Positions 1 through 38,629 are shown, counted from the first letter of the stretch. The stretch is 38,629 nucleotides of DNA from a virus (IMGVR_UViG_3300042485_004068:1-38629), one strand, 5' to 3'. Translations and numbers: made by a program. The notes: generated by a model not told the origin, from the sequence alone.

Positions 1-3000
1 GCCTGCCCCTTCCGAACTTCGAAGACTCAACCTAGACACGCCTGGCGGTAGACCCGATGTTGTGGCTCCGGTAATTGGATACCTAAACATAGTTCCTAGC
101 CCGTGATCAACTTCCAGTTCACTGTTTGGTAATGGAGGATACGTGTAATTGGTCACATATATAATAAGACCATTGACTTCAGTTTCATAGAACCCCGATG
201 GTGCATAGCACTCTACAGATTGTGCAAGATCATAGTACAATGAAACTGGGGTTGGAACTTCTAACGGGTCTGAGCCCTCAGCTACCAGCGCAAAGTTGCC
301 GTGAGCACTAGACCCGCCGATAGATCTAATCTGTCCGCCGCCTATTGAGTAATAGGAAATATGGCAGTAGTAGGTAAACATACTTACACACTCTGCTAAT
401 CCGCCATTGTTTACAACAATACCGTAGCCTAGATCATTAATCTGTGTATAGTCGTTGCTCAACATTGATCTATTACCAGGCATCAACACTTCATAGACGT
501 TGGCATTTTCATTAACAAAATCTATAACAGCCTGTTGTATATCTGCTTTTTCTGCGACCAGTGTTGATCGTGCAGCAAGTAGTGTTGAAGAATATCCGAC
601 TAGACTAGGCAGTGTTTCGACAGTGGGCGCAATACCGGATGATACTGTAGTGGCCACATCTGATATCAATGTTTCGATAACGGATTGAATGGCAGCATCG
701 CTGACTGTGCCAGAAATTCTAGGAGTGGCAGTATATGATGTAGATGGTGGTAAATCTAAAATAACCTGCTTGGCCAAATACTTAGCATAGGTAATACCGG
801 CTACAGTTTGAGTCAATTGACCAATTGGAATTTGCAGTTGAATCAAATCCCCAACACCGTCGTAATATTTTAATCCGGCTTTTCTAGTTTCACTATTGCC
901 ACCATAGACAATATCGTAGACCAATGCTTCAACTATATATCCAATGTCTCTTGCAAATAGTGTTTGATCAAATACCAATGATGGATAAGTGGCTATCATG
1001 TAGCCTACAGTTTCGTCTTGAATGTATTCAATGTTGGCCTGCAATAATGTACTGGCATTTACTCTGTTAGTTGCCAACCCTACAGGATTTGTAAATGATA
1101 GAACTGGCGCAAATGTGCTTCCGTTCCTTACAATATTTGCAATAATAATTTTGCTAGTTTCGACAATTGATTGTGCAGCAGGTGCAGTTGTCAAATAACT
1201 AGATGCTTGATCGTGCGCTTCTTCTATAGCCTGTACAGTTAAGTCTAATTGATCTTCAATGACTACGTTGGCCGCAGCAAGTCTATAGGTTAATCCACTG
1301 CGTCTGGCATGATAGTTAGTACCGAACACAATGTCATAGCCAACACCATCTAAAATTAATCCAACATCTCTAAAACAAATTGCTTCGTTATACACAAACA
1401 GATCGTACGGCCAAGGAGTAGTTTCGTCAAGTACAAATGATGCAGTAGACCCCGCAGTGTTAAATGTAAAATCTCTAACGTAGTTAATTCTATAAACAGT
1501 ATCTTCAACAATAAACGATGCCGGTAATTGAGGCATACGTTTTAGTTCACCTACACGTAAAAACGTTGTGCTGTCTTTGGTAATGATTTTGAATTTTAAG
1601 TTTCCAGCGAAACCGTCAATGTATTGTCCGCCTGCAAATGTCTGTCTACCTGTACTCTTAGAGAATGATGCACATTCCTGAGCATATGGAGATTTAGCAA
1701 GGATTTGTCCTTCTGGGTCAAGTACCATGGCAAACCCGCCATGTCCCTGGAACGTAACTGCCTGTAGTCGAACAGCATCATTACACAACATAACGTCCAT
1801 TTGATCGTTGTCTTTAGGATAGTTGACACTTCCGGAATTATCAATTACATCTATGATAGCATTAATTAATGCACCAACAACTCCACCTGTGTTAGTGGCA
1901 CTACCGCCTGAAGTGTATACTCCTATTCCTACGCCATCAACGCTGCTAGTTAATGCAGCATCATTGTAAAGATAGAATGATGTTGGATCTATGACATCAA
2001 CATAATAGTCATTGCCATTAATTTCAGTCATACCTACAACATTACTTATTAAAATTTGATCCCCATCTACTAGGCCGTGAGCAGATGATGTAGTAATGGC
2101 TACAGGGTTGGTATTTGTAGCTCCTGAAATATTAAACGAAGTACCACCAGTTCCTACCTCTGCAATAAACGCACCATCTATAATTTGTGGATATGTAGAT
2201 TGGAATGTTTCTTGTATTCCTACGTTTCTAATTACTAGTTGTGCAAGAACTCCTAATCTACGAATTGCAGCAATTGTTTGTGATAATTGAGCACCGATTG
2301 CTATTAATCCACTGGCATTGCCGTAGTATTTTAATGCGGCGGAAATAGTTCGATTACTGCCCCCCCACTTTAAATCGAATACCATTGAATCAATAATGAG
2401 ACCTACATCTCGCTGACAAAGTTCTTCATTGTAGATAAAGTTTGGAGCAAATGGTGATATACCCTTAGCAGATTGATCAGCAATCCATCCAACTACTTCG
2501 GACTGAATAAATTGTCTGTTTAAAATTAATAGCTGTGCAGCGGCTCTATAGAATCCACGATTATTAACTAATGGATAAACTGGTTGTGAACTATCCTGCA
2601 GATAGTGATGGCCAAATAGTCTATCGGCAATAGTTATTTGGTCAGTGCCAATAACACCGACGGTTAAGTCTCTTCTAAAATATATAAACGCCCATGGACT
2701 AGAACTTAGTCCAGGCTTAGGTCTAATAATACAACGTCTGAACTCATCGCCAATAATTGATACGTTGTTAGGAATTCTTAAAGGTAAGTTTTCTTCGTAA
2801 ACACCGGTTTCTAATAATATACTGATTTGAATTTTCTTAGTAACATCACCATATGATATTACTTCGCCGATTTCAAATGTACCGAATTTCAAATCAACAT
2901 CAAATATTTCATTACCATCACTATCTAATGATCCGTTGTGAGATAAAATCTGTGCCAACGCCCCTGAGCTTTCTCCTCGCAGATATAGGCCTTCTCTAAT

Positions 3001-4425
3001 ATCTCTACTTCTAATGGCAAATGGTGTTGATGTAGTTACATCGCCCGTGAAGTCTGTTCGATATCCTTCGGTTTTAATAAGGAACCTTGGAAGGCTTACT
3101 TCGACCAACGGTAAGCTGGTAAATCCAGAACCTTGGTCAGTGATAGTAATACTTTGTACAACCCCTGAAACAACATCAGCAGTACCAAAAGCGCCAGCAC
3201 CACCACCGCCGGAAATTCTAACAGATACTAAGCCATAGCTATTGCCGCCACTAATTACCTGTACGTTATTGACTTTATAGGTTAAATCTAATGTAACTCC
3301 ATTACCAAAATCACTATCGTCGCTGCAAGAAATTGCAGTGCTTCCAGGAAGAGCAGTATATACGCCAGACGATAATTGTCTAACTGTCAGCACACCGCCT
3401 GCTTCTGTAATTGAAAGAATCTCGTATCTTGCAGGTTCAATGTTTGTACCTCCAAGAACAGTTAAGACATCACCGGGTTGATAGTTAACGCCTACAGAAT
3501 TAACAACAATACCGTCAACACTCATTAAAGGAATTCCCGCAAATCCTGAACCGCTTGCGGGTGCATTTTCAATATCTTCTAGAGTACACTCGCTAGCACC
3601 ATTATTATAGGTTAATGTTTTTTTGTAAGGACCAATTTCGTCTCTAGCTTCTAGTACTATTTCTTCTGCTCTTTTAAGTGCTGCTTCAATAGTTCTATAA
3701 GCATAGGCTAGTGCGCGACCCTGTAATGATGCGCTGACTCCTACTCGATCGTCTTCGCCGGATACTGCAACATACAAATTGACAGAACTACCAAATGCAG
3801 AATTATCAACATATCTCTTAGTTGCCGCAATTAATCCGTCGTATACTTCGTCATCGTCAGGTTCAGGATCACGTGATAGGATCAGTGGACCACTCATTGT
3901 TCCCCATGCGGGTGTTTTTAAATTGGTTCTAGGATCAACTGCATCAACACCTGCACGGGCAATTTTGCTGTCTGCATAACGCTTGTTAACTGCTTCGTGT
4001 TCAAATATAGGAGAAATAGGAGTGGCTGTTGTACCTAGATCTTTAATTCTAAATTGATCTCCACCTGATCTTGCACTTAGATCCCCACCTAATTGTGGAC
4101 TAGTATCACCTACTACTTCTGAAAACTGTGAACTAATTCTAATTTCGTTTTCATTGGTTGTAAAATCTAAAGAAATGCCAGAACCATTTACCAGCTGTTT
4201 AAAAACAACACCGGTTTCTGTATTGTTAACAGAGACAATGGCATTTTCTTGTCCGAGATAGCTGCTGGGAGTGTCGTCTAGATTCTTAAAGGTTAGCTTT
4301 TCGCCTAGACCTAATGAGCTGTAGAGCTCACGAAAGTTGTCGTTCACCTTTCGGAACGAGTCGCGAATACTGTCGCCTGTGCCGTCGTTGCCTACAACGC
4401 CGATATCAATAATTTTTCTTGCCAT
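1..4425 (-). CDS. Giant virion structural protein (tail-fibre/appendage type), C-terminus outside window
   Basis: The frame is open from the ATG at 4425 to the left edge, giving at least 1475 residues without a stop, and the end lies outside the window. The start MARKIIDIGVVGNDGTG, the segment QGHGGFAMVLDPEGQI, the segment FAGGQYIDGFAGNL and the region near IGGGQIRSIGGSSAHGN are hallmarks of very long structural proteins of T4-like cyanophages and pelagiphages, probably in tail fibres or baseplate appendages. Three degenerate RDVG modules start at residues 669, 1016 and 1156. A late-promoter octamer lies about 30 nt upstream with an AGGA ribosome site. The family assignment comes from remembered motifs; the exact virion position is not known. 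The many short open frames on the plus strand here are antisense shadows. Confidence 0.88.
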   Translation of the reverse strand, partial: MARKIIDIGVVGNDGTGDSIRDSFRKVNDNFRELYSSLGLGEKLTFKNLDDTPSSYLGQENAIVSVNNTETGVVFKQLVNGSGISLDFTTNENEIRISSQFSEVVGDTSPQLGGDLSARSGGDQFRIKDLGTTATPISPIFEHEAVNKRYADSKIARAGVDAVDPRTNLKTPAWGTMSGPLILSRDPEPDDDEVYDGLIAATKRYVDNSAFGSSVNLYVAVSGEDDRVGVSASLQGRALAYAYRTIEAALKRAEEIVLEARDEIGPYKKTLTYNNGASECTLEDIENAPASGSGFAGIPLMSVDGIVVNSVGVNYQPGDVLTVLGGTNIEPARYEILSITEAGGVLTVRQLSSGVYTALPGSTAISCSDDSDFGNGVTLDLTYKVNNVQVISGGNSYGLVSVRISGGGGAGAFGTADVVSGVVQSITITDQGSGFTSLPLVEVSLPRFLIKTEGYRTDFTGDVTTSTPFAIRSRDIREGLYLRGESSGALAQILSHNGSLDSDGNEIFDVDLKFGTFEIGEVISYGDVTKKIQISILLETGVYEENLPLRIPNNVSIIGDEFRRCIIRPKPGLSSSPWAFIYFRRDLTVGVIGTDQITIADRLFGHHYLQDSSQPVYPLVNNRGFYRAAAQLLILNRQFIQSEVVGWIADQSAKGISPFAPNFIYNEELCQRDVGLIIDSMVFDLKWGGSNRTISAALKYYGNASGLIAIGAQLSQTIAAIRRLGVLAQLVIRNVGIQETFQSTYPQIIDGAFIAEVGTGGTSFNISGATNTNPVAITTSSAHGLVDGDQILISNVVGMTEINGNDYYVDVIDPTSFYLYNDAALTSSVDGVGIGVYTSGGSATNTGGVVGALINAIIDVIDNSGSVNYPKDNDQMDVMLCNDAVRLQAVTFQGHGGFAMVLDPEGQILAKSPYAQECASFSKSTGRQTFAGGQYIDGFAGNLKFKIITKDSTTFLRVGELKRMPQLPASFIVEDTVYRINYVRDFTFNTAGSTASFVLDETTPWPYDLFVYNEAICFRDVGLILDGVGYDIVFGTNYHARRSGLTYRLAAANVVIEDQLDLTVQAIEEAHDQASSYLTTAPAAQSIVETSKIIIANIVRNGSTFAPVLSFTNPVGLATNRVNASTLLQANIEYIQDETVGYMIATYPSLVFDQTLFARDIGYIVEALVYDIVYGGNSETRKAGLKYYDGVGDLIQLQIPIGQLTQTVAGITYAKYLAKQVILDLPPSTSYTATPRISGTVSDAAIQSVIETLISDVATTVSSGIAPTVETLPSLVGYSSTLLAARSTLVAEKADIQQAVIDFVNENANVYEVLMPGNRSMLSNDYTQINDLGYGIVVNNGGLAECVSMFTYYCHISYYSIGGGQIRSIGGSSAHGNFALVAEGSDPLEVPTPVSLYYDLAQSVECYAPSGFYETEVNGLIIYVTNYTYPPLPNSELEVDHGLGTMFRYPITGATTSGLPPGVSRLSLRSSEGAG
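838..2421 (-). repeat. Three degenerate RDVG modules inside the giant structural protein
   Basis: In the minus-strand protein the pattern [CF]xRD[VI]Gx[IL]x(D/E)xxxxDxxxG recurs. It begins LCQRDVGLIIDSMVFDL (residue 669), ICFRDVGLILDGVGYDI (1016) and LFARDIGYIVEALVYDI (1156), each followed by a Leu/Tyr-rich stretch. The spacing is uneven (347 and 140 residues). The copies are protein-level repeats; the DNA is not obviously repeated. The module is common in marine T4-like structural proteins. Confidence 0.75.
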
Positions 4426-4455
4426 GGTCGATCCTAAGATTTATGGTTGCTCTAC

Positions 4456-4462
4456 TATTTAG
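4456..4462 (-). promoter_or_regulatory. Late-promoter-like CTAAATA for the giant structural gene
   Basis: CTAAATA reads toward the gene starting at 4425 and lies 30 nt before the ATG. An AGGA ribosome site stands between them, so this is a conventional leadered late transcript. Confidence 0.5.
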
Positions 4463-4483
4463 CCCAAAGTTTTATAAGCCGAA

Positions 4484-4491
4484 TGTAAATA
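4484..4491 (+). promoter_or_regulatory. Late-promoter-like TGTAAATA, 4 nt before ATG
   Basis: The octamer TGTAAATA is followed by CAAC and the ATG at 4496, with no Shine-Dalgarno sequence. If used as a T4-type late promoter the mRNA would begin at or next to the start codon. Confidence 0.45.
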
Positions 4492-4495
4492 CAAC

Positions 4496-4783
4496 ATGTT
4501 CTTAAAAAAAGAAACTCAACAAAGTCAATATGTTAGAATCAGTAAGCTGGGTATTGAACACAAATACACTAGAAGAAAAACAATTGCTGTCTTTCGTTGC
4601 GATAATTGTGATAGTGAGTTTAATCGTGATTTGAAAAATATGGATCACAGAAGATTAAACAACAACTACTTCCATGTATGTTCAAAGTGCGATGCTAAAA
4701 AGTTTGCACAGCGTAAAGGAGTTGAGCGCAAACAGATATGGAATATGCCAGCTAGTACCGAACTGCCCGTAGGCAAATACTAA
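4496..4783 (+). CDS. Small zinc-ribbon protein (phage hypothetical)
   Basis: This 95-residue basic protein has two CxxC knuckles, C35/C38 in RCDNCDSEF and C62/C65 in VCSKCDAKKF. They are spaced as in a treble-clef or zinc-ribbon fold and followed by a Lys/Arg-rich tail. Such proteins occur in T4-like phages and may bind nucleic acid, but no specific function can be named. It stands alone on the plus strand between two minus-strand units. Its stop shares the four bases CTAA with the stop of the convergent IscA gene. The late-promoter octamer sits 4 nt before the ATG. Confidence 0.75.
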   Translation: MFLKKETQQSQYVRISKLGIEHKYTRRKTIAVFRCDNCDSEFNRDLKNMDHRRLNNNYFHVCSKCDAKKFAQRKGVERKQIWNMPASTELPVGKY

Positions 4784-5103
4784 ACTCTAAAACTTTCACC
4801 GCATCCGCAACGATCTCGTTCGTTGGGATTTTGAAAATCAAATCCTTCGTTGAGTCCGTTTTTAACCCAATCCATAGTTAGGCCCTGTAGATAGACACTG
4901 TCCTTGACATTTACTTTAATAACAAAATCCGGATAGGTAATATTGTTATCGTAAGGATCAAATTTATCTTCTCTCAAATATTCCAGCACGTAGGCAAGAC
5001 CACTACATCCTGTGGTTTTTACACCTATTCGAATGCCCTTACATGCTTTTTTATGTAATAATTCTTTGACCTTTGCAGCCGCTCGATCAGTTAGTGTAAT
5101 CAT
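4780..5103 (-). CDS. iscA: A-type iron-sulfur carrier protein (IscA/ErpA family)
   Basis: This 107-residue protein matches the A-type carrier family, which accepts Fe-S clusters from the scaffold and delivers them to target enzymes. The three conserved cysteines are present: C33 in TTGCSGLAY, and C99 and C101 in the C-terminal RCGCGESF. The length is normal. The start overlaps the end of iscU by 17 nt, so the two are probably translationally coupled in the SOD, small membrane protein, IscU, IscA operon. IscA and ErpA cannot be separated by eye. Confidence 0.93.
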   Translation of the reverse strand: MITLTDRAAAKVKELLHKKACKGIRIGVKTTGCSGLAYVLEYLREDKFDPYDNNITYPDFVIKVNVKDSVYLQGLTMDWVKNGLNEGFDFQNPNERDRCGCGESFRV

Positions 5104-5476
5104 GCTTGCTCTTGTAATCGGCTACTGCGGCTTTGATAGCATCCTCGGCCAATATACTACAGTGTATTTTAACCGGAGGTAAAGCTAATTCTTCTGCAAT
5201 CTCGCTATTACGAATATTACTAGCAGCATCGACGTGCATTCCTTTAACCATCTCAGTGACAAGACTTGAGCTGGCGATTGCTGAACCGCATCCATATGTC
5301 TTGAAACGAGCATCTCTAATAATACCATTTTCATCTACCTTTATCTGCAATTTCATAACATCGCCACAAGCAGGGGCACCGACCATGCCAGTACCGATAT
5401 CAGTATCACTCTTATCAAAAGATCCGACATTCCTGGGATTTTCATAATGGTCGATTACTTTTTCTGAATAGGCCAT
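5087..5476 (-). CDS. iscU: Iron-sulfur cluster scaffold protein IscU
   Basis: This 129-residue protein is a full-length IscU, the scaffold on which [2Fe-2S] and [4Fe-4S] clusters are built with a cysteine desulfurase. The ligands are present: C37 with D39 in APACGDVM, C63 in YGCGSAIASSS, and H105/C106 in KIHCSILAEDA. Residues 99-103 are LPPVK, the HscA-binding motif of ISC-type IscU, so it should work with a host IscS/HscA system. No desulfurase gene is in the window. It is preceded by an AAGG site overlapping the end of the small membrane gene and overlaps iscA downstream. Confidence 0.95.
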   Translation of the reverse strand: MAYSEKVIDHYENPRNVGSFDKSDTDIGTGMVGAPACGDVMKLQIKVDENGIIRDARFKTYGCGSAIASSSLVTEMVKGMHVDAASNIRNSEIAEELALPPVKIHCSILAEDAIKAAVADYKSKHDYTN

Positions 5477-5478
5477 CC

Positions 5479-5595
5479 TTAACCCTTTTTAAACAGACTT
5501 AAAATCTTAGCCTGAATTGTTTTGGCAAAGTCGGGCTGAGGGAAATTCCAACCAATAAATGCACCTAGTGCTAACCAAAATAATGTTTCTAACAT
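5479..5595 (-). CDS. 38-residue single-span membrane protein
   Basis: A short gene lies between SOD and iscU. The protein begins MLETLFWLALGAFIGWNFPQ and ends with a lysine-containing amphipathic tail. Residues 4-18 are hydrophobic with one GxxxG-like turn, enough for a single membrane span. The start is supported by GGAG seven bases upstream, inside the last codons of SOD. The stop TAA merges with the AAGG ribosome site of iscU, so it is a coupled operon member. I recall similar tiny W-N-x-P membrane proteins in marine phages but cannot name a function. Confidence 0.7.
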   Translation of the reverse strand: MLETLFWLALGAFIGWNFPQPDFAKTIQAKILSLFKKG

Positions 5596-5596
5596 A

Positions 5597-6157
5597 TCAT
5601 TCTCCTATTAAGCGGTCGTTAACGACAGACCAGTCGATAATACGCCAAACATTATTTAGATATTTGGCTTTATTCTGTTGGTAGTCTAATGCCCAAGCGT
5701 GTTCCCACCAATCAATAAGCAGGGCAATCTTCATGCCTTTACGATATTCGTGATTGGGGATAGTATGCAGTTTGCCCGCAGTATCCATATAGACCCAACC
5801 AGATCCTTGAATAGCCATAGCTTCTTTTTCTACAGCTTCTTTAAACTTGTCAAAGCTGCCGTAAACACTATCGATTAATTCACCTGCTGCTTCTGCAGGC
5901 TTGTTAGCAGCTCTAGGAGGAGTTAGGTTTCCAAAGAACAAATTATGTAGCATTGCACCACCATAATTAAATTTGGAATCACCTTCGCCTGCATTGTACC
6001 TTTCAAAATACTTGGCAGCTAGCCCAGAGTAATGATAGTCAAGCGTATCTTTGCTCATTACAGGATCAAGTTCTTCTTTGCCAAAACTTAACTTGTTTTG
6101 AACAATTTCTCTAGTATCTGTATCTTCGTGTAAGTATTTGATGAAATGTAGCGCCAT
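5597..6157 (-). CDS. Iron/manganese superoxide dismutase
   Basis: This 186-residue protein belongs to the Fe/Mn SOD family, converting superoxide to O2 and H2O2. The metal ligands are H42 (TLDYHY), H71 (AMLHNLFF), D149 and H153 (DWWEHAWALDY); the substrate-gateway Tyr is Y50. GSGWVYM and the C-terminal W...YLNNVWRIIDW are typical. H42 and H71 are only 29 residues apart, against 47 in E. coli SodB, so the helical hairpin is about 18 residues shorter. The second-sphere Gln of Fe-SODs (four before the second His) is G67, and H136 lies near the Mn-type Gln position. The metal preference is open. First gene of the Fe-S operon, with a late promoter 4 nt upstream. Confidence 0.92.
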   Translation of the reverse strand: MALHFIKYLHEDTDTREIVQNKLSFGKEELDPVMSKDTLDYHYSGLAAKYFERYNAGEGDSKFNYGGAMLHNLFFGNLTPPRAANKPAEAAGELIDSVYGSFDKFKEAVEKEAMAIQGSGWVYMDTAGKLHTIPNHEYRKGMKIALLIDWWEHAWALDYQQNKAKYLNNVWRIIDWSVVNDRLIGE

Positions 6158-6161
6158 GCTG

Positions 6162-6169
6162 TATTTAGT
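6162..6169 (-). promoter_or_regulatory. Late-promoter-like ACTAAATA, 4 nt before SOD start
   Basis: ACTAAATA is followed by CAGC and the ATG of SOD, with no ribosome site. It lies back-to-back, one base away, with the plus-strand octamer at 6171. Confidence 0.45.
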
Positions 6170-6170
6170 G

Positions 6171-6178
6171 TATAAATA
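6171..6178 (+). promoter_or_regulatory. Consensus late promoter TATAAATA with leader and SD
   Basis: This is a perfect T4-type late octamer, followed by AAGGAG at 6185-6190 and the ATG at 6199. It is the conventional leadered counterpart of the leaderless sites in this window. Confidence 0.65.
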
Positions 6179-6198
6179 ACCTACAAGGAGATTTTAAT

Positions 6199-6471
6199 AT
6201 GATCGGTTTATTAAAGAAACTATTTGGTTCTAAGCCAGCAGAACAAACTGCGGAAGTTCCATATAAAGTAGAGGCAGCACCAGTGGTTGAGGCAGTGGTG
6301 GTTGTTCCGGAGGCTGTCGTGCCCGCAGCAGTAGTTGCAGCACCAACGGTAGAGCCACAGAAAAAGGCTGCTCCTGCAAAGAAAGCAGCCCCAAAGAAGC
6401 AACAGTTCGCTAAAAAGCCTGCAACAGCTAAAAAGCCACCTGCTCCTAAAAAACCAAAATCACAAGCCTAA
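6199..6471 (+). CDS. Lys/Ala/Pro-rich basic protein with histone H1-like tail
   Basis: The 90-residue protein has an N-terminal MIGLLKKLFGSKP segment, a Val/Ala/Pro/Glu-rich middle, and a tail from about residue 55 of repeated AAPAKK and AKKP units resembling histone H1 or Hc1 tails. The tail would be disordered and strongly positive, suiting DNA or RNA binding or packaging. The function is inferred from composition only. A consensus late promoter and AAGGAG site give high confidence in the start. The stop overlaps the convergent uvsE end by 12 nt. Confidence 0.75.
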   Translation: MIGLLKKLFGSKPAEQTAEVPYKVEAAPVVEAVVVVPEAVVPAAVVAAPTVEPQKKAAPAKKAAPKKQQFAKKPATAKKPPAPKKPKSQA

Positions 6472-7485
6472 TTTTTTAGCTTGTTCATAAAGTGCAAAGC
6501 TGGCCAAGTTCTTGGCCTTGCTTTCGCACATGATATCAAATTGGTCTCTGAATCTCAGTGCCCATTCATTCGCTGCTGTATTCCAGTAGAAGTTTGAGTG
6601 TGCTCTGAGTTTTTGTTTTTTGTGTCCGGATTCGATTAGCGCATCAAGGGCGGGAAGGGTGTCTGTGGCATGGCCAATAACAACGTCTTCCCGTGAAACA
6701 CTATAATGTATAACAGGCCTAACACCACGCCAGCTATCAATAATCCTTTTAACACGGTCATCATTCGGGTCAATATATTCTCCTGAGTTAATCCAATGGT
6801 GATGAATATCTAGTACTAGGGCACAATCATTCACTAGTTCGATGCTAGAATCGATGCCCCAAGTCATTTCATCGTTTTCGATAGTAATACAATTTCGAGC
6901 TTCGGGTGAAAGCCTAGTTAACGCTCTGCGAATACCTTCGGGTCCTTGCTTGCCTGAAATGTGTACGTTAATTTTAAAATCTTGAAATGTTCGACCGTAG
7001 CCCATCCAGCGAGCCATATCGGTATGATATTCAAATTCTTCAATCGATCGTTCTACAATACCTTCGTTAATAGATGCAAGCACAGTGAACTGACCAGGAT
7101 GCATAGACAACCGAACACGCCTCTTGCGAGCCAAATCTCCCACGGCTCCAAATGCTCTTTCGCAATAGGCTCGTACATCGGCACGCCGCCAAAACCCGCA
7201 CCAATCCTGCTGAGTATATACAGGTAGTATATCGCTACTGAGTCGTACCATTCTAAGATCTTCATGTTGTTCTCCAACTAATTCTACCAGCTTGCGAGTA
7301 GATTCTATGTTGCCTACCATTAGGTCCCATAGTTTTTGTTCTGCAACCTGTTTAGTTTGTCTATTTAACCAAGCCACGGTAGTGCTACCAGTGTTATACT
7401 GTTTGCAATTGTCAGCCTGTTTGATACCATCGATTTGACTGGGACCATCGATCCACTTACAGGCAAAGCCGATACGTTTAGTCAT
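6460..7485 (-). CDS. uvsE: UV damage endonuclease UvsE/UVDE
   Basis: This 341-residue protein of the UVDE TIM-barrel family nicks DNA 5' of UV photoproducts. It starts MTKRIGFACKW and shows RLSSDILP, RLSMHPGQFTVLAS, NVHISGKQG, TIENDE and LDIHHHW, supplying the conserved His/Glu/Asp metal ligands. The length is that of the family. The start overlaps the stop of the upstream gene by 8 nt, so it is translated with it, probably from the sigma70 promoter at 7796-7824. This would be phage-borne photoproduct repair, fitting a sunlit aquatic habitat. Confidence 0.95.
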   Translation of the reverse strand: MTKRIGFACKWIDGPSQIDGIKQADNCKQYNTGSTTVAWLNRQTKQVAEQKLWDLMVGNIESTRKLVELVGEQHEDLRMVRLSSDILPVYTQQDWCGFWRRADVRAYCERAFGAVGDLARKRRVRLSMHPGQFTVLASINEGIVERSIEEFEYHTDMARWMGYGRTFQDFKINVHISGKQGPEGIRRALTRLSPEARNCITIENDEMTWGIDSSIELVNDCALVLDIHHHWINSGEYIDPNDDRVKRIIDSWRGVRPVIHYSVSREDVVIGHATDTLPALDALIESGHKKQKLRAHSNFYWNTAANEWALRFRDQFDIMCESKAKNLASFALYEQAKKLGL

Positions 7486-7789
7486 TTTTTACTTTCGCTG
7501 AAATTACATTGGCGATACGAAAGGAACGCCATTCCTTTTTGTCCAAGCACCAAACGCTCATCACATCTGGGTTTTGTTTCTTTTCTTTCTTTACTATAGG
7601 AAAGTCAATGGGATTATCTGTATTAGTAAAGTGTTGAAAATTTGGAGCAGGGATAGGATCAGGAATAAACTCTGCTTTGAGTGTACAAGGCATTGATCTA
7701 ACCTCACCATTCACTTTGGTAAATTCTACAATACACTCGTTTTCAAGAAGCAGAGTGCGCAGGGCTTCGGCAGTAATAGTATTTGTCAT
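7478..7789 (-). CDS. Small SH3-like phage protein (DUF2693-like), function unknown
   Basis: The 103-residue protein starts MTNTITAEALRTLLLENECI and contains KVNGEVRSMPCTLKAEFIP and VWCLDKKEWRSFRIANVIS. The pattern recalls the SH3-barrel-like DUF2693 proteins of T4-type phages; this is recalled, not searched. I chose the ATG at 7789 because a sigma70 -10 box ends 6 nt upstream; an in-frame ATG at 7807, directly after the upstream stop, is the alternative. It overlaps uvsE by 8 nt. Confidence 0.7.
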   Translation of the reverse strand: MTNTITAEALRTLLLENECIVEFTKVNGEVRSMPCTLKAEFIPDPIPAPNFQHFTNTDNPIDFPIVKKEKKQNPDVMSVWCLDKKEWRSFRIANVISAKVKND

Positions 7790-7795
7790 ACTACT

Positions 7796-7824
7796 AGTAT
7801 AACACATTCATCGCCAGTTGTCAA
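7796..7824 (-). promoter_or_regulatory. Sigma70 promoter, TTGACA-17-TATACT
   Basis: TTGACA (7819-7824) and TATACT (7796-7801) on the minus strand are separated by exactly 17 bp. The promoter lies at the end of the glycosyltransferase gene and drives the small SH3-like gene and uvsE. The -10 box ends 6 nt before the ATG at 7789, so that mRNA may be leaderless. Confidence 0.7.
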
Positions 7825-8620
7825 CAATAAATTGATCCATAACTTCGTCTGGCTTAGGATCTCCGTGGAATACACAAACAGCGCACTCGGGATGAACTTT
7901 TGGACTGCGAACATCTTTAAAATATCTTTTACCATTCGCATAGACTAATTCATTTCGATCCCTAATTTCCCATTTATAACTCATTATCCATTTCTCTGGC
8001 CAAAATGTTATTCTACTTTTGGCCACTTGCCAAATCCAATCTTGATCCCCGTGCAGTTTTTGAGCTTGTTTGGGATTGGTTTTAAACGAAGTGAATATGT
8101 CTGTGTGCAGTCCAGCTGGCCAACTCATGGCAGAACTATTAAGAATGTTCCATTGTGGATTGAATTTTCTATTAAAATCTTTGATTCCTAGAAACTCTTG
8201 ATTGCGACCTATCACTAGCTTGTCTATGTTATGATGTATGACAATATCGAGATCAAAGTATAAAATTCTGCCTTTTAGATTTAAGCCGGGATCAAACATA
8301 TGAACTTTATGCCACCAACCCTTGGCATATCCTTCGTTGAGTCTAACGATACTGTGAACACCTTCTATAGGATGTTGATCATCAGTTAGACAATAAAATT
8401 CATAGGGGACTGTTAGATGCCTAGCAACCATATTGCGCAGTCGCTCTACATATTCTCGTCCATATCGTGTGCCGAATCGAACACATAATACAGAAATTGT
8501 TTCAGTATGAACTTGCACAGGAGTAATTATTGTCTCTTCTACACAAGTTTCTGTAGAAGGAGCGCCAAATTTTTTATAGTGTCGCCACTGTTCTTTAGTG
8601 AGATTTTCTCTTGACCACAT
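7808..8620 (-). CDS. GT8-like (GT-A fold) glycosyltransferase
   Basis: The protein has 270 residues. After a roughly 40-residue N-terminal extension, [18 protein letters not shown] begins a GT-A domain. The DxD metal site is D123/D125 in [11 protein letters not shown], and HGDQDWIW (190-197) matches the acceptor-side motif of GT8-type enzymes. It likely transfers a sugar from a nucleotide sugar, perhaps to LPS or a virion glycan. The start overlaps kdsA by 26 nt, so it belongs to the QueD, membrane protein, KdsA, GT operon. The acceptor is not predictable. Confidence 0.8.
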
Positions 8621-9428
8621 TATCTATTTCTACTAAATCTTTTAATATATTGCTTAGATCGTCGAGTTTGATCATATTAGGTCCATCACTTGGAGCCGAA
8701 TCTGGATCTTCGTGGCATTCCATAAACACCGCAGCAATTGAACCGGTTGCTACAGCCGCCCTGGCCAAGTATGGCACCATAGTTCGATCTCCGCCGGATC
8801 GTGATCCCATTCCTCCAGGCTGCTGAACACTATGTGTGGCATCAAAGACCACAGGATACCCGGTGCCTGCCATAATGGGTAAACTACGCATATCGACAAC
8901 AAGATTATTATATCCATGAGTATATCCTCTTTCGCATAACATGATGCGTTCGTTTCCAGTTGAAGCAATTTTTTCTGCTACATTTTTCATATCGTGCGGA
9001 GCAAGAAACTGCCCTTTTTTAACATTGATTACACAGCCTGTTTCGCCAGCTGCCACTAACAAATCAGTTTGACGGCAAAGGAATGCAGGAATTTGTAGTA
9101 TGTCAATACCGGCATCAGCACATTCTTTTGCTTGCCAACTTTCGTGAATGTCAGTTAAAACAGGCACTCCAAACTGATGCTTGATACCGTTAAGAATTTT
9201 AAGACCTTCGTCGATGCCGATACCTCGTTGCGTAGAAATACTAGATCGATTGGCTTTGTCAAAACTGCTTTTATATATCAGGGGAATGCCAAGCAATGCT
9301 GTAATAGCAATTAGCCTAGCACATGTATCTTCGGCATGCTGATGACTTTCTATTTGGCAAGGCCCAGCAATTAAAACAAAAGGTAAACAATTGCTAATAG
9401 CAAGACTGTTAATGTTAAATGTGCGCAT
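8595..9428 (-). CDS. kdsA: 3-deoxy-8-phosphooctulonate (Kdo-8-P) synthase
   Basis: A 277-residue KdsA condenses phosphoenolpyruvate with arabinose-5-phosphate to Kdo-8-phosphate, the precursor of LPS inner core. Motifs in order are [52 protein letters not shown] and [16 protein letters not shown], covering substrate-binding and metal-binding residues at near full family length. I chose the ATG at 9428 (MRTFNINSL) over an in-frame TTG at 9443 inside the upstream gene. A phage copy suggests support or alteration of host LPS during infection. Confidence 0.95.
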
Positions 9429-9433
9429 AGAAT

Positions 9434-9441
9434 TATTTACC
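9434..9441 (-). promoter_or_regulatory. Weak late-promoter-like GGTAAATA before kdsA
   Basis: GGTAAATA overlaps the stop codon of the upstream gene and ends 5 nt before the kdsA ATG. It fits the spacing seen at other leaderless candidates but could arise by chance. Confidence 0.3.
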
Positions 9442-9628
9442 AATGCCTAATGGTGTTGGCAATAATAAAGCAACAGGTTATAACATGAATTATTACCCAG
9501 AAAGTTTTTAAAAATAAAGCCCAACGGGCTTCTTTTAATGTAAGGATGGGAATATCTGGACGATCCTCGTCGGTGTTCCCCATAAGGTGCCCGGTTGCCC
9601 GGGCCCATACTCGTTCAACACTATTCAT
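9437..9628 (-). CDS. 63-residue single-span membrane protein
   Basis: A charged N-terminal half ([18 protein letters not shown], then an acidic stretch) is followed by [12 protein letters not shown] and a hydrophobic segment of about 18 residues near the C-terminus, enough for one membrane span. The ATG follows the QueD stop immediately (TAAATG), and the stop is 8 nt from the kdsA start, so it is an operon member. No family is recognised. It may be an inner-membrane accessory to the adjacent surface-sugar genes, which is inference from position. Confidence 0.7.
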
Positions 9629-10114
9629 TTAACCTTCGTATGTAGCTGAGTTGGCACCGTGTTCGAATACTTCAACTGATTTAATTCTTACTGTAGGATT
9701 AATTGGATAACGCATATCTCCACTAGCCAACAGCTCGGCCATTTTGTCATACGCTAATTTAGCAAACATTTCGCAGCCAACGCCTGGTACAATGCGTAAG
9801 TCGCATATACCACTGTTGTTAAACCCGCCAGCAATTTCGTTTAGCTTTTGAAATGTGTTTAAATGAGGATCGTCTTCGGCAATAACCAAAGTATGATCAA
9901 ACATGTAATCTGCCCACGCTTTGAATTCTTTGAGACCACCAAAGTCCATACACCAGTTTTTGTCATCTAGTGTGTCGCATTCAAAAATTAATTTAATGCC
10001 AATTGAGTATCCGTGTAGTGTTGAACAATGACTGTGTGTGGCACGCCATTGTCTAAAACAGCATGACAGACCTCTGTCGTTTCCGTAAGTTTTTGTTGAG
10101 TAAAATTTTGCCAT
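9629..10114 (-). CDS. queD: 6-carboxytetrahydropterin synthase / PTPS-family protein QueD
   Basis: The 161-residue protein is of the PTPS/QueD family, which makes 6-carboxytetrahydropterin for the preQ0/queuosine pathway or related pterins. RQWRATHSHCSTLHGYS carries the catalytic Cys (C30) and zinc His residues. The usual HGH reads HGY here, as I recall from other FRQWRA-type family members. MFDHTLVIAEDD and the C-terminal VEVFEHGANSATYE are also typical. The ATG is preceded by AAGGAG. A QueC-like gene occurs at 36646, but no QueE or FolE is visible in the window. Confidence 0.88.
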   Translation of the reverse strand: MAKFYSTKTYGNDRGLSCCFRQWRATHSHCSTLHGYSIGIKLIFECDTLDDKNWCMDFGGLKEFKAWADYMFDHTLVIAEDDPHLNTFQKLNEIAGGFNNSGICDLRIVPGVGCEMFAKLAYDKMAELLASGDMRYPINPTVRIKSVEVFEHGANSATYEG

Positions 10115-10155
10115 CTCTAGTCTCCTTAATAATGAGCAAGTTTGACGACATGCAG

Positions 10156-10163
10156 AATTTATA
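10156..10163 (-). promoter_or_regulatory. Possible late promoter TATAAATT for the queD operon
   Basis: TATAAATT, one mismatch from TATAAATA, lies 41 nt upstream of queD in the largest gap of the minus-strand block. The leader has an AAGGAG site. Confidence 0.35.
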
Positions 10164-10200
10164 AAGCGGGGTGAATGACGTAGAAAGACCGCTGTGCCTG

Positions 10201-10223
10201 TGTGTATAGATTAATTATACACA
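10201..10223. repeat. Perfect 8-bp inverted repeat at a gene end
   Basis: TGTGTATA and TATACACA flank a 7-nt loop and overlap the stop codon of the 10211-10843 gene. There is no T-tract, so it is not a standard Rho-independent terminator. It could act as an mRNA 3'-end stabiliser or an operator. Confidence 0.45.
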
Positions 10224-10843
10224 GTATTTATAGGTAATGCAACACCAATAGATTCTTTTTTAACATTATTTTGTTGCCATTCTGTGGGCATCTTCCAACC
10301 TTCTGTGTTAATAATATTAAATTGAATATTGGGATACAATGAAAAGATTTTGCCAATTTGATAAATCCAGTAGCTCGGATCAACAGCATTAGAATTTGGA
10401 TTAGAATAGTTATTAGTTCCCTTGTAGATATTGTTCACACGGTCCTGTCTACCGTATAAATCAAATCCGACTAATGATACTGCCGGTAAATTTAATTGTG
10501 CGGCAATAAGAACAGCATATGGACCGGAACCCCAATGCACTGGTTTGTCTGGACGGAGTTCTCCTTGATAGGGTAAATCGGGTAAAAGTTTTATGTTCTT
10601 GTGCTTTTCTATCTTTCTAAAATAGTGATGCCAGCCATCTCGAACGTGTATTGTTGTGTTGGCAGTTGTGGGATTTTCAAGTGCTTCACGAACCATCCGG
10701 TGGTCGCAGCAGACAAGATGATCAACTACGCAGTCTCTATGCAAGGCATTACAGCCCACAGTTATACGTGTATCTTTAAATTTATTTAAATCAATCTTGC
10801 TTCGACTTTCGCCGTTGCCGATAACAAGGGCATGTTCGCCCAT
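10211..10843 (-). CDS. DUF115/MptE-like Rossmann protein, possible glycosyltransferase
   Basis: The 210-residue protein starts MGEHALVIGNGESRSKIDL and has ITVGCNALHRD, VDHLVCCDHRMV and HWGSGPYAVLIAAQL followed by VSLVGFDLYG. This pattern occurs in phage proteins related to DUF115 (MptE-like) and sialyltransferase-like Rossmann folds, often next to surface-sugar genes. The catalytic activity is not established. The start has GAGG upstream, and the gene follows the tail-fibre gene by 3 nt. It may decorate the fibre or the host surface; that is inference from position. Confidence 0.65.
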   Translation of the reverse strand: MGEHALVIGNGESRSKIDLNKFKDTRITVGCNALHRDCVVDHLVCCDHRMVREALENPTTANTTIHVRDGWHHYFRKIEKHKNIKLLPDLPYQGELRPDKPVHWGSGPYAVLIAAQLNLPAVSLVGFDLYGRQDRVNNIYKGTNNYSNPNSNAVDPSYWIYQIGKIFSLYPNIQFNIINTEGWKMPTEWQQNNVKKESIGVALPINTVYN

Positions 10844-10846
10844 ATG

Positions 10847-11722
10847 TTAGCCTCGTTCTTTGATCTCGCCGAATGGATACCAAGCGCCCGGACTGCCTGC
10901 TCGTAGACAAACCCAGCCTACTCCGGTACCTACTCTAGCACCTGTGTTCCAAACAATGTCGCCCACTGAGTAGGTGCCTTCTTGAGGAGATGTACCAGCA
11001 TACATTTGAATGTGTCCGCCGAATCGAACAGCACCGGCAACATGTAGATCAACTGCCGGATCGGGATTCTCGACACCAATACTTAACTTGCCGTTAATTT
11101 TAACCTGTATAGGATTGCGATTGGGATTACCTAATTCGATATTGCCATTAGCTTTAACTGCAATACGTGTGGTATTATCTGTAACAATATCAAAATCTGT
11201 GCTGGCAAATGTGCCCACTATGCCGTGGAAATCATCGTTGGTGCCCAGCATAACCTCTATAGCATTTTCTGCTACTGACAAAGCAGCATTCGGAGCATCA
11301 GTTCCTAAGCCTAGTCTATCAGTAGTTCCGTTATAGATTAGATATTGATTAATGTTTAATGAACCGTCAACAATCAAACCCTTGAGTCTACCTACAGTCT
11401 GTAGATTACTCTTAACTACAGACGATCCTAATTCTTTAGTTGATAATACAACACTATTTCCAATAGAGAAATGCTTGTCTTTGTCTAGGTCAATATTTTC
11501 AGAAGAGAAAAATCTCCCAGGGTTTCCGTTGAAAACCAGTTGTTTTGTGATTCCGTCGCCACTCCATATAATGCCCTTACCAAAGTTTCCTTCACCTTTA
11601 CGGGCACGGAATTCTAAGAATTGGGTTATTTCTTGGGCTACAGGCTGGTGGGCTGCATCAACAAGATCCTTAAGAACTTTGCTTAGGTCTGTTAGAGTTT
11701 GATCGATATTGGTATTGTTCAT
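10847..11722 (-). CDS. Tail-fibre-like virion protein
   Basis: The 291-residue protein begins MNNTNIDQTLTDLSKVL (coiled-coil-prone). It continues with beta-rich repeats such as NGTTDRLGLGTDAPNAALSV, KINGKLSIGVENPDPAVDLHV and AGAVRFGGHIQMYAGTSP, and ends with a WVCLRAGSPGAWYPFGE domain. The xxLGIGTxxP pattern is classic for phage fibres. I chose the ATG at 11722, which stands 5 nt after a GATAAATA octamer; an in-frame TTG at 11737 lies upstream of that octamer and is unlikely. Confidence 0.82.
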   Translation of the reverse strand: MNNTNIDQTLTDLSKVLKDLVDAAHQPVAQEITQFLEFRARKGEGNFGKGIIWSGDGITKQLVFNGNPGRFFSSENIDLDKDKHFSIGNSVVLSTKELGSSVVKSNLQTVGRLKGLIVDGSLNINQYLIYNGTTDRLGLGTDAPNAALSVAENAIEVMLGTNDDFHGIVGTFASTDFDIVTDNTTRIAVKANGNIELGNPNRNPIQVKINGKLSIGVENPDPAVDLHVAGAVRFGGHIQMYAGTSPQEGTYSVGDIVWNTGARVGTGVGWVCLRAGSPGAWYPFGEIKERG

Positions 11723-11727
11723 ACCAG

Positions 11728-11735
11728 TATTTATC
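11728..11735 (-). promoter_or_regulatory. Late promoter GATAAATA, 5 nt before fibre start
   Basis: GATAAATA followed by CTGGT and ATG, without a ribosome site, suggests a leaderless late mRNA for a virion gene. Confidence 0.5.
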
Positions 11736-11752
11736 AAACTCCAAACTAAACA

Positions 11753-12919
11753 TTAGGCAATTTTCAATAAGATTATGTCTTCGCTAATCCTGCCATTCAT
11801 GCGTGTGTCCACAGCATTAATATCATCTAGGAACTTACGCAGTTGCACTTTACCGCTGTCTTTAAATGCTTTAATTTGCTCTGCAGGTTTACGCAGGGTT
11901 TTTTGCACACTTTTAACTTCACTAAAGCCCGTGATAGTTGTGCCCTTAATACCTAGGTCTCGAAACTCTTCAGCAACATATTTGCCTAACTTGCGACTCT
12001 TAGTGTTGTAAGTCCACAGTTCTTTAGCACCCAGGATATCTGCAGGGTTAATACTTACCAACTTCAAGGGCTCGTCTGCTTTTTTGTACTTGAGCTTGGC
12101 CACAATCTTCTCTGCAGGCACAGCTTTCTTAGCCTTAGGCTTGCGATTAACTTTGGCTTCTTGCGCCAGCATTTCGCAGGCACTTACAATTTCTTGATAA
12201 AAAGCAGTAATTTTCCGCAATTGTACCTTGCTTAGATGAGCATAGGCTTCTTTGAGTTGCTCATCTTTAGTTGTTGCCGCTTCTACAAGTTCGTCTAAAT
12301 CTCTAGCGTAAAAATCTTTAATGATACGAGCGTGGGCTGCTTTGGCCTGATGAGCTTTGAGCAGATTAAGAACTTTAAATGCTTTGGGATCAAAAGTTTC
12401 TGGATCAGTTTGAAACGCTTCTATAGCTGTCTCAATTTCTTCAGTCATTTTGTAAGATGCTTCACGCACTCTTTCTTGAATGCTAACAATAAGACCAGCG
12501 GGTTTAACTTCAACTTCTTCGGAATCGTCTATGTCATCTTTGCCTTCTGCTACAACTTTAGCAATAGCCTGACCCAGCCAAACTGCTGAACTGCGACCGT
12601 CGTTAAAATCTGCACGAACTGGGGGCATGCCTTTTAACAAGCAGGCTGCAATGGCACCTATAGTTGTTCCACAACGATTATCTTTGGTTTTCTTAAACTC
12701 GGCAATCTGCTCTTTGGTGTAGCCGTTAGCACTCATCCAATTGATCACTTTGGGTTTGAGTTCTTTGCCGCTGGACTCTAGACGATACCAACTCATAGCA
12801 ACATGAAAATGACGCAGGAACTGATTAGTATCCCAAGTTTCATGCCCATCCCATTTTGGGCTAAAGTCTTTACCTTTAGCTGCACGAGCTTCTGCTAGAT
12901 GTTTTGCCTTAGTTGCCAT
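11753..12919 (-). CDS. Conserved phage protein of unknown function, 388 residues
   Basis: The start MATKAKHLAEARAAKG is set by AGGAG 8 nt upstream and a near-perfect sigma70 promoter. The N-terminal half includes KWDGHETWDTNQFLRHFHVA and DNRCGTTIGAIAACL. The middle is helical and rich in Lys/Glu, with a KPKAKKAVPAEK linker near residue 265. The C-terminal quarter has LWTYNTKSRKLGKYVAEEF and a QLRKFLDDINAVDTRMNG segment. I recall homologues in T4-like phages but no function. Strong sigma70 control suggests early or middle expression. Confidence 0.8.
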   Translation of the reverse strand: MATKAKHLAEARAAKGKDFSPKWDGHETWDTNQFLRHFHVAMSWYRLESSGKELKPKVINWMSANGYTKEQIAEFKKTKDNRCGTTIGAIAACLLKGMPPVRADFNDGRSSAVWLGQAIAKVVAEGKDDIDDSEEVEVKPAGLIVSIQERVREASYKMTEEIETAIEAFQTDPETFDPKAFKVLNLLKAHQAKAAHARIIKDFYARDLDELVEAATTKDEQLKEAYAHLSKVQLRKITAFYQEIVSACEMLAQEAKVNRKPKAKKAVPAEKIVAKLKYKKADEPLKLVSINPADILGAKELWTYNTKSRKLGKYVAEEFRDLGIKGTTITGFSEVKSVQKTLRKPAEQIKAFKDSGKVQLRKFLDDINAVDTRMNGRISEDIILLKIA

Positions 12920-12950
12920 TATCGCACTCCTATTAATTAACAATACTTAT

Positions 12951-12979
12951 ATTATAGCATCGTTTGATCTAATTGTCAA
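12951..12979 (-). promoter_or_regulatory. Full-consensus sigma70 promoter TTGACA-17-TATAAT
   Basis: TTGACA (12974-12979) and TATAAT (12951-12956) on the minus strand have an exact 17-bp spacer. It drives the 388-residue protein gene. The -35 box lies within the last codons of the upstream gene. Confidence 0.85.
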
Positions 12980-13175
12980 GTGGGTCATTTTGGAATGTTT
13001 TAACGGGAACTGAATCACCTTCCTCGTTTTCTTGGTAGACCGTGGATGATACATAGCCGTCCTCAAGACTGGCTTTTGCTATTTCAAATGCTTCCTTTTG
13101 GCTAGCAGTTGTATCCAATAATTCATTGTGGCCGTCTTCGTCCTCGGCCCAAACTTCGTATAGCATATATGTCAT
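12969..13175 (-). CDS. Small acidic phage protein, unknown
   Basis: The 68-residue acidic protein starts MTYMLYEVWAEDEDGHNELL and includes TASQKEAFEIAKASLEDGY, which suggests a small alpha/beta fold. AAGGAGG and GAGGG lie upstream, the first joined to the stop of the preceding gene. No family is recognised. Confidence 0.65.
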   Translation of the reverse strand: MTYMLYEVWAEDEDGHNELLDTTASQKEAFEIAKASLEDGYVSSTVYQENEEGDSVPVKTFQNDPLDN

Positions 13176-13196
13176 TTTGGTTGCCCTCTAACCTCC

Positions 13197-13748
13197 TTAT
13201 TGGTCTTCGTCTCTATCTAAAACAATCCAACCCAATCGTTTTAGATCGATTTCAATTTCTTCAGTGACTACGCTTTCAGGAACGTAACCGGTACGCTTTT
13301 GCCATTGATCATTAGTTTCTTCACCTTCGTACTCTCGGTTAAGTCCGCCCATTCCAGAACAGTACCAATCTATATAGTCGCCTTTTTGTTGCATGTCCGC
13401 AATGATGCCTCCGGCATAGCGCCAAGAGGCACTCCAAGTTTGCTCTTTTAGAATAGGAATAACATCTAACTTTTGGAAATCTCGATTGCATATAGCTGCA
13501 TAAAGATTTTGAGCATAGCTATCACTAGCTCGAACTTTTTCCAAAATCCAGTCAGTAGTCAACAGGTCGTATTCCATATTGTTCATATGACTAGCGGGAT
13601 CGTCAAACTTGTGCTCATGTGCATTGATTATGTTTTCAAACATGTCTAGATAAGCCTCACTGACAACTTCGCCTGCTTCTTCTTGGCGTTTGACATAGCC
13701 TTCTTTTTGGAAGCTGTGCCGATCAGGGCTTTTTGAAACTTTTGACAT
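13197..13748 (-). CDS. Conserved phage protein, unknown, 183 residues
   Basis: An acidic protein starting MSKVSKSPDRHSFQKEGYV, with TWSASWRYAGGIIADMQQKG and DYIDWYCSGMGGL in the second half and VVTEEIEIDLKRLGWIV near the C-terminus. I recall related proteins in T4-like phages but no assigned role. It overlaps the upstream gene by 26 nt and is followed by a short gap with the AAGGAGG site of the next gene. Confidence 0.75.
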   Translation of the reverse strand: MSKVSKSPDRHSFQKEGYVKRQEEAGEVVSEAYLDMFENIINAHEHKFDDPASHMNNMEYDLLTTDWILEKVRASDSYAQNLYAAICNRDFQKLDVIPILKEQTWSASWRYAGGIIADMQQKGDYIDWYCSGMGGLNREYEGEETNDQWQKRTGYVPESVVTEEIEIDLKRLGWIVLDRDEDQ

Positions 13749-14052
13749 CTTCTATTGCTTTCTTTAGGGTTTCACTATAATTAAGAGCAGATTGTTCCGA
13801 CAAATGAATACTGGTCTCAAAGTCTACATGACCTTTAGTTAACAACTTCCAAATGTGTTGCCAACGATTCATCGACCAAAAATTAGTACGCTGAGTAGTA
13901 TAGATAACAACAACTACACCAGTATCTTCAGCTTCTATATCAACAGTATGAGTGCAGTCATCGCTGCCGCATTCGCATACTACCTTGTACATCTTAGATG
14001 TGCCCCACTCGTTGACTTTTAAAATTCCCTGTGCTGGAGTTTCTGCTTTCAT
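13723..14052 (-). CDS. Small phage protein with Cys/His cluster, unknown
   Basis: The 109-residue protein has VVCECGSDDCTHTVDIEAED (CxC...C.H, possibly a metal knuckle) and later FETSIHLSEQSALNYSETLK. The start overlaps the upstream stop as ATGA. It belongs to a chain of coupled small genes from 15412 to 12969. No function can be named. Confidence 0.7.
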   Translation of the reverse strand: MKAETPAQGILKVNEWGTSKMYKVVCECGSDDCTHTVDIEAEDTGVVVVIYTTQRTNFWSMNRWQHIWKLLTKGHVDFETSIHLSEQSALNYSETLKKAIEDVKSFKKP

Positions 14053-14270
14053 TGTATTACCGATTTATTAAATGTTTTTACTTGAGTTCGACTAGCCGAA
14101 ATCATATCAACCATCTTATTATAGTCTTCTTCAGACATAGCTGATTTATATATGCTCAATGCCTGAGTCATCATAATAGCGGCTACTTCTAACGGACCAT
14201 GTATACCAACCATGTGGTCAGTGAACTCTAGGAAATTGTCATACAATTGTTGCAGTTTATTATCTATCAT
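14049..14270 (-). CDS. 73-residue helical phage protein, unknown
   Basis: It starts MIDNKLQQLYDNFLEFTDHM and continues with helical, Met-rich sequence (VAAIMMTQALSIYKSAMSEE). The start overlaps the preceding stop as ATGA, and its own stop overlaps the next start as ATGA, which supports a real coupled gene. No family is recognised. Confidence 0.65.
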   Translation of the reverse strand: MIDNKLQQLYDNFLEFTDHMVGIHGPLEVAAIMMTQALSIYKSAMSEEDYNKMVDMISASRTQVKTFNKSVIQ

Positions 14271-14431
14271 TTATTTTTTTCTCTATGTCGGTATTCTCGT
14301 TTGAGCCAATATTTATAGCGGTCCCAATACTGTTTTATTGTAGCAGGTTCTTCTTCGTAGATCAATCGTTCTTCTCGATTTTCCATCCAAATTTCGTTGA
14401 CCCAATGCCTAAAGGCACTAGTTTGGTGCAT
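14267..14431 (-). CDS. Small Trp/Arg-rich protein, unknown
   Basis: The C-terminal part is basic and aromatic (TIKQYWDRYKYWLKREYRHR). Two starts are possible: the ATG at 14431 (54 residues, overlapping the upstream zinc-protein gene by 14 nt) and the ATG at 14467 (66 residues, with GAGG nine bases upstream but a 50-nt overlap). I report the shorter form. The stop overlaps the next start (ATGA). Confidence 0.55.
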   Translation of the reverse strand: MHQTSAFRHWVNEIWMENREERLIYEEEPATIKQYWDRYKYWLKREYRHREKNK

Positions 14432-14573
14432 CTGGTCTTTCGGTACAGTATTCACAGGTTGGGTCATTGCATTTATCCTCGGTCCATTTATTGCAGGCGT
14501 TGCAAAAGTGAGCATCAAACTTTTCGCTATACTCTATTTTAGAATCGCAATCTAAACAACGATTTAAGTCCAT
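14418..14573 (-). CDS. 51-residue zinc-ribbon protein, easily missed
   Basis: The protein has RCLDCD (C6, C9), FCNACNKW (C24, C27) and KCNDPTCEYC (C35, C40, C43), a cysteine pattern for two zinc sites, ending RPDAPN. It overlaps the upstream gene by 10 nt and the downstream gene by 14 nt, fitting the chain of coupled small genes. I recall similar C-DP-CEYC-type mini proteins in T4-like phages. The role is unknown, perhaps nucleic acid or protein binding. Confidence 0.72.
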   Translation of the reverse strand: MDLNRCLDCDSKIEYSEKFDAHFCNACNKWTEDKCNDPTCEYCTERPDAPN

Positions 14574-15412
14574 AGGCTATCTCTTGCTTTAATCAAACGA
14601 ATCATCATAGCTTCGTCTTCTTTTTCGTATGCCGCTTCAATCTTTTGAAGTAGTTTATGTGATTTGTCGCTCATCTTCTTAAGTTCGGGAGTCTTGTCGC
14701 GGCCGCCCCAACTGAGCTTGCCACCATTGGCAATACGACTAGCTTCGCAGTATTCTGTCCAGCCCGATGCATCATAAGGATCGGGACGATTACGATAGGT
14801 TTGAGTCCACCATGTATAAAGCTCTTTGATTTCTTTAGCACGTTCTGCTTGGCCTGTGGGCTTACCGTAGTTGAGACTGTCTTTTTCGACACCCATATTC
14901 TCGTCCATAACTAACGTCATTGCCCAATCGAGGTGATCTAGTCCGGCTTGTGGACAACGCCATGTACGCCAGCGGAACCATCCACTAGCCCAGAATGGCG
15001 GATTGTATTTGGCACGGGCTTCTTTATCGCCCCAGGCAATGTGACTCCACGCTTGCTCTATTTCCACAAAATCAACAAGCTCATTAAATAGACAAGGAAG
15101 GAAACGATTACCAACATCTTGCCACTGACCGGGTCTAATGTCTTTAGGGTGTGCAGTAAGACTATGAGTACGACTAACCCAGCGATTATTGATATAGTAC
15201 TTAACATCGTAAATTTTCCTAACAGGCCATGTAACAAAATCTTGGATGTGTCCAAGTGCTTCTTCTGCTAACCAGTAGCGGAAGTTGTGTTTCATTTGAG
15301 CTCGAGTTGTCCACTCATCCCATTCTTCGGCTGTGCCCGCACCGAGTTTCTTAGTGCCGCGAAGCCAATCTGCAAAAGATGAGCATGACCAGTAATTTGA
15401 ATGTTGTGCCAT
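14564..15412 (-). CDS. Conserved phage protein, unknown, 282 residues
   Basis: It starts MAQHSNYWSCSSFADWLRGT and is unusually rich in Trp (for example FWASGWFRWRTWRCPQAG). The C-terminus is helical (MSDKSHKLLQKIEAAYEKED). Similar proteins with an N-terminal FADWLRGTxKxxxGT signature are common hypothetical proteins in T4-like phages. It is first in the chain of small genes under a consensus sigma70 promoter, so early expression is likely. Confidence 0.78.
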   Translation of the reverse strand: MAQHSNYWSCSSFADWLRGTKKLGAGTAEEWDEWTTRAQMKHNFRYWLAEEALGHIQDFVTWPVRKIYDVKYYINNRWVSRTHSLTAHPKDIRPGQWQDVGNRFLPCLFNELVDFVEIEQAWSHIAWGDKEARAKYNPPFWASGWFRWRTWRCPQAGLDHLDWAMTLVMDENMGVEKDSLNYGKPTGQAERAKEIKELYTWWTQTYRNRPDPYDASGWTEYCEASRIANGGKLSWGGRDKTPELKKMSDKSHKLLQKIEAAYEKEDEAMMIRLIKARDSLWT

Positions 15413-15442
15413 AATAGTGTATTTTCTCTGTTGAACACTTTA

Positions 15443-15471
15443 ATTATACTATCTTTCTAGAAACATGTCAA
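15443..15471 (-). promoter_or_regulatory. Full-consensus sigma70 promoter TTGACA-17-TATAAT
   Basis: TTGACA (15466-15471) and TATAAT (15443-15448) are spaced by exactly 17 bp and face the 15412 gene, leaving about 25 nt of leader. It drives a run of at least seven coupled small genes. Confidence 0.85.
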
Positions 15472-15488
15472 GATGATTCTCTTTTGAC

Positions 15489-15872
15489 TCAAATTTTTCT
15501 TTGATAGCCAGCCAAATTGAGCATGATTGAATATTGTTCATAGGCTTTTTGGACAGCCGTATTTGATTGACGATGCCAACTTTCTTCACGTTCCTTTTCC
15601 ATAAGCATGGCAAACATGTCAGCATCACTGTATCCGTGATTGTGACGGCCAAAAAATCTCTGTTCCATTTCGACTAGAGCTCGAAAGCGGCTTTCTGGTA
15701 TTTGAACCGTGAAGACTTTTTCTGTTTCATATTCTACAAAATCTTTCCTCACTATATCTGCTCGTAAGGGATCTGTAAAATACTTAGGAGGGTGGTATCT
15801 AGCCCTCCGTTTTTGATCATCTACGATTTGTATTTCGTAGTTTTTGCAAAACTGATCAATTTTTTCTTTCAT
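15489..15872 (-). CDS. Small phage protein, unknown, 127 residues
   Basis: It starts MKEKIDQFCKNYEIQIVDDQ and contains RYHPPKYFTDPLRADIVRKD, FTVQIPESRFRALVEMEQRF and a helical C-terminus with an MEKEREESWHRQ segment. The start overlaps the thyX stop as TAATG. No family is recognised. Confidence 0.7.
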   Translation of the reverse strand: MKEKIDQFCKNYEIQIVDDQKRRARYHPPKYFTDPLRADIVRKDFVEYETEKVFTVQIPESRFRALVEMEQRFFGRHNHGYSDADMFAMLMEKEREESWHRQSNTAVQKAYEQYSIMLNLAGYQRKI

Positions 15873-16534
15873 TATACAAGACTTTCTGCCAGAGGAAAGA
15901 TTTCTGCAATTACTTTTGCACAGGCTTTGGCAACTTCCTGATGCTCTTTCTGTGTGCCGTTTGCCGAACGAAGTTCAATGAAGTGTACCCATGAACGCAA
16001 TGTGCCGTTCATATACAAGCGGCTTTCAATTAAGCCTTCTGGTAGTACAGCACGGGCTTGTTCTTTAGCTATGCCGTTAGCAATAGCCCACTCATATTCT
16101 CTTTTGGCAGCATAGATAACTCGTTGCTGAGCACGGTACCATTCATTTTGTAAGAGTTGATCATCGACTTCGACACTGTTCTGTCTATTTTTGTCGTCTT
16201 GCAACCGTGCTTCTCTACATACAAACGACAGGTCTTTAGTAGGGTCAGCATATCGCTGACTGAATTCTTGAAAGCTAAAACTTCTGTGTCGCAAGATTTG
16301 TCGTGCGATATCTCTTGTTGTGGTAATTTCGATACAGGCGGAGACCATTTCGAGTGGGCTCCAGTGTTGGTGTTTGACCAAGTATCTGATGAGCTTGTCT
16401 GACGTCTCTGTGTTGAGTTGGTTGCTAGGGTTTGAAACACGGGCGCAATACGCAATGAGTTCCTGCGCATCTGCAATGCCCAAATCTCTAAATTCGTTTG
16501 TGGGTTGACTATATGATAAAAGTTTAACATTCAT
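15872..16534 (-). CDS. thyX: Flavin-dependent thymidylate synthase ThyX
   Basis: The 220-residue ThyX makes dTMP from dUMP with methylene-tetrahydrofolate, FAD and NADPH. The signature RHRSFSFQEFSQRY (from residue 82) matches RHRxxSxxxxSxR. LEMVSACIEITTTRDIARQ precedes it, and LRSWVHFIELRSANGTQKEHQE with the C-terminal region is typical. The length is normal. It serves phage DNA synthesis. It is coupled (TAATG) to the next small gene and follows the 2OG oxygenase gene by 12 nt. Confidence 0.95.
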   Translation of the reverse strand: MNVKLLSYSQPTNEFRDLGIADAQELIAYCARVSNPSNQLNTETSDKLIRYLVKHQHWSPLEMVSACIEITTTRDIARQILRHRSFSFQEFSQRYADPTKDLSFVCREARLQDDKNRQNSVEVDDQLLQNEWYRAQQRVIYAAKREYEWAIANGIAKEQARAVLPEGLIESRLYMNGTLRSWVHFIELRSANGTQKEHQEVAKACAKVIAEIFPLAESLV

Positions 16535-16546
16535 GTTTATTTGCTA

Positions 16547-17095
16547 CTAGGTTAATATATCGAAGTTGACAACACAGCGTGGTCCTGTTTTAGGAATACC
16601 TCCACCGTGATATATTTCTCCATCAAACACAACCACTCGGCCACGTTTGGGAGAAACTGATTTAACAATATTATTGTTGTTGTCAAAGAAAACAGTGTCT
16701 CCATCTGCATCGTTGACATAATACAATACTACTGTATGTTTGAAGGGAAAGTCTTGGTGTGCAGCGTAATGTTTTAATTTTGTTTCGTAAGGTAGTATAA
16801 GATAAATTCTAGCTACCATTATTTCTTTTAACATCAAACCAAGGTCCTGGCAGACTACTTGCGGTATTAGTGCAAAGTTATCTAGATAATTAGATCGATG
16901 GGCACTGGATTTTAATACGTGAACAAAAGAAAGAGGATTGGTACCGTCTTCGTTTGCAGTACTTTCATACTTGCATCGCAGATCTATTGTGGGATGCATT
17001 ACTTCATCCTCTACCTTTGTTCTTCCTAAAATACTTAATTCATAGTAATCCTGAAGATGTTTAGGAATTAAGTCATCGTAGACTTTTATATTCAC
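16547..17095 (-). CDS. 2OG-Fe(II) oxygenase (prolyl-4-hydroxylase-like)
   Basis: The 182-residue double-stranded beta-helix protein has ligands H113 and D115 (AAHQDFPFKHTVVLYYVND), H163 (FDGEIYHGG) and 2OG-binding R173. YYVNDADGDTVFF and PKRGRVVVFDGEIYHGG are typical of the P4H-like enzymes common in cyanophages. It hydroxylates a substrate with O2 and 2-oxoglutarate; the substrate is unknown. The start overlaps the upstream stop as ATGA. It lies in the virion/replication block, not in the island. Confidence 0.88.
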   Translation of the reverse strand: MNIKVYDDLIPKHLQDYYELSILGRTKVEDEVMHPTIDLRCKYESTANEDGTNPLSFVHVLKSSAHRSNYLDNFALIPQVVCQDLGLMLKEIMVARIYLILPYETKLKHYAAHQDFPFKHTVVLYYVNDADGDTVFFDNNNNIVKSVSPKRGRVVVFDGEIYHGGGIPKTGPRCVVNFDILT

Positions 17096-17580
17096 TTTGG
17101 CTCTTCAATTGGTTCGTCGAAACAAAGGCTTTCTATGGTCTTGTAGTGTTCATAGGCTTTTTTCAATGCTTCAAACTTTTCAAGTTTCTTTGGGTCAGGT
17201 ACTAGAATAGCAAGTCGCTGTTCCATCTTCTTCATAAATTCTTTTAGACTCTGGCCACCGACCGTAATATCAGTACCAGCGGCCATATCAATACCAGTTG
17301 TGCTAATATTCACAGTATTTGGAGAAACGGTGTTAGTAAATGCATAACCGCTAGTTCCTGTGGTCCATTGACTGTTATTGCTAATGTTATTAATAGTTGT
17401 AATACCGCCTACTGTTGCTCCGTAATTGTAAGAATACGCAGATGATGGCAGAGTAATTGTTGAAACTCCGGAGCCAAGTGTAATTGTATCTAATGTATCA
17501 GTCATGGTGCTTTGAGCAGCACCATAACTGCTTAGATCAATTTCAATATCATCAAGTGTGATACTGTCCTTGTCGTTCAT
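17092..17580 (-). CDS. Probable virion structural protein with C-terminal coiled coil
   Basis: Of 162 residues, the N-terminal two thirds are Ser/Thr/Gly-rich and beta-like (TDTLDTITLGSGVSTITL). The C-terminus begins DITVGGQSLKEFMKKMEQRL and continues as a coiled coil ending YKTIESLC plus an acidic tail. The VGGxSLKxFxxxxEQRL segment recurs in T4-like phage structural proteins. The precise role is unknown. Confidence 0.7.
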   Translation of the reverse strand: MNDKDSITLDDIEIDLSSYGAAQSTMTDTLDTITLGSGVSTITLPSSAYSYNYGATVGGITTINNISNNSQWTTGTSGYAFTNTVSPNTVNISTTGIDMAAGTDITVGGQSLKEFMKKMEQRLAILVPDPKKLEKFEALKKAYEHYKTIESLCFDEPIEEPK

Positions 17581-17582
17581 GA

Positions 17583-17771
17583 TTAAGCCTTGGCTTCTTT
17601 ACGGGCGTTCTTTTCTGCTGTAATTTCATTGCGGCGAGCTTTTACACCCTTAGCAACTTCCTGTAGAGCTTTACGAGCACGAGTGCCTGCTGCACCGTTG
17701 CCTGCTGTAAACTTTGCATCCTCTGCTAAGAATGCTTCGAAGTCTGCTTTTAATTGATCAACTGTTGACAT
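17583..17771 (-). CDS. Small basic protein, histone H1-like Hc1 type
   Basis: The 62-residue helical protein starts MSTVDQLKADFEAFLAEDAK and has GTRARKALQEVAKGVKARRN and EKNARKEAKA. Sequence and composition resemble Hc1-type histone H1-like proteins, suggesting nucleic acid binding or DNA compaction. AAGGAA precedes the ATG. It is the first protein gene downstream of the tRNA-like gene. Confidence 0.7.
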   Translation of the reverse strand: MSTVDQLKADFEAFLAEDAKFTAGNGAAGTRARKALQEVAKGVKARRNEITAEKNARKEAKA

Positions 17772-17807
17772 AATATTTTTTCCTTATAGTTATGTTCTAA
17801 TACTTAT

Positions 17808-17831
17808 AAGCCACCCTGCTTGTAGGGGCTT
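17808..17831 (-). other. Stem-loop between tRNA-like gene and Hc1-like gene
   Basis: AAGCC pairs with GGCTT, enclosing CCT/AGG and a six-base loop, with a two-base bulge. There is no U-tract. It could be a weak terminator or an RNA-processing element just downstream of the tRNA-like 3' end. Confidence 0.35.
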
Positions 17832-17836
17832 AAAAC

Positions 17837-17947
17837 TGGTATGGTCGGTAGGTTTCGAACCTACAAAGACTCTGTCTACGACTTTGTCCCGTCCCCACTC
17901 TAGTCTATGGGACTAGCGGGAGGTCTGCCAATTCCACTCACGACCAC
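17837..17947 (-). tRNA. tRNA-like gene, Leu-type ends, atypical anticodon/variable region
   Basis: On the minus strand a 7-bp acceptor stem (GTGGTCG with CGACCAT, one G-T pair), discriminator A, encoded CCA, a perfect T-arm (GTAGG TTCGAAA CCTAC) and a Leu-like D-arm (GTGGAATTGGCAGA) are present. The total of 111 nt is about 24 longer than a normal tRNA-Leu with CCA. The middle can fold as CTAGT/ACTAG around CCCATAG, or as TCCCG/CGGGA enclosing 25 nt; neither gives a standard U33-containing 7-nt loop, so the anticodon is not assigned. It may be a tRNA with an insertion, a decayed tRNA or a tRNA-like regulator. Confidence 0.65.
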
Positions 17948-17953
17948 TTATAC

Positions 17954-17982
17954 AGTATATAGTTTATTTTTAGAAAGGTCAA
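17954..17982 (-). promoter_or_regulatory. Sigma70 promoter TTGACC-17-TATACT for the tRNA-like gene
   Basis: TTGACC (17977-17982) and TATACT (17954-17959) have a 17-bp spacer. The -10 box ends 6 nt before the first base of the mature tRNA-like sequence, so transcription would start at or next to its 5' end. Confidence 0.6.
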
Positions 17983-17990
17983 TGCCAATT

Positions 17991-17998
17991 TATAAATA
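17991..17998 (+). promoter_or_regulatory. Consensus late promoter TATAAATA, 7 nt before ATG
   Basis: A perfect octamer is followed by AGTGATC and the ATG at 18006, without a ribosome site. It marks the left edge of the strand-switching island. Confidence 0.6.
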
Positions 17999-18005
17999 AG
18001 TGATC

Positions 18006-18797
18006 ATGAAACTGCCATTAGGTAAAATCCAAAATTTACAAACTCAATTAGAGAATCACCCACTTTTAAACAATAACGTTATTAAAGACATTGACGGTCT
18101 TCGATTGTTTATGGAACATCATGTTTTTGCAGTTTGGGATTTTATGAGTTTAATTAAAGGACTGCAACATCATGTGTGTCCTAGCACCACATGCTGGACT
18201 CCGAGACATCACATACGTAGTGGATCGGCAAGATTGGTTAATGAAATTGTGTTAGCCGAAGAAACAGATATTGATCTCGACGGGGTGAGTTCTATAAGTC
18301 ATCATGATCTCTACTGCCAAGCAATGTTAGAAATTGGTGCTGATGCTAATTTAATAGAAGAATGGGTTGAATCAGTGGAAGTAAATGGATTTCATGGAGC
18401 TAAAGAATACTGTTCAGTGCCTACTGCAAGTCTTGAATTTATGGAAAAAACTTTTGAATTTATTGACTCTGGAGAACCGCATGTTATTGCAGCCGCATTT
18501 TGTTTTGGAAGAGAAACTGTTATTCCAAAGATGTTTGCCAGTCTATTAAAAAAATTACAATTATCTAATTTTGATTGCCCTAAGTTTTTTTATTATCTAT
18601 CTCGGCACATTGAAGTCGACAGTGAAAAACATGGACCAGCAAGTATAGCCCTCGTTGAGGATTTGTGTAATCATGATCCGGTACATATCCATGAAGCAGA
18701 GCAAGCGGCTCTAATAGCTCTTAAAGCAAGAATTAAACTTTGGGACGATCTACACAAACTAATTCAGGAACAATCGCATTTATATACTCATGACTGA
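18006..18797 (+). CDS. DUF3050 protein, heme-oxygenase-like di-iron fold
   Basis: The 263-residue protein carries the DUF3050 signature: FMEHHVFAVWDFMSLIKGLQ, then RLVNEIVLAEETDIDLDG and SHHDLYCQAML, with a second His/Glu-rich half (RHIEVDSEKHGPAS). DUF3050 proteins have the helical heme-oxygenase-like fold, and conserved Glu/His residues suggest a di-iron oxygenase or oxidase; the reaction is not known. I chose the ATG at 18006 over a GTG at 18000. The end overlaps the convergent radical SAM gene by 10 nt. Confidence 0.85.
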   Translation: MKLPLGKIQNLQTQLENHPLLNNNVIKDIDGLRLFMEHHVFAVWDFMSLIKGLQHHVCPSTTCWTPRHHIRSGSARLVNEIVLAEETDIDLDGVSSISHHDLYCQAMLEIGADANLIEEWVESVEVNGFHGAKEYCSVPTASLEFMEKTFEFIDSGEPHVIAAAFCFGRETVIPKMFASLLKKLQLSNFDCPKFFYYLSRHIEVDSEKHGPASIALVEDLCNHDPVHIHEAEQAALIALKARIKLWDDLHKLIQEQSHLYTHD

Positions 18798-20260
18798 GGA
18801 TTACCTATTAGTTCATAATAGTATTTGCGTAAGAAATTATTCCTCATTTGGCCCAATGCATTCCAATCAATGTCCATAACTTTATATTTTTGATATTCCT
18901 CTATATCTAAACCAAAGCTACCCACTGACATCAATGACCAAACATTAAGTTTTTGATACTCTTTGGCCTCATTGACTAATTGCAAGCGCCATTCTCTAGC
19001 GGTAATTGCATCGCAATATTCAGTTCTCCACACATATCTACCTTCTTTCATTTCCCAGGTAAAGCCGTACTTTTCTGCATCTCGATCAAATTCGCTACGA
19101 TGTTCGTCGTGAGCATCTTTATAAACTGTAAGATTTTGCCATACCCACGACGGTATTTTATTTTCCATTAGCCATTTATTTGTATTTTGACAATCTTCAA
19201 ACGTTTCGGGCGGTATCCCACAGATAAATGCCGAAGTGACTGTAATTTTCTCTTTCCATTTATCGTAATACAATTCTATTAGATAATCTTTTGAACTTTT
19301 ACCGATCCATGATTTACCAATCAATTTAGCAGCGTCTGAATTAAAACTTTCTATTCCAAGAAAAGCTCCCTTAAGACCGTTTTCTAATAACATATCAACT
19401 GACTCGGGATATGCAGCCAGTAAATCTATTCGTAAGTATGTTGCGTAATTAATTTTAAAAGGCAATGTTTTAACCATATCGGTGAACGCCCGAAGTCTAT
19501 CTTGATCAGCATTGAACGTATCATCTAGCATATAGTAGTTGGTAACACCCCAATTTTCGTAATTGCTGATAATTTCTTGTTTAACACATTCCATGTTCCG
19601 GTTAAAATCTCGTTTACTTTTTCCTATATATGGATATCGACAAAATTTACATTTAAAAATACAACCTCTCCCTAATTCAAGGGGCAATGTCTCTTTTGGT
19701 TGTATGTAATCATTTTTACTCCACTGATGATCGCATGATTCGATATCAAAAACTTTACCATCAGGTACTGCAAAACTTTCTCTAACAGTTCGATTGCCTT
19801 CAATAATTTCGAATTGAGGATGTGAAGTATCTTTAGACAAATGATCTAACAATGATAAGACATGCTGTTCTGTATGTCCCAAAAAAACATAATCAAACAA
19901 AGTTTTGTTTCTATGCAGTCTGCTAAAATGAGGGGCTGCTGGACTTCCTACAATTCGTTTAATTTGAGGGTATCTTTTTTTAATTGTAAAAAATACACTT
20001 TCTATTTTTTTAATTATTTCACCATTTGCTGGATCTTTAAGATCCATCATAACGCCTAATCCAATTATTTTAGTTTTTGGAGTAATATGCGATTCTAATA
20101 TTTTAATAATTTGATGTTCAGTAAAAAAGTGAATAAAGTCAACAACCTGTATATCGTACCCGTGCTTTCGTAAATACCAAGCAACTTGATAACTACCCAA
20201 GGGTCTAAAAATATTTGTTTTATTAACAGATACGCAGCAAGTTAGAAATATAGCATCCAC
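18788..20260 (-). CDS. Radical SAM enzyme with B12-binding-like N-terminal domain (I)
   Basis: Of 490 residues, 1-160 form a Rossmann-like domain as in class B radical SAM proteins (GSYQVAWYLRKHGYDIQVVD) but without the usual DxHxxG cobalamin motif. The radical SAM core starts at C200, C204, C207 (GRGCIFKCKFC), which would bind a [4Fe-4S] cluster. FLGIESFNSDAAKLIGKSW and AFICGIPPETFEDC follow. The C-terminal 100 residues are family-specific. The start is GTG at 20260, 5 nt after CATAAATA. It shares MVKTLPF and the overall layout with the radical SAM gene at 27153. The substrate is unknown. Confidence 0.87.
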   Translation of the reverse strand: MDAIFLTCCVSVNKTNIFRPLGSYQVAWYLRKHGYDIQVVDFIHFFTEHQIIKILESHITPKTKIIGLGVMMDLKDPANGEIIKKIESVFFTIKKRYPQIKRIVGSPAAPHFSRLHRNKTLFDYVFLGHTEQHVLSLLDHLSKDTSHPQFEIIEGNRTVRESFAVPDGKVFDIESCDHQWSKNDYIQPKETLPLELGRGCIFKCKFCRYPYIGKSKRDFNRNMECVKQEIISNYENWGVTNYYMLDDTFNADQDRLRAFTDMVKTLPFKINYATYLRIDLLAAYPESVDMLLENGLKGAFLGIESFNSDAAKLIGKSWIGKSSKDYLIELYYDKWKEKITVTSAFICGIPPETFEDCQNTNKWLMENKIPSWVWQNLTVYKDAHDEHRSEFDRDAEKYGFTWEMKEGRYVWRTEYCDAITAREWRLQLVNEAKEYQKLNVWSLMSVGSFGLDIEEYQKYKVMDIDWNALGQMRNNFLRKYYYELIGNPQS

Positions 20261-20265
20261 AGTAA

Positions 20266-20273
20266 TATTTATG
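20266..20273 (-). promoter_or_regulatory. Late-promoter-like CATAAATA, 5 nt before GTG start
   Basis: The octamer precedes TTACT and the GTG start of the radical SAM gene. It pairs back-to-back with the plus-strand octamer at 20288. Confidence 0.45.
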
Positions 20274-20287
20274 AATACTTTTGTTGC

Positions 20288-20295
20288 TATAAATA
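20288..20295 (+). promoter_or_regulatory. Consensus late promoter TATAAATA, 7 nt before ATG
   Basis: A perfect octamer followed by TTCTATC and the ATG at 20303, with no ribosome site. Confidence 0.6.
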
Positions 20296-20302
20296 TTCTA
20301 TC

Positions 20303-20776
20303 ATGTTCATTATCACTTTATTCGAATACATATTTTATTTCGGCCTCTGGACGTTTATTCTATACTGGATACATCGTGTAGGACATCAAGTAAAATTTTT
20401 ATCAAGTCTTCATCGACAGCATCATAAGTTTGTTAGAGAAAATACAATCACTTGGCATTGGTCAAATATATTTTTATTCAACGATAACTGGCCTAGTACA
20501 TTCGACTTCTGGGTCACAGAAGTGATTCCTACCGCAATATTTGTAACAATAACACAACAGTGGTGGTTGGGAATTGGATTTTATCTGTATGCAGCCTTTG
20601 TTCAAGAATGGCTAGAACACAATGATAATTTTAATTTTTACCCTATTTACACCTCGGGAAAGTGGCACCTACTGCATCACACACAGTATCCATGTAATTA
20701 CGGAATTGGTACACCTTTTTGGGATTGGATATTTAACACTAACAAAACACTAGATAACGCTAGCCATTCGATTTAA
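20303..20776 (+). CDS. Fatty acid hydroxylase/sterol desaturase superfamily membrane protein
   Basis: The 157-residue membrane protein has histidine boxes H24-H28 (HRVGH), H37-H41 (HRQHH), EHNDN around 105-109, and H122-H126 (HLLHH), the pattern that holds a di-iron centre in the FA-hydroxylase superfamily. Hydrophobic segments lie at about 4-22 and 72-101. It is short for the family but all His boxes are present. It could hydroxylate or desaturate a lipid, carotenoid or similar membrane substrate. The 3' end overlaps the convergent gene by 27 nt. Confidence 0.88.
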   Translation: MFIITLFEYIFYFGLWTFILYWIHRVGHQVKFLSSLHRQHHKFVRENTITWHWSNIFLFNDNWPSTFDFWVTEVIPTAIFVTITQQWWLGIGFYLYAAFVQEWLEHNDNFNFYPIYTSGKWHLLHHTQYPCNYGIGTPFWDWIFNTNKTLDNASHSI

Positions 20777-21124
20777 TCTATCTCGAACATTTAGATAGTC
20801 GTCAACTGGATATATTTCAATAGTTCTAGTCCATCCTTTTTCTGCAAAAAAATTCCTTGCACCGATGCTTATAGGATGATTACTGAATTCATTAAGATCT
20901 TCGGCAGTTTTAAAAAGAATATAGCTTTCTAATACACATCCGTTATCTTTTAAGATTAAAAATCTGTCAAGTGCTTTTCCTTGTCGAATAAAATCTCCGG
21001 CTAAAGCTCTTACTCCTGTACCTTTTTTACCGGATAGTTGTTCTTCCATATCTTTATAATAGAATTCATCAACGGTTTTTGCATTTCTATCTTTATGTGC
21101 AATAGTGACTTTTTGCATTATCAT
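20750..21124 (-). CDS. Small protein, possible ferredoxin-like alpha/beta-barrel fold
   Basis: The 124-residue protein contains LDRFLILKDNGCVLESYILF, TAEDLNEFSNHPISIGARN and RTIEIYPVDDY. The strand/helix alternation and the [FT]xxxExxxEFSxxP segment recall dimeric alpha-beta barrels, and a loosely similar protein is at 31148-31462. The function is not known. It starts at ATGATAATG overlapping the sulfotransferase stop, with starts possible at 21124 or 21118. Confidence 0.6.
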   Translation of the reverse strand: MIMQKVTIAHKDRNAKTVDEFYYKDMEEQLSGKKGTGVRALAGDFIRQGKALDRFLILKDNGCVLESYILFKTAEDLNEFSNHPISIGARNFFAEKGWTRTIEIYPVDDYLNVRDRLNRMASVI

Positions 21125-21867
21125 AATTCTAATTCCTTTAATATGTAGTCAGGCAATGCTGAATAATGATATTTTGAAAGATGTACTTTCTCTAAAATAA
21201 ATTGTTTTAGATCTTCGAAATTTTCAACATATTCGTCTATCGAGTCTTCTGTATAATTTGCAGAAAACTGTATTTCTTTTTTAAAGTACTCGTTGATTTT
21301 TTTAAAACTCATGTTGTTATTAATTAAATCTTCGAGATAAATTTTTTCAATTAAATTATTGTGATTATAAAATACATTTTCACTCCACCAATAATCTCTA
21401 CAGAGGCTGTTAAAAATAGTAAAAATTCTTCGTTGTTCCCTGTTTGATCCATCGTAATAAAAAGGATCAAATCTTTTTGATGACCCTTGAAAATCTTTGT
21501 TATCTATAGCTATTAACATACTCGCTAACACCTTCCAAATATTTTTTCTTAGAACTAAAAAAATAGCTAGTTGATTATGATCTATAATAGACGATATATC
21601 GCTGTGCCACGACAGAAAAGTTTTAAAACCAAAATACTCAATTTCTTTTTTTTCTTTATTATTAATTAGTTTTTGAATTATAGCATTGTGATCGAATATG
21701 TTTGACTTAAATGTGTTAGATAGTTGAACTATATTCGAAGGATTGAACGGTTCTGAATTTGTAAATTCTGGAATCCAAATGTTAGAATGACTGTTTAGTG
21801 TTTCACAAAAAAATGTAGTACCACTTCTTGGGGTGCCTAAAATTATAAAATTTGTTGAGTATGCCAT
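21121..21867 (-). CDS. PAPS-dependent sulfotransferase
   Basis: The 248-residue protein has the 5'-phosphosulfate-binding loop GTPRSGTTFF (11-20), and FLVLRKNIWKVLASMLIA matches the 3'-phosphate-binding region. IEKIYLEDLINN and the helical C-terminus fit sulfotransferases. It transfers sulfate from PAPS to an unknown hydroxyl or amine. A PAPS-forming kinase-like gene lies at 23160 in the divergent operon. The start stands 5 nt after a consensus late octamer. Confidence 0.85.
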   Translation of the reverse strand: MAYSTNFIILGTPRSGTTFFCETLNSHSNIWIPEFTNSEPFNPSNIVQLSNTFKSNIFDHNAIIQKLINNKEKKEIEYFGFKTFLSWHSDISSIIDHNQLAIFLVLRKNIWKVLASMLIAIDNKDFQGSSKRFDPFYYDGSNREQRRIFTIFNSLCRDYWWSENVFYNHNNLIEKIYLEDLINNNMSFKKINEYFKKEIQFSANYTEDSIDEYVENFEDLKQFILEKVHLSKYHYSALPDYILKELEL

Positions 21868-21872
21868 GACTT

Positions 21873-21880
21873 TATTTATA
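21873..21880 (-). promoter_or_regulatory. Consensus late promoter TATAAATA, 5 nt before sulfotransferase ATG
   Basis: A perfect octamer followed by AAGTC and ATG. No ribosome site is present. Confidence 0.6.
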
Positions 21881-21894
21881 GTGGGTTTTAATAT

Positions 21895-21902
21895 GCTAAA
21901 TA
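21895..21902 (+). promoter_or_regulatory. Late promoter GCTAAATA, 8 nt before ATG
   Basis: GCTAAATA precedes TTTTTGTT and the ATG at 21911 of the ATP-grasp gene. There is no ribosome site. Confidence 0.5.
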
Positions 21903-21910
21903 TTTTTGTT

Positions 21911-23143
21911 ATGAAAATTCTAATAATCGGAGATCACTCAATAAGTCATCACATATCATTGAGACTTTGCTCTGAACAACCAGTATCCAAAGTTTATCAT
22001 TACGGAGCGCCTACAAGTTTCCAAAAAGGAAAATACACTCCTATTGTGAATAATCGTGATACTTCGGCATTACATTATGCATCCTTATTAGATTTAGATT
22101 TAATAATCCCGTGTAATCAAATATACCAAATCAGCGATGAATATCAATCAACACTTAGTCGTTTAGGTATCCCAACATTACTCCCTTCAAAACAAAACGG
22201 ATATCTAGAATTATCAAAAATAAAATCTAAAACAATATTGCAGGAACTAGGAATTCCTACCCCTAATTACCAAGTATTTTCATATGCCAAGTTAGTTAAT
22301 TTATTTTTTGATATTCCCCGCCCATTTGTTTTTAAATTTGATCAAGATGCACGCCGAGGCCTGCAAACAGTTATTGTAAATGATGAAAACGTTATGGATG
22401 AATATGAGATATTAAAAAATTCCGGCAAACAACGTTTTTTGGCATTCATGTTAGGGGATTTTATAGATCAAAAATTTATAGTAGAATCCTTTATAGATAT
22501 TGTTCGAGAGTATTCGTATCATGTCTTGTGTAGTAAAGACAATCATGTTTATTTAGGATCGTCACGAGATTATAAAAAAAATAATAATGGAGATGTTGGA
22601 GTTAATACCGACGGTATGGGTTCTTACGGTGCAGTGGATGTCGACAACGTTGTAAATGAATACGTAATTAAAATTTTAAATTACCTTAAAAATAACAATA
22701 GTGCTTATGTGGGTATAATGTATCTTGGAGTTGCTCTGGATCAGACAGGTGTTCCGATGATATTAGAAATTAATACTCGGGCAGGTGATACAGAATTTCA
22801 TAATATACTCTCTCTTATTAACAATAATGTATCAGAACTATTCTATAATGCCGCTGTAAACAAACCTTTAGAACCAATAGAGTTTTCTAAAGATAAATCT
22901 GTAGCAATTAGAATTGTTAAATCCGATGCAGAAAATAAGAATGATCATTTTTTTACAAGATTTAAAAATATTCCATCGGACATTTGCGCATATCAGAGCG
23001 GTATTTTAAATGATAAATTTCAAGGAGTGTTGACCGCTAAGGCTGCAACTGTAGATCAAGCCAGTGATAAGATCTACTCTTATCTTAATAATATCGATAC
23101 ATCAAATTTTATTTTTCGATCAGACATCGGCTATCTTAAATAA
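21911..23143 (+). CDS. PurD-like ATP-grasp ligase (GAR-synthetase family)
   Basis: The 410-residue protein starts MKILIIGDHSISHHISLRLC like PurD. SSRDYKKNNNGDVGVNTDGM (217-236) matches the PurD signature RDHKR..DGDxGPNTGGMG with one Gly-to-Asp change, and GIMYLGVALDQ with LEINTRAGDTEF (285-296) matches the ATP-grasp metal site. PurD joins glycine to phosphoribosylamine, but divergence and island context allow another amine/carboxylate ligation. I chose the ATG at 21911, 8 nt after the promoter octamer; upstream in-frame starts would lie in the sulfotransferase promoter. Followed after 16 nt by the APS-kinase fusion gene. Confidence 0.82.
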   Translation: MKILIIGDHSISHHISLRLCSEQPVSKVYHYGAPTSFQKGKYTPIVNNRDTSALHYASLLDLDLIIPCNQIYQISDEYQSTLSRLGIPTLLPSKQNGYLELSKIKSKTILQELGIPTPNYQVFSYAKLVNLFFDIPRPFVFKFDQDARRGLQTVIVNDENVMDEYEILKNSGKQRFLAFMLGDFIDQKFIVESFIDIVREYSYHVLCSKDNHVYLGSSRDYKKNNNGDVGVNTDGMGSYGAVDVDNVVNEYVIKILNYLKNNNSAYVGIMYLGVALDQTGVPMILEINTRAGDTEFHNILSLINNNVSELFYNAAVNKPLEPIEFSKDKSVAIRIVKSDAENKNDHFFTRFKNIPSDICAYQSGILNDKFQGVLTAKAATVDQASDKIYSYLNNIDTSNFIFRSDIGYLK

Positions 23144-23159
23144 CTAAAAGGAAACAACT

Positions 23160-23954
23160 ATGACACAAAGAATTTTAATAATGGGTTTACCTGGGTCCGG
23201 TAAAACTTATCTTGCACAACACATTGTAGATCATCTACAAGCAGAAAAGAAAAGGGTAGGTTGGCTTAATGCTGACGATGTACGCAAGAAATATAATGAC
23301 TGGGATTTTAGCCACGAAGGGCGTATCCGCCAAAGTTTACGTATGCGAGAACTATCAGATAGCATGATAGATGTTGATTATGTTATCTGTGATTTTGTTG
23401 CTCCATTGGTTGAAATGCGTAATAATTTTAAAGCAGACTGGACTATATGGGTTGACACTATTCGTGAAGGTCGGTATGCAGACACTAATGCTATGTTCAT
23501 TGAACCCGAAGTATATGATTTCCGCATCACTGAACAAAAGGCAGAAAAATGGGCCGAGTTCGTTGCCGCACACATTATAGATAATCGTAGACGTCCTGTA
23601 TTTGATTGGAAAAAAGAAACTGTACAAATGTTGGGCAGATGGCAACCATGGCATGACGGACATCGTGCATTGTTTGAAAGATTGTTAGCCAAGACCGGGC
23701 AGGTAATTATTCAGGTGCGTGATGTACAAGGCTGGCAAGGAAGTAATCCGTTTGAAGTTGCTAAAGTTAAGGGTTTTATTAAACATGATTTAGATCCATT
23801 ATATCAAGGACAATATGAAATACAAGTGGTTCCTAACATTGTTCATATTGGTTGGGGCCGTGGTGTAGGATACACAAGTGGCGAAGAAACATTTGATGAA
23901 AAAGTAACTGATATTAGTGCTACAAAAATTCGTAAAGAATTAGGCTTAAAGTGA
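23160..23954 (+). CDS. APS-kinase-like / nucleotidyltransferase fusion
   Basis: The 264-residue protein begins with a P-loop (GLPGSGKT, 9-16), and LNADDVRKKYNDWDFSHEGR matches the substrate region of adenylylsulfate kinases, which make PAPS. From about residue 155 a HxGH-superfamily nucleotidyltransferase domain follows (GRWQPWHDGH at 159-168 and ISATKIR at 252-258), similar in logic to ATP sulfurylase or cytidylyltransferases. Kinase plus transferase resembles a miniature PAPS synthase, but phage homologues are not characterised here. AAAGGAA precedes the ATG. The 3' end overlaps the next GTG start. Confidence 0.82.
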   Translation: MTQRILIMGLPGSGKTYLAQHIVDHLQAEKKRVGWLNADDVRKKYNDWDFSHEGRIRQSLRMRELSDSMIDVDYVICDFVAPLVEMRNNFKADWTIWVDTIREGRYADTNAMFIEPEVYDFRITEQKAEKWAEFVAAHIIDNRRRPVFDWKKETVQMLGRWQPWHDGHRALFERLLAKTGQVIIQVRDVQGWQGSNPFEVAKVKGFIKHDLDPLYQGQYEIQVVPNIVHIGWGRGVGYTSGEETFDEKVTDISATKIRKELGLK

Positions 23955-24175
23955 ACAAGTATCACGTTAGATTCAACACCAAGCATAACGGTAGTCCGTT
24001 AGTTTGGCGAATCTTTGAAAATGGTGTGGAGCATCTAGCAACAGATGTTCGCATCATTGGAGAAACTTACACCGAGTGTACTCACGAATATGGTGAAACA
24101 AAATGGAATATTGCTTGCCAAGGACGTATGGTGTGGGCTGATCAAGTTGCCGTAATTGTGACGGGCAAAGATTAA
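23951..24175 (+). CDS. Conserved small phage protein, unknown
   Basis: The 74-residue protein (YHVRFNTKHNGSPLVWRIFE, ECTHEYGETKWNIACQGRM) resembles a small beta-rich protein common in T4-like cyanophages. It starts with GTG overlapping the upstream stop (GTGA), which indicates coupling. The stop shares the bases TTAA with the convergent SDR gene. Function unknown. Confidence 0.72.
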   Translation: MNKYHVRFNTKHNGSPLVWRIFENGVEHLATDVRIIGETYTECTHEYGETKWNIACQGRMVWADQVAVIVTGKD

Positions 24176-24936
24176 ATGGTAACTAACTCACCACCGTCAA
24201 GATAGATACAAGATCCGTTTATATAACTTGATCTATCAGAAGCTAAAAATAAAACACTATCTGCTACTTCTTTAGGTTCTAAAATTCGACCTATAGGAAA
24301 TCTTGCTTTGGCTTTTTCTAATTCTTCCTCTATTGTTGTGTCATTCATTTTACTATGAACTTCTAATTGACGTGTTAACATATCTGTATTAGTGGCGACA
24401 GGATTTACGCAATTAATTCGAATGCCTTTACCGACATAAACGTTGGCCATTCCCATACTAGAAAGAATCAAAGCTGCATTAGCAGCACCGCCTGTTAAGT
24501 GCGAAGCTACAGCTACCTTGCCACCGTAGCCAATAACATTTACAATGGATCCGGACTTCATTACTTCGAGGACTGCATACATTGAATTAATATAGGTAAA
24601 AAATTTTGATTGCATTGCATCAAGATAGTTATGAGAGTCAACTTCGAGCGGAGCCACTTTTTTAGCAGCACCGGCACAATTTACTAGTACATCAATAGGA
24701 CCATTATTTTCTACTGCGTTTTGTACCATTACCGATGCTTGATCTCGATCTTTAAGATCAACTTGAATAATATGAACATTTCCTAACAATTTTTTAGCAT
24801 TGGAAAGATGTTCAATACTTCTCGAAGCGATAGTGATTTTTGCACCTTCTTCTAAAAAAGATTCAGCGCAGGCAAATCCAATACCTTGACTTCCGCCTGT
24901 AATTAAAACGTGTTTATTTTTGAGGTGTAAGTCCAT
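24172..24936 (-). CDS. Short-chain dehydrogenase/reductase family protein, atypical active site
   Basis: The 254-residue Rossmann protein has cofactor motif TGGSQGIG (13-20), VDLKDRD, LVNCAGA and INCVNPVATNTD, and ends in YINGSCIYLDGG. The catalytic region reads NVIGYGGKVAVASHLTGGAA, so the usual Ser, Tyr and Lys of NxSS...YxxxK are not at their places (GAANAAL replaces YxxSKAAL). It may bind NAD(P) with altered chemistry. The start overlaps the upstream 2OG oxygenase gene by 34 nt. Confidence 0.85.
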   Translation of the reverse strand: MDLHLKNKHVLITGGSQGIGFACAESFLEEGAKITIASRSIEHLSNAKKLLGNVHIIQVDLKDRDQASVMVQNAVENNGPIDVLVNCAGAAKKVAPLEVDSHNYLDAMQSKFFTYINSMYAVLEVMKSGSIVNVIGYGGKVAVASHLTGGAANAALILSSMGMANVYVGKGIRINCVNPVATNTDMLTRQLEVHSKMNDTTIEEELEKAKARFPIGRILEPKEVADSVLFLASDRSSYINGSCIYLDGGELVTI

Positions 24937-25538
24937 GTTATATGTTCCGGTGGAGTATCTCTACTAATTTGAATTGCAAGCCTGGGTCCTTTTACATTTT
25001 CAACTGAATGTAAAATATTTGCATGTAGGCATCCCCACTTGCGTAGGGGCAATCTAACTCGATCAATTTCTTCTACACGATCATAACTATCAATGGTAGC
25101 GTGTGGGTCAAAATTTGATCTTAGATCTGGTCGCACAATGTCTCGTCCTTTTTCTCTGTACCAAACAGTTTCGACATTATCACCACCTAAGTCTAAAAGG
25201 TATTGTACGGTAAAGTTTCTACTGGCATCAACGTGAGGAGCCAACGCAGGTCCGACATTATCAAATATAGATATTCCGCACCCCTTGGGTTCTTGTTGAA
25301 AGTATTCCCGTACCCAGTCTTCAAATTCTGTGCTGATTGCATATCTATGTGTGCCCGCTGTAGTAAATTTAGATCCATCTTTGGCTGTAATGGTTCTATA
25401 TTGATAGTCGCTATATCCGGGTAATTGTTTAAGGGCGTTAACTCTGTTTTGTTCTGCACGATCCTCTAAGGCAGCGTAAGCAGCATCTATGATTGACTGC
25501 GGAGGATCAGGAAGGTCAAGATAACCGTAGGTAAACAT
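24903..25538 (-). CDS. 2OG-Fe(II)/cupin-type oxygenase-like protein (A)
   Basis: The 211-residue protein starts MFTYGYLDLPDPPQSIIDAA. Predicted iron ligands are H102 and D104 (APHVDASRNFTVQYLL) and H177 (ANILHSVENVKGPR), with R186 for the co-substrate. The same start and layout (MFT...HxD...IxH...GPRxxIQI) occur in the gene at 26499, so they are paralogues. The ATG at 25538 overlaps the stop of the Bug-protein gene by one base (TGATG); a GTG at 25541 is less likely. The substrate is unknown. Confidence 0.75.
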   Translation of the reverse strand: MFTYGYLDLPDPPQSIIDAAYAALEDRAEQNRVNALKQLPGYSDYQYRTITAKDGSKFTTAGTHRYAISTEFEDWVREYFQQEPKGCGISIFDNVGPALAPHVDASRNFTVQYLLDLGGDNVETVWYREKGRDIVRPDLRSNFDPHATIDSYDRVEEIDRVRLPLRKWGCLHANILHSVENVKGPRLAIQISRDTPPEHITWTYTSKINTF

Positions 25539-26491
25539 CACTGTTGCGCCTTATAAAATTTTTCAACAACAGGATTCCAGATTTTAATTTGACGATCAAC
25601 ATAACGATCGCCTTGCTCTGGAGTACCGTCGTAGGCTTGTACTGCTCTTGTCTTAAATTGTTCTCGAACTTCTGGATCCTTGAGAGCATCTCTATATACT
25701 TTGTTTAGATAATTGATAATGTGCTTCGGAGTTCCTACCGGAGCATAAACTCCGTGAAAATTAGAAGCAATAAAATCCGGAACTGTGTCTTTGAACAACG
25801 GAGTCGTTGGATATTGTTCTAATCTTTGCTCAGTACTAAATGCAATCGGCTTAACCTTCCCTGCCTGAACCATGGCCAATGCATCACTGGAACTTGACCC
25901 GATAAAAGCAATTTGTCCAGAACTTAGATCCATTAAGACCTGCGGAGTACTTTTATATGGGATAGCAGTCGCTTCGGTCTGCGAATGAGACAATATCTTT
26001 GATATAAAAAGATTACATAGATTATAAGCACACCCATATGAAAATTTATTTGGATTTTTCTTAACCTCGGCGAGTAGTTCGGCCAAGGTGTTGTATTTGC
26101 TGTCCGCTGCTACATAAATTCCTTGAGGAGTAATAACAGTTAACGACACTGTAACAAAACTTTCTCTTGGAATCCAACCAGTGGGTTTCATTAATGGGTT
26201 CATAACCACTGGGGCATTATCTGTTCCTAGTAGTGTTAATCCATCCGGTTTGGCTTCTGCAACTTCTCTTGCTCCAATAGTGGCAAACGCACCTGGTTTG
26301 TTGTTTACAATAATGCTAAGTCCTGTATTGCTTTTTATTTTTGCTGCCAACAATCTACTAAATGTATCAGCGCCACCACCTGCGGCATAGGGAACAACTA
26401 CTGTTATAGTTTGGCCTTTAAGTTCAGAAGGCATCTCTGCAAATGTAATACCACTAAAGAATAGTAAGAATAAAACAGTTAATTTTTTCAT
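25538..26491 (-). CDS. Bug/TctC-type periplasmic substrate-binding protein
   Basis: The 317-residue protein has an N-terminal signal peptide (MKKLTVLFLLFFSGITFA, then a cleavage site). Family motifs follow: ITVVVPYAAGGGADTFSRLL, IIVNNKPGAFATIGAREVA, AIPYKSTPQVLMDLSSGQI and a C-terminal GVYAPVGTPKHIINYLN. These proteins bind carboxylates in the periplasm for tripartite tricarboxylate transporters and are abundant in Betaproteobacteria. No TctA/TctB is in the window, so the phage protein would use host membrane parts or act as a scavenger. It lies between two paralogous oxygenase genes in one operon. Confidence 0.92.
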   Translation of the reverse strand: MKKLTVLFLLFFSGITFAEMPSELKGQTITVVVPYAAGGGADTFSRLLAAKIKSNTGLSIIVNNKPGAFATIGAREVAEAKPDGLTLLGTDNAPVVMNPLMKPTGWIPRESFVTVSLTVITPQGIYVAADSKYNTLAELLAEVKKNPNKFSYGCAYNLCNLFISKILSHSQTEATAIPYKSTPQVLMDLSSGQIAFIGSSSSDALAMVQAGKVKPIAFSTEQRLEQYPTTPLFKDTVPDFIASNFHGVYAPVGTPKHIINYLNKVYRDALKDPEVREQFKTRAVQAYDGTPEQGDRYVDRQIKIWNPVVEKFYKAQQ

Positions 26492-26498
26492 AATAATC

Positions 26499-27089
26499 TC
26501 ATTTAAATTTAAAAGGTAAATCCATAGTTCCGATTTGAATACTGGTTCTAGGTCCAGTTACATCAGTTATAGCATGAATGATACTGGTGTTAATAACAAA
26601 CCATTGATTGATTGGCCATTTGACAGAATCAAATTCAACTAACTCATCCATATTATTAAACACACGATGTTCCAGCGGCCATTCTGTTGCATGACCGGGT
26701 AGCTTGTAAAACCTGGTCCTGCTATCTTCCCCGCCACGTTCGATCATGTACCAGATCGCCCAGCGTCGACTATTGTCAATGTGCGCACCGTGTAGGGGGC
26801 TTTTTCCTTCGCTTCTGCGAACTGTAGCGTTGACAAAATTTTCAACAATATGATCCTTAACCCATTGGTCAAAGTCTTCCCCAATTTCGTAGCCCACTTG
26901 ATAACGACTAGAGTATTCTTCACCTTCCAAAACTACAGTTCGATCTACGTGTGTTTCAGCACCGCCTGGATAGTATCCAGTGGTAATATTCTTGTGTTTT
27001 TCTTTTCCTTCATTAGCAATTGTAATTGCTCGATCTATAAAATGTTGTGGGGGATGTGGTAATCCCTCGATTGGCATCCAGGTAAACAT
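26499..27089 (-). CDS. 2OG-Fe(II)/cupin-type oxygenase-like protein (B)
   Basis: The 196-residue protein starts MFTWMPIEGLPHPPQHFIDR. Ligands H103 and D105 (HGAHIDNSRRWAIWYMIE), H172 (INTSIIHAITDVTGPR) and R181 are predicted. It is a paralogue of the 24903 gene. The ATG at 27089 is chosen because of AAAGGAA just upstream and the matching paralogue start; an open frame continues to 27197 but lacks support. First gene of a four-gene operon: oxygenase, Bug protein, oxygenase, SDR. Confidence 0.75.
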   Translation of the reverse strand: MFTWMPIEGLPHPPQHFIDRAITIANEGKEKHKNITTGYYPGGAETHVDRTVVLEGEEYSSRYQVGYEIGEDFDQWVKDHIVENFVNATVRRSEGKSPLHGAHIDNSRRWAIWYMIERGGEDSRTRFYKLPGHATEWPLEHRVFNNMDELVEFDSVKWPINQWFVINTSIIHAITDVTGPRTSIQIGTMDLPFKFK

Positions 27090-27112
27090 TGCTATTCCTT
27101 TTGTTGGCCTGT

Positions 27113-27120
27113 TATTTATT
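27113..27120 (-). promoter_or_regulatory. Late-promoter-like AATAAATA with leader and SD
   Basis: The octamer lies 23 nt before the ATG at 27089 with AAAGGAA in the leader, so this is a leadered late transcript. Confidence 0.45.
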
Positions 27121-27136
27121 AGGGTCTGTAGCAGGC

Positions 27137-27144
27137 GATAAATA
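27137..27144 (+). promoter_or_regulatory. Late promoter GATAAATA, 8 nt before ATG
   Basis: GATAAATA followed by TTTTTCTC and the ATG at 27153. There is no ribosome site. Confidence 0.5.
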
Positions 27145-27152
27145 TTTTTCTC

Positions 27153-28799
27153 ATGCATAATCCCCCTCAAATTATAATTCTTTCGGACCCCTACCAATTA
27201 GACACTGTTCGATATATGGGGCCATACGTTGTTAAAAATCATCTCAAGCAGGCCGGGTTTGATGTTGTTGTAATTGATTACTTCACTCGTTTTGAAAGTG
27301 ATCAAGAGTTTTTTGACTATTTGGAAAATTTTGTCAGTGATAGACTACAGGCCATAATGGTTAGTACAACATTTACCTACTCGAGTCCCACTGACTTTGC
27401 ATGGGCTCGATCCGAAATGAGCAAACATATAACTACCAAAACCGCCGAAACCAAACAGGGCTGGTGGGATTATGTAAAGGCCAGTTCTCTATACTTGTGG
27501 AAGGGCAATAACGAGGATATGAATTCTTGGTTTTCGGGTGTACGGAATATTTTATCCAAAAAGAATTCTGAAGCTAAGATTGTCTTAGGAGGAGAAAGAC
27601 TAAATTGGATTTATAAATTTGATCCAAGAGCTCTTCCAGATGATTATGCTCTAAAGCAAGTAGATCTCTGCATCCTAGGCAGAGTTGATTTATTCATCGG
27701 TGATCTTATGAAGCGATTTACAGCAGGATCCCTAGGTCAGTATGCTCTCAACGTTCACAAAAAGAATGATATAGATTATTATATTCCGCCACCACATTTA
27801 CAGTACAGCCATCACAAGGATGATATTCCAGACAGCACATTTGGTATAGAAGATGCTGTGCTTCCAGGAGAATGGTTGCCATTTGAAAATGCTAGAGGTT
27901 GTGCATTTAATTGCAAGTATTGTAATTATGACAAAGGGCACAGTCAAAAAAAGTCCATGGAACAAACTCGTGCAGAATTTATGCGTAATTATGAATTGCA
28001 CGGCACAACAGGCTACAGCTTTACCTGCGAATGTTTCAACGATGACTATCAATATGTTAAAGACTTTCATGCAATGGTTAAGACTTTGCCTTTTACTTTA
28101 GAATGGAACGGTTATGCTAGATTTGATCTTAGCCACAAGTATGATGATCTTGCAGAACTCACAGTAGACAGTGGTGGCCGCAGTTTGATTATAGGTATAG
28201 AAACTCTAAATTGGGAGGTAGGAAAGAAGATGGGTCGCGGCCTAAAGCCAGAGAGAGTATTGGAACTTGCTGACCAGTATAAACGTGCAGGAGAAAAACA
28301 CGGAGGTATACATCTCAAGGGCTGTTTTATTATAGGCCTTCCAGGCGAGACCATTGAAAGTCAAACTGCCACAAACAAATTTATCAGTGAACAAACGTAT
28401 TTTAATGCTGTATTGGGCAATGTACTAGAAGTCATGCCCTACGAAGATGACTTATCGGGCGTTTTTGATTTTGCTGGTATAAATGTCAATCCAAAAAAAT
28501 ATGGATTTGAAGAACTATCATTTGATCCTTATTACTGGAAACATCATACCATGGACGTCTATCAAGCTATAGACATGAATTATCAATTTAACGAAGCCAA
28601 CAAGCTCAACCCGTATACATACAAGTACAACAACGGCAAACGAAATGTCAATCTATTCTTTTATTCTGCCATGCGAAGTCTAGGATACAACCATACAGAA
28701 TCAATGGATAAGTTTAACAACGTTCCCGAAGTCTACGATCAATGCCGTGATAAGATAAAACGCTATCACGATTTACTTTTAAAAATATGGTGTGAATAA
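27153..28799 (+). CDS. Radical SAM enzyme with B12-binding-like N-terminal domain (II)
   Basis: Of 548 residues, the N-terminal Rossmann-like domain (IIILSDPYQLDTVRYMGPYV, LKQAGFDVVVIDYF) lacks the DxHxxG motif. The cluster-binding cysteines are C250, C254, C257 (NARGCAFNCKYC), followed by CECFNDDYQYVKDF, LIIGIETLNWEVG and CFIIGLPGETIESQT. It shares the segment MVKTLPF and the layout with the 18788 gene. It heads a plus-strand operon (radical SAM, SDR, unknown, PP-loop) in which every junction overlaps (TAATG, TAATG, ATGA). The reaction is unknown; the operon suggests joint action with the PP-loop enzyme. Confidence 0.87.
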   Translation: MHNPPQIIILSDPYQLDTVRYMGPYVVKNHLKQAGFDVVVIDYFTRFESDQEFFDYLENFVSDRLQAIMVSTTFTYSSPTDFAWARSEMSKHITTKTAETKQGWWDYVKASSLYLWKGNNEDMNSWFSGVRNILSKKNSEAKIVLGGERLNWIYKFDPRALPDDYALKQVDLCILGRVDLFIGDLMKRFTAGSLGQYALNVHKKNDIDYYIPPPHLQYSHHKDDIPDSTFGIEDAVLPGEWLPFENARGCAFNCKYCNYDKGHSQKKSMEQTRAEFMRNYELHGTTGYSFTCECFNDDYQYVKDFHAMVKTLPFTLEWNGYARFDLSHKYDDLAELTVDSGGRSLIIGIETLNWEVGKKMGRGLKPERVLELADQYKRAGEKHGGIHLKGCFIIGLPGETIESQTATNKFISEQTYFNAVLGNVLEVMPYEDDLSGVFDFAGINVNPKKYGFEELSFDPYYWKHHTMDVYQAIDMNYQFNEANKLNPYTYKYNNGKRNVNLFFYSAMRSLGYNHTESMDKFNNVPEVYDQCRDKIKRYHDLLLKIWCE

Positions 28800-29356
28800 T
28801 GAAAGTGGCTATAACAGGACATACATACGGAATCGGCAAAGCACTTGAAACAAAGTTTTTTATCGAAGGTTGGCAAGTTGTTGGGTTTAGCAGATCCAAT
28901 GGCTATGACATTTCTAAGCCCGAAGACAGAGCAAGAATTATAGAACAATCACAGGATTGTGATTTTTTCATTAACAATGCCTATTCAACATATGCACAAT
29001 GCGAATTATTGTTTGAGCTATGGCAAGCATGGCAAGGAAAACAAAAAAGAATCATTAACATGTCCAGCAGCATTGTGGGACGTTGGCAAAATGATTTTAG
29101 AGATATCAAATATCGAAATGCCAAGGTAGCTCTAGAAGACGCCTGTGATTTTTTATCCAATAAATTAGAGTGGCCAAATGTCATGGTAGTGCGCCCCTGT
29201 TTAACTGATACTCCTACATCTAAACCAAATACAAAACCCAATAAAGTTGATCCTAGCGACTTTGCTGATTATTTTTACAACAGTATTCATAAAGATTTAC
29301 TATTCCGGGTGCAGTCTTTTGGACTAGCTGTAAAAGGTCATAGAGGATTTGTCTAA
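28799..29356 (+). CDS. Short SDR-type NAD(P)-binding oxidoreductase
   Basis: The 185-residue protein has glycine motif GHTYGIG (7-13), NNAYS (59-63) and an active site of Ser 89-91 (NMSSSIVG) with Y105 and K109 (YRNAK), so the catalytic residues are intact, unlike the SDR at 24172. It is shorter than usual SDRs (about 250). The start overlaps the radical SAM stop (TAATG), which indicates coupled translation in the same pathway. Confidence 0.83.
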   Translation: MKVAITGHTYGIGKALETKFFIEGWQVVGFSRSNGYDISKPEDRARIIEQSQDCDFFINNAYSTYAQCELLFELWQAWQGKQKRIINMSSSIVGRWQNDFRDIKYRNAKVALEDACDFLSNKLEWPNVMVVRPCLTDTPTSKPNTKPNKVDPSDFADYFYNSIHKDLLFRVQSFGLAVKGHRGFV

Positions 29357-30063
29357 TGTTAGATGGTATCAAACAATACCTATATCTAGTAGTTGATCGA
29401 GAAACAAATCTTATCTTGACTAGATGTCAAAATGCTTCTACAGCCAATGCGGTTAGTAGGGGATTTTTAAATTCGACTATAATGGTTATTAATCGACCTG
29501 ATTTTTTTAACAATGATAAAATGCAAAAGTATCACGATAATAGTCAAATAACATTTAAACTGACCACGAACGACTTTTCGGGCATTTCATCCCTAGAAGC
29601 CAACGTTGGCGAAAAAGTAGCCAACAGTAATTATAATTTTAATTTTATAGAACAGACTATAGTAGAGCAATCGTGGACCGATAAACGAAAATTAGCTAAT
29701 GTACGTTCTAAGATTTTTTCAATAATCGAAGCTAAAATTGAACGATACTTAGCAAGATACACTTTGTTTGTGGGCGACAGTGTTTTATATCAATACCTAG
29801 CTCAGGAATTCGGCAAATGTGATGTTAAGAATAATTGTTATTCAGAATCTATCTTAGAATATTCAAATATAATGTCAATGTTGCCATCTGAAGCATTTAA
29901 TGATTTAAAAATGAAATATGATTCTTTTTGTTTAACTAGTGTTAGATACGCAGCTATATGGGAAAAAACTGTTATAGTAATTAATACGATGAAAACATAT
30001 TCGGATATAAATTATTTTTATGCAGATCTTGAGGCCGAATTAGCAGGGATGAATCGACAATGA
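29356..30063 (+). CDS. Unknown protein within the radical SAM/PP-loop operon
   Basis: The 235-residue protein begins MLDGIKQYLYLVVDRETNLI, then RCQNASTANAVSRGF, with a mixed, mostly helical C-terminal half (SKIFSIIEAKIERYLARYTL). No motif or family is recognised. Both ends overlap neighbours (TAATG upstream, ATGA downstream), which argues for a coupled partner of the radical SAM and PP-loop proteins rather than a chance frame. Confidence 0.65.
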   Translation: MLDGIKQYLYLVVDRETNLILTRCQNASTANAVSRGFLNSTIMVINRPDFFNNDKMQKYHDNSQITFKLTTNDFSGISSLEANVGEKVANSNYNFNFIEQTIVEQSWTDKRKLANVRSKIFSIIEAKIERYLARYTLFVGDSVLYQYLAQEFGKCDVKNNCYSESILEYSNIMSMLPSEAFNDLKMKYDSFCLTSVRYAAIWEKTVIVINTMKTYSDINYFYADLEAELAGMNRQ

Positions 30064-31151
30064 ATTCTATCAAGGTAACAATCGATTATATTAAATCTTT
30101 AAACTATTTTAACGACGGCGCTGCTAGCGATGATATTAAAATATTTTCTGATATTAAAAATATTGTATCATCGTCTTGGATCATTGACAGAACTGAATGT
30201 GCTAAAACGCCATTCCGCAGTCATTTGATGCATGAATATAAAATAACTAATAATTCTTTTTTTAATGATAATTTAACATTAGATGATATTTGTATTGATA
30301 CAGCTCGAACATTTGCCAATTTGCCAAAGAAACTGTATATATTGTGGAGTGGTGGGTTAGATTCGACTGTTCTTATAATCAGTATGCTTAAAGCTGGGAT
30401 TGAAAAAGAAAAGATAACAATAGCCTGTAATCCAGATGGGTTAAAAGAGAATTATAATTTTTATCGAAAATTTATTTTACCTAATTTTGAAGTTATTGCT
30501 TCAGAAAAACTAATGCAACAAGCCAGTATTACAGGAATTAAAGATGGAGTAATACTTAATGGTGATCCTGCCGATGCACTATATGGGATAGACTTATCGT
30601 TTAGCCTAGTTGAAAAGTATGGAATTGATTTTTTAAAGCAGCCTTGTTCTAGAGAAGTATTGACTAATTATTTTGTTTCTAAAAATATGGACATTAGATC
30701 CGCTAATTGTTGGTATGATTTCTTCATGCTATCAACTGCTCATTCTCCAAAAGAAATTAAAACTATAGATGATTTTTCTTGGTGGATAACATTCAATCAT
30801 CGATGGCAATCGGCCAACGAAAAACTCAAACTTAGGATTTTAGATGATTTTAATTACAAAACATTTTTTGGCAATCAAGATTTTCAGAACTGGGCCTGTT
30901 ATCGAAATAATAGTTCTATAGAGACTATAAAAGATTTTAAATTAGAAATGAAAAAAATTATCTACGAGTACACCGGAGATCGAGATTATTTTGATAACAA
31001 AATAAAATTACACTCTAATAGCCATGCATTTGGACTAAATTCATATTCTGCAATCTTAGATAGCAATCAAAAATTGCTATCTTCTGAATTTAATATATAC
31101 AACTTTTATGATAAAAACAACTTCATGTCAGATTGGTTATCTATTAATTAA
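30060..31151 (+). CDS. PP-loop ATP pyrophosphatase, asparagine-synthase-like (I)
   Basis: The 363-residue protein has ATP-pyrophosphatase loop SGGLDS (97-102) in LYILWSGGLDSTVLI. NGDPADALYG recalls the GDGADELFG region of asparagine synthetase B. It lacks the N-terminal glutaminase domain, so it would use another nitrogen donor or make an adenylate for ligation. It is the last gene of the radical SAM operon. The stop shares TTAA with the convergent gene. Confidence 0.8.
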   Translation: MNSIKVTIDYIKSLNYFNDGAASDDIKIFSDIKNIVSSSWIIDRTECAKTPFRSHLMHEYKITNNSFFNDNLTLDDICIDTARTFANLPKKLYILWSGGLDSTVLIISMLKAGIEKEKITIACNPDGLKENYNFYRKFILPNFEVIASEKLMQQASITGIKDGVILNGDPADALYGIDLSFSLVEKYGIDFLKQPCSREVLTNYFVSKNMDIRSANCWYDFFMLSTAHSPKEIKTIDDFSWWITFNHRWQSANEKLKLRILDDFNYKTFFGNQDFQNWACYRNNSSIETIKDFKLEMKKIIYEYTGDRDYFDNKIKLHSNSHAFGLNSYSAILDSNQKLLSSEFNIYNFYDKNNFMSDWLSIN

Positions 31152-31462
31152 GCTTCGGTAGTTTCGCTTGCTTTTTTTATTCCGTGTGTTGAAAGGAACT
31201 CGTCTCGTTGCTTAAAAAATTCTACAATAATTGGAGTGGAGGTCCACTCGTTAAATGTTTCTTGGGAGCTAAAAACAGTAATAGTAGTTCCTGTAAATGT
31301 ATCAGGAGAAAAGTACCCGTCTGTGGACAAAATTTTATTTTCTTGAACAAAAGTTTCTTTTAATTGTCTAACTTCTTCCGGAATAGGAAATCGCATGCTT
31401 TGATCTGGTGGGAATATTTCATTTTCCGGATAGGTGTAGGTCATTTTAACAATGTATGGCAT
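31148..31462 (-). CDS. Small protein, possible alpha/beta-barrel fold
   Basis: The 104-residue protein starts MPYIVKMTYTYPENEIFPPD and contains TTITVFSSQETFNEWTSTPI and VEFFKQRDEFLSTHGI. It loosely resembles the 20750 gene product (an [F/T]xSxExFNExxxxP pattern). An AAGGAGAT ribosome site and a TATAAATA promoter lie upstream. The function is unknown. Confidence 0.65.
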   Translation of the reverse strand: MPYIVKMTYTYPENEIFPPDQSMRFPIPEEVRQLKETFVQENKILSTDGYFSPDTFTGTTITVFSSQETFNEWTSTPIIVEFFKQRDEFLSTHGIKKASETTEA

Positions 31463-31485
31463 TTATGTATCTCCTTGGGGCAATG

Positions 31486-31493
31486 TATTTATA
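31486..31493 (-). promoter_or_regulatory. Consensus late promoter TATAAATA containing a stop codon
   Basis: A perfect octamer reads toward the 31462 gene with a 23-nt leader and AAGGAGAT. The TAA stop of the upstream PP-loop gene (31489-31491) lies inside the octamer. Confidence 0.65.
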
Positions 31494-32397
31494 CGAGAGA
31501 TATATGTAAATCTTCTAAACTTCTATCATAATATCTTCTAAAAATTAACCCATTATTCTTGTCTGATAGAAAATTTTCAAATTCTGTTATCAAATTCATG
31601 CACGACTCAAATCCAGTTTTTTTCCCTCTTAAAACTAGATTAGGAAACGCTTCACGGTATCCAATAATTTTGGTAGAATGAACTCCTAGTTTCCCATAAT
31701 ATTGATCGTTAATCAACTTATTGAACCATTCGGTCTTAGTGAAGGCTAAGACTAACTCGGGTGTCCATTTCCACCATTCCATAACTGCTGGTCTATTCAA
31801 TGTTTTAATATATTTAGACCAACCAATCTCGTATTCCCAACATCGCATTAGCCATCCAGATCGTGTGCTGTAATTGTCGTCTACTCGAAACCATGACGGA
31901 TCACCAGCAGCGTAAATTGCAAGTCCGTCGACATAATCCATAAACTTCAGTTGCGGTAGAGCCTGTGCTTGGTCAACCTGTGCAATTTCGCTGATTTTTT
32001 CAGCATCATTTGTAAAAAAACTTTTAAGTCTAAAATCTACAATTTTGTAATCTACATTTAAACCCTTAACAATTTGTAAAGCATATTCTACATCGTAGGC
32101 ATTTATATTATCTTCATATTTAAAAATATAAGCAATGGGGTTAGCGCCTAATTCTTTAAATGTTCTAAGAGCAACATCACTATCTACCCCACCACTAAAC
32201 ATAACACATGGACGCATACCGGGATAATGATCTAAAATGCTTGAAGAATTATCGATTACACTTTGTTTAAAAGACCCTACAGATTTACTTGACCTAGTAA
32301 ATACCGTAGAAAACTTTTGATCGGGAGATGTTGACCGTTCGAATGATAAGTTATCGTACTGCCACTGATACCAATCATTTTCTGATGTATAGATCAT
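31489..32397 (-). CDS. PP-loop ATP pyrophosphatase (II), ExsB/asparagine-synthase-like
   Basis: The 302-residue protein has PP-loop SGGVDS (68-73) in CVMFSGGVDSDVAL. Later segments include VDYKIVDFRLKSFF, GLAIYAAGDPSWF and FPNLVLRGKKTGFES. It adenylates a substrate in the manner of N-type ATP pyrophosphatases; the substrate is unknown. The ATG at 32397 overlaps the desaturase stop (ATGA), so an earlier in-frame start at 32448 is unlikely. It is last in the operon unknown, desaturase, PP-loop. Confidence 0.8.
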   Translation of the reverse strand: MIYTSENDWYQWQYDNLSFERSTSPDQKFSTVFTRSSKSVGSFKQSVIDNSSSILDHYPGMRPCVMFSGGVDSDVALRTFKELGANPIAYIFKYEDNINAYDVEYALQIVKGLNVDYKIVDFRLKSFFTNDAEKISEIAQVDQAQALPQLKFMDYVDGLAIYAAGDPSWFRVDDNYSTRSGWLMRCWEYEIGWSKYIKTLNRPAVMEWWKWTPELVLAFTKTEWFNKLINDQYYGKLGVHSTKIIGYREAFPNLVLRGKKTGFESCMNLITEFENFLSDKNNGLIFRRYYDRSLEDLHISLV

Positions 32398-33191
32398 TTT
32401 TTTGCAATCAATTTTATTAACCAATAGGTAGGATCTAGTTCCCACCATCGGCGACCATAATTAGGATTACGACCTTCGCCATGATGATTGTTATGCCATG
32501 CTTCGCCGAGTATAATCGGAAACAACCAAGGCACGTTCACACTATCATCTTTAGTGTTATAATTTCTATAGCCTGCCCAAGGTATATGAGTGATGCTGGT
32601 CTGTATTAGAAAGCTATGTAGAGTAATAAATGCTGGAAACGCCAATAGATAGATCCATAAGTCTATACTAATTAATGCAACCAACAAATTAGTGATCCAT
32701 AGTATTTTTATGTAATGCTTGTGTGCAAACACCATGTCTGGATCTTGTAATAGGTCTACTACAGATCGAATACTTATAGCGTCTCTCTTAAACATCCACA
32801 GGATGTAGCTGTGCCAAAATCCATCTCGAGGACTGTGTGCATCACCTTCTCGGTCGGCATACCTATGATGGTATCCCCTATGAATACCTATCCAGAATAA
32901 AGGACTGCCTTGTCCTGCTAGTATTCCGAACCAAAGCAGTATTCTCTTGATCAATGGGTTAACACTAAATCCCTTATGTGAAAACAATCTATGATAGCCT
33001 GCAGACACACCTAGCATCTTAATACATACATAACCTATAAGAGTTGCAATATACCACCATGCAGGTGCAGAGCCGGCAATGATGCTGTATATTGCATACA
33101 CTCCTATAAACTGCATGGGGATTATTGACCCCCATAGATTGGTAAAGTGGAATGTATTTTTTACAAGTTGTTTTACCGGTGTTTTTTCCAT
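32394..33191 (-). CDS. Membrane fatty acid desaturase (delta-9 acyl-CoA desaturase-like)
   Basis: The 265-residue protein has the three di-iron histidine boxes: HRLFSH, HRGYHHRYAD and EAWHNNHH, plus the DAHSPRDGFWHSYILWMF segment typical of delta-9 desaturases and a C-terminal WWELDPTYWLIKLI. Several hydrophobic spans are present. It would introduce a double bond into membrane acyl chains with O2. It overlaps the upstream gene by 19 nt and the downstream PP-loop gene by 4 nt. Confidence 0.93.
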   Translation of the reverse strand: MEKTPVKQLVKNTFHFTNLWGSIIPMQFIGVYAIYSIIAGSAPAWWYIATLIGYVCIKMLGVSAGYHRLFSHKGFSVNPLIKRILLWFGILAGQGSPLFWIGIHRGYHHRYADREGDAHSPRDGFWHSYILWMFKRDAISIRSVVDLLQDPDMVFAHKHYIKILWITNLLVALISIDLWIYLLAFPAFITLHSFLIQTSITHIPWAGYRNYNTKDDSVNVPWLFPIILGEAWHNNHHGEGRNPNYGRRWWELDPTYWLIKLIAKK

Positions 33192-33718
33192 TGGGATAAA
33201 ATTGATTCGTTTCCGTTATATATTATTTTTTGCCAACACGTATCATCGCACTCGTTGGGACATGTTAGATACTTATAGTTATCTGTTTTAAATTCTAGAT
33301 TAAATCTATCAAGAAAATTGTTAATGCACCATTGTTCCCAATTATCAGTTTGTCTACTGATAAAATACAATTGACAATCTGCATTATTTTTTAACCAATT
33401 AATTTGACTTTGGGCACTACTTCCAAAGCTATCGCTCATAACTCTGGGGTAGGCAATCTTATTGCTGTGTTTCCATAGTCTGTTTAATATTCTATAAGCA
33501 CCGCTGGGCCAACTCTCCCTACTAGAAATGCTGGAACACATTTCGGGTTCGCCTAGATCATTAAAACAGATAGTTAGGGCAACCGCATTATTAAAGTTTT
33601 CTTTGCTGTAATTTTTCCAAAGACGATGACCACGATCTTGATATTGTTGCTCTCTAAGATTGTCAAACAATTGATCTAATGCAACATCAGTTCCGGGCAC
33701 CCAGGTAGTGGTCTTCAT
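33173..33718 (-). CDS. Unknown phage protein, possible GNAT-like fold
   Basis: The 181-residue protein (from the second Met) has VALTICFNDLGEPEMCSSIS, ESWPSGAYRILNRLWKH and QLYFISRQTDNWEQWCINNF. The arrangement resembles phage proteins sometimes grouped with acetyltransferase-like folds, but I cannot show an acetyl-CoA motif. Met codons at 33721 and 33718 are both possible; the second stands 4 nt after the GTTAAATA octamer. It is coupled to the desaturase by a 19-nt overlap. Confidence 0.6.
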   Translation of the reverse strand: MKTTTWVPGTDVALDQLFDNLREQQYQDRGHRLWKNYSKENFNNAVALTICFNDLGEPEMCSSISSRESWPSGAYRILNRLWKHSNKIAYPRVMSDSFGSSAQSQINWLKNNADCQLYFISRQTDNWEQWCINNFLDRFNLEFKTDNYKYLTCPNECDDTCWQKIIYNGNESILSQWKKHR

Positions 33719-33722
33719 CATA

Positions 33723-33730
33723 TATTTAAC
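33723..33730 (-). promoter_or_regulatory. Late-promoter-like GTTAAATA, 4 nt before ATG at 33718
   Basis: This is part of a 35-bp divergent gap holding two outward octamers. No ribosome site is visible. Confidence 0.4.
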
Positions 33731-33744
33731 GGTAAAAATGTTTG

Positions 33745-33752
33745 AATAAATA
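33745..33752 (+). promoter_or_regulatory. Late promoter AATAAATA, 4 nt before ATG
   Basis: AATAAATA followed by TTTC and the ATG at 33757. No ribosome site is present. Confidence 0.5.
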
Positions 33753-33756
33753 TTTC

Positions 33757-34464
33757 ATGAGAAGTCCAGCCCAGATAGAATCAATCAAATCAAAGGTATC
33801 TGATCCTTACGCAATTGAGGATTTTTTATCTGTTGACGACGTTGACTATCTTGTTAACTTGTTTAATTCTCAAAAAATTGAATCAAACAAAGTGTATAAA
33901 AATACGGGTCCGATAACTCTAGATATCAAACCCTATTTAGAAGATCCGATAGTAGCTAAAATTATAGATAAACTTGCCAAAGAACTAGGACCGTTTGAAA
34001 TAACAGCTGGATTTTTCTTTACAACAAATTACCCTCATATCATTCATAATGACGACACATTTGAATTGCCAGACGGGGTGTATAAAGGCATAACCATTCC
34101 ACTAAAAGCCTACGGATCAGATCGAACACCTAAGTTATGCTTTTTTGATCAATTTTACTTTCATGGCCCTGCCAAATTCTTTTACGGGGACAAGGACATA
34201 CCCACGTACTACAACAAACAGGTGTACGACTATAAAGATGTTGACGGCATATCAGATAACATGCTCATAGACGAGTCTACTAGAGTTTCTTATCTAACAC
34301 ATTTAAAGCCCAAGTGGCTTACAGGATTAACACTCTGGGGAACTCTAGATTGGCGTCCTACAAGTGTTTTAATTTTTGATAGCACACGATTGCACTGTGC
34401 CAGTGATTTTAGACAGCAAGATATCACATACAAATTGGGTATAAGCATTTTTACAAAAGTATAA
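33757..34464 (+). CDS. 2OG-Fe(II) oxygenase-like protein (C)
   Basis: The 235-residue protein has ligands H97 and D99 (HIIHNDDTFELP) and H213 (DSTRLHCASDF), with a beta-helix core (GITIPLKAY, PTSVLIFDSTRLH, YKLGISIFTKV). K226 may replace the usual Arg for 2-oxoglutarate. I chose the ATG at 33757 over an in-frame TTG at 33742 that lies inside the promoter. First of four consecutive beta-helix genes with gaps or overlaps of at most 4 nt. The substrate is unknown. Confidence 0.78.
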   Translation: MRSPAQIESIKSKVSDPYAIEDFLSVDDVDYLVNLFNSQKIESNKVYKNTGPITLDIKPYLEDPIVAKIIDKLAKELGPFEITAGFFFTTNYPHIIHNDDTFELPDGVYKGITIPLKAYGSDRTPKLCFFDQFYFHGPAKFFYGDKDIPTYYNKQVYDYKDVDGISDNMLIDESTRVSYLTHLKPKWLTGLTLWGTLDWRPTSVLIFDSTRLHCASDFRQQDITYKLGISIFTKV

Positions 34465-34465
34465 T

Positions 34466-34966
34466 ATGTTTCTTTGGAAATACATCGATATATCAAATGA
34501 AGAAATTGAAAATATAAAAAAATTATATCTAAATAATCTTCCAAACAATAATCATTTTTTTCAACCGATAGATATTGATATTTCTAATTTTCTAGGTTTG
34601 GAAGTTCAACGATTTGTGCTTATACAAGTTGAAGCTAATGCAGTCGGAAGAATACATACTGACTGGCGACCAACTGATTACGGAAATCAATTAGCACTTA
34701 ATATACCCTTGACAAATTGCGAAAAAAGTACTACTTCTTTATGGTCTAGTGATTACGATCCTCCCACCCAATATACAACCAACGGCCAGCCCTATAATTT
34801 TTTCAATCCCGACAGGTGTATTAAACTTTCAGAATTTAGATTGACAGCTCCTGTAATATTTAGAACTGACGTTCCTCATAGCGTAGATAACCCCACATCG
34901 GAGATTCGAAAAGCAATCAGTATTAGATTTAAAACAGATCCTTGGCATTTAGTAAATACACCATGA
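34466..34966 (+). CDS. 2OG-Fe(II) oxygenase-like protein (D)
   Basis: The compact 166-residue protein has H64 and D66 (GRIHTDWRPTD), H138 (TDVPHSVDNP) and R148 (IRKAISIRF), a complete HxD...H...R set for a 2OG oxygenase of the Asp/Asn-hydroxylase type. The start follows the previous stop by one base, and the stop overlaps the next ATG as ATGA. Confidence 0.78.
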   Translation: MFLWKYIDISNEEIENIKKLYLNNLPNNNHFFQPIDIDISNFLGLEVQRFVLIQVEANAVGRIHTDWRPTDYGNQLALNIPLTNCEKSTTSLWSSDYDPPTQYTTNGQPYNFFNPDRCIKLSEFRLTAPVIFRTDVPHSVDNPTSEIRKAISIRFKTDPWHLVNTP

Positions 34967-35580
34967 ACAACTATAGATATATAACAACTCCTAAAAATTC
35001 TATAAACGAATTAGAGTTCTTTACTGATACAGCTATTATAAAAGAACGATGCGCCTGTGGGTCGGGGTTCTGGCCAGGAAAATGGGGACAACATTCAACT
35101 ATTTTTACAGAAGAGTTTAAATTATGGTTATTACAATTTAATTGTAAAATTCTCAAAGCTGAGGCCTTTAGAGTATTTCCACATACTGCATTAGCATGGC
35201 ACAATGATACCAATGACGATCCTAATGCAGATGATCTAACTCTTAATTTTACCGCTAAAATAAATTTTATGTGGGGAGATTTACAGAACTGCTTTATGGA
35301 ATACGGCGAATTATCTAATTCCAAAACTTCTGGTCGAAAAATTTTTACAAATCAAAGAGGTCGAAGAGCCTATGTCTACGATCCAGCCGCAATGAAAATT
35401 GTTGAAAGATTTTCTCTTGAGAATACAGTACTAGTCAATCGCGGTCCAACTCATCGTGTTAGCAATGAATCCGATCAAGATTGGTTATGTTTAAGTTGTA
35501 TTATCATCGACAATGATACTGATAAACCCTTATTATATAGCAAGGGTATAGATTTATTCAAGTCATCCACTATTCTTTAA
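34963..35580 (+). CDS. 2OG-Fe(II) oxygenase-like protein (E)
   Basis: The 205-residue protein has H80 and D82 (ALAWHNDTNDDP) and H164 (VNRGPTHRVSNES). An N-terminal CACGSGFWPGKWG segment could bind metal or be structural. The ATG at 34963 overlaps the previous stop (ATGA), so I prefer it to an upstream TTG. The next start follows at 35582. The substrate is unknown. Confidence 0.75.
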   Translation: MNNYRYITTPKNSINELEFFTDTAIIKERCACGSGFWPGKWGQHSTIFTEEFKLWLLQFNCKILKAEAFRVFPHTALAWHNDTNDDPNADDLTLNFTAKINFMWGDLQNCFMEYGELSNSKTSGRKIFTNQRGRRAYVYDPAAMKIVERFSLENTVLVNRGPTHRVSNESDQDWLCLSCIIIDNDTDKPLLYSKGIDLFKSSTIL

Positions 35581-35581
35581 C

Positions 35582-36097
35582 ATGATTAACAAAAAATATA
35601 TTTTTAAACCTAATATGGAATTAGATATTCCTAGATTAAAAGAAATTGTTTTTAGAAATTTAAATATTGTTGAACCAGATCTAGCTACACATCAACGATA
35701 TGTAGAGAAAGAACCTTATCTAATCGAACTAAAAGAACGTTATCCTTTCTTATCTAGGTTATATAATATCTATCCTTCGATGCCTGGAATGACCATTCCT
35801 ATACATATTTGTCCAAATAGGGGTTGCGCATTAAATATACCTATTCAATACACAGAAGATTCCTATACAGTATTCTATGAGCCCAAAGATAAATTAGAAA
35901 TGACCTATAATATTCCTAGAATTTATCATATTATCGATTCCGAAATGTTAGAAGTATATAGATACACTTTAACAGAACCAGTTATAATGAATACCAAGCT
36001 ACCTCACGGAGTGTTTGGTGGACCAAAAATGACTAGAATAATTATGAGTTGGAGCATCCACGACGACTATGAAATTATGTTAAGTTGTATAACCTAA
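35582..36097 (+). CDS. Degenerate 2OG-oxygenase-like protein (F)
   Basis: The 171-residue protein has the beta-helix layout (PIHICPNRGCALNIPIQY and TEPVIMNTKLPHGVFGG, then R152), but the HxD position reads H75-I-C77, so the acidic iron ligand is a cysteine. It may be inactive, a partner of the neighbouring oxygenases, or a cupin with different chemistry. The C-terminus overlaps the convergent QueC-like gene by 18 nt. Confidence 0.68.
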   Translation: MINKKYIFKPNMELDIPRLKEIVFRNLNIVEPDLATHQRYVEKEPYLIELKERYPFLSRLYNIYPSMPGMTIPIHICPNRGCALNIPIQYTEDSYTVFYEPKDKLEMTYNIPRIYHIIDSEMLEVYRYTLTEPVIMNTKLPHGVFGGPKMTRIIMSWSIHDDYEIMLSCIT

Positions 36098-36646
36098 TTG
36101 ACTAAAGGCCCACGCTCGCTCTGTACATTGCCAACATACATTACACTGCCCTATTTTTTGTTCTGTACAGCTATGAGTAATATATATTAAGTCATCCTGT
36201 TTTTCTTTAAACATAATTTTTAAAATATCAGTTTTTAAAAGATTGACAAAAGGAAAAATTATTCTAGTGTCTTTTGATTCTTTATCTCGCTTTGGAGCAC
36301 CGGGTAAATCATTCAACTCTAGCGGATTTTGATTAATTCCATTAAACAGATAATCAACAGAATAATTATTAAAAATATCAACTACTGCGGTAGTACTTTG
36401 AAGTCTATGATGCGCTGTAGGATCTCCTACATAAATCGTATATGGTATAGACGTATTGAATTTTTTGTTAAAATGATCAATTATTTTATTCACATACAAA
36501 GATGATCCGTCAGTTTTATCTATAGTAAATGGTTGTACTTTTACGTTCGGTTGTTGATTTATAATTAGATATAATAATACTGCGCTATCTAGACCCCCAG
36601 AGAGCATGATTCCGTACGACTTATCTAGATTTAAGTTAAGTTCCAT
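36080..36646 (-). CDS. queC: QueC-like PP-loop protein with four-Cys zinc site (III)
   Basis: The 188-residue protein has PP-loop SGGLDS (16-21), a late TRIIFPFVNLLKTDI segment and C160, C168, C171, C174 (HSCTEQKIGQCNVCWQC), as in 7-cyano-7-deazaguanine synthase, which forms preQ0 from carboxydeazaguanine and ammonia. It is somewhat short for QueC (about 220-230), and the middle is divergent. A QueD homologue lies at 9629, but FolE and QueE are not visible. It could instead act on another carboxylate. Confidence 0.75.
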   Translation of the reverse strand: MELNLNLDKSYGIMLSGGLDSAVLLYLIINQQPNVKVQPFTIDKTDGSSLYVNKIIDHFNKKFNTSIPYTIYVGDPTAHHRLQSTTAVVDIFNNYSVDYLFNGINQNPLELNDLPGAPKRDKESKDTRIIFPFVNLLKTDILKIMFKEKQDDLIYITHSCTEQKIGQCNVCWQCTERAWAFSQLGYTT

Positions 36647-36664
36647 AATTTATTATTTGTAAAA

Positions 36665-36672
36665 TATTTATC
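36665..36672 (-). promoter_or_regulatory. Late promoter GATAAATA, 18 nt before QueC-like ATG
   Basis: The octamer reads toward 36646. The short AT-rich leader has no clear ribosome site. Confidence 0.4.
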
Positions 36673-36686
36673 TGCCAAAATTATTG

Positions 36687-36694
36687 TGTAAATA
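36687..36694 (+). promoter_or_regulatory. Late-promoter-like TGTAAATA, 5 nt before ATG
   Basis: TGTAAATA followed by TAATC and the ATG at 36700. No ribosome site is present. Confidence 0.45.
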
Positions 36695-36699
36695 TAATC

Positions 36700-37194
36700 A
36701 TGCTAGTTTACCCTTTAGAAGATATTAATAATTTTCACATTCTTGTGAATGAAATACAAACTTTGATTGAGGAAGTAGGGTTGAGCAACAACCAAATAAT
36801 TTGTCAACAACTTACACCTAATAGTGTAGACTGGACTACCGGAATAGGACGTATAGCTGAATTAGATCATCAAGATGAACACCTTTATAAATTTGTTAAT
36901 GAAAATCTTAAAGCGTCAAAATTAGAAGAACTAATTTTAAAATATGATGGATTTCGAACTAGGATAATGATCATGCCTCCGAAGCAGTGTTATAGTGTGC
37001 ATTCAGACCCAACTCCAAGAATACATATACCGATAGTTACTAATAGCCAATCATGGATGATATGGCCCTATTTAAAAGTATGCGAACAAATGCGACCTGG
37101 AAAAGTATATTGGGCAGATACTACTAAACATCACAGTTTTTTCAATGGCGGTGATACCGCTCGTATACATATTGTCATGGGTATAGAGGAATAA
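36700..37194 (+). CDS. Asp/Asn beta-hydroxylase-like 2OG oxygenase (G)
   Basis: The 164-residue protein has CYSVHSDPTPRIHIPIV (H101, D103), GKVYWADTTKHHSFFNGG (H144/H145) and R155 in ARIHIVMG, the pattern of aspartyl/asparaginyl beta-hydroxylases. It is likely active on a peptide or amino acid-like substrate by family analogy. It forms a two-gene operon with the next oxygenase, which starts 2 nt after its stop with GAGGAA upstream. Confidence 0.85.
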   Translation: MLVYPLEDINNFHILVNEIQTLIEEVGLSNNQIICQQLTPNSVDWTTGIGRIAELDHQDEHLYKFVNENLKASKLEELILKYDGFRTRIMIMPPKQCYSVHSDPTPRIHIPIVTNSQSWMIWPYLKVCEQMRPGKVYWADTTKHHSFFNGGDTARIHIVMGIEE

Positions 37195-37196
37195 CA

Positions 37197-37901
37197 ATGT
37201 CTAATGTTATAGTTCCTCCGGGTATTAGTGGGCAGTCAGCTATGTATGATCCAGCTAATGCTGATCTCGTAAATTTGTCTAATGAATTAATTTTGTCAAA
37301 TTTAGGAAACGTTGTTCCTCTTAATATTAAAATTAATTGTGAACAATTTATGAATGAGATTAAACCTTTTGATCAGGACTGGGTTGACTATTTGCCAAGA
37401 ACCGATAGACCAAATAATAGGCAGGCGCTGGCACTGACAAATTTACCAGGAACTGATCACAAAACAAATGTCAGTCTTGCACAAGCATCGTATGCTGCAA
37501 AACGGAAACTAAGCGAATTAGATTTTGGTCAACCGACAGACGTTTATAAGAACTGCCCGAGTCTCAGCAGTTTTTTAGATCAGTGGAATCCTCTTGGTAG
37601 AACATTTTTAGTTAAATCGAATGTAGGCGGATACTTTGTACCTCACAGAGATCATCCAAGCATGCCTAGAGATGTTTTTAGATTAATCGTATTTTTAAAC
37701 AATTGTAATCCTTTAGATTATGATTGGTTAATGGACGATAAAAAACTACAAATAGAAATGGGTAGAGTTTATTATATAAACACTCGATTGGCACACCGGA
37801 CTATTTCTTGGGTAGACAACAGTATACACCTCATTCTCAATGTGCCTTTTAACACAGAGAACATAAGCAAGGTAGTGGGTAAACTTTACCACACTCACTG
37901 A
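37197..37901 (+). CDS. 2OG-Fe(II) oxygenase-like protein (H)
   Basis: The 234-residue protein has GGYFVPHRDHPSMPRDVFRL (H150, D152), GRVYYINTRLAHRTISW (H200) and HLILNVPF in the strand that normally carries the Arg. The N-terminal 110 residues form an extra domain not seen in the other copies. It is last in the island before the tail-fibre gene; the convergent gap is 22 nt with no terminator visible. Confidence 0.78.
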   Translation: MSNVIVPPGISGQSAMYDPANADLVNLSNELILSNLGNVVPLNIKINCEQFMNEIKPFDQDWVDYLPRTDRPNNRQALALTNLPGTDHKTNVSLAQASYAAKRKLSELDFGQPTDVYKNCPSLSSFLDQWNPLGRTFLVKSNVGGYFVPHRDHPSMPRDVFRLIVFLNNCNPLDYDWLMDDKKLQIEMGRVYYINTRLAHRTISWVDNSIHLILNVPFNTENISKVVGKLYHTH

Positions 37902-37923
37902 TCAAAATAACAGTTTAATCTAG

Positions 37924-38629
37924 TTAGTTAAGATCAACCCAAGCAGCCCCAGTATATCCTTGAAACTTGGTACCAGTAGTATTGAACACCATCATGCCCG
38001 CAGTAGGTGCTGTAATGGCTGCATCTCTTGCAGTATCATTTGCATAGACTGCCAATTTAATCGCCCCATTAAATGTCGTCTGCCTATTTGATCCAATCGA
38101 AACTGCAACTCCAGTGGCAGTAGTTCCGGTTAAGAAATCTATCTTTGTAGGAACAACGCCTGCAGATACTGCACCATCAACGGTTGCAGCTATCGCCGCT
38201 CTAACCTGGAAATTAGCACCATCGTAGGCAGAAAAAGCAATGTCCACAATATCATCACCAGTATTTACAACTAGTGGGGTTGCGGTATTTCCTCTAGATC
38301 TAGAAAATTGGAAATTTCGTGCATCAGGAGTGCTATGTGCTTGCCTACCATTAAAAAATGGTGTTGCGGCATATGTGTTGTTAACTAAGTTTAGTCTTCC
38401 ATCTTGAATATCATTGCCGATGGTGATTAAGTTCGCAGCATCCGATCCGTCATTTAATCCAGAAACGAGAGTTAATACAGCAATAGGATTAGAAATTATC
38501 GAAGTGTCAATCGATGTGACTTCTAACGTGTTCGTATTTGCAAAATATCTCAACGAAGTATCAACACCAATGTAGCTAGGTGCAGATGTATTGCCAACAA
38601 ACGTAATATATGCAGGAGTAGCGTCATCT
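37924..38629 (-). CDS. Tail-fibre-like virion protein, N-terminus outside window
   Basis: The frame is open to the right edge, so this is a 235-residue C-terminal fragment. It is Thr/Ala/Asn-rich and beta-like (NTLEVTSIDTSIISNPIAVL, GSNRQTTFNGAIKLAVYAND) and ends PTAGMMVFNTTGTKFQGYTG with AAWVDLN, the common C-terminus of phage fibre and appendage proteins. An internal TTG at 38553 is not needed as a start because the frame continues beyond it. Confidence 0.8.
   Translation of the reverse strand, partial: DDATPAYITFVGNTSAPSYIGVDTSLRYFANTNTLEVTSIDTSIISNPIAVLTLVSGLNDGSDAANLITIGNDIQDGRLNLVNNTYAATPFFNGRQAHSTPDARNFQFSRSRGNTATPLVVNTGDDIVDIAFSAYDGANFQVRAAIAATVDGAVSAGVVPTKIDFLTGTTATGVAVSIGSNRQTTFNGAIKLAVYANDTARDAAITAPTAGMMVFNTTGTKFQGYTGAAWVDLN

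Follow-up and report, generated by a model that had tools for sequence, protein, structure and literature searches.

The viral window analysed here (IMGVR_UViG_3300042485_004068:1-38629, 38,629 nt) carries a hypervariable, low-GC cassette island that occupies a fixed locus in a lineage of large T4-related aquatic phages. The island consists of 27 ORFs of 74-548 aa filling positions 18000-37901. A first-pass annotation had described it as 24 genes for iron- and ATP-dependent tailoring enzymes and inferred one shared pathway; the domain calls hold and the catalytic motifs are mostly intact, while the gene count was too low. Because the locus stays constant while what it holds changes strongly, and only units of 2-4 genes are conserved, the data show modules that behave separately and not a single pathway. 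We consider it highly probable that this is a modular, exchangeable tailoring island. The genes lie on both strands in several runs, a layout that gives no sign of co-regulation and counts against our reading; they are as follows.

18000-18797, +: DUF3050, haem-oxygenase-like (Pfam PF11251, 3.1e-78); overlaps radical SAM 1 tail-to-tail
18788-20260, -: radical SAM 1, predicted B12-type (class B) fold (PF04055, 7.7e-11)
20303-20776, +: fatty acid hydroxylase-family membrane di-iron enzyme, FAH (PF04116, FA_hydroxylase, 1.5e-14)
20750-21124, -: u124, 124-aa protein without assigned family
21121-21867, -: sulfotransferase-like (PF13469, 1.1e-4, below cut-off; PRSGTT loop)
21833-23143, +: PurD-like ATP-grasp ligase (PF01071, GARS_A, 4.4e-20)
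23160-23954, +: fusion of an APS-kinase-like N-terminus (PF01583, 1.1e-10) and an HxGH nucleotidyltransferase-like C-terminus
23951-24175, +: 74-aa ORF, may be spurious; gap in the alignment with sister contig G001
24172-24936, -: SDR 1 (PF13561, 9.9e-44)
24903-25541, -: 2OG-Fe(II) oxygenase-like a (HVD...H; dN/dS 0.027)
25538-26491, -: Bug/TctC solute-binding protein, probably secreted (PF03401, 3.7e-38)
26499-27197, -: 2OG-Fe(II) oxygenase-like b, paralogue of a (HID...H)
27153-28799, +: radical SAM 2 (PF04055, 1.6e-13)
28799-29356, +: SDR 2, weak (PF00106, 8e-6, 25.9 bits against a cut-off of 26.6)
29356-30063, +: 235-aa protein without assigned family
30060-31151, +: PP-loop ATPase 1 (SGGLDS; no Pfam match)
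31148-31462, -: 104-aa protein without assigned family
31489-32448, -: PP-loop ATPase 2 (SGGVDS; PF06508, 8.8e-7)
32394-33191, -: FA_desaturase-family membrane di-iron enzyme (PF00487, 7e-14)
33173-33721, -: GNAT-fold acyltransferase-like (AF2 and Foldseek), adjoins the desaturase
33742-34464, +: 2OG-like c (HND...H)
34466-34966, +: 2OG-like d (HTD...H)
34942-35580, +: 2OG-like e (HND...H)
35582-36097, +: 2OG-like f, strongly constrained (HIC where HxD is expected)
36080-36646, -: short QueC-like PP-loop protein (SGGLDS; PF06508, 5.5e-9; phrog_1550, 2.2e-14)
36700-37194, +: 2OG-like g, Asp/Arg hydroxylase type (PF05118, Asp_Arg_Hydrox, 2.4e-5)
37197-37901, +: 2OG-like h, with a relative in the cultured phage Mosig (HRD...H)
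37924-38628, -: tail-fibre gene bordering the island, truncated by the window end (PHROG tail fibre, 1.1e-6); 526 aa in G001

Outside the island, Pfam and PHROG matches place a QueD-like gene at 9629-10114 and one glycosyltransferase at 7808-8620.

The DUF3050 gene had been recognised earlier, with a start at 18006 where we place it at 18000; its product scores 263 bits against a gathering score of 22.2, matches PDB 9vwb (5.9e-52) and is 98% identical in G001. Both radical SAM assignments stand, and the two proteins share about 31% identity over ~275 aa. Radical SAM 1 has the class B motif and the predicted overall fold of cobalamin-dependent enzymes (AF2 pLDDT 92; nearest PDB entries by Foldseek MgmA, OxsB, AprD4, TsrM and CysS); its B12-binding Pfam score is 16.6 bits, below the cut-off of 32.1. 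CxxxCxxC is found in 88/88 full-length family members, in a set whose fetching pattern already demanded part of the motif. The best NCBIfam match of radical SAM 1 is PhpK (1.6e-25, below cut-off), and a PhpK P-methyltransferase identity was rejected (89.5 and 80.8 bits against a cut-off of 600).

His boxes of the two membrane di-iron enzymes are intact in 8/8 (FAH) and 64/64 (desaturase) family members, and of the two SDRs one is strong and the other lies just under the Pfam cut-off. The sulfotransferase is better called sulfotransferase-like: the PRSGTT-type loop is present in 3/3 family members, and a PDB sequence search gave no meaningful match. The PurD-like ligase matches PDB PurD (7.4e-23); full PurD (GAR synthetase) was rejected, with GARS A at 72.8 bits above its cut-off, C at 20.9 against 34.8 and N not listed. 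For the APS-kinase fusion, the first half stood (42.2 against 21.1 bits; phrog_10255, 3.2e-46; PDB 2yvu, 8.4e-7; 90% identity in the relative G006), whereas the second half bears only a weak likeness to NMNAT-type nucleotidyltransferases (best PDB match E=0.053); a PAPS synthetase was rejected because no ATP sulfurylase domain is listed among the Pfam and PDB matches. The Bug protein has a hydrophobic, signal-peptide-like N-terminus, in line with the secretion proposed for it. SGGxDS was read in all three PP-loop proteins, and the motif of PP-loop ATPase 1 is present in 15/15 family members; the strict form occurs in just 11/25 members of one PP-loop sub-family, a count that goes against our reading. 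The QueC equivalog TIGR00364 was rejected for 36080-36646 (27.2 bits) and 31489-32448 (25.4 bits), the cut-off being 150.3. Seven HxD...H motifs were confirmed among the eight 2OG-like proteins, only one of which (36700-37194) has a Pfam match at E<=0.01; the eighth, described as a degenerate copy, does carry HIC but is not decaying, being 99.4% identical in G001 with a dN/dS of 0.023. One protein earlier counted among the small unknowns, at 33173-33721, has a GNAT-like predicted fold (AF2 pLDDT 86; best Foldseek GNAT 4.6e-5, TM about 0.5).

In G001, 25 of the 27 island genes are colinear at 76-99% amino acid identity, and one cassette has been swapped: where the window has PP-loop ATPase 2, G001 carries a different PP-loop gene together with a Rieske oxygenase. 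Purifying selection acts on every one of the 25 genes that can be compared (dN/dS <=0.21 in each, median 0.073), which argues that the island is more than a chance collection. Median dS between the two contigs is lower in the island (0.25) than in the flank (0.53; p=0.0012), and identity is 84% at 17-18 kb, rises to 95-97% over 18-21 kb and falls to 82% over 21-22 kb, a mosaic profile. Beyond the tail-fibre gene, G001 carries further enzyme genes to about 66.7 kb. Two observations in this comparison speak against our reading: the 74-aa ORF is absent from G001 and has no relative in any set searched, and the 235- and 104-aa proteins have relatives, in the sets searched, in G001 alone (76% identity for the latter).

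More distant relatives show how fast the content changes. In the 353-kb syntenic relative G006 the island lies at the same locus between conserved flanks, and G001 ORFs with at least 60% identity there number 38/54 in the flank and 6/40 in the island; in G011, again at the same locus, the counts are 21/54 and 2/40. Island GC is 0.336-0.367 against 0.391-0.433 elsewhere, and is lower in 7/7 phage contigs computed (11 fetched). The same families cluster within 30 kb, radical SAM excluded, above chance in 8/10 large viral contigs besides G001 (p<0.001), with p=0.026 in G016 and a non-significant 0.078 in G015, the latter counting against us. A tail fibre lies within or beside the island in G001, G006 and G011, but over 11 records only 3/6 tail-fibre N-domain matches fall inside islands, a figure that counts against our reading. 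The first-pass annotation had proposed a search for conserved co-occurrence, its idea failing if relatives carried these genes singly and scattered; since G001 is colinear, other contigs show clustering and pairs are conserved, that refutation is not triggered.

Which genes stay together was assessed in 50 non-redundant units against 1000 label shuffles, uncorrected for how many pairs were compared. PP-loop and Rieske genes are adjacent 8 times (1.4 expected), Bug and PP-loop (b) genes 8 times (2.1 expected), and desaturase and GNAT 6 times (1.3 expected), values reached by 0/1000 shuffles in all three cases. In a separate Rieske-anchored scan a PP-loop gene adjoins in 31/34 loci, and in 25/28 loci outside the shuffle set. 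The block FAH-u124-sulfotransferase-APS-kinase fusion is also present in G006, and u124 relatives with 53-54% identity sit inside the same block in G006 and L030-L032. Other pairings count against our reading: DUF3050 adjoins a B12-type radical SAM gene in only 15/51 viral loci, and radical SAM genes stand next to 2OG, PP-loop or desaturase genes no more often than in the shuffles. Adjacency of radical SAM and SDR is weak, 76/1000 shuffles reaching it.

The lasting enzyme pairs hint at small molecules made or altered by the phage. Overall, we lean somewhat towards a cassette island of small-molecule tailoring modules with a role in competition; that the product itself acts between phages, or between phage and host, is a serious possibility rather than a probability. 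Each unit would be an interchangeable biosynthetic module. PP-loop, ATP-grasp, APS-kinase-type and GNAT proteins may activate carboxylate, amine, acyl or sulfate groups or link them together; the 2OG, Rieske, desaturase/hydroxylase, DUF3050, B12-type radical SAM and SDR enzymes would then oxidise, desaturate or methylate the product, and the secreted Bug protein may bind a carboxylate substrate. The combined effect could be a varied small molecule, or a decoration of the cell surface or fibre, during infection, and competition could take the form of superinfection exclusion, of masked receptors or of an inhibitor. The likeliest function appears to be an exchangeable tailoring of small molecules or surfaces that serves phages in competition; competition fits better than core metabolism because of the rapid exchange at one locus and the edge tail-fibre gene in three related records. 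More speculatively, a class of large aquatic phages might carry native combinatorial small-molecule factories, modules being re-assembled at a fixed locus so that each phage has its own compound or decoration to beat other phages or the host. The modules named for such factories are PP-loop with Rieske, PP-loop with Bug, desaturase with GNAT, DUF3050 with B12-type radical SAM, and sulfotransferase with the APS-kinase type.

The best-surviving alternative is a permissive hypervariable locus gathering unrelated auxiliary metabolic genes, each cassette altering host metabolism alone (membrane fluidity, sulfur, purines) and none contributing to a common product. Strong content turnover agrees with it, as do, in the parts of the sources available, hypervariable regions of T4-like phages reported to hold such genes (PMC7029224) and an acyl-CoA desaturase of Lake Baikal viruses interpreted as a lipid one (PMC7678222). 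We nevertheless find it rather doubtful, given a class set that recurs in 10 other records, specific pairs above shuffles, the repetition of paralogues from a single class within a locus (eight desaturase matches in L059), and the lack of a PHROG match for 18 of the 20 proteins searched among the island's 27.

That all 27 genes yield one natural-product-like compound or modified lipid or nucleotide through a linear pathway is unlikely. It would suit 27 contiguous genes of related chemistry, the constraint on 25/25 comparable ones, the 25/27 retained in G001 and the four-gene run at 27153-31151 (+), whose neighbours touch or overlap by their coordinates. It is at odds with the 6/40 and 2/40 G001-island ORFs kept in G006 and G011, with the PP-loop cassette swap, with the conservation of small units only, and with L025, where the DUF3050 and radical SAM pair stands beside replication-like genes without other island families. 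Base modification employs 2OG and radical SAM enzymes, and the QueC-like and QueD-like genes of the window could be added to a scheme in which these and the PP-loop proteins modify phage DNA or tRNA bases; this is improbable, as no DNA-base transferase is among the window Pfam and PHROG matches obtained, the QueC equivalog cut-off is missed (27 vs 150 bits), and desaturase, FAH, sulfotransferase-like and Bug proteins fit poorly. A chimeric assembly, or a phage contig fused with bacterial DNA, might explain the fall in GC at the island and is hardly credible because separate records (G006, G011) share the locus, the junctions are identical in G001 and the radical SAM family was recovered at full length from a single bacterial record.

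The usual interpretation takes phage auxiliary genes singly, as boosts to host metabolism. Here enzyme pairs persist (PP-loop/Rieske, above) amid surroundings that are replaced at a single locus, as is also known for bacterial loci that govern surface antigens and natural products. Should the products prove real, viruses would be a source of enzyme chemistry that has been little explored, and defined enzyme pairs, together with the cultured phage Mosig, would make the role of T4-like hypervariable islands testable.

Among known systems, classical natural-product gene clusters share the clustering of tailoring enzymes and differ in having a scaffold synthase; no PKS, NRPS or terpene synthase is among the Pfam matches of the 27 genes, which counts against our reading. 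The Pseudomonas syringae mgo operon likewise places a DUF3050 haem-oxygenase-like protein (MgoB) in a small-molecule operon, but its partners in the available text of PMC3298696, an NRPS, an AurF-like N-oxygenase and a polyketide-cyclase-like protein, are not seen in the island. HTVC023P-type pelagiphages, also aquatic, have several non-orthologous 2OG-Fe(II) oxygenases near each other, though co-located with ferrochelatases, and the terms radical SAM, desaturase and sulfotransferase are absent from the text of PMC9599517. In Enhygromyxa salina (L214), DUF3050 (66% identity) and radical SAM (40%) genes lie tail-to-tail as in the window, on a bacterial contig of 66% GC; the radical SAM family, almost only viral in our scans, reaches E<=1e-40 in only 1/282 sampled genomes of that phylum.

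The nearest known system is the host recognition cluster (HRC) of pelagimyophages, although its location and glycosyltransferases are not found here. As excerpted from PMC7029224, it is a large, non-syntenic hypervariable island of T4-like aquatic phages that contains tail fibres, lies between VrlC and neck gp14, is marked by glycosyltransferases, carries different radical-SAM cassettes in two genomes, diverges gradually, and has a proposed role in coinfection avoidance. Our island is likewise hypervariable when related genomes are compared, and its flanks are conserved. It differs in its position, a weak neck-like match in G006 (6.6e-6) lying at 261 kb, about 170 kb from the island at 65-90 kb, and in its content, iron/ATP tailoring enzymes dominating with no glycosyltransferase Pfam match among the 27 genes. 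Mosig VrlC found no blastp match (E<=1e-4) in 11 records, a search that divergent homologues could escape.

The earlier statement that no known phage module has this combination must be qualified, as radical-SAM-bearing HRCs are in print (PMC7029224, in part) and Mosig EXVC030M (MT647606), a cultured Pelagibacter (SAR11) phage, has an enzyme cluster at about 39.6-74.6 kb. Unlike ours, this cluster sits between neck gene and VrlC, the HRC position, and the 33 of its proteins compared with the profiles gave no match to DUF3050, B12-type radical SAM, Rieske, Bug, PurD-like or APS-kinase fusion families; its GC (0.319 against 0.333 in the rest) is hardly lower, which counts against our reading. 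Its annotation lists a desaturase, two Asp/Arg-hydroxylase-domain proteins, several 2OG oxygenases, aminotransferases, an N-acetyltransferase and a taurine-dioxygenase-like protein, and two of three MoaA-like proteins have CxxxCxxC. With profile matches to desaturase (2e-45), 2OG-like h (2.1e-31), G_AT (2.1e-16) and 2OG-like g (1e-12), Mosig carries a related, smaller enzyme set around its tail fibres.

The island at 18000-37901 of the window is modular, its content is exchanged at a fixed site, its genes are constrained, and particular pairs of them are conserved. The window itself is a linear IMG/VR virus record of 38,629 bases, whose ORFs were called by longest-ORF rules with no gene finder. 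The ORF listing and Pfam scans over 18000-37901 bear out the domain inventory of the first-pass annotation, a mixture of radical SAM proteins, PP-loop ATPases, HxD...H oxygenases and other tailoring enzymes, and correct its gene count from 24 to 27. Read for motifs, seven proteins carry HxD...H and one carries HxC, and among the 20 of 27 island proteins searched, two have PHROG matches: the QueC-like protein and the APS-kinase fusion. The window's flank genes encode tail-fibre, ThyX, NifU-like, QueD-like and endonuclease proteins; ThyX matches a relative in Melnitz at 66%, and there are flank gene relatives in phage NCTB (46%, annotated as UV-endonuclease) and in PA5oct-like phages (31-32%).

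One close relative, the 94,777-base sister contig G001, was found by radical SAM searches. When radical SAM 1, radical SAM 2 or PP-loop 1 was scanned on its own, matches came from G001 only; the 2OG alignment scan matched at two places only, both in G001, and the PurD-like protein, scanned singly, found zero relatives. Order and orientation are kept between window and G001 for 25 of the 27 island genes, at 76-99% amino acid identity; the 74-aa ORF of the window is absent from G001, and the position of PP-loop 2 is held there by a different PP-loop gene (25% identical), overlapped by a Rieske oxygenase. In all 25 comparable genes dN/dS is at most 0.21 (median 0.073), and few of them are as constrained as the HxC copy (99.4% identical, dN/dS 0.023). 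The median dS is 0.25 in the island (25 genes) and 0.53 in the flank (23 genes; Mann-Whitney p=0.0012), and nucleotide identity rises from 84% at 17-18 kb to 95-97% over 18-21 kb and falls to 82% over 21-22 kb, a pattern that would be expected if blocks of the island had moved by recombination. The enzyme genes of G001 extend beyond its tail-fibre gene, up to about 66.7 kb, and there include the following:

ATP-grasp protein
second Bug (TctC-type solute-binding) protein
aminotransferase-like protein, a weak match
dienelactone-hydrolase-like protein
further 2OG-FeII_Oxy_5-like protein, below cut-off
third copy of the paired 2OG family
two SGGSDS proteins

Several single genes deserve separate mention. 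A 2OG-like protein at 35582-36097 carries HIC in place of HxD and yet is strongly constrained; it is possibly an altered-metal or non-catalytic paralogue. Immediately left of the island (17583-17771) lies a 62-aa histone H1-like protein of the Hc1 family (Pfam 52 bits, cut-off 23.5), from which the copy in the large record G006 (90207-90395) differs by one residue when compared by eye. For the QueD-like gene (window 9629-10114), identity of the G001 copy is 91% with the G010 copy but just 35-41% with those of nine other records, suggesting that it moved recently between distant phages. About 40 residues of the large tail-fibre protein (window 1-4425; G001 5974-7551) recur, at 50-55% identity, in two neighbouring G001 genes and are perhaps a repeated attachment domain. 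Further along G001, at 85667-92992, lie genes of curli type together with one for an adenylate/guanylate cyclase; they are about 27-47% identical to Melnitz or HTVC008M and are common to several large records. Melnitz and its curli genes are described in PMC9004378.

An alignment of both radical SAMs opened a wider set, in which 415 stretches matched and 325 encoded relatives; keeping the best 80 of these 325 gave 78 loci besides that of G001. By blastp of island proteins against locus ORFs, desaturases occur in 27 of these 78 radical-SAM-anchored loci, and PP-loop, 2OG, Bug, SDR, fatty acid hydroxylase (FAH), Rieske and other families in fewer. Ten large records were taken whole and searched with family profiles built in part from these same records, and families within 30 kb were compared with 5000 shuffles of ORF positions, with island borders set by eye and the radical SAM left out. 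Clustering exceeded the shuffles at p<0.001 in eight of the ten, and reached 0.026 in G016 and 0.078 in G015; the row for G001, being circular, was left out of these counts. For the first-pass annotation, relatives carrying these genes singly and scattered would have spoken against one pathway; as the families cluster within 30 kb in large records, the genes are not simply single and scattered. Four of 11 whole records (G006, G010, G013 and G016) gave matches to at least one phage marker among terminase, portal, capsid and sheath, and the phage status of the other seven rests on genes common with G001. Among recurring island proteins, named by reading, some resemble nitronate monooxygenase/FMN enzymes (G015 35648-36607, G011 93236-94129, G002 70724-71596), and further families resemble extra 2OGs, GNATs and SPASM-like radical SAMs.

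Exchange of content at a fixed locus is seen in G006 (353 kb). To either side of the island this record is colinear with G001, and its TerL, portal, capsid and sheath proteins are related to those of T4-like phages (31-37% identity with Melnitz or Mosig). G001 ORFs with a relative at least 60% identical in the corresponding part of G006 number 38 of 54 in the flank and 6 of 40 in the island stretch; G011 has such relatives for 21 of 54 flank and 2 of 40 island ORFs, where the 40 island ORFs, with borders set by eye, include tail-fibre and phosphoesterase genes. One block is kept between G001 and G006 with its relative orientation unchanged, namely FAH, u124 (an unknown 124-aa protein), sulfotransferase and APS-kinase fusion, at 67, 53, 49 and 90%, respectively. 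Island GC is lower than that of the rest of the record in all seven records computed, out of 11, and in Mosig it is slightly lower (0.319 vs 0.333 elsewhere). Tail-fibre modification as the main role was rejected, as 3 of 6 fibre N-domain matches lie inside islands (borders by eye), a weak association.

Adjacency of families was assessed over 50 non-redundant units with 1000 label shuffles. The pairs PP-loop/Rieske (8 cases), Bug/PP-loop b (8) and desaturase/u182, a GNAT-fold acyltransferase-like protein (6), stood above all 1000 shuffles; DUF3050/radical SAM (6) was reached in 36 and SDR/radical SAM (5) in 76, and adjacency of radical SAM with 2OG, PP-loop or desaturase showed no excess, being reached in at least 228. 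Because orientation differs within pairs, it is linkage that has been kept, and not one inherited operon. In a Rieske-anchored scan, 43 loci came down to 34 once near-duplicates had been removed, along with loci that had no ORF best matching that family's profile, and PP-loop is adjacent in 31 of the 34 and within the 5-kb flanks in 33; among the 28 loci new to the adjacency test, six overlapping places, all with PP-loop, having been removed, it is adjacent in 25. The best 80 of 88 DUF3050 loci, reduced on the same two grounds, left 51, with radical SAM adjacent in 15 and other neighbours in 36. A constant pairing of DUF3050 with radical SAM is thus ruled out, the early impression of one having arisen because the loci had been anchored on radical SAM; the pair defines a sub-group. 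At one locus (L025) the pair occurs without other island families, followed by genes resembling phage replication genes. DUF3050 is itself common in viral contigs, its 88 loci being mostly without radical SAM.

At the protein level, the model of radical SAM 1 has a pLDDT of 92, and among the solved structures closest to it are MgmA, OxsB, AprD4, TsrM and CysS; the best NCBIfam family for radical SAM is PhpK, far below cut-off. The predicted fold of u182 is GNAT-like (Foldseek best E 4.6e-5, TM about 0.5). Iron-ligand patterns are kept in all members of the sets examined (desaturase 64/64, FAH 8/8, Rieske 8/8), and the strict PP-loop motif is kept nearly throughout in four of six sub-families (15/15, 13/16, 16/16 and 8/9), with 11/25 and 17/21 in the other two. 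DUF3050 has a solved relative, 9vwb, and a published model gives it a di-iron fold resembling haem oxygenase (PMC4520260). MgoB, encoded in the mgo operon, is a match to DUF3050 (PMC3298696), and a figure legend on an Antarctic cyanobacterium names a DUF3050 gene along with genes from a nitrilase cluster in which there is a radical SAM gene (PMC9716671).

Judging from these families elsewhere, the PP-loop and ATP-grasp enzymes would activate carboxylates or amides, the GNAT would acylate, and tailoring would fall to the iron enzymes, SDRs and radical SAMs. Sulfate could be supplied by the APS-kinase type enzyme and passed on by the sulfotransferase; the APS-kinase fusion has no recognisable ATP sulfurylase. 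Turnover and position suggest a product under changing selection, like surface or competition traits. The first-pass annotation inferred a shared pathway; that all 27 genes belong to one is the less likely interpretation.

In a bacterial genome scan with one exact peptide pattern, which relatives without that pattern escape, 30 loci were found, and the sole full-length radical SAM (40%) is in Enhygromyxa salina; all others are partial, most at no more than 26% identity. The Enhygromyxa salina locus (L214 9710-12481) has DUF3050 (66%) tail-to-tail with radical SAM, arranged as in the window, and this pair was possibly gained from a phage or donated to phages. In the phylum of this bacterium, one of 282 sampled genomes has a match to this radical SAM at E<=1e-40. 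Within that scan and those 282 genomes of one phylum, the radical SAM family is largely viral.

Among cultured phages, tblastn gave zero matches for both radical SAMs, DUF3050 and the Rieske of G001, 10 for the PurD-like protein (about 24-28% identity) and three for the desaturase (Mosig and two Acinetobacter phage MD-2021a records, about 29-32%). At E<=1e-4, tblastn matched none of the island enzyme ORFs of G001 in either Melnitz or HTVC008M, and the matches of these phages to G001 fall on the tail fibre at the island edge and on some of the flank genes. At class level only, the inventory (sterol-desaturase type, Rieske, 2OG, SDR, sulfotransferase, APS kinase) resembles that of cyanobacterial saxitoxin clusters; the island is not so assigned, a PKS-type scaffold gene being missing from the Pfam matches. 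Co-location of 2OG oxygenases with ferrochelatase has been reported (PMC9599517). No description of such islands in large phages was found in print, within literature of suitable licence.

The pelagimyophage host recognition cluster (HRC) is a hypervariable island that lies between VrlC and gp14 and contains tail fibres as well as glycosyltransferases; its radical-SAM cassettes differ between two genomes, and coinfection avoidance has been proposed as a role (PMC7029224). Membership of the HRC is rejected for the present island on the grounds of position and glycosyltransferases, a judgement for which divergent VrlC or neck genes could escape detection. The cultured Pelagibacter phage Mosig EXVC030M carries, at the HRC position, an enzyme set related to that of the island but different, which goes undiscussed in the accessible text of its announcement (PMC7892664). 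The likeness to the HRC is that the present island is a hypervariable locus too.
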